DNA from: Tribonema minus
Lineage: Eukaryota; Sar; Xanthophyceae; Tribonematales; Tribonemataceae
Assembly (NCBI GenBank): GCA_017506865.1
Contig: JAFCMP010000279.1
Span: forward strand, 930,001 to 994,000
Length of the DNA: 64,000 bases
Direction of reading: 5' to 3'
Shown one piece after another: positions 1 through 64,000 of this stretch. The notes beneath the pieces were generated by a model. That model did no database searches, was not told the DNA's origin, and worked only from the letters and a program-made list of their open reading frames with translations. How positions within the stretch are numbered: the first letter of the stretch is position 1; the number at the start of each line of letters is the position of its first letter. The translations under genes were made by a program, and so were the position numbers.

Positions 1-43
1 CACCTGCGCGCGCGCGGTTGAGGTGAGGGGTAGGATGAGGTCC

Positions 44-68
44 AGGGTTAGGGTTAGGGTTAGGGTTA
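44..68 (+). repeat. Interstitial telomere-like TTAGGG repeat
   Basis: Four consecutive GGTTAG-type units lie in the kinase intron, directly beside the degraded DFG-exon copy. Confidence 0.85.
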
Positions 69-95
69 CGGAGTCCGTCAGCTTCACCGGCGCAC
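66..95 (-). repeat. Possible degraded copy of the kinase DFG exon start
   Basis: The minus strand encodes VKLTDS, which resembles the VKLTDF that should follow the catalytic-loop exon. No AG acceptor directly precedes it and the Phe of DFG is replaced. It abuts CCCTAA repeats. The intact exon is expected outside the window. Confidence 0.4.
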
Positions 96-249
96 TGCCA
101 GCATGGGGGCTACGCAAACACACGCCGAACAGCTGCGACTCCCACCCCCTCTCATGATGCACACAATGGACGGGCACGCTTGCTAGTTCGAAGTGAATAC
201 CGCAGGTAAACACTACACCTCAGCTGAAGTGCATTCCCAACTGCCGCAC

Positions 250-283
250 CTCAGAGTGTATGGCAGCACTCTCCAAGAGCAGG
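250..283 (-). repeat. Truncated copy of the kinase catalytic-loop exon 3' end
   Basis: The minus strand reads LLLESAAIHSE followed by a GTGCGG donor, a diverged copy of the end of the exon at 430-332 ([11 protein letters not shown], donor GTGCGT). It has no acceptor, so it is probably unspliced intron sequence. Confidence 0.75.
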
Positions 284-331
284 TAATCAGGTTCAACTGT
301 ATACTTCAATTGTATTGCATCCGAGACGCAC

Positions 332-3300
332 CTCAGAGTCTATGGCCGCGCTCTCAAAGAGCAAATTTTCGAGCTTCAGATCGCGGTGAACAACACCCTG
401 GTTGTGGCAGTAGCCAATGGCGCTGGTGACCTGCATGATGCAACAACGGCACGGCACGTTGCGGAATCATGTGTCAGTGCTAGGTTAGGGTCAGGGTCAG
501 GCAGCCGCCGGCAGCTTGGGGCCGGAAGTCTCACGCGCTTTCCACTCACGCTGCAAAAAGTCGCAATTGAGCGCCATCTACATGGAGCAGTCTCGTGCAA
601 AGAAGCCGTTTGTTCCTGCACTGCACAAACCACCAAACGGTGAACCGTTGCAAGCTTTGCCGGAGTGGCGGTCGCGTGGCGCATGAGGCCCATGCATGCA
701 TATCTGCGTGTGCGACTCGCGGCACGACGCGGCGGCCTTCGAGGGCTGCTGAACCTACATCAAGCAATCGCCAGCATGCTGCGCGACCTCCTTCATTGCT
801 CAAAGAGACGGCACGGCTGCTGTAGACAATACTGAATGGAAGCTGGATAACAGCAATGGGCACCCGCTGTTTTGGCCGCGCACGCAGAGGTACAGCGATC
901 AATAAGGTCCACTTGCGTAGCAGCAACTGGAGCAGTAAGGAAGCTCTGAGCACAGCTGCTGACTTTCTGCAAGAGCTCAAAGTCACAGCATCGTTGGTGT
1001 ATGCCGAACAAAACCACGAAGACGGCTGCGAGGGCACGCATCATCACGGCTGCACGCAGCAGAGGCACAGCCATGTGTAAAGTCTACATCCATATACTGA
1101 AGGCTGTTGCAGTAACAAAGCGGTGAGCAGTACCCGCTGATGTCCTACAACTTTTTGCCTTCTTCAACTTTTGCCTACTGACAACGGCAGTTAGAGATCA
1201 AGTCTGAGCAATGCCATTGCCGAGCATTCTACTTCTACTTCCAAAGTATACTCCTCAAGGGGTATGTGTGCACTGCTAGCCAGCACTCAGCTGGCTGCTC
1301 TGCAGCAGTTGTGCTCTTAGGCCCTTGTATAGTTGAAGTTACAAGAAGTTATATGCTAACAGTGCCTGCACGCGCATTCCCATGTTCTGGAGTGCGATAT
1401 ATATTGCCATTGCCCTTGACCCGTGTGAGCAGCAGTTGAAGTTTTGCTTGTGACCGTTTTCTGAAAAGCAACACGGTGGCCAACCGCGTTTCTGCGAAAT
1501 CTGGAAGCACGCCACCCGCACACCAGACCAATGTACAAAACACACGTGTGGGCGGGCAGAACGCTGACGAAAAGCCGCCAGCAACCGCCAACTTCAACTT
1601 CAACCGCGCTGTCATACGGCAATATGCCGAGCATGACTGGTCTCAGTACACAAGTCGCAATGCCTGGCAGGACAGATAGGGCGTCCCATGCCGACATCTT
1701 GGGCAGTAAACCTGGTGTGCCTGCCTGTTGCACGGCTGCAAGTCGCAAGCGCACTTTGACACGATTGTGTGCATCACGCTTACGTCCTTGCTGCAGCGCT
1801 GCTGCTGTCACCCACGCCTCACTGTCTGGACCACGCAGAGACAGCTGGGCCCACTGTACATCACATCTCGGGGGGCATTGCTGCAGCTTAGCTGCTGACA
1901 CCTCGACTGCACGGCCGCGCTTGCCTTGTACATTGCAGCGTCCACAATCAGAGCGGAACAGTCACTACAGCGCTCTATGTACACTGCTGACACCACTGTG
2001 CTGCGCGCCCCTCTCACCTTGCGTATGACAGCCGCAGCGTTCGTCTCCTCCTTAAACAGGGTCCTGTTATCCCGCAGCCGCCTTTCCAGATCGCCCCCCT
2101 CCGCCAGGTCCATGACCAGATACAGCTTGCTCTCCTCCGTGTAAACCTGCGGCACAGTCATGAAACAGAATGGCTCGGCTGACGTGCGGGTGAATCCAGA
2201 GAAGGCGCGCCTCCGGCAGCTTTTGGTGGCAGTTGCTGGTTGCGTCAGAATAGGCTGCCGCAAGGCTGCATGATGGACCATATCGTCGCTCTCAGCCAAT
2301 GCTGTAAGGAACCAGAGTGCGGATTGGGATGCCGGGGACTGCTGGCACCATAATAAGCACCAACGCTGTATGGGTGCTGATTGCAAGCATCTTGCGAGCC
2401 TTCAACGTGTGCAGTCGAGTCCACTCAAACCCATCAGTCCTCCATAAATGTCTGCGCCGCCCACACGTGACTCAAGTGAGTCCAACTGGTCCGTGATGGC
2501 ATGCTGAAATATGTGGCAGCCATGATGTTGGGTGTATTGGGTTCTGCGCAGGCGCACGCGACTGTTTCTGGCAGTCGTGTTTCACTGTTGGGCATCTGGT
2601 CAGCCCGTGCACTTGCATTTCAGAAAGCCACGCACCAGCGTCAGAGACACATTCTGGAGTCAAGCGTAGCGTCATGTTGCAGGCTGGCGTGTAGCCGTGC
2701 CGCGCTGTCGCATGTTGAGTTGTACATATCTGGATCGCCACTTCCACTTCTGCAGCCTGCATCTTGCGAGGTGGCCAGCGTGCGACACGCAATGGCTGTG
2801 CAGGCCAGCCGAGGCGCAATGCATCCCCAGCTGACACGATCATAGCAGGCACATCACCTTCGACTACTAGTAGTAGTACATGCAAGTGCAATGGTGTTCT
2901 CGGGGCGACGGCAGGCCCACGCCAACATACCTCTTGCAACCGTATTATGCCCGGATGGTCCAGCTGGCGCATGATCTCCACCTCCTGCCGCAGCAGCCCC
3001 TGCTCCGCGGGGCTCAGCCTGCCATTGACCTTGAACACCTTGACGGCGTAGCGGCCGCCGTTGCGCCTGCGCGGGCACGCAGCGCGGGCGCCGAACGCGC
3101 ACAGCAGCGGAAGTGAGCGCAGTGACACATTTTCTGATTGAGTTCTCATGAATGAGGTCCACAACCATGAATAGCAGCGAGTATTGTCACATGACACGAT
3201 CACATGACACGACAGGGTCAGTGACAAAGCGGTCATGTGCGGGGCACCAAAGAAGAACTTGAAGTTCACGACAAATCACCTCTTGTGCAGTGCAGCATGG

Positions 3301-3695
3301 TTTCGATACGCTGTTTTTGAAGGAGCTACTGAGCACACCTGTGTTTCGCCAGCCGCACCACCGCAAACGCCCCTTCACCAAGCTCCTGCCCATCGACAAA
3401 TTCGTACACTGTGTTGATGTCCCTGCAGGTGTCACAGCACAACAGCATTAGCAGCTGCAAGGCCAATTGTGAGCAAGTGCATCTTGCACAGAGCAATTTA
3501 AGGACTTGTCTCGACACGCAGCAGATGTCTTGCACAAGATGAGCACAAACCCTGTCGAAGCATCACCGCAACGCATGGCAACTCGACTGCCAGCTATACA
3601 CGATTTGTCATGGGTCCCAGCGCACACCTGTTGAAGAAGTCGTGGGTGAGGTTTTGAGCCTTGTGATTCTTGAGCCGCTGCAGCTGCACGGCCAC
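332..3695 (-). CDS. CAMK-like serine/threonine protein kinase, partial (C-terminal part lies left of the window)
   Basis: Five exons were joined with consistent phases: 3695-3628, 3422-3339, 3066-2931, 2146-2018 and 430-332. They read continuously through a protein kinase N-lobe and catalytic loop. Visible motifs are the glycine loop GEGAFAVV, the ATP-anchoring lysine in YAVKVFKV, the alpha-C glutamate in LLRQEVEIM, the hinge region [13 protein letters not shown] and the catalytic loop [10 protein letters not shown]. The HRDLKxEN form with EGGDL in the hinge fits the CAMK group (CDPK/CaMK-like) and implies phosphorylation of Ser/Thr substrates; the substrate is unknown. Every intron is GT-AG on the minus strand. 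The DFG segment is not present as a proper exon and should lie to the left, beyond the window. The 5' end is unresolved: the exon at 3695-3628 ([16 protein letters not shown]) begins after an acceptor, so the true start lies further upstream, perhaps within 3700-4500. Confidence 0.92.
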
Positions 3696-3699
3696 CTGC

Positions 3700-4520
3700 A
3701 GGCGATGACGACAAAACGGACATGAACAGCGCTGCTCATTGAAGGCAGTTCATGCTGCTGCGACGCCGGAACCGTGCGACACTTGAATCATGAATTTCCG
3801 ACCTCTGGGCTGCACACACAATGGACACCAAGAAGAGGCATCACACCAGAGGCTGCTTCACCTCGCGGTCATGTATGCTGGACGTTGGGGCCTCCTTGGC
3901 GGTCGTAGAGCTGCTGCTCTGCGCGCAGCCCATGTTAAGCCGAGCTCCAAATTACCAGCCTCCCAAGCTCCACTCAAAAGCTGGCATCGTGCCTGCTCTC
4001 TTCACTGCAGTGCGTGGCCCGACGATCTGTCTTGTGCCCCACAGCTCGCGCCTGCGCACTCCCCCAAATAGCAAGGATAGGCTGTGCAGTAGCGTCCAGC
4101 ACGCCACGTGGCGCGTAGGCTCACCGGCATTTCAATTGAACTTCCTGGTTGAGCTCGAAAATCACCGACACTCTTGAAGTTTCAACAGTTGAAGTTTCAG
4201 GGACAATGACCGTGACCATGGAATTTGTGGTTGCAGTTGAGGTTGCGACGGGTGTCAGTCAGTTGATGTAGGCACGCACAAAGTGCCTGACCACATGGCT
4301 CTGCAGCAGCTAATCATTCATGGCTAGAAAGTGCTGAGTGCTGCTCTGCAACATGCAAGGTCACCAGGCATTGCAAACGGGTGAGAGAAACCCCTTCGTG
4401 AGAAGCACAAAAAGTGTTGTCTGTGTGCATTTATTTTCGCGATGCCAACAAGCTTGCACGCGCAGACAAATGCGACGCTCTACTGCTGCAATTCGGCAAG
4501 TGCTCAAGCGCAAGGCGTCA
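3700..4520. other. Region without a confirmed gene (possible kinase 5' exons)
   Basis: No exon could be tied to the kinase or to a known family here. Short TTGAAGT motifs occur near 4170-4195. The missing kinase 5' exons are expected in this stretch on the minus strand. Confidence 0.4.
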
Positions 4521-4522
4521 CG

Positions 4523-5690
4523 CTACACGGAGCTGCGCGCCTGAGCAGCCGCCACCTTGCGCCGCAGCTGCCGGTACAGACACCGGTCAACATCGTCGCA
4601 CGGGCAGCCATTGGCCAGCGACCACACCACGGCTGACAACACGTGCATGTTGCGAACCGGATCAGTGTGGCCGGTCCACGGTAAAAAGTCAAGTGTCCTC
4701 TCTTCCTGCCACGGGCAGCCACTGGCGCGCGCCCACCGCAGCAGCTCCAAGTAACCCCCTCTAATCGCCCGTGTGCAGACCCTCCCGTCCCAGGGACAGC
4801 CCTGCGCCCGCAGCAGCTGTAGGGTGTCGAGATGCCCCATCTCGGCACGCGCGCACGCGTCTTCGTCGCACGGGCAGCCCACCTCGTGCAGCCACTGAAG
4901 CACGTTCCCGTGGCCTTCTTAAGCGGCCACCGCGTATATGCGTGTGTCGAACAGGCAACCGTTTTGCGTGTGCCCATTGTAAGAGCTGGAGATGGCCATG
5001 GCGGGCCGCGTTAGAGGACGTTTTCATGCTCCACGGACAGCCGTGGCTGCGGGCGTATTGGAGAGTGTCCAGGTGGCCGCCCGCCGCGGCGCCGTCGCAC
5101 GTGGCCTCGCCCCACCCGCATCCTGCGTCGTGGGCCCACGCCAGCACCTGCGTGTGCCCTCCGCTGGCCGCCGCGGTGCACGTGTTCGTGAACCAAGGGC
5201 GCCCGTTGGCGCGCGCCCATTGCAGCAGCTGGAGGTGCCCCCTGCGCGCCGCTGCTGCGCTTGTGGAGGCGTTCCAGTAAAACCCCTGGGCACGTGCCCA
5301 CTGCAGCATCTCCAGGTCGCCGCGCCCAGCTGCAGCGCTGCACACTTGCAGAAGCCGAAAATTTAAGCCGCGCCGGTGGGCCATGTTCGCGAACACGAAC
5401 TGCACCACTGCTAAAGTGCCGCATACGGCAGCATGGTGCAGTACCCCAACAGTCATTTTGTACCCGTTTGTGAATGCCCACTGTATAAGAGGCGCTGATG
5501 CAACCATGGCTAGCGCGGTGATTTCTTTCTCACGAGTCGCCAGCCCCCTCAGCTGCATGCTACTGGCATGTAGCGCCCGTCATGCAGTGCTCACAGATGA
5601 AACCTGGAGGTAGTGCCCGTGTGGCAGGAACTCAAAAACTTTCATCCACGTATATGAGGGCACAAGCAGATGGAGGTGTTTCAAGGTCAA
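4523..5690 (-). pseudogene. Ankyrin-like repeat protein pseudogene
   Basis: The minus strand encodes about ten repeats of the form GHLxxLQWARANGxPW (for example GDLEMLQWARAQGFYW, GHLDTLQYARSHGCPW, GYLELLRWARASGCPW), the divergent ankyrin type common in protists and large DNA viruses. An N-terminal segment (ESFEFLPHGHYLQVSSVS) stays open upstream of the first ATG at 5558. Three lesions disrupt it. A TGA at 5580-5582 stands where a Trp codon would suit the motif. A one-base insertion in an A4 run (TTTT at 4962-4965 on the plus strand) shifts the frame. A TAA at 4919-4921 then stops the restored frame. After these the repeats resume cleanly to the end at 4523. The coding pattern is otherwise well preserved, which suggests recent inactivation. 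The function was probably protein binding. Sequencing error could explain one lesion but hardly all three. Confidence 0.82.
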
Positions 5691-6213
5691 TCACAGCTGC
5701 CGATACCCGCACCGCTGCATTACAAAAAGCAGGCCACAAGCACCAAATCTGCAATCATGAGATGCGGTGTCGTTTATTTGACAAGCGAACGAAGCTGCGC
5801 AACTATAGACGTGCAGGGCACAAAGCTAACGGCAACGCGCGGGGGAGCCGATGCATCAAGTGATCAAACGGATGAAAAAACATAACATATACTTACCACG
5901 CTGCTGCTGGCTCGCTTCCGCTTTCGCATCGCAAGATGCTGTGACAGCTAGCACCCGGGTACGCTTCCATGGTCGCCACCATCCTTTCAAAAGAGCTCCC
6001 GAGTGAGATTTTTTTTTTGCACCAAACTTCAAGCGTGAGTTGCACTTTGTGGAGTTGAAGAACTGCGATACAATCGTATCGCTAGCGGAGGAGTGCCAAT
6101 TGCTGGCGTGGTGCCTTGTCAGGCCCGGTTCCTGAGGCTGGCGCCAGCTTGGGTTTACAGCAGCATCCAACGGGAGTGCTAGGAGGGAGGTTGTCTGGGG
6201 GTGGAGCAAACCC
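5691..6213. other. Intergenic spacer between the divergent ankyrin pseudogene and DHX8
   Basis: It should contain the DHX8 promoter. A poly-T run lies at 6009-6018. I see no TATA box or other defined element that I can support. Confidence 0.4.
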
Positions 6214-25679
<19,466 letters not shown>

Positions 25680-26690
25680 GGGGGGCAGTGGCAGCGGCAG
25701 CGCCTGTAGTGTGCGCCTCACAGCCGCCACGCTTACTAGTAATGCACGTGAACACACACATCCTATGGACTTTGTACGTCGTTTAATGCGCCCCATCTGC
25801 CTTGCATGGTTTCAGCGATCTGTGCTGCAGCCGGTCGTGCAAGAGTACATGGGCAACGTCATTTCTACCTGCGCTCTCGCAGTGCCGCTCTTTGGTGTGC
25901 GCGCGCAAGCAGGCAGTGTCATTCATGGCGCTCTGCTGTAGTGCCCGCAGGACAGCAAGCACGCTACACTGCATAGCGTTTGAAATCCTGCCGTGGTGTG
26001 GCGTGTGCTGGGGGTGCTTTGCGACGGGGTGCTGTTAGGGCGTTGTCTGGTCTACATTATTCTGCAGGTCTTGACGCGAATCAGCACACAAGCTGCATGT
26101 ACGCCAAGTGATGATGCATTTATTATGCATTCTGTTAGTTGTAGGTGGGTGGGTGTGACGTTGACGGCGCGCTAGCTGAATTTTGTGTGCACATTCGCCC
26201 GCCAGAGACTTTGTCGTGGAGGTCAAGACACACAAATGTTGTTCTGTCTCTTGTGCCAATTTGAGCAATCGGCCAAAGCTACAAGACCTCAAAATGTCTT
26301 CCCAGCCTTCTGACTCTGCACTTTGTACATATAAGGGTTTTCAGTGACTGCACATGCATATACGTCATAGGTGCAAGATGGTATCATGCAAGGGGGGGCA
26401 TGCTCGCTGGACGCTATTGCATGCAAAGTCTCTGGCAGTTTTCTGGCAGGCGGATGAAGTACTTCAGTTTGGCTCATGCGTTTGAGGGACTCCAATACTT
26501 TTTTCCAACGTCAAGGTAACACTCCTTGTCGGCGGGCGTCAACGGTCGCGAGCGAGCGCAAGCGAGCGCGCGCCGTGCGCACGCCTTCTACTTCGTGCGC
26601 GGGGAAGGGATGGTGTTTAAAGTTTCAAGTCTGTGTGCTGTGCGCAAAAGTTGAACTTCGAAACCGAAACCAAGAACGAACACCACGTAG
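25680..26690. other. Intergenic region downstream of DHX8
   Basis: No gene or known repeat could be supported here. Confidence 0.4.
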
Positions 26691-27900
26691 AACCAAGTGC
26701 CACCACAACCAAGTGCAAGAAGGAGCGAGCGAGGCGCAGTGTCGGCGACAGTGGCAGCAGCAGTAACAGCAGCCGCAGCGTGCAGCAGTGGCACGTAATC
26801 GGCCGTCGCATCAGAGCAGCAAGGTCGCAAGCACAGAGGTGCAAAAGAGTGGCTAGTCGTGTCCACCACGATAGAGCAGCGTGAGCAACGGGTTTGCTGT
26901 TGACCGTGCTGGGTGGCCTACGCGAGAGAAAACAGCGCAACGTGAGCAACGGTCTGCTGCTGACCGTGCTAGGCGGTCTGTGCGAGAAACACCAGAGCAA
27001 CGTGACCACCGTCTCGCTGCGCGTCATGCTAGGCAGTCTGATGCTCGTGCGCGAGAGAACCCACAGCAACGTGAGCAGCAACTTGTTGCAGATGGTGCCA
27101 GAGTGGCTGCTCATAGAGTAAACAACACTTTTTGGACCAACGCGCAAATCTCACTCGAGGACGCATTCAGTCCTGGTGCCACAGTGATTCATCACGTGCG
27201 GACCCTCAAATTGCGCATGTGCAGTTGCTACACGGGCAATCAGCTACAGGACGATCACCGGATGGGCTGCCACTACATACATGCAGATTTGCTCGAGAGT
27301 CCTCATGTTCTAGGGTTGGCAAAGGAGTGATATGACATGACACATGACTATGACCATGTGTATTTTTTACCAAGTCAAGTCTTGCCACGTGTGTCATGGA
27401 GCTTGGCCACAGGAGACCTATGACGAGTGTCAGCAAGCTAAGCACAAGAATGCGAGCATTCATGCTCCTTTCGTTTGTCCTGCAGTTTTCATCTGTAGCG
27501 AATGCATAGGTCCATACAAATCCTACCGACAGCGCACATCGAGTGCTGTTATGCCAACAGGCTTCAGCGTTCAGAGTCACATCGTCCTTGAACCAGGCCC
27601 CCCTGAACCGTCCGAGCTCACACATTTGGAACAGCTACTACATAGTATGCATATGCTTACATTTACCCATGGTAAATGTGTATCGCGGCGGCCTTCCTGG
27701 CTCAGCCTGGTGGACAAGAAGGTTACGCAGGGCATGTGACAACCCTGAACAACACCAATGCAGTGCAACAGATGGCTCAGTCTCTGCGCCACCATTTTAC
27801 ATACATAAATGTGTGCCTTGTGACGCTTTGCATCGTGTCGCCGCCGGCGTGGCCTGCTCACTGCAGCATGCTGTACCATTATGATACGCTCTCAAATTGC
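26690..27900 (+). mobile_element. Decayed Helitron-type (Rep/helicase N-terminal) relic
   Basis: Broken plus-strand frames together resemble the N-terminal part of Helitron replication/helicase proteins. First come tandem TPEQREQRLAADRAR-type repeats (26881-27075). Next is a cysteine-containing segment (CHVCHGAWP) near 27395. Then come EPGPPEPSELTHLEQLL around 27590 and GGQEGYAGHVTTLNN around 27710, which correspond to the family's proline-rich EEMLIAR-like region and its GGQxGYxGHV motif. The frame changes at least three times (an extra G near 26896, around 27335, and again near 27700), so the gene is dead. The catalytic Rep and helicase domains are not visible, and no Helitron ends were identified. 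The assignment rests on remembered motif order, not on a search. Confidence 0.68.
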
Positions 27901-27949
27901 CATATCCTTCACAACAAACCACAATGCTGCACTGCCTGTGCCTGACTGC

Positions 27950-28284
27950 AATGTCCTAGGAGCTGGGTGTTGCATGCCTGCTGATTTGGCGCTGGCGATG
28001 CATGACCTGCAACAATTCCTGCTTGATTGACCGTAGGTTATGACCTACTGACCTACATGCCTAACACCATCGCTGCATTCACCACAGCTTGCCCTACTTG
28101 GATTAAGGTTTCATGGTATGACGCCCGACGTCGAAGATCATTCCCTTGTACTGTAGACTGTGTGTGTGTGTGTGCTGCCACTGCTCAGCAACTTGCCGCA
28201 AAGCGAAGTTGAAGTTCATGACAGCAACTTCAACTGTAGGCCATCAGCGCGCGTCTGATCTCACAGAAGCTCGCTTAATCAATC
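27950..28284. other. Upstream region of the FAD oxidoreductase gene
   Basis: It holds a short (TG)n tract near 28162 and a paired TTGAAGTT/AACTTCAA motif at 28207-28235. No other element was identified. Confidence 0.35.
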
Positions 28285-29427
28285 ATGGGTGGCCCAGGCA
28301 ACATGGACTGCGTGTGCACTGTACTGGGAGCAGGTGTTGTAGGCATGGCAGTCGCAAGAGCTCTCAGCAAGCTCTACCCGTACTCAGTGCTTGTGCTGGA
28401 CAGCCTAGACGCCGTGGGCAAGGGCACCTCTAGCCGCAATAGCGGCGTAATCCACGCTGGCATCTACTACAGGCCAGGCAGTCTCAAAGCGAATCTCTGC
28501 GTAGAGGGCAACAAGGCTCTCTACGCGTTCTGCGAAGAATCCGGGGTGCCGATCCGTCGCTGCGGCAAGCTCATAGTGGCAACGCAAGAAGACCAGCACC
28601 CCAAGCTCGAGGAACTGGCGCGGCGGGCAGCTGCCAACGGCGCTGGCACCTTGAGATGGCTCAGCCCTCAGGACGTCAAGCAGCTGGAGCCGGAGGTGAC
28701 GGCCACCGGGGGCCTGTTCTCGCCGAGCACGGGCATCGTCGACACCCACGCCCTGATACTCGCGCTGCAGGGGGAGGCGGAGGCGGACGGAGCGACCGTC
28801 GTCCTGAACGCGCCGGTGACGGGCGGCCACATTGCAGATGGCGGCGGCTCCGTCACGCTGCACACGCCCGGGCTGTCGCTCAAAACGGGCATCGTCGTCA
28901 ACTGCGCGGGCCTGCACGCGGCGTCCGTCACCGCGAGCGTGACGGGCCTCCCCGCGCCCCCCCTGCTGCACTACGCCAAGGGCAGCTACTTTGCGCTGCG
29001 AGGCGGCAGCGCGGCGCCGCCGATCCGGCACCTCGTGTACCCCGCGCCGGAGCGCGGCGGGCTCGGCGTGCACGCGACGCTCGACTTGGGCGGCGCGGTG
29101 CGCTTTGGGCCCGATGTCGAGTGGCTGAGTCACCTGGACGAAGAGGCGTCATACAGCGTCGACGCGAGCCGCGCGCCGCGCTTCTACGACGCGGTGCGCA
29201 GGTACTGGCCGGCGCTGCCCGACGGCGCGCTCGCGCCGGACTTTGCGGGCATACGGCCCAAGCTGCGCGGGCCGCGTGACGATGACGACGCGCAGCAGCA
29301 GGGGGACTTTGCGATACGGCGCGAGGCCGCGGGGTGGATCAGCCTGTACGGCATCGAGTCGCCGGGGCTGACGTCCGCGCTGGCGATTGGGGACTACGTC
29401 GCGCGCATGGTTGAAGACTCGTCTTAG
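28285..29427 (+). CDS. FAD-dependent oxidoreductase (DAO superfamily, L-2-hydroxyglutarate dehydrogenase-like), intronless
   Basis: A single 380-codon frame encodes a complete protein. The N-terminal dinucleotide fold reads VLGAGVVGMAVARAL. It is followed by GTSSRNSGVIHAGIYY, the signature of the L-2-hydroxyglutarate oxidase/dehydrogenase group, and later by CGKLIVAT, LSPSTGIVDTHAL, GLGVHATLDLGG, RFGPDVEW, GIRPKL and the C-terminal GIESPGLTSALAIGDYV. Such enzymes oxidise 2-hydroxy acids with FAD; the exact substrate is not provable from sequence. Length and motif spacing resemble bacterial relatives of about 370 residues. There is no convincing N-terminal mitochondrial presequence, whereas animal L2HGDH is mitochondrial. 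The first ATG (28285) is used; the ATG at 28303 is an alternative start closer to the fold. Its intronless structure contrasts with every other gene here, which suggests acquisition from bacteria or retroposition. Confidence 0.9.
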   Translation: MGGPGNMDCVCTVLGAGVVGMAVARALSKLYPYSVLVLDSLDAVGKGTSSRNSGVIHAGIYYRPGSLKANLCVEGNKALYAFCEESGVPIRRCGKLIVATQEDQHPKLEELARRAAANGAGTLRWLSPQDVKQLEPEVTATGGLFSPSTGIVDTHALILALQGEAEADGATVVLNAPVTGGHIADGGGSVTLHTPGLSLKTGIVVNCAGLHAASVTASVTGLPAPPLLHYAKGSYFALRGGSAAPPIRHLVYPAPERGGLGVHATLDLGGAVRFGPDVEWLSHLDEEASYSVDASRAPRFYDAVRRYWPALPDGALAPDFAGIRPKLRGPRDDDDAQQQGDFAIRREAAGWISLYGIESPGLTSALAIGDYVARMVEDSS

Positions 29428-30679
29428 AGAGTAATGGCGCCAGTGGTTCCATATTATGTTGGGTCGTAGATTGGTTTACCTTCAATAGTGTAGATACTGT
29501 ACAGGGGCTTGATATGATAGCTAGCTGCGTCAGCACGTGGCGCGGTACGCCTACGGGTTCAGCGGGGGTGTGGCAGAGTGCATGACGCTTATATTTGTTA
29601 CAACGGGACGCTTACCTTAGCACGCGGTCAGCGCACGCCTGGTGGTTTATTACTCTGGCGCGCTTTTGCATCGCATGCCAAATTATCACAACATCCAAAT
29701 GCAATTGAGGACATGCCTGCACAACGTCTGCGTCTGCGCTGGCTGCTATGCCTGCCAGTGTCATGCCATGACAAGGGGCCCACAACCCCCTGCGCTGCGC
29801 ACAAAAGGCGATCGCTGCTCATTGTAGACGTGCTTCGCGAAGGCAGCGTGGCATGCATGTGTGATTGAGCAAGGCTGCAGTTGCAATGCTGCTGCAGTGC
29901 CGGCTGGGCTGAGCCTCACCAACTTGTGGCAAATGCTGATAACATGCAAGGACGGTCAGGCAGGCTGTACAAATTCGAGCTGATTGATGCACGTCCTCAC
30001 AAAGGGCGCAGGCGCTTGCGCAATTTGCTCGGCTCTCAGCATTTTGACAAAGTCAGGGAGCGTCAGAGCAATTTCCCCAACGCTCAGCAGTAGCCCACGC
30101 CAGGCTACACCTTTCATGTGGCGCTCAAAAGCGACAAGATCACACTTGAAGATCAGACCAAATGTGTACATTCATCGCGTGAGGCGGCCCGGGAATGGAC
30201 GAACATGTCCAAATGGTTTTGGCGGTCAGGAAAGTGTGTGTGTGCGCGGACGACCAAAGGCATTGCCAAACAGCGAAACCCCCACACGGTAGGGGGGCCG
30301 CGCCGCTGGAAACTGCAGAAATGGGCTGGTATGTATGCCCCCATGCGAGCGCGCGCGCATACTAGCAGGCGTGCCCACTAAGGCAACCGCATCGGGTGCG
30401 TGCCTTCCCTCGTCCCCTCTTCAAACCCCGCACGCAACAACTCTGTGGAAGTATGACAAACCCCGGTGATGTATCACGGACACACGGAACAGTACTACTC
30501 GGTTGGGGGCAGCACGGTGTGATGCTGCTCGTCTCAGAAGCCTACACCACTGCAGACACACAAAATCTCGACACGCCGCCGCCACCGCTGCCGCCGCACG
30601 AACACGCACCGCAGCTCTCTGGCGGCACAACCGGAATCTTCCTAGAATTTTCCGGCGGCTTCTCCGTGGCGCGCCGGAA
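29428..30679. other. Convergent intergenic region between the FAD oxidoreductase and globin genes
   Basis: It should hold both 3' ends. Small open frames around 29956-30292 lie on both strands and resemble nothing I know. Confidence 0.35.
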
Positions 30680-32252
30680 TCAGCCGGAAACTTCCAGGGG
30701 CGCGCCCGCCGCCTGCGTGGCCCTGTGCTTGGCCTCCGCCTCCACCTGGGCTGGTATCATCACGCTGAGGATAAGCGAGTAGACCTCCACCCACGCGTCG
30801 GCCATGGCGGGCGTGAACGCGTCGCCTGTGCGGGGGGGGGGGGAGGGGGGGGGGGGGTGTCAGCAAGGGGACGCGCTTTGACTACTGTGGTTATGGTGGC
30901 ACTGTTTGACTTGTGGCCAATGACTGCAACAGCGGCAACCACGGTAATTGGTGGAAGGCACATGCAACTAACCACTCCTTGTCGCCTGGAGCTCTATGAT
31001 CTTTTGATTCGCTTCCATGATGCCAGCACAAGCATGGGAGCGGTTGCCATGCAGGGAGCGGTGATCAAAGAGGCGACGCAATCTGCCAACGAGCCACACA
31101 GCATCGCAAACTATTTGCAATGGCTGCGGCATTCGATGGGCACGCGACAGCCGACTCCATTCGTAGCATCTTTTGAGGGGGGTGATAACTGCAGACCACG
31201 TACATGGCGCCATCAGCCCGGTCAGACACACGGGATAAGACGGCACACTACGTGAAACAGCCTCCTCAAATGATGTTGCAGTCGCAACAGATACGACGGC
31301 ACGTGAAACAGCCACATTGACTTCAAGTCGCAGTTTTCCGTCGCAACTCACCGGCCACTGTCTGGAGGGCCCACACGAGCGCTTCGCCCACAGCCCCGTA
31401 CTGAGCGATGGTGGAGCCGTAACGGATGTGGCGCGCCGCGAGCGACTGGAGCCGCGGCACGAGGGACGGCAGGTCTTCCAGGGTCGCGACGGACAGAGCC
31501 AGGGTCTTGATAAGCATGCCGCCCTGCGTGGTGAGGGGCTTCTTGAAGAGGGGCTTCGTGTCGGGGGCGATCTCGAAGAGCCTGGGGGGGGACACAGTTG
31601 AGGTTGTTGATGTGTTCGTGGCTCGTAATAGTGATGGTGAGCATCGAGTGCACCTCACGAGTTGATCCATGGATGAAGCAGCTGCTGATGTGTGTGCGTG
31701 AAAAGCATGCAGCAGCACATGCCACGAGTTTCAACGAGCAGCGCTCGCGACCTCCATCAAACAAACTCTGCGTGAACAAAAGTGAACACTGCGACGGATC
31801 CATCAGGCATGGTGATCACACAAGCGGGGATACCTACGATTGCAACGGAGCTGCCAGGCACGATGCATACAAACATGGGAGATGTGTGCACAACCAACAA
31901 CCGATGCATTCCGACTTCTGTGCACAGCAACTGCGGCAAGGCCATCGCTCGCATGCTGCGAGCCACACCACACGTATACGCTGGGGAACTCTATCAAAGG
32001 GGCTCTGAGGCAAGCTGCCAATGCAATTGCTCAAACGCGCTAAGACTGAAGAGCCTGCTCGCACCTGTTGTAAAAAACGAGAGCCAGGTGAATAGCTGGC
32101 TCTGTCTGCTCCGACTGGGACTTGAACCCCACGGTGTTGCCGGACGATACCAGCTCGAAGCTCGCCCTCACAAGCTTCACCTGCTCCGGCGTGACGTTGG
32201 GATTAGCCTTCGCGTAGGCAGGCTTCATCGTCGCGTAGGCAGAAGCAGCCAT
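30680..32252 (-). CDS. Single-domain globin, three exons
   Basis: Exons 32252-32065, 31581-31352 and 30825-30680 join in phase to about 187 residues. The globin fold is recognisable in order: A helix VTPEQVKLVRASFELV; B/C region LVFYNRLFEIAPDTKPLF; E helix TTQGGMLIKTLALSV with Gln at the distal E7 position; F helix LQSLAARHIRYG with the proximal histidine (F8); G helix VGEALVWALQTV; H helix MADAWVEVYSLILSVM. The Gln E7/His F8 pattern fits bacterial- or neuroglobin-like single-domain globins that bind O2 or NO. Exon 1 holds an unusual stretch of about 12-14 residues between the A and B helices (SSGNTVGFKSQ). It is bounded by GT and AG and could be a 36-base intron. If spliced, the protein would be 12 residues shorter. 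No signal peptide is apparent. Confidence 0.9.
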
Positions 32253-33312
32253 GATCTTAGTAGTTGTCGGTGTTGTGTGTTGCTTTGCTAGCTTGGGTTG
32301 TGTGTGTCGCTATGTTGAGTGACAAGGCAGCAAGCGCGCAAATCCCGCACGGCCAAAAAAAATTTCAGTCGCCGTGTATAGCGGTGTGGTTGCTATGTCC
32401 CCTTAGACAGAGCAAACTTCACGTCAACTTCCAGCTCGGCATTTTCTCACGGGGAGAGAAAATGCATCGAACCCCCCGAAAGTGTCCTTCATCATGTGAA
32501 ACTCATCCAATGATGGCTGCTGGCCGTTGTGCGCGTCTTTGGCGCCGGTATGCTCCTTTTTGTTTGACGCCTCTTGCCCGTCCCGCGCTTCGCCGCGTTG
32601 CCGCGCCGCCGCGCTGCCGCGCCGCCGCCGCAGCCAATATAGGAACCTGTAGCTCGGCACCGCGGCGCTCGCGGCGGCGGCTGCGGCGGACCTAGCGCGC
32701 AACCAACGCCCGCCATTGCCGGTAGCAGTGGTCAAACTGCCAAGTGTGTGTAGCTCGGCGCATTTTCTCACGGCATATCCAAGAGAAAATACACAGGGGC
32801 GTACTCTAACGCACCGTCATGATCTCATCACTGTGCAAGCTGAAGAGAGAGAGAATGACATAGGAGGGCGTGCAGTGACTATTGTGCTGTCTGCAAGGAC
32901 AGACAGGCGGCGCTGCAACCAAGGCAGCAACCGACCATGCCGACGCTGGCAGTCCCTCGAAAACCGCAGAGGGGTGTATCGACACCGCCGCTGCTGCAGC
33001 TGCCGCCGCCGCGGCGGCGCTGCTTCTTTACAATAAATACACGGCCTTATGGGATGGACAACGCAGCCCTTAGGACGGTATCCCCGCACTACCCTTTCTC
33101 TACTCTCTAACCTACTGCTTACAGAAAGCACCTGCCCCTCCCCCCCCCCCCCCCCCCCCCGCACGCCACTTCCCTTCCTGAGGGGCAGCGGAGCCTCCGT
33201 CGGCGCAGGCTCACGCTTGCTGCCTGTGTTCCTTTTTTCCCTCGCAGTGCGTGCGCGCAAATGAACATGTTCTCCCGCCGCGCGCGCACACAGAAAAGAC
33301 AGATGCCAGTCT
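32253..33312. other. Intergenic region between the globin start and the ClpX 3' end
   Basis: It contains two copies of an AGCTCGGC-linked hairpin (32433-32463 and 32752-32790, described separately) and a purine/CCG-rich stretch around 32580-32700. No coding exon is supported. Confidence 0.45.
32433..32790. repeat. Pair of direct hairpin repeats upstream of the globin gene
   Basis: Both copies have AGCTCGGC, then ATTTTCTCACGG, a spacer, and GAGAAAAT. ATTTTCTC can pair with GAGAAAAT, giving an 8-bp stem (32441-32448 with 32456-32463; 32762-32769 with 32783-32790). A third AGCTCGGC without the hairpin is near 32651. Confidence 0.65.
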
Positions 33313-36300
33313 CTACATGCCGGCGACGGCGGGTTCGTCGCCGACTTCATCTTCGCGCTCTTCGGCTTCGGCCGCCGCCGCCGCGGCAGCCTCATCCTGC
33401 GGTTGACAGCAGCGTAAACGGAAGACAGTGTCAGCGCTTGAAACACGTGCACAGTGCCCGCCGGCGCAACTGTATGTATGACGACAGGGCAGGTAAGTGT
33501 GTGCGGCACAAGCGCATGGCGGCTGGGCTGACAGCTGCAGCACAACGAAGCGCCTGCACCCGGCTCAACAGCTAGGGCCGCAGTTCAGAACTGCAGTTCA
33601 ATGACACGCGCGTCGCTCACGAGCCGCGTCCCCCTTTCACACGGTGCCCCAGCCGCGCTTGCTGAATTGCGTGCTTTGGGCTGCGTTCACCGCGGGTGCG
33701 GGGGGGGGGGGGAGGGGGGGGGGCACTGTGCTGAAATGCCTAGCAACAGACCATATGACATGTGCAAGTGTGCCCGGTCTTTTCGAAGGGCTGTGGGCGC
33801 GGGGGTAGCCATTGCGCGCATCAAGTGTGACCAGGGGTTGAAGAGGCCAAAAAGGCCTCATGTTCTGCCAGCACTGGCGTCGACGAACAGCAGCTCATGG
33901 CAGTCGAAAGGTGAACATACACGCCACCAGTGTACCACGCTACTGCTGCAGTACTGCCGCATCACTGCTCGCCATGCAGACACGCCCCAATTTGTCGACT
34001 ACCGACTAAATGACAACGAGGTTGAGCTTGTCAGTGACGCGTCGGGCAACGCAAACAACGTCTGCTTGAATGATGGCGCTTGTTCATCACCAGTATCCCA
34101 TGTTGTGCCCAGACCCCTCACAATCCCTAGATGCACACTGCACACGACTGACCTTGATGAAGAAGCTCTCCATTGTCGTTGATGCGTCATGTAAACGATG
34201 TTGTGAATGATGACGCTCGTTCGTCACCACAGCCCATCCTGTGCCCACAACTCTGACAATAACAGGACTCAAAGCTGACATTGTTGACAAACACTCGGTT
34301 GTCATTTAAGCGTCACGCTAATGATCTTGTGAGTGATGGCACTCGTGCATCACCATAACCCATACTGTGACCAAACTCTAACAATAACAAGAATCAAAAC
34401 TGACCTTATTAAGGAAGCCATCCAATGTCACGTCGCCACGCAGGTACTGAACGGGCTTGGACCCCTTGACAGCCTGCCATAGCGACGCGTCCATCACAGT
34501 GGTACACACAGAGAGAAGGAGGAAAGACAGCTGAGGGTGTTGAAGTAGTGTGGGCAATGTGACAGAGCTCATGTGTACACACATGCACACTCGAGGCGGC
34601 ATTTGTCGGTGATGTGTGCGAGGCTACACTGCTGTGCCATGCTCACGTGTACTGCAAGCCGCACGCAACACTCGATGGCACCTACACGGCAACTTGCGAT
34701 GAGAGTAGAGTAGAGTTTTAGCGGGCAACTGAGCATTGCTTCGCTGCATGGCGCATCGTGCTGACGCGGTCAGCGCGCGCAAGCAACTGCCACAACGACG
34801 TTTAAATTAGATCTGTACGCACTGCACACAGAATCTTCACCAACTTGCGGTGCGCCGCGGAGCGCTAGACTCTGCTGGCGACAGGCAACCACACCTGCGT
34901 AGCACCTCCAGCACGCTCTCCGCTTCAATAAACCTTAGCGCATGCTCTTTTCTGCTCGCAGTGCTGACCAAACGTGCAAGTCGCTAGCGCAAACTTTCCT
35001 CTCGAGGCTCGACACGCACTCGCGCGGCGCGGCCGCACCGTACGCTACCAGACTGTCTGCGGCAGCTACGCGAGCGGCCCGACGCACGCATTCACTCAGA
35101 ACGGCCTATGCACTTGGCTCCGTGCTCGTCCGTGCTCTTCACAAAACCAACCTCTGCTGCGCATCAATACGCATGCGGAACGCTGCTTGCGCTGCGCACC
35201 TGTACTGTATACTAGCAGGCCATCCGACGCAGCTACACTAGCGACTAGACGAATGTACGGAACGCTGCGATGCGCACAGCAGCGGCAGCAGCAGCAGCAG
35301 CAGCGCTCAGCGACGTCGCGCGCGCACCTCCTCGTCCACGAGCACGGCGTTGACGTCGTCCATGTCCGGCACCTCATAGAACGCGTCCTGCAGGAGGCGC
35401 TCCATGATGGCCTGCGGCAGCAGCGGCGGCAGCAGCGCGCGCGCACAATCAGTGCTGGCATATGCATATATGTACTGGCTCTCGGCGGCGGTGGCGTCAA
35501 CCCAAGCACATCAGGCGGCGCATGTGCGCACGTCTTCGAAGCATGTGATGCGCTGTGAGCGGCAGCGGCGGCGCTCACCAGCGGCGACGCCGCCGCTGGT
35601 GAGCGCGCAACGGGCGCACCACAGCGCGCCCACGCGCACGGGCAGCGCTGCGCGACAAAGCGAGTGCGCATTGCACTGGACGCGGATGAGCGCACAGCGC
35701 CTGCACATATTCTGAGGCAATGGCAATGGACTCTTCTGCCTGCTGGCTGCGCGCTGATTACTGAAAACACGTCACGAGGCACCGCTCACCCGCAGGCCGC
35801 GTGCGCCCGTGCCCTTGGAGATGGCGGCGGCGGCGATGGCGCGCATGGCGGCGTCGGTGACGTGAAAGTCGGCGTTCTCCAGTGCGAACTGCAGCCGGTA
35901 CTGCTTCATGAGCGCGTGCTTCGGCTGCGTCATCACCTGCAGGCGCGCGGACCGCGGGGGGAGCGAAAGATGTTGCAGTTGAAGCTGATACGCCTGTCCA
36001 TCTTGACACTGTTGTACTTCAAGGGCGCGCGTATCACTGCCAAAGTAGGCCAAGTGCCGACGGGAAGACACCGGCAGGGTGCTTTGTAGACCTCAGTCCC
36101 TGCCACCAAAGCTCTGCATGTAAAGCTATCTGGTGTGGTCGCATGCGGTGGCGCAGAAGTGCGCGCTCTGGCGGCGCCATCGCCTACGGCGCAACCGCTT
36201 AGCGCACGCCCCCCCGGGGGGTCAACATGCTGCTGAGCAGTGGGACTGCAACAAGAACAGTGCCACACAGGTGTGGCCGCGGCGACTGTTTCACCAGCGC

Positions 36301-39300
36301 GAGCGCGAGCGCGCAAAGGGGGGGCGCAGAGGCCTGCGCCAAGCGCTGCGACGATATGAGCGCTGCTGCTGCTGCTGCTGCTGCAGGGGCAGCCATTTCG
36401 CGTCGCCGCTGCGCGCTGCCAGCGCCAGTGCATCATGCGCCTGAGCCCGCAGCTACTAACACCAAGTACGTGGGGATCCTGCTTTGTACCTACGCCGCAT
36501 GGTCAATGCGCGCGTCACTTGCGGTGGCAGCGCTCCGTGCCGCTTCAACTTGTACTTGAAGATTGAGATTGCACTTGTTGAAGTGACGCTCCTCACCTGC
36601 ACCATCTCGTCCAGGGTGAGCGCGGAGGTGGACACGATCGTGGGGAAGCGGCCCACAAACTCGGGTATGAGCCCTGTGAGAGATTTCAGAGAAGGCGAAG
36701 GGGGGGGGGGGGGGGGGCGCAGAAGGCAGACAAAGTGCGTTAGAGCGCCACTTGACAGCTTGAAGGCGGACTGTTCAGAGCTGTGGTGAGGTTCACAACT
36801 GAGCATGTGTACGGGTGCCACACGCCAGGCAGGTGGTGCAGCAGCAGGAACTGCCGTTTGGGAACGGCGCTGGCGATGGGTGCACGTCCGTCAAGGGGGA
36901 GCCCTTTGCATTGCTGCAACGCTCTCCTGTTGCAGGAGGTACTGTTAAACTGGCGCAACGCTTACCGACCACGTTTGGCCGCGCAGCCACGCAGCGCGTT
37001 GCAGCAGCAGGGGCTGCAGTGTCGGGAACGGCGCTGGCGACGAGCGCACGTTCGTCAAGGAGGGGCCTTGCATTACTGCATGGACTTCTGCTGCTGCAGG
37101 GGCTACTGGCACGCTGGCACAGTACCTGCTGTACCGCATGATACCATTCGGCTGCGCAGCGCGTAGTGGGCAGCGGCGCTGAGCAACAGACGCGCAGGAG
37201 CGGCGTTCGAGCCTGTAACATGTATGATTACACACGCATTCAAGAAAAGCAAATACAAAGTATGAGAGGGCTGGTACCCAAAATCTGGCGTTTTGGTTTA
37301 GTAGTCTCTGGAGCACGCACGCACTCCGTCTGTGCCAAATGATAGTGATGTACGCCAAAGGCATCAGCTCAACACAGCTGAAGTTAGCTATCATTGCCGT
37401 ATACTGAAGTGCCTTATACTTCTAAGCCTCAACTCACCGTAGGACACGAGGTCCTGCGGCTCTGCGGAGCACAGGTACTTGGCCTGCACGTCCGCGTCGC
37501 GCAGGTCGACTCATGAGTCTCACAACTCACCATAGGGCACGTGTGTAGCGCTTCCGCTCTGTTTACAGTGACTCATGACTCTCACAACTCACCAAAGGAC
37601 ACGTGTGTAGCGCTTCAGCGCTGTGTATAGAGACTTGTGAGTCACGACTCACCGTAGGACACGAGGTCCTGCGGCTCCGCAGAGCACAGGTACTTGGCCT
37701 GCACGTCCGCGTCGCGCAGGTTGACGCGCATGTTCGCGCCGAAGCCTATCGACGCGCGCGACTTGCGCCCATTAACAATGTGCTCAAGTCCGCTGCAATG
37801 CGTATATGGGGGGGGGGGCGGTCAAGGGGAAACGTCGTGTCAGTCACAAGAAACATGCGGCGCCGGGCGCGGGGGGCAGGAGCAGCAGTTGGGGTGCAAG
37901 CAGGGGTCGGGGGCGGGGGGCACAGGGGGTCGACGGGGGCAGCGATCAGTTACAATGGCGGCTTGCGGCGCAGGTTGCGGCGGGCAGGAGGAGGGGACGT
38001 GGTTCAGGCAGGGGTCAGGAGTGGGCGGGGGGTTGGCTGGGTCAGCCGTTAGCTATGAGCCGCTGCGCTCGCGCAACCGCGCATACAAGTCACGAACCTG
38101 AACGTGCCGCCGCAGATGAACATGATGTTGGTGGTGTCCATGGCGCTGACCCTAACATTCGCTGACAGCGGTGAAGTCACGCAGCCGCTGCGCTCGCGCA
38201 AGCGCCCAATACACTTCAAAACAGAGCGACGTCAACAGACAAGTCACCGACCTGAACGCGCCGCCGCAGATGAACATGATGTTGGTCGTGTCCATGGCGA
38301 TGAAGTCGCCGCGCGGGTTTTTGCGCCCCCCCTCCTTAGGCACGTTCACCACGGTACCCTCCAGCATCTTCAGCAGTGCCTGCTGCACGCCCTCTCCGCT
38401 CACATCTCTGCGCGCGTGCACGGGACGAGCAAGTACACGCGATCGGACATTTGCGCGTCAGTAGTGCCAACTGGTGATGCAGATGCGTGCTGCGGTCACT
38501 TCTCCCCAACTCTATTCAAGCTGAAAGGAAGCGACAATCAAAGTCTGAAGCAGCGCCTGCTGCACGCCCTCGCCGCTCGCGCCCCTGCGCGTTGCGCAAG
38601 CAAGAGCGCGGTCGCGCGTGAGGACGATAGTGAATCGGAAGGTAGGGCGTTACGTAGTGCACGTTCACCACTGTACCCTCCAGCATCTTCAGCGCCTGCT
38701 TAGGGTTAGGGTTAGGCTAAGGCTAACCCTAACCCTCTCCGCTCACATCTCTGTACGCGTGGGCGAGAGCGGGCGAGGAAAAGCGCGTGTGATGACAGTG
38801 ATTGGAACGTCGCTAATATGAGCCAGCTGCTCCATCGAGCTGAAACAGAGCGGCAAACAGACACTCTGGAGCAGTTCCTGCTGCCCGCCCTCTGCGTTGA
38901 CGTCGCTGCGCATTGCGCAGGCGAGAGCAGGCGAGGTCAAGCGCGTGTGATGACAGCGATCGGAAGGTCACGGATTGGTGGCGCCAACACGCGATTCAAA
39001 CAGCACCAAAGCTCTCAGGTGTTCGTTTCAAAACACAGATGGCGTCCCTGCGCACGCGCGGGCGGGGCGACCAAGCGCGTGCACGCGTGAATACTGCCAG
39101 TTGATGTTTGCGGCTGGGTAATGCCGCACGCGACCGTGAGCTGTAATCCTTGCGAAGTTTGAACCCTGGAACACGAAACAGATGTAATATGTGAAGTACA
39201 ACACAGGGAGTAATCACCTTCGCCATTGCCCCTCTGCACACAAGAGGTACTCACGTAACATTTAGAGATGGCAGCCAACGTCTGGCTCTGTGTCAGACGG

Positions 39301-42300
39301 TACGTGAAGCCGCGTGCTAAGCACTGATGCTGAATCACGCGATGCACAGAGTGCCTGATCAGGTTGTAGCAACTGAGTGCTGCCATACTGGCGGCCGCTG
39401 CCGCTCACTGCACGCCCGTCTCTGCCAGCAATTGCGGTGTACTGTGCTGCGCGGTGCCGCTGACCATACAACCCTCCACAGGCAACGCCATGTCGATGAA
39501 CGTACATGTTTACATCAAAGAGCGTGCTGCGCCGGTTCCCCGATCCGGCACCAACACGCATAGTGTTTACAGAAATAGTATCATTGATGTACTCGCACTA
39601 GCTTGTCCAAAACCCTTGCGGTGGCAGCTGTGAGCCTTGCAATGCACAAGCTGTCGCATCGCTTTTCCTGCTACACTCCGACTTTATCTGCGTCGCTGCA
39701 CGCACGGGTGCAGCAACGCCGACAGCACATGTGATGAGGACACTCTCGCTGCTCATGCTAGTGTGTTGATGGTAGCGGTGTAAGCATCGCCATGCCACGA
39801 CTACCAGCGGGTGCATACTGCACTGGGTAGAGTTCTGAAATGTACACTTGAAGTATACTTCAAGTATGTTTGCACATACTGTACTGTACTGTACTGTACT
39901 GTACACATCATCATACTGTACATCATTCACCATCAGTACTACTACTTGGAAGTACAAAGCTAGGGCTACCACATATTGTTGTACAACACGGCACCAGCTA
40001 AAAGCCCACCTGGTGATGGAGACGTTCTTGCTCTTCCTGCTGATCTTGTCGGTCGATCTCGTCGACGTACACAATACACGAAGTACAGTTCAGCCATTTA
40101 ATGCGTGCGTGCTCACGATACTACCCAACTACTTCAAAGTACATATACAAGTTTGTAGGCGCACCACCTACAAGCGCACCTGGTGATGGAGACGTTCTCG
40201 CTCTTCCTGCTGATCTTGTCAATCTCGTCGACATAGACAATGCCGCGCTGCGCGCGCTCCAGGTCCCCCCCCGCCTCCTGGTACAGCTTGTGCAGCAGCG
40301 ACTCCACATCCTCCCCCACGTAGCCCGCCTGTCATGCGAATGACGCGTGAGATGATGAGATCGGCATACAATACAAATACATACATATGCGTGTAAACAA
40401 GGATACATGCATACATGCATGCAAATGTATACCTCTTTATACATGTACACGTACACATGTACTGCATCATCGCAGCCCTCATGCTGCGTACAGCTTGTGC
40501 AGCAGCGATTCCACGTCCTCTCCCACGTAGCCCGCCTGCCGCACGCATGAAGCGTGAGATGATGACATTAATGTATAGCATGCATGAAGGCAGAAATATA
40601 TGCATACACACACGCATATACATACTTCTTTACTACATATATACGTACATACACTGCATTGCATGATCCTGCCCCTGATGATGCTCAGGGCCGCGTACAG
40701 CACCAGCAAGGCCTCCACGCCATCCACGCCCTCACCGACATAGCAATATAGCCTGTCACAGCGTCGGTACGCGTGATGGCGGGACGATGAGGTCACAAGT
40801 ACCCAGGGGCGAACAGCACTTGCAGTTAGTGTCTGAATCGTCAGCGCCTGCCGCGCTGGGAGGTGCCGCGCGCCGCAACCACACTTGCCGCCAACGCGCA
40901 TGCGCGCCACGAAAGGCGGGCAGCGCCCCATACCACCACACCGTCAGTGGTGTGAATGCGCCCGCAAAAGTTTCAACAGCTCTGGCAGCGTGCACTTCTC
41001 TTGCCCCCAGCGCCAGGCGCGCAGCGCTAACAGCGCCAACTCATATGCTGCGTCGCATGGTGGCCGCGACTGCCGCAGACAGACACGCAGCACGCTTCAA
41101 CACGCGCGGCAGTTTCACGCCGGCAGTTTCGCAGCGGTTTCATCGGAGGCGGTTTCGCGCACTCGCCTGCGTCAGGCACGTGGCGTCCGCAATGATAAGC
41201 GGCACGTCCAGGAGCTTGGCGAGCGTCTTTGCCATGAGCGTTTTGCCGGAGCCCGTAGGACCCAGCACCATGATGTTGGTTTTGTCCAGCTGCACGCGCT
41301 CCACCTGGCGCGCGCCCTCCAGGCTGCGCGCGGCGGCGGCGGCGCGCAATCGAGAGAGGGGTGGCGACAATGTCAGTTGAGGTGCCGCGGTGATGCTGTT
41401 GCGGCCCATGAGCTGTTCAAGGGGGAATCGTGGTGCTTTGGACTGCGGCGCTGTGACGGCAATGCAATTCTCAGGCAGCGAGGACTGCGGGCGTGCCAGC
41501 ACTGAGTGTAGCGCGTCAATGAGGCTGCGCGCAGCGGCGGCGGCGCGACAATGATGAGTGCGTCGATCGAGGCGCTGCGGCGGTGCTGTTGTGAGCAGCC
41601 ACGAAAAACTGAGCTGAGGTAGGGGTAACGTTGATGCTTTCAGCGCTGCAACGGCAATGCACTTCTCAGGCAGACAGGACTGCGGGATGCCAGCAGTGAG
41701 TGTAGCGCGTCATTGGGTCCCGTACACACGCGACCACGTTTACATAGGCACAAAAGTGGCCCGCCACCAAACACACAAGTAGGAGCGTTGTTCAAGTTGG
41801 CTCGCACAACCCGTGCTCGGCTAACCCTACTAGGGCTAGCAGCAGCGACGGCACCAAGAGAGTCGGAGGCAAAGCCGCAAACTGCGTCTGCACATACGCT
41901 GCTGCGAGCGCCGTCAGAAGTGTGCTGCGAGCAAACGCACCTGTGCGGGCTAGGATCTCGAGTGCGTAGAACACAATGGACACAGTGAAACAGAAGTTCC
42001 AACAGAACATGAAAACTGCGTCTGCCAGCAGCAAATACAACAATGATTGTTGAGCTTGAGGGCTGGTCACAATGACTCAACCGTCAGCGATCTGCGCTGC
42101 TGATGACGACGCAACGCACAATTCTGGCGCATTGCAAGCACCTCAAGACTTGCCGCTTGAAGAACTCAGAGCAGTGCAAGGGTGTTGACTGGGCCAGTGG
42201 AGCAGCTCTTGACGAGCGTTGCTGCAGCTGGGGATCCTTGCTGCAATTGTAGGAGCTCGACTGCCCCAGCCTTACTCGCAGCATCAGTCTCGTGCAGCGC

Positions 42301-43114
42301 GGCTCATCCGCAAAAGCGCCCCTCTACAGCAGCACTGCGCACAGGAGCCGCAGCATGCACTGTCGTTTCGGCAGTTCCGTCCTTACCTGACGTACTGGGG
42401 AGCGTGCGCCGCGCGCTTCGCCAGCCCCGCCGTCGGCTCCTCCCCCTCTTCATCTGTATCGTCCACAGACACGAGGTCGGAGGGGGGGGCAGCGGGGGGG
42501 GAAGGCGCGGGGCGCGCCGAGGCGCCGTTGACCGCCACACGCTTGAAGTGGTTGTGCATGCCCACGCTCAGCGCCCGCTTCACCTGCGCCTGCCCCACCA
42601 CGTGCTCCTCCAATCCCTCATATATCTGGCTCGGCTTGAGGATCTTCAGCGGGGGCGGAGGAGGGCAGCCCGCCGCTCCCCCGGGCGCCGCGGTGGCGAA
42701 TGAGCCGGCGCCCGCCTTCGCGTGCTGCTGCGCGATGGACTCCGCGGCGCTCTCTGCCTTGAGGCGGGCCTCGCTGCCGTTGCCGCCAACGCCTCTGCTG
42801 CTGCTGGCGCCGCTCGAGGCAGCTGAATCCTCTGCTACAGCGGCGGAGGGGTGATGGGCCATGAACAGGCGAGTCTCCTGGGCGTTGGTGGCGAACCACT
42901 GCACGCACTTCTCGCAGTAGTACTGGGCCCCGCTGGAGTCCGTCAGGTGCGCCAGGGGGCTCCCGCACTTGCGGCAGGTGCTTGCCCGACTGCTGCTGAC
43001 TGTGCTGCTGAGAGTGCGCAGACCCAGCGCAGCGGTCTCCCTCGCAAGCAGCCGCCGCTGCTGAGGATGTGATTGCCGCAAGGCGGCGCGGGCATAGTGC
43101 TTCGCCGCCAACAT
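33313..43114 (-). CDS. CLPX: Mitochondrial ATP-dependent Clp protease ATP-binding subunit ClpX, complete, 10 exons
   Basis: Exons: 43114-42387, 41323-41167, 40328-40180, 38407-38252, 37792-37653, 36673-36597, 35936-35790, 35411-35328, 34473-34405, 33396-33313. Phases agree throughout and give 596 residues. The N-terminus ([20 protein letters not shown]) is basic and amphipathic, as expected of a mitochondrial presequence. Then come a four-cysteine zinc-binding domain (CRKCG to YYCEKC), Walker A GPTGSGKT, pore-1 loop GYVGED, Walker [24 protein letters not shown], sensor-1 region EFVGRFP and sensor-2 GARGLR. The C-terminus includes the [12 protein letters not shown] segment found in plant-type ClpX and an acidic tail. 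ClpX unfolds substrates and feeds them to ClpP in the mitochondrial matrix. Intron 2 has a GC donor (GCGAGT). The frame is also open upstream of the chosen start, but that sequence is CAG-repeat derived. Introns contain many partial exon copies and telomere-like repeats. Confidence 0.95.
34030..34440 (-). repeat. Donor-side copies of ClpX exon 9 in tandem
   Basis: The exon end DGFLNK with GTCAG donor (34405) recurs in decayed form near 34290 (VFVNN, GTCAG) and 34160 (SFFIK, GTCAG). Each copy is followed by similar intron sequence (ATTGTTAGAG/CACAAxATGGG-like). Confidence 0.75.
37438..37620 (-). repeat. Donor-side copies of ClpX exon 5
   Basis: 37438-37508 repeats [21 protein letters not shown] and its GGTGAG donor almost exactly. 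Shorter remnants of the donor region occur near 37533 and 37592. Confidence 0.88.
38098..38143 (-). repeat. Donor-side copy of ClpX exon 4
   Basis: The minus strand repeats [17 protein letters not shown] sequence and a GT donor downstream of the true exon (38407-38252). Confidence 0.85.
38548..38905 (-). repeat. Three upstream copies of ClpX exon 4, one interrupted by a telomeric palindrome
   Basis: Copies lie at about 38548-38600, 38660-38762 and 38868-38905, all with the [21 protein letters not shown] context in diverged form. The middle copy has the two halves of the exon separated by 38700-38735, a head-to-head telomere-like sequence. Confidence 0.82.
38700..38735. repeat. Head-to-head telomere-like palindrome
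   Basis: TTAGGGTTAGGGTTAGG is followed, after CTAAGG, by CTAACCCTAACCCT. This is the orientation expected from fusion of two telomere-like ends, here inside a partial copy of ClpX exon 4. Confidence 0.88.
40010..40072 (-). repeat. Donor-side copy of ClpX exon 3
   Basis: It repeats the Walker B and [12 protein letters not shown] region with an extra few bases between the two, keeping the CACCAG/GTGGGC donor junction. Confidence 0.85.
40487..40535 (-). repeat. Acceptor-side copy of ClpX exon 3
   Basis: GCGGCAG followed by [16 protein letters not shown], nearly identical to the exon beginning at 40328. A more degraded version lies at about 40700-40745. Confidence 0.88.
41340..41720 (-). repeat. 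Tandem repeat (about 195 bp) around the ClpX exon 2 acceptor
   Basis: The AGGCTGCGCGC(A/G)GCGGCGGCGGCGCG block at 41321 recurs at 41522, and the TTCTCAGGCAG/GGACTGCGGG block at about 41470 recurs at about 41666. This duplicates the acceptor side with part of the intron. Confidence 0.75.
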
Positions 43115-43454
43115 GTTTGCGCTGAAGCACTGTAAGGTGCGTGCCCGAACAGAGCAGATCCACCCGGAGATGCACCTGATGTGGCGACGCCTGCTGACAC
43201 AAGACGACTCAATGCGGTGCTCTGGCAGCTGCTGTGGCGCTAACGTGCGGCTTGATCGGTAGGGGAACGAAACTGCTGCTCTCGCTTCTGAACCGCCTCC
43301 TCTGAAAAAAAAGAGTTGTGGAGTACCTGATTCAACACAGAAGATCAACTTGAGGTTTGGTGAGGTGTCTCGGAAGCTCTGAGAGGTTGGGGTGCGCTTG
43401 TGAAGTTGTTGTGGCACCAGCCATGCCAGCAGCTGCAACAGCAACGCCCGCAGC

Positions 43455-43505
43455 GTCAGCAGCAGCAGCAGCAGCAGCAGCTGCAGCAGCAGCAGCAGCA
43501 GCAGC
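43455..43505. repeat. CAG trinucleotide microsatellite
   Basis: Near-perfect CAG units with a single CTG interruption. In minus-strand frames this creates long leucine runs upstream of ClpX that are unlikely to be translated. Confidence 0.9.
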
Positions 43506-44173
43506 ACGTATCCTAGGGCGATGGCGCTCAGGATTGCTGCACCCATCGCAGACGACCGGAGCTTGTGGCTGGAGCGCGATTGTGGGATTGCCGCCAACTG
43601 CCGCAGCACCAGCGCCGGCAGCTTAGGCTAGACCTATGGAGCGGAGCGCGCTCGTATCGTCAGCAGCGGCGTGCAGAGGCACTACCTGGCGCTGGTGGCG
43701 CCCAGGGTTGCTATATCCACTCCTATGGAGTGTTGCCCCGCATCAGGATGCAGGGGCTGCAGCGCGTTAAGCCTTGTGGGCTTGCCAGCAGCAGCAGCAG
43801 CAGCAGCAGCTTTGCCACCTGTGAGGGCACTATTTATAATGGGGTCATGGCGCCCATAATCGCTACTACCACTGCGCTGGATCGTCGCCCGCAATTGCAG
43901 AGCAGGGTATTACAGTAGTGGTGGTTTAGTTGAGTGGAAGTGGGATGCGCTGAGGCACATACTATGCTGGGAACCAATCGCTAACGGTATGATGGTTTTA
44001 GCCCCTCAAGGGAAAAGAAAGAACATGAAGCGCGCTTGCTCAGCCGCACACGAATCCCCAGGAGGGTCCTTCAACTCCACGACTCCGGCAGCGCACCTGC
44101 TTCCAAGTCTGGGAAAAGACGCCCTTGGACGTCCTCATGAAACAGCGCTGGTTTGTTTCTGCCATGACCACAC

Positions 44174-44490
44174 AGGCGTTTCCAGCACGGAAAGATCCCT
44201 TTCGGAAAGCAGGTCAGTGATGTCATGTAGGAGTTGCATCAGGACATCTACACAGTTGAAGAGGATGCCGAGAACGTCAACAAGCTTGCTGCTGGCTGCG
44301 GCTGCAGCCGCAGCTTCGGAGGCGGCTGCTGGCTGCTGCTGCTGCTGCTGCCGCACCTTTAGAGATGCCAATGAGCTTGTTGACATTCTTGGCCTCTTCG
44401 TCGATTGTGTGGATGTACTGGCGCAGCTCCCCCATTACGTCGCCGACCTGTTTCCCGGAAGGAATCTGTCCGTTCTGGAAACGCCTGGTG
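44174..44490. repeat. Inverted repeat of a coding-like segment with a CTG/CAG-rich loop
   Basis: The arm at 44174-44290 (plus) and the arm at 44490-44370 (minus) are diverged copies of one another. The minus arm reads RRFQNGQIPSGKQVGDVM without a stop; the plus arm reads RRFQHGKIPFGKQVSDVM and then has a TAG. The centre (about 44285-44355) is rich in GCTGCT. The coding family is not recognised. The element could be half of an inverted gene-fragment duplication. Confidence 0.72.
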
Positions 44491-46044
44491 ATAGTGACAG
44501 AAGGAACCAGCCGCTGTTCCAATTATTCCTCAACCCTAGTTTTTTTTTCAATGACGTGCAGACGAGAGGCAGAGTTGCGGGGCGGGGACCATGTGCTGAA
44601 CACCCCAGGCTTTTCTTGAGGAGACAGCAACAAGGTGGCGTTTGCAAGTGCTGCTGTAGGCATGGCGATGGTCATGAGATGGGCAAAAGAGCAAACATGC
44701 TCCTGATGCACGGTAACCTCCGCATGTGCGCCGAAGGCGTTGCACCTCGCCAGTTGCGCCATTTGCGCCCCAGAATGAGCGCTTTGGGCCAGGGCGCAAG
44801 TGGCGCCACCTTGTGGACAAGGGATGCACACGTTGCGCCTCGGGGCTAAACTGGGATTAGCCTTAGGGGCAGGGGGGCTGAACACCTTGCGCCTCCAGCC
44901 AAAGCCCTTGCAATAGGCTCTGTGGATGTCACAGCAATGTGACAGCGTGCTGTGCGGCATGCACCGCGCTCGTTATGGCTTGTTCTGAAGTAACAAGTCC
45001 ACCGACGCGAAAATGTCAGCATGTACCACCGGTTCCACCTGTTCATGAGAATCCTGCGCCCAGTCAAGTCCCCAAAGGTGTTGCCGATGTTGCGCCTCGG
45101 GACTAAACCTGGTCGAGCCTTAGGGCAGGGGCAAAACACCATGCGCCTACGCCCAGGTTCAGCCGCTTGCCTGACCTGATGGATTTGCAACCTTGAGGAG
45201 GATATCCTAGGACCAAACGCATGCGCAATGCCGCTTGAAAATTCCTTTTAAAATTCCTTTTTTTAAAAATTTAAAGCTTCTTGCCTGTATGTATGCCAGC
45301 TCTTGCCGCTGCTGGTGGCGTTGACATGTCATACATTACAGGATTGCAAAGTGGAGAGATGGTGGCTCATTGAAATGCTTACTTTCAGCTTGCAGCTGCA
45401 ACCGCCCAAAAAACAGCTCGGTGCAGAGCCCAAGCCAGGTACGTTTGTCAAAACAGTACAATGCAGGACAAGCCTGAGGGCTAAACAAATAGATGGGGAG
45501 CACCCAACGACAAGCAAGGAAGATGGGTTGTGCTGCCTGAAAGTGCCTTCACAGCCGCTCTTGCATTCATTGCCACCCCCCCCTAACCGCTTAGGTGGCT
45601 GCACCTGCAAGCAGCAGCCGCATCGTGAGCATTGGCAGCCCGACTGTGAGCTCCAAAAACCTGTGCTGCTGCCCATCACATTGCGTCATGGGCAGTACTG
45701 GCGTGCATGGTATTGCAGGTCATGCCTAGGCGTCACAGATATGCGAGGATGAATTTCGCTCATCATGCCCGCTTCTGCAGCACAGCTCAGCATTTCGGCA
45801 GTTGCTCAGCACCGCAAGCGGCGTGCTGCTCGCGCTCTGGCGCTGTGTGCCACCCGTGGCAGCACGAACGTTGTCAGCGCAGCGGCCGTTACCGCAGTGC
45901 CGCCGCTGCATACTGCGTGTCCGCTGCAGCCCCCGCGCACCGCCGCTCGATGGCGCATCTCGATCATCGTTACAACGCCAAGCATGCATGGGGGCCACCC
46001 CTCTCTTCAGTCAAAACCTCCTGCGTCACGCGGTCAGCGCGGCC

Positions 46045-49000
46045 TCAGCTCGCCAGCATGACGTAGTAGCGCAGGTCGTTGAGAAACGCGGCCTGCGCGC
46101 TGTCGAACGCGCTGGGCTCCATCGGCGGCGGCGGCCACAGCGCCAGGAGCGCGTTCCGCGCACCGTCTGGGAGCTGAGGAAAGGTCTCCAGGAAGTGCGG
46201 CAGGAACTGGCTCACAAAGACGACCTGCGCGCGTTCAGCAGCGAGACAAAAAACACATGTAGTGAGGGTCGGGTTCGTGTGTGGCAAGCGCGGGCGGCAG
46301 TGCAGGCCTCTGACAGCGGAAAGGGGGGGGCCAGTGAATATTCAGCGCAATCGCTGCTGCACTCTCGCCGTTACTGTGCCTGGTCAAGCAACAAGACGCT
46401 GGAGCAGTGCCCCTTGAGGTTCTAGGCACGGCAGCCATGGCGGCGGCGGCGGCGACGCGTCTGATGGACCGCCGCACTAGCCAGCCGCCGCAGCGCGCCA
46501 CGTGTGTGTCACACCTCTCAGGCATTCACGTACTTTACTACCTACTTCAGCAGCGGCACTGGATGTTCACGGCGATGAAAGCCGCGGCGGCGGCGGCGGC
46601 AGCGGCGACGCACCTGGGTGACCGCCGCCAGCTCGCGCGCGAGCAGCGCGAGCTCGCTTCCGTTGACATAAAGTTGTTGTATATCATCAGATGTATAAGT
46701 TTCAATGCACTTTCCGCTGACACAACGACGTTGTATACCATCAAATGCCTAGAGTAATGTTGCACTGCACACAGTATGACTCTGGGCTTTGTAGGCGAGG
46801 GACCCTTCAGGGCGCGAGCCTTCTCAAGTATTTTGGCGCGCGCGCGATTCTCCACACTACCGATGCACCTGCGTGATGCCACGCTTGCTGATTTTTGCGG
46901 TGTGCGTATGCGTACGTGCGTATCGCTGCAACCATTCACCAATCAGCGCGCTGGGGTCGAGTTGCCGCACCCAGCAGGAACACTAGGGAAGCCTCGAGCT
47001 TATTCTGGCGCTGGCTCTCCAGCTCGTGGGGTGTTGCTGCACAGGCGACGCTGAGTGCGTGCAGCGCATTGCTGCTTGGAATGAATCATACTGCAGTCTC
47101 AAGCTTGCGGCCACGCTTCATGGCCTGCAGGGCGCTCTCATCGTGGTCCCCACTTTTCGCTCCTCAGAGTGAAGTTGTATATTATGTCCTGGACCGCATG
47201 GGCTTAGCACACGATAAATCGTGCAATAACTAAATCTAGGGAGGGGCCGGCGGTTCGGCGCTGGCTGGCGAGGGCCGCGGCACTTGCAACAGTGCGATGC
47301 GGCGGTAAGCGCTGACGTCGCCATCAGGGGCAATGACTGCGTTCCAGTTGTCGATCACGACACGTGTGAGCGCGCGCTGTAGCGCGAGGGAGGTGCGGCG
47401 GCGCCAGAAGGCAACGCGCTGCGCGAGATTGTAGCTGCCCTGCGAGCTCCCCTCGGCGAGTGCGTGTAGCAGCGCTTGGGTGTCGCGTGACTTAGCGCCG
47501 AAGTGGTCAAAGGCTGCGGAAAATAGGGTGTGTGTAGTGGGGTCCAGGGCCCCTGAGACTACGTATGTGTCTATCTTTTCCTGCGAAGCCGATTCAAGCA
47601 CGCACTGCACATCGCGCGCGCGCCCCTGAGCCTGACGGAGGCGGGAGGGGCATGAGCTGTCACGTATGGTGACGTCTAGTGAAGTTGTGCGTAACGGCTT
47701 TGAAGTTGCGAAGTACAAAACTTTTGCATCGTGGTGCTGGAAGAGCTTGACGCAGAAATAACACCGTCGCACAGGAAGGTCAGAACTCATGCTCGCAACA
47801 TGTACGTGTTTTTTAAAATACTCACAGATTAAATGCAAAGCAGCATTTGACGCACGTTCAAAAAACCTTTTTGCTGAGGTGGGAGCGATGGTCTCTGACC
47901 CGCTTTGAGCGCAGCTTACCCCCCTTGCTAGCCTCCTCTACACTATGGGTATGGGTCCCTCGCCCCCTGCCTCCGGAGGATTAAGGGAGGGCCTTCCTTG
48001 TTGAAGTTGGGAACTGTAGCGCGTGACATACCTGGTTGACCGCCGCCAGCTCGCGCGCGAGCAGCGCGAGCTCCTCCGCGACGAGCGGCTGATCCCCGCG
48101 CGCGAGCTGCCGCAGCGCGCCGCCCAGCGCCCACGGCAGCTGCTCCGCGGCGAACGCGCCGAGCGCGAAGAGCGCGCGCGCCGCATTGTGCCGCCGCAGC
48201 AGCGCTGCGGCGCGCGCCGCGGCGGCGGCGTCCGCGCCCTCGCCGCACGCGCAGCGGCACAGCGCGTCGCACACGCGGCGGAAGAGCGCCGCGGCGCCGC
48301 CGGCGGCGACGAGCGCGCGCGCGTCGCCGCTCTTGGCGACGCCCTCCACGAAGCAGTGCCACTGTGCGCACGCAAGCGCGGGCGGGGGGGGGGGGGGGGG
48401 GGGGGGGCGCGCGTGAGCGTTCTAGCAATCGTTTTTGTGCAAGTTTGTGCTGTGCTGTCGGTGGTGTGTTCGTACCGCTGCGCGCGCTGATGGGATGCGG
48501 TGCGCATGCACGGCGAGTAGAGAGCTGGCCACGCCCTCCACAAAGCAGTGCCACTGCGCACGCAGACGCGCGGGGAGGGGGGAGGGGCGCGCGCGTGAGC
48601 GCATCGCGTTTTGGTAATTGTTTTTGTGAAAGTTTGTGACGTGATGTCGGTGGTGTGTGCGTACCGCCGCGTGCGCTGATTGGATTGGATGCGCTGCGCA
48701 TGCGTGGCAAGTAGAGATTGCATTGGTCGTCGCTGGTTTGGTGCTCCCGCCCATGAGGTAATGGCAGTTCACGCCGTGCGGCGAAGAAATGGTGCCGTCC
48801 CTAGGGCGCGCTGTGCTTCACAGAACGGTACGCGCGCGGCACTTGATGGTGGCGAGCGCTGTTGCCAGTCGCGCCGTTGGCTCACGGCCGTTGGGCGGAG
48901 CATGGCTGCAGCAAGTCCTGCTGAAAGCGCAGCAAAGGTTGAAGCGCAGCAACTCGTGCGTAGTCGCAAAAAATCGCTCTGCTCCCTGCCGCAACCTACT

Positions 49001-52000
49001 TATTGCATGTGAACGACAGACCCACGGCTGTCGGACGCTTGCATTTGTGGCGTACAGCTCAGAGCGCAAACTGTGTTCACAGTGGCAGGTGCTCCCTGCA
49101 AAGCGCCGCTGCACTGATGTGGATTGGGCAGGTGCAGCGGCCTCCATTCAGACCCCAGGCAGTGCAAGAGAAAAAGTTGCCCTCGTGCCAGCAGTAAAGC
49201 AGCGCATCCATGGCGTTCTAGCAGTCCAACGCGCCCGTGCCGCCGCCGCTGCCGCCGCCGCCGCTGAGGACACGCAGCGCAGGAGCAGCGCCCGGCGCCG
49301 GGGCACACCGCACCAACACTCAAGCACACCCATCTCACAATCATACGTATAGACGCGAAGCCTCAACAAGACAGCAGCACACGGCAGCCTACCCACCCGG
49401 TACCTAACCCTGACCCTAACCCTACCCCTACCTGGTTGTCGAGCAGCGCCTCAGCGAAGCGCAGGAAGTCTAGCGTAACCCTGACCTTAATCCTAATCCT
49501 GGTACCTAATTCTAACCCTAACCCTAACCGTAATGGTTGTCGAGCAGCGCCTCGGCGAAGCGCAGGAAGTCGAGCGCTACGGCGTCGCCGCCGGCGTCGA
49601 GGACCGCAGCCAACACTCAAGGTCACCCATCTCGCGACCGCACGAACGGACATCAAGCCTCAAGACAGCAGCACACGGCAGCCTACCTACACACCTGGTT
49701 GTCGAGCAGTGCCTCGGCGAAGCGCAAAAAGTCGAGCGCTACGGCGTCGCCGCCGGCGTCGAGCACCTGCAGCGCGAGCGCGGCGGCGCGCGGCTACATA
49801 CATACCTCGCACGTAACCCTAACCCTAACCCTAATCCCTACCTGATTGTCGAGCAGCGCCTCGGCGAAGCGCAGGAAGTCGAGCGCGACGGCGTCGCCGC
49901 CGGCGTCGAGGACCTGCAGCGCGAGCGCGGCGGCGCGTGGCGCGAGCGCCGCCACGCGCGGCGTGCGCGCCCCCAGCGCCGCCGCCAGCAGCCAGTACAC
50001 GCCCGCCGCGAGGAGGCGGCCGCGCGCGCCGCTGTCGGCGCCCACCTGCAAGGCAGCGGAGCGTCGTGCGGAGAGGGGTCAGAGGTGTGGAGGCCGCGAT
50101 GAGTGTGTGCAGCGGTGCTGCGCCGCGCGGGCATACGGCAGGGGCGCTCAGGGCAGCGGCGCGTCGCGCAGAGAGGGGTCAGAGAGGCGCGGCGGGCGGG
50201 GTGTTGTCGCGGAGGCCGCGGCTACTGTGTGCAGCGGCGCGAGTGGACTGCGGCAGTAAGGGCGGGACGGCCTGAGCGGCGGGACGTGGCCGCGCACTGC
50301 GGCATTTCTGTGGCATTCCTGTGGCAGTGCACAGCAAGCCACGAGCTGCATGCTCAGAAGTTTATCAGCGCCCGGCAGCGGAGCGTCGTGCAGCAGAGGG
50401 GTCAGAGAGGCGTGGCGGGCAGGGCGGTGTTGCGGAGGCCGCGGACATTGCGTGCAGCAGCGCTGCGCCGCCAGAGAATTCCATTGCGCCAGTGTTGCTT
50501 GGCAGTGGTGCCGCTCTGACATTGCCGTACAAGAGCAGTACACCACCAACCTGGAACGGCTTCCACCAGCTCAGAGGCAACTTCCGCGCCAGCGCGCGTG
50601 CGCGCAATACTCTAACCCAACCCAACCCCAACCCTGACCCCAACCGTAACCCTAACCCTAACCCTAATGCTAACCCAAAGGCGCCTCACCGCGCTCTCGC
50701 CGGACAGCGCCAGCAGCGCGTCGAGCGCGTCCGTCGCGAGCTCCGCGCTCGCGTCGCGCGGCAGCGCCGTCACTGCCGCCACCAGCAGCCGCAGCAGCGC
50801 GGCGGCGGCGGCGCCCGCGGCCGCGCCGCCTGCGCCGCCGCCACCGCCGCTGCTGCCGCGCACGCACGGCGCGACGAGTGCAGCCGCCGGCCGCAGCGCG
50901 GGCGCGATGGACGCGTGCAGCGCGCTCCTGGCGACGGTGGGGGCGTCGCGGAAGGTGCGGCAGAGGGCGGCGAGGACGCGGCAGCTGCGGGGGGGGGGGG
51001 GGGGGGGGGCAAGGGGGGGGGGGGGTGAGGGCGTGCATGCGCGGTACTGAGGGCAAGAGACGACGGGTGTGCGCGTGTGCCGAGGGCGGAGCGGGGAGGG
51101 GGGGGGGGCACGGGGGCAGCGTGAGGGCGTGAATGCGGGGGCGCTGCAGCCGAGGCGAGGATGCCGCGCAGAGCGGGTGCGCATTCGGTGGTGTAACAGC
51201 CACTCTGCTGCCGCTGGCGGCATGCGTCAGACTCCTCCGTTGCGTTTGAGCACAGCGGTCGTGCGTCTGGGCTGCTGCAGCAGACCTTCTCATTGGACAC
51301 GGCAGCGCAGAGCTGCATCAGCGCGCGCAGGCAACCAGCCAGCTCAGAGAGGCAGCACGACGCTGCCGCTCAGGCTGGCTCCTGCTCGCGCTTGGTTCGA
51401 CTTCAGAGTGCAACAGCAGCATGTCTCAGGCGCGCCGCAGCAGCGCTCAACCTCTCACAGGAGCGTCACCGCACTGTACAGCCCGCGCATGCATCACAAC
51501 ACAGCACCATATGCTATGCGGGCATTACACTTTGACATACGTCAAGATATATCGACATACTTTGAAGTACGTAAAGACGTATACCCCTGTTGAAGTATAG
51601 TTCGGAGCATGGAGAAGGTACTTCAAGATACGTCAGAATACATATACACTGGAAGCATGTACTTCGTAAGAGTGGAGAGAAGGTGTAATAACCTTGCATG
51701 GATGGCGTCAAAGTCGGCTTCGGAGCTGAGCGCTGGTGCGCGCTGAGCCGCCGTCACGAGCGCCGCCACCGCGGGTGCTGCCAGCGCCGCCAGCGCCACG
51801 CCGCGGTCCTCGATGCGTGGCTGCAGGTGTTTGAGGGCCGTGCCTGGCGGAAAGCAGAAATGACGGTGCAAACGCGCACATCATCATGTGCCGAGCCAAA
51901 GCGGTGGCGCGACCATCAAATTGTGCCATGGCGGTGATGCAGCAGCAGCAGCCCCCGTCAGAATGTACGCATGCATGCAAGCGTCATTCGGTAAGCCACG

Positions 52001-54563
52001 TCGGTCCTCCATGCGCGGCTGCAGCTGTTTGAGGGCCGCGCCTGCGAGGCATGCAGAAAGGACGGTGCAAACGCGCACATCATTATGCGATAAGTCCATC
52101 GAACTGTGCCCTGGCAGTGATGCAGCAGCAGCAGCCTGGCAGAATGAATGTGTGTCCGCAAGCGTAAACGACACGCACGTGGACACGTGTGCAATGGACA
52201 TGCAGTCAGGCGACGCAGAGGAGGTGAGGCTGCTTAGCACGAACGCAAAGCTGCAGCTGGGGTTGGGATTGGGGTCAGGGTCAAGGTGTGCGGTGCCGAT
52301 TACCCTGATCCGATGCGGCATTCACGCGTATGCACATTTCACTCACACGCAATGCGGGCGGCTGCTGCACGTGGCTACGGCTTCAAACCGTTTGCACGCA
52401 CACATACTCTGTGAAGCTATGCGTACCCTCTGTCACAGGACATATGCCTTCGTGTACCTGAAAGAGAGCCCCGCGGCAGGTGCACCTCTGCACGCGTCCG
52501 CACCTGCATACCTACATACCCTGCACAGCCACGCATACCCTATGTATGCATGTACGCACCTGATAGCGAACCCGGCGGAAGCAGCACCTCCGCGAGCGCG
52601 GCGTGCACGGCGACCCTCGCACGGGGGGGCAGCCAGCTGAGCGGTGCTGCAGCGCCGTCCCCCCCTTGCGCAGCTGCATGACGAGGAGCGAGCGTTCAGA
52701 AGGCGCACGCGTCAGACGTTGGGCCACCGCACGTCCATCGAGTGCTCATCGAGGAACTGTTTTGTGGGAGCTCTGTTTGTGCGCGCGGACGCAGGCGTGA
52801 GAGTGCGCACGGCGGACTGTAGGCTTGAGCTAAAGAAAGAGGCGTGGTTGATGAGCATTGGGGTGCCACACCAGTTGAGCGCTGCTTCGCTGCTGCCTCC
52901 CTGCATGTCAAGAATGCAGCAATTTGGGCATGCGAAGCTCGCGGTGCAGCGCACTCATTGCGTCGAACGGCGGCAGAAAGCACGCGTCAGCTCAGAGACG
53001 GGTGCCTCAAAGACTGTGGCACCGCGGCACACCGGATGCATCCGCACTGCGGCCCCCAACAGCATCCCGGTGTCGAGCGCTGCTGCCATGGCAACATGCG
53101 CCCATATCTACCCATGACACGCGCGCGGGCTGGAGCATTGCTGCGCTGCGGTGGTAAGGAGCAAAGCACTCATGCGCGCGCTGTCTGCCACCGCCGCAGA
53201 GCTCGCTGCCGCGCGAGCTCTGCGGCGGCGGCGGCGGCTACATCAGCGCTCAGGCGAAGGGCGCTGCTGCACGTGCGGCTGCTGATGCGTGCCCCCAGAA
53301 AACACCATCAAAGGCGCCGCAGGCGTCCCCAAGTTCAACTTTGACGGGCGTCACGCGCCGCGGAAGGCCGGAGGGGACCACCATCTCTCACGCAAATGGC
53401 AATCGAGAGCGCAGTACTCGGACGAGTCCGCGGCGCAGCGACGACGCCGCGCGCGCGGCGCCAAACTTCAAGCGTGAAGTGCGCACCCGTCGCCGCCGCC
53501 AGCAGTGCCTGCAGCGACGCCCGCAGGCGCGCGCTTCACTCTTGAAGTTTGAAGGTGCTCTCCCACTGCTCCAAGCGAACGGCGCGGGCGTGGCGCTCAA
53601 GGCAAGAGTGCATGGCGCCATGCCGCGGTGAACACAAGCACGCGCGTAGGCGGCCGGCAAACCAACAAACTTGAAACTTCAAACCTCAAGTGTGAAGTGC
53701 GCACCTGTCACCGCCGCCAGCAGCGCCTGCAGCGGCGCGCTCGCCGCGGGGCGTGCGGGCGGCTGCGACCGCGCCAGCGCGCGGATGGTGAGCGCTGCCG
53801 CCAGCGCGACCGCCTCCGGCGCCGCCGCGCTTGGATCGAGCGCCGCGGCGGCGGCGGCGCACGCGCCGTCGACGAGCTGCGCGGCGGTGGCGTCGTCCGG
53901 TGCGGCGAGCGCGGGGGCGAGGCGCGACAGCGCTCCGAACAGGGCCACCTGTAAACGCACTGAAGGGGGTAGGAGGGGGGGGGTAAGGGGGGGGTGGAGG
54001 GGTAGAGCACTGCGGGCGTTACCGTGATCTTGTAGAAATTGCAGTAAAGCATCAAATGTCTTTGGTTGAAATTGAATAATACTCAAACCACAAGCGGCCT
54101 GTGGTCTTGTGTGTCACAATGTGTGAGGGGGGGGGGGGGGGTGAGGGGGTAGAGGGGGTGCGCTGCGGAGGTGTGTGCGGGGTGCGTGGTGCAGACCTCT
54201 GGCGGCGAGCCCTGGGCACAGCTCCGAAGAAAGCCACATGGCGGGGGGAAAGAGGGGGGGGGGGGGGGATGGGACAGTGCTATTGGGGGGGCATGCAGCC
54301 TGTGGAGAATAAATCAGCAATGCGTGTGGTCGCAGCGGTGGGCTTGGCGAGCGCAGGAGCCGAGCCGCGACAGCCCCCAGGAGGGGGGCTGCCATGCAGC
54401 AGCACTGCGCGCGCAAGCGGGGCATCAGATGCGACTCGCAAGGCAGCTTCTTTTCTCAGCAGTGGAGCCGCGAGAGCTCACCGTGCGCCGCGCCGCGCTC
54501 GTATGTGCGCGCCGCGAGCACGCCGCGGCACGCCTCCAGCGCGACGCCAGCGGCGCCAACGCA

Positions 54564-54600
<37 letters not shown>

Positions 54601-57600
54601 ACCAGCGCGCACAGCGCGGCGGCGTCGCGCGCGAGGCGGTCCGCGGCGGCGGCGGTGGGCGCGGCGGTGGCGGCGGCGGCGGCGAAGAGCGCGAGCGCGC
54701 GGTCGCCGAGGCGCGCCGCGACGCGCGGCACGCGCGCAGCGACGCTCAGCAGCTCGAAAACCTCTGCGACGAACGCGTCGACCTCGCTGGGGGGGCCTGC
54801 GAGGGGGATTGAAGGGGAGGGGGGGGTGAAGGGAGCAGGGGGGGGGGGCATTGGTAGGAACGCGGTCATGGGCGTGCTGGTGGCGATGCTCAGCAGGGTT
54901 TAGAGGTATACAGGTCCTGATCGATGGGCGCGTCGACACTAATGCAGAGGGCCTGCAGTGTGTGCGGCGGCGGCAGAGGAACGTTGAAGTTGCCGTAACC
55001 GTGCAACCGCTAGAAGTATCAGGCCAGGGTCCGAGACGCGCTTACCGGCGCCACAGCCATCGCCGCCGTCGGTGTCGTCCTCGTCCTGCTCCAGCGCGTC
55101 GCCGCCGCCGCGCGCACTGTCGCCATCGCCGCCGCCGCTGCCGGGGCTGTCCTCGAGCTCTGCGAGCCCCTCCGCGTTGGTCATGTATAGCGCCTTGCTG
55201 AGCAGCTGCTCGCACACGTGCGCCAGGCCCTCCCAGTGCTGCGCGCAGCACGAGGAGGGGGGGCCGGCGGCGTGAGCGCGCGTCGTGCGGTTCTGTGTGT
55301 GTGTGCGTTGCGGGGATGGAGCGTCGCCCCGTGTTGAAGTTGGCATCAGCGGTGAGGAGTGGGAGCTCTCGGGAGGCGTAAGCCGCGTGCGGCAGGCCCT
55401 CAGGGAGCCAGCGGGCGTGAGCGCGTCATTGCCCTTGTCTGCGCCGTGCGGGCTGGCGCGCCATATGAGAAGTTGAGTCCAAGAGGCGCAGATCAGCGGC
55501 GAGCAGATCGTGTGCCCTGCTGCGCCAGTGCCGCCAGCCCCCCCCCGCCCCCGTTCCTCCCCCTCGGTGATCATGGTTGCAAACGCGCCCCACGGCTCCA
55601 GGCGCCAGACAACACGTTAAAGTCCAGGTGCATGCTTGACAGCACAGGCAAAGTCATGCTATATACGTCACTCAACGCCATTGCGCGCACCTGCTGCGCC
55701 AGCGCCGCCAGCGCCCCCCCCCTCTCCTCCCCCTCCGTGATCATGGTCGCGAACGCGCTCCACGGCTCCAGGCAGCGCCGCAGCCCCTCCGTGTCGGGCT
55801 GCTGAAACGTGAACGCGGCGAGCAGGTCGAGCAGGTCCCCCACGGGGAACAGGTGCTGAGCGCTGCTGCCGCTGTCGGCCTGAGCGATGATGCGCGGCAG
55901 GTGGCGCTCCAGCAGCACGTTGAGCAGCTGCACGAGCTGCGGCGCGCGAAAGAGCGGAGGGTGCGGGGGGCGAATTCGTTGACTAGGTAAACCACGCACT
56001 GCAGAGTGCCGTGCGCTGCACCGCGTGCGGGTGATCATCATCACGAAGTATGCACGCGGTGATGACGAGGGCGCGGAGCGTGCGGAGGAAGCGCTTGAGA
56101 GCGAAGAAAAAACGAGTCGTATCGATGCATGGCATGTCGGCATGCGCGCCTCCTTCAGAGAGTGCACAAGTGCGGTCACAGTCGCAGACGATCCCGGGTT
56201 GCTCCCTGGCATTATGGGTGCCTGCTGCGCACTCAACAGGGCAGTCACAAGTGTAGCACAACAACATGTCATCACTTCAACCTCAACCTGCAGCCACATT
56301 TACTTCAACAAGTACACATGTGAACTCATGCTGGACTGCAGGGCACGTGCTCAGTACCAATCAACACCTGATGCATTCCACTGCTGCTGCTCTCTCCGCG
56401 CACACTCCACACCCAGCCGCATATGCCCGTTCCCCATTCACTTCAACGAGTACACACGTACTCCACGTGCTTCAGCGAGTACACACGTGAACTCACGCTG
56501 GACAGGAAGGCGTCGCTGGTGCTCTGCAGCGCCGCGCCGCCGTCGCGCGCGAGCAGCCGCAGCGTCGCGAGCATGTGGTGCGCCAGCTGCAGCACCAGCG
56601 GCTGCAGCGCCGCCGGCACGAGCCGCTTGCCCAGCACCTGCGGTGCGGTGCGGTGCATTGGGATGAAATCAGTTGTTTTGAAGCTTACAAGTTCTACTTG
56701 AAGTTGCAGCTGCGTGACCAGTGGCTGCAGCGCCGCCAGCACGAGCGTCTTACCCAGCACCTACGTGGCGGTGCGGCACGGTGCGCAACCCCTGTATGCG
56801 AGAAGCAGTATCAGATACTTGAAGCATGGCGGTTTTACAGCGCCGCCGGCACGAGCCTCCTGCCCAGCACCTGCGCGGCAGTGCGACGTGCAGCCGGGCA
56901 AGCGTTAGGCAAGAAAGGTCACGGTGCACAAGAGGGCTAGGGTAGGTCGTGGGCGAGCTGACAGAGGTAGGGCCACACACGCACCTCCATCACGCACGTC
57001 ATGGCGCGCGCGCCGCACTCCGACAGTGCCGCCGCAATCACAGGGCCATGATTCAGGACCCACATTGCAGTGCAGATTGCAGTTGCAGTTGCAGGTCACA
57101 GTGACCTAGCCTTATTCTTCAGGCTACGGTCAGCTCCTGGCGCACTGATGGCAGTAGCAACTACACACGCAAGTACATACCTCCATCACGCACGTCATGG
57201 CGCGCACGCCGCACTCCGACAGCGCCATAATCATAGGGCCTTGAATCAGCACCCATCGCGAAGATCACGTTCACGTAATGAGCGTAAGCCGCACTCGTAG
57301 GGTTAGGGTTAGGTCATGGCGCACTGAGGAAGGCGCACTCTCTCGGGGCTACGGTCAGCGCCTGCCGCACTGATGCGCACCTCCATCACGCACGTCATGG
57401 CGCGCACGCCGCACTCCGACAGCGCCGCGGGGTCCGCCGCCGCCGCCTCCACAGCGCTCAGCAGCGCGCCCAGCAGCCGCGGCGACGCAGCCTCCGCCAG
57501 CTCCGACCAGCCCAGCAGCACCTCCAGGCACGTCAGCGCCGCGGTGAGAGCGTCGCACGCCCCCTGAGATAAGGATTAGGGAGATGGCGGTGGGGGGTGC

Positions 57601-60007
57601 TCTCAGGCTACTTGGATGAGGGCGCGGGCGCGAGGGCTCGGGCCAGCACGAAGGCTAGGGTTAGAGTTAAATCAACGATCAGCAGCACAGCTCCAACCAG
57701 TCCAGCAGCACCTCCAGGCACGTCAGCGCCGCGGTGAGCGCCTCGCACGCCGCCTGGGGTTAGGGTTGGGGGGGGGGGTGGGATTAGGGCTAGAGGGGCA
57801 CAGGGTGGTGGTGGGGGGTACTTGGGTCAGGGCTCGAGTGAGAAGGCTCAGGCCAGCAGAAAGTAGGGTTAGGGTTTCTATGGGGCAACGCTCAGCAGCC
57901 TCTCTCTGGCAGCAGCAGGGCAGCCGCGAGCGTCTGACGCGCCGCCCGCAGCCAGGGTCGCTGCGGAGGTGACGCGTGTCAGGGCTCAGCATGCTGACTC
58001 GCCGCGCCACCGCCGGAGAGAGCCCCTCAATTGCACCTGCTGCAGGAAGCCCTGCGGCGCAGCAGTGCTGGCACCAGTGACATTGCACAGGAGCTCGTGT
58101 CCCAGTTCCACTCATGCCCTGCGTGATCATACTGTCAGTGGTTCATTGTAACAAGTCTGGCGTGAAGTGTCCAGCAGTCCACTGCCACAGCGCCGGTGCA
58201 CGGCTGCGATTCTGCGGCGCCCTGATGCTTCTCGTATGGTCATCAACGCTCAGCAATTCCAGCTCCGTGAGCCATCGGACTGTCAAATCGACGGATATTC
58301 AAACTGTGTACAGCGCGCGCTGTGCATGAGTATTGCTGGCAGAGGCCTGCAAGGCCTCGCGCACCTGTTGGCCGCCGCTGCGCTGCAGCGCCGCGATGCT
58401 AACGCTGACACCATTGCTCAGCAGCTGCAGCGCCACTGGTAGCGCTGGTCACAGAGCTCCGTGCAGCTCTGCGCGGTCAGCAACCCGATCCCTGACCCTT
58501 GCCCTGACCCAGCCAGAACCCAGCTGATGACACACCTACCGCGCTGCAGCGCCGCGAAGCTGACATCATCGCTCAGCAGCAGCGCGGGCAGCGCGCTCTG
58601 CCGCAACACTGCGCACAATCAGAGTTGACCCCGACCATGACCCTGACCCTATCCCAAACCTGACTCTGCACACACCTGCTGGCCGCCGCCGCGCTGCAGC
58701 GCGGCGATGTTAGTGCTGGCATCATCGCTCAGCAGCTCCAGCACCGGCGATGGCGACAGCGCTGGTTGTAGCGCCCCTTGCAGCTCCGCCGCAGCACTGC
58801 GCCCGGTCAGATACATCAACTCTCGCCCTGACCCTAACCCTAGGCCTGCTCTCAACCGCACCTGCTGCTGCTGCTGGTTGCCGCCGCGCTGCAGCGCCGC
58901 GATGCTAGTGCTGGCATCGGTGCTCAGCAGCTGCAGCGCTGTAGGCAGCTCTATGCGGCTCCGCGCAGCCAGCAACTCGAACCCGAACCGGACCCCTGCC
59001 CTAATCCTATCCCAGACCTGACTTACAACACACCTGCTGGTCGCCGCCGCGCTGCAGCGCCGCAATGCTGGCGTCGAGATCAGTGCTCAGCAGCTCCAGC
59101 ACCGCCGGCAGCGCGCGCCCCGCAGCGTCGTGTGCAGCTCCGCCGCAGTACTGCGCCCGGTCAGGCATATTAATCATCACCCTGACTTCAACCCCAGGCC
59201 TGATCTCAACCGCACCTGCTGGTCGCCGCCGCGCTGCAGATGCTAGCGCTGACATCATTGGTCAGCAGCTGCAGCACTGTAGGCAGCGCGCAGCGCAGCA
59301 CTATTTGCAGCTCCGCACAGTCAGCAACCCAAACCCTGACCCTTGCACTGATCCTACCTCAAGTTTAGCTTACAACACACCTGCTGGTCGCCGCCGCGCT
59401 GCAGCGCGGCAATGCTGGCGTCAACGTCAGCGCTCAGCAGCTCCAGCACCGCGGGCAGCGCGCGCCGCAGCGCCGCGTGCAGCTCCGCCCGCCGCGCCGT
59501 CAGGACCAGCAGGTCCCCCCTCACGAGCTCCTCCGCAAACAGCGTCAGCAAAAAGAGGCCGCAGGGGCGCGTGGCATCGCTCCGCGCGAGCGCCATGACG
59601 TCGTCGAGGAACGACGGATCCTCCGCAGGCCACGTGTGTTTGGCAGCGTCCACGAGCGCCTTGCCGACCTTGGTGAGGACCCAGCGCGGGAGCGTGCGCC
59701 ACGAGTCGACGACGAAGGCGAAGAGGAACTGCCGCAGCTGCCGCCGCTCGTCGCGCTGCGTGCTGTCCCAGCGCCTCAGCACGAGCTCCTCCAGTATGGC
59801 GCCCGCGAAGTACAGCAGGTAGAGATCCGATGGCGCCGGCGGCTGCTGGTGCTGGTGCTGGTGCTGCAGGATCTGCAGCGCGACGTGGTGCGACTGCGGC
59901 TGTTTGCGGAACTCGGAGAGTTGCCGCTCCAGGTGTGCCTTGGCGTCAGCTGCAGTTGTGGGCGAGTAGAACTGGTCCAGTGCGGATCGCAGCTCCTCTA
60001 CAGACAT
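46045..60007 (-). CDS. XPO6: Exportin-6 (importin-beta superfamily), at least 13 exons
   Basis: Exons: 60007-59381, 57563-57381, 56637-56497, 55936-55691, 55238-55046, 54796-54482, 53959-53705, 52673-52560, 51843-51693, 50984-50690, 50045-49842, 48361-48032, 46224-46045. All phases agree and give about 1077 residues, against about 1125 in human XPO6. Identification rests on collinear similarity as I remember the family: VLTKVGKALVDAAKHTWP and LLTLFAEELVRGDL near the N-terminus, LLDLLAAFTFQQPDTEG in the middle, an acidic LEQDEDDTDGG stretch, and FLPHFLETFPQ and FLNDLRYYVM at the end. Exportin-6 carries actin-profilin out of the nucleus with RanGTP in animals; that cargo is inferred here. About 40-50 residues expected between the last two exons are missing, so a further exon between 46225 and 48031 may have been overlooked. 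For exon 7 the acceptor at 53960 rather than 53949 keeps the phase. Confidence 0.9.
46608..46652 (-). repeat. Donor-side copy of the XPO6 penultimate exon
   Basis: The minus strand reads SELALLARELAAVTQ followed by GTGCGT, a close copy of the end of the exon at 48361-48032. Confidence 0.85.
47236..47838 (-). CDS. Unassigned open frame nested in the last XPO6 intron
   Basis: A 200-codon frame on the same strand as XPO6 has coding-like composition, unlike the surrounding intron. It stays open further upstream to about 47920 (SGSETIAPTSAKRFFERAS), so it may exceed 220 residues. Notable pieces are RRCYFCVKLFQHHDAKV, SASQEKIDTYVVSGALD and LTRVVIDNWNAVIAPDG; the first has two cysteines in CxxC-like spacing. 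The first ATG inside the frame is at about 47790 (MSSDLPVRRCYF). I recognise no family. It could be a nested gene, a mobile-element gene, or a retained exon of an unknown gene. It does not resemble exportin. Confidence 0.4.
   Translation of the reverse strand: MHLICEYFKKHVHVASMSSDLPVRRCYFCVKLFQHHDAKVLYFATSKPLRTTSLDVTIRDSSCPSRLRQAQGRARDVQCVLESASQEKIDTYVVSGALDPTTHTLFSAAFDHFGAKSRDTQALLHALAEGSSQGSYNLAQRVAFWRRRTSLALQRALTRVVIDNWNAVIAPDGDVSAYRRIALLQVPRPSPASAEPPAPP
48522..48553 (-). repeat. Acceptor-side copy of the XPO6 penultimate exon
   Basis: GCGCAG followed by WHCFVEGVA-coding sequence, like the start of the exon at 48361, with a similar upstream C-rich (minus-strand) tract. Confidence 0.8.
49400..49842 (-). 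repeat. Three donor-side copies of XPO6 exon 11 (50045-49842) punctuated by telomere-like repeats
   Basis: Copies at 49697-49790, 49532-49607 and 49433-49474 each repeat LDFLRFAEALLDNQ-coding sequence up to the donor. CCTAACCC-type tracts lie directly beside the donors at about 49405-49430, 49505-49530 and 49815-49838. Confidence 0.92.
50053..50470 (+). repeat. Three-copy tandem array in an XPO6 intron
   Basis: Units near 50053, 50153 and 50377 share GGCAGCGGAGCGTCGTGC, AGAGGGGTCAGAG, GGAGGCCGCG and GTGCAGC blocks. They contain no clear exon sequence. Confidence 0.8.
50615..50680. repeat. Telomere-like CCCTAA tract beside the XPO6 exon 10 donor
   Basis: CAACCC-type and CTAACCC units end ten bases from the donor at 50689. 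Confidence 0.85.
52008..52050 (-). repeat. Acceptor-side copy of XPO6 exon 9 (51843-51693)
   Basis: The minus strand reads GAALKQLQPRMED, a diverged copy of the true TALKHLQPRIED start. Confidence 0.82.
53476..53550 (-). repeat. Donor-side copy of XPO6 exon 7
   Basis: It repeats the LQALLAA-coding end, a GTGCGC donor, and the following TTCA/TTGAAG motif. Confidence 0.75.
55532..55606 (-). repeat. Donor-side copy of XPO6 exon 4
   Basis: It repeats PWGAFATMITEGEER and the GALAALAQ-like end, with an expanded C/G run. Confidence 0.88.
56713..56875 (-). repeat. Two acceptor-side copies of XPO6 exon 3
   Basis: 56713-56766 and 56838-56875 both repeat VLGKxLVxAALQPL-type sequence after GCGCAG/ACGTAG-like acceptors upstream of the true exon start at 56637. 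Confidence 0.88.
56985..57226 (-). repeat. Two donor-side copies of XPO6 exon 2
   Basis: 56985-57032 and 57181-57226 repeat LSECGVRAMTCVME and the following GTGCGT/GTATGT donor. Confidence 0.9.
57695..57775 (-). repeat. Acceptor-side copy of XPO6 exon 2 next to a telomere-like tract
   Basis: It repeats ACEALTAALTCLEVLL with a changed 3' end; its 5' edge abuts CCTAACCCCA-type repeats at 57757-57767. Confidence 0.88.
58365..59381 (-). repeat. Array of seven donor-side units from XPO6 exon 1
   Basis: Donor junctions lie at 59381 (true exon), 59216, 59034, 58862, 58676, 58536 and 58365, at intervals of 165, 182, 172, 186, 140 and 171 bp. Most units repeat LELLSxDxxASIAALQRGG and end in QQ plus GTGTGT or GTGCGG. 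CCCTGACC-type and CCCTAACC sequences lie between units. None has a clear acceptor. Confidence 0.93.
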
Positions 60008-60582
60008 GATTGCGCCAGCAAGGTAGTGAAGTCAAGTTCTGTTTTCAAGCGCGAAGGCCGGTGCTGGTGCTGCTGATACTGCTGCTTGTGACGATTTTTG
60101 GGGTTCACCAAATACTGCTGGTGCTGGTGCTGCTGCTGCTGGTGATGGTGCTGCTGAAGTCTCTTAAGTATCTTCAACAGGATCCCGCTGCAGGAAAAGC
60201 TTTGAGGTGAGTTCAATTGCTTGCTGCTGTTGCAATGCAATTGCAGCTACTGCACTGCAATGGCCGCTGCTGGCAATGCCTCCAGTACAACTGCGTTCTC
60301 GCTGTGTTGTGCTCCTGCCCTGATCTTCAATCACCCTGCGCTACGGGACAAAGTGCGTGACAGTTTCACTTTTTAAATTCGAAAATGACATGAGAAGACA
60401 GTGAGCGCTGGACCCACGGACAAGCAGCAGAATCAGACGTGTGAAGTCAGGTGGCCTGATTGCTACCTGACAGCCGCCGTCAAGCCATTGCGGCATCAGT
60501 GCCAGGTGTCTGACACCATCCTTAACTGAGGCTATAGCACCTTGACAGGCAGTGGGGGCAGGAGAGGGCGGGGAGCAGCGTC
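60008..60582. promoter_or_regulatory. Divergent intergenic region shared by XPO6 and the hydrolase gene
   Basis: The two start codons face away from each other across 575 bp, so both promoters should lie here. A GCTGGTGCTG-rich stretch (60060-60175) is the only visible structure. No core promoter element is identifiable. Confidence 0.5.
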
Positions 60583-63500
60583 ATGAGGAAACCCAGGAGG
60601 ATGGATCTGTCTCGCTCTGCGCCGAGCTCGCCCTCTGGTGGCGCAGGCCACAAGTCCAGGTCAGGCGTGCCAGATGTGCGCCTCTCCCCTGGCGCCAGGG
60701 ACGACGCTGCCCTCGGTGCCAGCGCGGCGCTGTCCCCGGCGCAGGGAGCAGGCAGCGGAGATGCCGGGTCTGGCACGCGGCAGCGCTGCTGCAAGTGCGC
60801 CAGGCCTGCGGCGGTGTGGTGCGGCGACTGCGCAGCCCACCTGTGCGACAGCCACGACAGATCCCGACACAAGGCCTCCCTCTTCCGCACGCAGCGGCTC
60901 ATCCACAGCCGCACGCGGCACACGCACGACTTCGACATCGGCGTCTTCGAGATACCGCCGTGCCCGGATGTGCCGCTGAGCCCCGGCGCCAACTCGCGCA
61001 GCGAGCTGAGCCCCACCGCGTCCAGCAAGTCCCCCTCCCCCAGGGGGGCCGAACGCGGGGGGGGGGGAGCTGCCCCCACAGAGGAGGACGCAGGCGCGGC
61101 GGGCAGCAGCGGCGGCGGGGCGCGGAGCGGCGGCGGCGGCGCGGCCAGCAAGGCGGCGCGCAAGCGCGCGCAGAAGCAGGGCGCCATCAAGCAGCTGCGC
61201 ACGGGCTACAACGCGCTGGTGATGGCGATCGTGCGGCCGCCGCGCTGCTGCTACGCGGAGCGCGACCTGGGGCCCTGGGCGCTGTCCGTGGGGGGCGGGC
61301 TCGTGCTGCACCGGCGCGACTTCCCGGTGGTGAACCGGCGCGGCGTCGCGCTCGCGTGCAGCCAGTGGCGGCCGTCGTTCGTGGACGCGACGGGGGCGCT
61401 GCCGTGCGTAGTTTATCTGCACGGCAACTCGTCGGCGCGCGTCGACGTCGTGCGCACGCGCGCGCTCACGGCGCTCGCGTCCATGGGCGCGAGCATCGTC
61501 GCCTTCGACTTCTCGGGCAGCGGCCTGAGCGGCGGCGACTTCGTGACGCTCGGCGGCAACGAGCAGCACGACGTCGCCGACGTGCTAGCGTACCTGCGGA
61601 GCGAGTGCATGGCGAGCAGGTGAGGAGGGGGGATGGGGGGGGCGGTTCAGAGAGAGAGAGAGAGAGAGAGAGCGCAGGGGCGGATAGGGGGGGGGGGCTC
61701 AGAGAGAGAGAAGGAGAGAGAGCGCACACGGTGGGGGGCGTAGTATGGGGGCGGTTTGTGGGGAGGGGGACTGGGGGGCGGGGGGGGGTCGAGCACAGGG
61801 GGGGTATGAGTGTGTGCGGCGCGGGGCGAAGGCGTGGCAGAGGCTGTAACTGCTGGGCAGTTGGAGGAGTGCACAGGAGGTGCAGTGGGGGTCGGGGGAG
61901 GGGCAAAAGGGGGGATTGGGGGGTTTGCTGGGGATGCAATGGTGCGACAGGGGCTGTCACCGCGGCGGGCAACAGGGGGAGTACCGAGGCGGGGGAAAGG
62001 GCGGACGCAACGCGCATCAGCCTTGCTGTATCGCCAGGCGCAATGTGCTGCAGCGGACTGCCGCAGCGCTAAGCCACGCGTCACACGGCCGCTGCGGTGA
62101 ACCGAGCCGCCGGTCATCGTTCGCACTCGGAGGCCGCCCGCTGGGTGTCCAGAGGTCGCAAACACAGCGGCACGCTGCTGGCATTGGGCGATGACTGAGC
62201 ATCGCTGAGAAGGTTTTCTGACATGGTCACCGGATGAGAGCAGCACTGGAATGATCGCGGTGACTCTGCGGGCGGAGGCGGCGGCTGGGTCACGTATGGC
62301 TGCGGCCAGCTGCGCTGTTCACCAGCCAGTGGCTCATTGCGCACGTGTCTATACCGCGTGGCGAGGTCCTCCATGCCCCGTTTATTAGACCGGTCCCTCC
62401 AGCTGGCTGGCATCGCATTACGCAGCCCCAGGGGCGCGGGAATGAGGCTCAGCTGCACCTGGCAGCAAGCACTGCCTGCTCCTCACTGGTTCTGTGGTTC
62501 GAGCATGAGCGTCAGGGCGCTGAGCACTGATGTGAACTGCGCGACAGATGCGCGCTACGCTTGTGGGGGTTGCGGTGCACGCCACGACTACCTACCGTAC
62601 TCTGCGGACCACGCAGCTCGCGATCCGTTACGGAGCGGAGCGTTGTCAGCAAACGCCGCTTGACAACACGGCTGCTCTTGTGATATGTGTAGTTGCCCCC
62701 CCCCAAGCGCGTCCGCCGGTTCACCATCACAGGCAGGAGCGTGGGATGTGTGGCCCTTGAGTCAAAACATGCATGGCATGCCGTAAGTGACGTCGCTGAC
62801 GCATTGCCATCCCCTGCTTCGCCGCCGCGTCGCGCGCGTCGTGCCGCCGCGTCGCGCGCGTCGTCGCAGGTTCACCATCTGGGGCAGGAGCATGGGCGCC
62901 GCCAGCGCGCTGCTGTACACGAGCAAGTACGGCTCGGAGCATGTGGCGGGGCTGGTGCTCGACAGCCCGTTCGCATCCTTCAGGTGCGCAGCTGCCCGGT
63001 GACTGCTTGGACGCATGTGCTTCAGAGCACTCCGCTACACTTTGACGTGTATGAGCAAGTATCCTTCAAGTATGCTTTAGAGCACCAAGAGCTTGCACGG
63101 CTCCGAGCACGTGGCAGGGCTGGTGCTGGACAGCTCATTCGCCTCTTTCAGGTGTGTAGCTCTGGTATGACTGTGGTTGGTACTTCCAGAGGGGGCAGGG
63201 GGCGTATGTCGCACAGGGTGTACGGCGCAGACCGCGCGCCTGCGTAGGAGAAGCTACAAGGGGGTATTGGTATGGCGCAGACTACTTGACAGTGTTTGTG
63301 CACGTCATGACGGTGTCCTCCTGTTGCAGCTTCAGAGCACTGCCATGCATATGGACGTGAAACCCTGAAGTTTGTGCTTCGGAGCGTGCGCTGCACAGTG
63401 CTCATCGACGCCTCTCCGCGTCCCCGCTTCTCACGCCCGCCGCGCAACGCCGCACTCACTCGCTCGCTCGCTGCGTGCCACGCGCAGGGCGCGCTGTGCC

Positions 63501-63740
63501 AGGCAGGACTTCCTCAAAGCTTGTGTGTGTGCACAACGGCACGGTGCTTATCGGCAACTCCCTTCATCCCCGCTTCTCACGCCCGCTGCACTCACGCACT
63601 CGCTCGCTGCGCGCCGCGCGCAGGGCGCTGTGCCAGGACCTCGTGGCCATGGGCCAGGTGCGCGTGCCCAAGGTCGCGGTGCGCGCGGCGCTGGCGCTGA
63701 TCCGCCGCAGCGTCAAGAAGCGCACGCACACCGACATCAG
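60583..63740 (+). CDS. B-box zinc finger/alpha-beta hydrolase fusion protein, partial (3' end outside the window)
   Basis: Exons 60583-61619, 62870-62983 and 63624-63740 join in phase (each junction splits an Arg codon) and give 422 residues before the window ends. Residues near 66-95 form a B-box-like zinc site (CCKCARPAAVWCGDC, then CDSHDRSRH). A low-complexity Ser/Gly/Ala linker follows. The hydrolase part has VVNRRGVALACSQW, the oxyanion strand VVYLHGNSS, AFDFSGSGLSGGDFV, the nucleophile elbow GRSMGA (Ser nucleophile) and LVLDSPFASF. Exon 3 gives the VRVPKVAVRAALALIRRSVK segment typical of the serine-aminopeptidase-like hydrolase subfamily of plants and protists. The acid and His of the triad should lie beyond the window. 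The substrate is unknown. The ATG at 60583 is the first in frame; a second lies at 60601. Confidence 0.88.
61620..62869. other. Intron 1 of the hydrolase gene
   Basis: It begins with a long G-rich/(GA)n tract (61625-61810), including an AG dinucleotide run at 61649-61672. No second gene is supported within it. Confidence 0.7.
63098..63151 (+). repeat. Donor-side copy of hydrolase exon 2
   Basis: It repeats GSEHVAGLVLDSSFASF and a GTGTGT donor downstream of the true exon. Confidence 0.88.
63487..63512 (+). repeat. Acceptor-side copy of hydrolase exon 3
   Basis: CGCGCAG followed by GGCGCGCTGTGCCAGG resembles the start of the exon at 63624, in a similar CTCGCTGCG context. Confidence 0.75.
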
Positions 63741-64000
63741 GTGCGCGCCGACGCGCTGCACGCATGCTTTTGTTGCATTTTGTGCAAATGTACATAGCCT
63801 GTGCTGGCGTGTCGCCATGCCGCCGTCCTTCGCAGCGCGCGCAATTTTCTCAGCGAGCAGTTCCGGTTCTGCTTGTGTACAACTAAGCACCCGCCCAGCT
63901 GCGCCATCGCTCCCCGAGCATGCGGCTTTTTGGTTATTGTACAGTGCATGCGCGTGCATACCTGCTGCCCCGTGCATGAAACTGCCAACTATCTAGATGG

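Follow-up and report, generated by a model that had tools for sequence, protein, structure and literature searches.

Decaying exon-edge copies in introns of Tribonema minus and their probable origin in local tandem duplication

Internal gene duplication, reportedly treated by Gao and Lynch in 2009, is said to involve short intragenic duplications that contain both exon and intron sequence. The copies analyzed here share this coverage of exon and intron within genes but differ in that ~30% of 140 junctions are hit, in the presence of multi-copy arrays and in that introns appear longer rather than new. In intron gain by tandem genomic duplication, tandem duplication of exon sequence likewise creates splice-site copies (PMC3443670, PMC2891723); in the accessible portions of these sources, the intron is born from an exon, whereas our copies lie at opposite ends of existing introns. 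Degenerate exon matches within a gene's own introns already form a recognized class; across 20 eukaryotes, the Exonize study counted significantly more genes with partial, inter-boundary and intronic events than with duplications of full exons (PMC12343006). The accessible part of that report gives no per-junction density or polarity, while the copies described here comprise edges only, form arrays and show strict polarity. Fill-in of 3' overhangs at breaks generates small tandem duplications (PMC8355091) and, by yielding direct tandem copies, is a candidate molecular origin; the available text describes short insertions of <100 bp, as opposed to a spacing of ~180 bp here, the two being compared by spacing alone. 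Our literature search, in which coverage of subscription journals was thin, found no account of genome-wide exon-edge copies in introns, the Exonize study counting related classes.

Exon-edge copies in five genes

The analyzed window is a stretch of 64,000 nucleotides from T. minus with five gene models comprising 50 exons and 45 introns (Table 1). All five models have continuous reading frames and domains running across the junctions, the exportin frame being intact once two exon starts are corrected. The DHX8 model is 65–92% identical to the 120 homologs among the matches listed, several of which are named DHX8/PRP22. The DHX8 matches point to a photosynthetic stramenopile: those with a name include records from a brown alga, pelagophytes, diatoms and oomycetes, though Verticillium, Merluccius and Closterium occur as well, and most matches were nameless. 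A RuBisCO search returned only two broken plastid-like fragments, and the named relatives in a FAD oxidoreductase search were mostly bacterial.

Copies were sought by comparing 90 edges (80 nt of intron plus 80 nt of exon) with all 45 introns, with a score of at least 26 as the cut-off for junction-spanning matches. This comparison yielded 49 matches in the five genes, or 47 copies once overlaps were merged (two dropped), of which ~45 are solid; 37511–37637 realigns without exon bases and 61650–61726 is low-complexity sequence. The initial annotation, with about 40 copies, had given a fair estimate. Twenty-six acceptor copies, every one in the upstream intron, occur at 17 of 45 acceptors, and 23 donor copies, every one in the downstream intron, at 14 of 45 donors. 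At this cut-off, no match among the 90 edges and 45 introns was on the wrong side, on the wrong strand or in a non-adjacent intron. All 49 matches agree with the polarity originally described, in which upstream copies carry the acceptor and 5' exon part and downstream copies carry the 3' part and donor. The noise level at a score of at least 20 was one wrong-side and 30 far matches. With some chance matches included at this lower score, 18 of 22 exon-head matches begin no later than the third exon base, and 25 of 29 exon-tail matches stop no more than 2 bases from where the exon ends.

Self-alignment of the window, as the initial annotation had suggested, revealed an excess of direct local repeats (46 direct versus 1 inverted within 5 kb, E ≤ 1e-6). 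Some repeat pair is present in 26 of the 45 introns and a junction-spanning cluster in 23; the initial annotation's "most introns" is, thus, better given as about half, short of an evident majority. All five genes contain copies; the kinase has just one, and the hydrolase has only two modelled introns. At exportin exon 1, four extra copies were counted automatically and about six by eye.

Table 1 Genes and exon-edge copies in the window. For copies, percentages give identity to the native edge (exon part/intron part).
Feature	Positions	Strand	Details
Protein kinase gene	332..3933	-	6 exons modelled; Pfam Pkinase
Kinase exon 6 donor copy	249..282	-	By eye; beyond model end, outside automated counts
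DHX8/PRP22-like helicase gene	6214..25679	+	20 exons modelled; clean 1328-aa frame; majority of copies
DHX8 exon 5 acceptor + 5' part copy	11941..12043	+	97%/72%
DHX8 exon 5 3' part + donor copy	12384..12506	+	92%/78%
DHX8 exon 6 acceptor copy	12951..13054	+	87%/86%
DHX8 exon 6 acceptor copy	13039..13151	+	91%/89%
DHX8 exon 7 acceptor copy	13799..13891	+	83%/75%
DHX8 exon 8 3'-part copy	14912..14967	+	86%; donor no longer alignable
DHX8 exon 9 acceptor copy	15104..15237	+	95%/84%
DHX8 exon 9 acceptor copy	15271..15422	+	95%/81%
DHX8 exon 9 donor copy	15809..15913	+	99%/85%
DHX8 exon 9 donor copy	15992..16049	+	95%/70%
DHX8 exon 9 donor copy	16115..16206	+	89%/80%
DHX8 exon 10 acceptor copy	16739..16844	+	94%/76%
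DHX8 exon 11 acceptor copy	17699..17769	+	89%/77%; acceptor dinucleotide AC
DHX8 exon 11 acceptor copy	17738..17888	+	95%/87%
DHX8 exon 11 acceptor copy	17878..17976	+	85%/79%
DHX8 exon 13 short acceptor copy	20127..20169	+	78%/85%; score 27
DHX8 exon 15 donor copy	21645..21726	+	90% versus 21467-21548
DHX8 exon 16 acceptor copy	21886..22000	+	77%/78%
DHX8 exon 16 acceptor copy	22107..22227	+	98%/81%
DHX8 exon 16 donor copy	22695..22839	+	96%/73%
DHX8 exon 18 acceptor copy	23841..23948	+	92%/85%
DHX8 exon 18 donor copy	24356..24447	+	96%/75%
DHX8 exon 18 donor copy	24550..24637	+	90%/88%
ClpX-like AAA+ gene	34405..43114	-	9 exons modelled; frame intact; Pfam AAA_2 and ClpB_D2-small
ClpX exon 2 acceptor copy	41511..41591	-	64% (14 exon bases)/88%
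ClpX exon 3 acceptor copy	40476..40568	-	90%/79%
ClpX exon 3 donor copy	39991..40075	-	94%/84%
ClpX exon 4 acceptor copy	38544..38625	-	80%/68%
ClpX exon 4 acceptor copy	38733..38785	-	100% (18 exon bases)/71%
ClpX exon 4 acceptor copy	38865..38929	-	78%/78%
ClpX exon 4 donor copy	38082..38149	-	94%/81%
ClpX exon 5 donor copy	37418..37510	-	96%/75%
Exportin (XPO6-like) gene	48032..60007	-	12 exons modelled; Pfam Xpo1 and IBN_N; XPO6 name putative
Exportin exon 1 donor copy	58949..59113	-	93%/80%
Exportin exon 1 donor copy	58814..58949	-	78%/61%; donor dinucleotide gapped
Exportin exon 1 donor copy	58628..58746	-	85%/70%
Exportin exon 1 donor copy	58462..58595	-	81%/77%; exon part with 15 nt indels
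Exportin exon 2 acceptor copy	57688..57782	-	92%/76%
Exportin exon 2 donor copy	56980..57032	-	96% versus 57376-57428
Exportin exon 3 acceptor copy	56838..56892	-	94%/85%
Exportin exon 3 acceptor copy	56707..56776	-	85%/81%
Exportin exon 3 weak donor copy	56272..56344	-	80% (15 exon bases)/82%; donor dinucleotide AT
Exportin exon 4 3'-part copy	55516..55603	-	86%; donor not alignable
Exportin exon 7 donor copy	53462..53531	-	84%/92%
Exportin exon 8 weak donor copy	52393..52496	-	74%/71%; score 26
Exportin exon 9 acceptor copy	51995..52087	-	89%/89%
Exportin exon 11 donor copy	49498..49610	-	97%/81%; donor dinucleotide TT
Exportin exon 11 donor copy	49374..49475	-	93%/76%
Exportin exon 12 acceptor copy	48526..48628	-	93%/76%
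Alpha/beta hydrolase gene	60583..63740	+	3 exons modelled; Pfam Abhydrolase_1
Hydrolase exon 2 donor copy	63086..63161	+	82%/80%
Hydrolase exon 3 acceptor copy	63398..63547	+	70%/84%

Decay of the copies and their occurrence elsewhere

Over the 47 copies, exon parts match the native edge at 2078/2329 positions (89%) and intron parts at 1751/2188 (80%). Exon-part mismatches at codon positions 1, 2 and 3 (65/778, 67/776 and 119/775) correspond to divergences of ~8% at positions 1 and 2 and 15% at position 3, compared with 20% in the intron parts. Where DHX8 copies and exons encode different amino acids, the native residue is the commoner one in 46 of 47 cases (118 homologs), and indels interrupt the exon part of 15 of the 47 copies. 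Splice dinucleotides are retained in 23 of 25 acceptor and 17 of 22 donor copies, close to the prediction of one-sided decay at some 10% per base. Median scores of spare and native sites are 6.25 and 6.29 for acceptors (background AG, -0.04) and 6.36 and 6.36 for donors (background GT, -1.43). Of the acceptor copies, 16 of 25 attain the native 10th percentile, as do 17 of 21 of the donor copies, indicating a decayed lower tail. By these sequence measures, the additional copies resemble neutral remnants. The suggestion that they create decoy splice sites holds insofar as splice-site-like sequences persist and many spare sites score like native ones; new alternative exons, also proposed, found no support, copy decay being much like that of neutral sequence.

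Outside the window, we modelled six of about ten chaperonin loci, picked after the match table was seen, with four omitted. Their 34 neighbouring anchor pairs gave 25 placed introns (nine unresolved or gapped pairs were dropped), and two rows of the match table judged to be partial copies were excluded as exon anchors. Three of the six genes show the same pattern, with 21 of 21 matches in the expected polarity (18 after merging overlaps), while L031, L033 and L035 contain no junction-spanning match; copy density is, therefore, uneven. A partly fetched chaperonin locus outside these counts, L037, has one exon with two upstream copies. Codon positions 1 and 2 of the chaperonin copies differ by 5.7% (35/615), less than the roughly 10% expected as half of the 20% intron divergence, and weak constraint or gene conversion may, thus, act. 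Further instances comprise seven partial exon copies seen by eye in HMM match tables and, in other loci totalling 200 kb, 64 direct versus 6 inverted local repeats within 2 kb. Together with the chaperonin genes, these bear out the view that the phenomenon recurs beyond the five genes. In L023 (period 258) and L024 (period 199), the copies abut and are 98% identical, and the process is, thus, recent or ongoing; the parts of other high-identity pairs and of most older window pairs are separated by unaligned gaps. Overall, roughly one in two of the introns analyzed contains decaying exon-edge copies.

The copies also appear to lengthen introns, as the initial annotation expected: the 40 of 70 introns with a repeat pair have a median length of 838 bp (unrepeated remainder, 461) versus 479 bp for the 30 without. 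Long introns offer more room for repeats, and the difference is, thus, support short of proof.

Origin of the copies and competing explanations

We consider it probable, at roughly 85%, that local small tandem duplication with neutral decay of the unused junction copy explains the pattern. Small tandem duplications would be frequent in this genome, with copies typically spaced 100–350 bp apart (median 178 bp in the window clusters). A duplication across a splice junction would place two identical junctions side by side, and the mutation would be tolerated only if the exon-preserving copy, that is, the last acceptor or the first donor, is spliced. The other copy would end up within the intron, which would grow while the copy decays neutrally, and repeated rounds would build multi-copy arrays. 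Strict polarity would follow because the exon must stay intact, with no special mechanism required; it is probably set by selection and not by the mutational process, the native splice site being presumably the one used. The duplications themselves may arise from repair of staggered breaks. The same introns carry interstitial telomere repeats, a hint that these and the exon-edge copies might both derive from repaired breaks.

The copies fit tandem duplications across one splice junction, as first proposed, in being close and on the same strand (46 versus 1 in the window, 64 versus 6 elsewhere) and, in the recent cases L023 and L024, contiguous. The accompanying statement that no named mechanism matches went too far, since short tandem duplication and intragenic duplication have already been described and polarity follows from exon integrity. 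The process is ordinary in kind; unusual are its density (~30% of 140 junctions) and the junction excess over uniform placement, which tandem duplication plus decay alone leaves unexplained.

This excess raises the possible but doubtful idea that duplication targets exon edges, for example through breaks at phased nucleosome linkers or in transcription, which would supplement tandem duplication. Junctions are touched by 33 of 39 repeat clusters, against 30–49% expected from simulated uniform placement at present or 0.6-fold intron lengths (binomial P = 4e-6 against 49%). A repeat member spans 43 of 140 junctions (31%), while intron sites at least 400 nt from a junction are 20% covered, or ~11% when corrected for both copies being counted; repeats in the window clusters are spaced at nucleosome-like intervals (quartiles 146, 178 and 208 bp). 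Per site, however, junctions are enriched by a factor of only 1.3 to 2.8 (31% versus 11–24%), exon parts remain recognizable longer, clustering merges interior copies into edge arrays and shorter tandem units are also present in the window. Moreover, the data cease to reject uniform placement once introns are taken to have had ~0.25–0.3 of their present length at the time of duplication. An earlier intron-only count gave 28 interior, 13 edge-touching and 1 inverted repeats, with copy–copy pairs scoring as interior; it was replaced by the clusters, which may conceal interior events. The excess could reflect either targeting or formerly shorter introns. A continuing, nucleosome-sized duplication focused on exon–intron junctions, with introns growing outward from exon edges, is a slightly more tentative proposition still.

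Selective retention of the copies, whether for use as alternative exons or as regulated decoy sites, appears unlikely. The agreement of spare and native median scores and the slightly stronger conservation of chaperonin positions 1 and 2 than neutral decay predicts would suit it, but the lower tail of spare-site scores has decayed, and neutral decay agrees with the distribution of mismatches over codon positions, with the indels and with the exon side carrying the native-like residue in 46 of 47 cases; moreover, no match spans a whole exon when as many as 120 exon bases at each edge are compared with the own intron. Even less probable are introns born by tandem duplication of AGGT-containing exon sequence, a route documented in other species according to the accessible parts of its sources (PMC3443670, PMC2891723). 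Intron starts should then resemble downstream exon starts, and intron ends upstream exon ends, but exon-head copies occupy relative intron positions of at least 0.49 in 20 of 22 matches and exon-tail copies at most 0.53 in 28 of 29, none of the three exceptions touching a junction. Introner-type transposable elements, present in 5% of all species searched as far as the available text states (PMC9860276), are a highly improbable repeat source: comparison of the 45 window introns with each other gave just three matches (25–38 bp, E ≤ 1e-3), and no edge with a score of at least 26 matched any intron but its neighbour. Assembly error or haplotype mixing, for which we found no favourable evidence, has a negligible chance of accounting for junction-spanning matches (score of at least 26) that are only 63–93% identical, many with indels, and for copies that recur in genes on several contigs. 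As a separate candidate, mutually exclusive tandem exons were rejected; these call for duplication of a complete exon together with both splice sites, and no match reached over an entire exon within the ≤120 exon bases compared per edge.

Local tandem duplication with neutral decay would be a simple way for introns to lengthen, and one that can be measured. It would also supply natural tests of how splice sites are chosen, dozens of them, in which similar pairs lie ~180 bp apart and presumably only one member is usable. If a nucleosome-sized, junction-focused process is real, many genes become natural experiments in which the spliceosome has to pass over intact duplicate sites ~180 bp from those in use. 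If the density seen here is genome-wide, copied exon edges may often mislead gene prediction in this lineage.

Exon-edge copies in five genes of the window

The window lies on a 1.06-Mb contig in a eukaryotic genome of 158 Mb and holds five multi-exon genes, modelled by hand, with 50 exons, 45 introns and 36,320 bp of intron in total. Relatives of the helicase among these point towards a photosynthetic stramenopile as the source. The self-alignment proposed as a check in the initial annotation yielded 46 direct repeats versus one inverted repeat at spacings of up to 5 kb. For an edge test, each of 90 exon edges, with 80 nt per side, was compared with all 45 introns for junction-spanning matches scoring at least 26. 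Acceptor copies (26, affecting 17 of 45 acceptors) lay in the intron immediately upstream and donor copies (23, affecting 14 of 45 donors) in the intron immediately downstream, while no match at this score occurred in the wrong neighboring intron, on the wrong strand or in non-adjacent introns; the fixed polarity claimed in the initial annotation was, thus, borne out. Relaxing the score to 20 added one wrong-side and 30 far matches on both strands, corresponding to noise level. Exon-head copies started no more than three bases into the exon in 18 of 22 matches; for exon-tail copies, 25 of 29 ended no more than two bases from the exon end, with hydrolase exon 2 (114 nt) measured to its own end. 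The copies, therefore, cross the junctions.

Gene models and other features of the window
Feature	Window position	Strand	Details
DHX8/PRP22-like helicase			20 exons; hand model and family search
ClpX-like AAA+ protein			9 exons; hand model and family search
Exportin (putative XPO6)			12 exons; hand model; family search backs exportin
Protein kinase			6 exons; hand model and family search
Alpha/beta hydrolase			3 exons; hand model and family search
Donor of DHX8 exon 19	25219	+	GC in place of GT (hand model)
Donor of ClpX exon 2	41166	-	GC in place of GT (hand model)
Copy of exportin exon 12 end and donor	46601-46655		1.4 kb from the original, past another ORF; exceeds usual spacing
Inverted repeat, DHX8 intron 1	~6630-7105		arms of ~53 bp, 94%; overlapped by an unrelated minus-strand ORF; possible mobile element
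Ankyrin-like repeat ORFs (label by eye)	4504-5579	-	region internally repetitive
L-2-hydroxyglutarate oxidase-like gene	28279-29427	+	single ORF
Telomere-like tracts	43-71, 483-497, 18370-18399, 18497-18524, 22974-22990, 38698-38718, 38722-38737, 49403-49430, 49511-49533, 49812-49837, 50642-50668, 57297-57314, 57757-57771, 58826-58842		TTAGGG/CCCTAA, interstitial

Decay, placement and polarity of the copies

Identity of 47 window copies to their native edges was 89% in the exon part and 80% in the intron part, with mismatch rates of 8.4, 8.6 and 15.4% at codon positions 1, 2 and 3. If only the extra copy mutated freely while selection held the exon, divergence at positions 1 and 2 would be about half that of introns, in which the two copies would both drift, and position 3 would fall in between; the window copies match this pattern. 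In six chaperonin genes from elsewhere in the genome, the order was the same (6.8, 4.5 and 16.6% versus 19.8% in introns), yet positions 1 and 2 lay below half of the intron value. Across 47 amino-acid differences between DHX8 copies and native exons, the residue commoner among 118 homologs was on the native side in 46. By these comparisons, the copies decay much as neutral sequence would. Splice dinucleotides were mostly kept (AG in 23 of 25, GT in 17 of 22). Using a matrix trained on the native sites themselves, median splice-site scores of copies equaled those of native sites and far exceeded random AG or GT; scores of copies had a longer lower tail, the native 10th percentile being reached by 16 of the 25 copied acceptors and 17 of the 21 copied donors. 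The copied sites could, therefore, still be recognised by splicing.

Repeat clusters touched a junction in 33 of 39 cases (16 acceptor, 14 donor, one both and two exon-only), with six interior. Simulated uniform tandem duplication predicts 30-49%, with spacing as observed, introns changing neutrally and exons under constraint; the simulation took duplications to be single and independent, base composition to be simple and ages to be at most 0.4 substitutions per site. The per-site excess is smaller, with 31% of junctions spanned versus an ancestral-equivalent 11-24% of intron sites, varying with distance (coverage c was converted to c/(2-c), since each duplication adds two copies to the count), and uniform placement would suffice if introns had only 0.25-0.3 of their present length when the duplications arose. 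Duplication targeted to junctions is one possible reading.

Tandem duplication over an acceptor would give a tail-head-tail-head order, in which the message stays unchanged only if the last acceptor is used, leaving the extra copy upstream. At a donor, splicing would have to use the first copy, leaving the extra copy downstream. As only one choice of copy preserves the message, we infer from this geometry, with which every clear case agrees, that the polarity reflects what survives rather than a property of the mutation.

Occurrence across the genome and intron length

The same edge test was applied to the chaperonin genes (two on the window's contig), providing 25 well-placed introns from 34 neighboring anchor pairs. 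Acceptor matches numbered ten, spread over 6 of 25 acceptors, and donor matches 11, over 5 of 25 donors, with no wrong-side, wrong-strand or far matches at a score of at least 22. All fell in three genes (L032, L034 and L036); the other three had no junction-spanning matches in this test, so density is uneven. By eye, HMM tables contained partial exon copies in 4 of 56 chaperonin, 2 of 132 kinesin and 1 of 28 tRNA-synthetase rows and in none of 96 myosin rows. All seven had the same polarity, two being already included in the chaperonin count; one more overlapping match pair, on contig C4, was ambiguous. The pattern, which the initial annotation took to be genome-wide, does recur outside the window with unchanged polarity. 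Twenty other unannotated 10-kb loci (200 kb, ten loci on the window's contig) contained 64 direct versus six inverted local repeats no more than 2 kb apart, with direct repeats in 15 loci.

Among 70 introns, median length was 838 bp with repeat pairs (n = 40) versus 479 bp without (n = 30; P = 2e-4), and the 40 fell to 461 bp after removal of repeat-covered bases. This difference is support rather than proof, because longer introns offer more room for repeats.

Other genomic features and known systems

The 14 telomere-like tracts compare with 0-1 in ten block shuffles of the window, and 26 more occurred in 200 kb outside it. Three window tracts lie 0-21 nt past a donor site. The tracts may mark healed breaks; not all are independent, because some sit within duplicated donor copies. 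Its own record aside, the oxidase-like gene had mostly bacterial named best matches (~50-57% identity) and one from Prymnesium parvum (53%), making it a candidate transfer from bacteria. Two further loci on long contigs, L029 (C334) and L030 (C112), each carry one stop codon-bearing RuBisCO large-subunit fragment, probably plastid DNA insertions.

Among the nearest known systems is internal gene duplication, reportedly described by Gao and Lynch. Others are break repair that leaves short tandem duplications (PMC8355091), tandem-duplication intron gain (PMC3443670, PMC2891723) and the matches counted by Exonize (PMC12343006), which include intronic, partial and inter-boundary exon matches. Compared with these systems, the copies are set apart by their density, their partial, polar, multi-copy form and their outcome.
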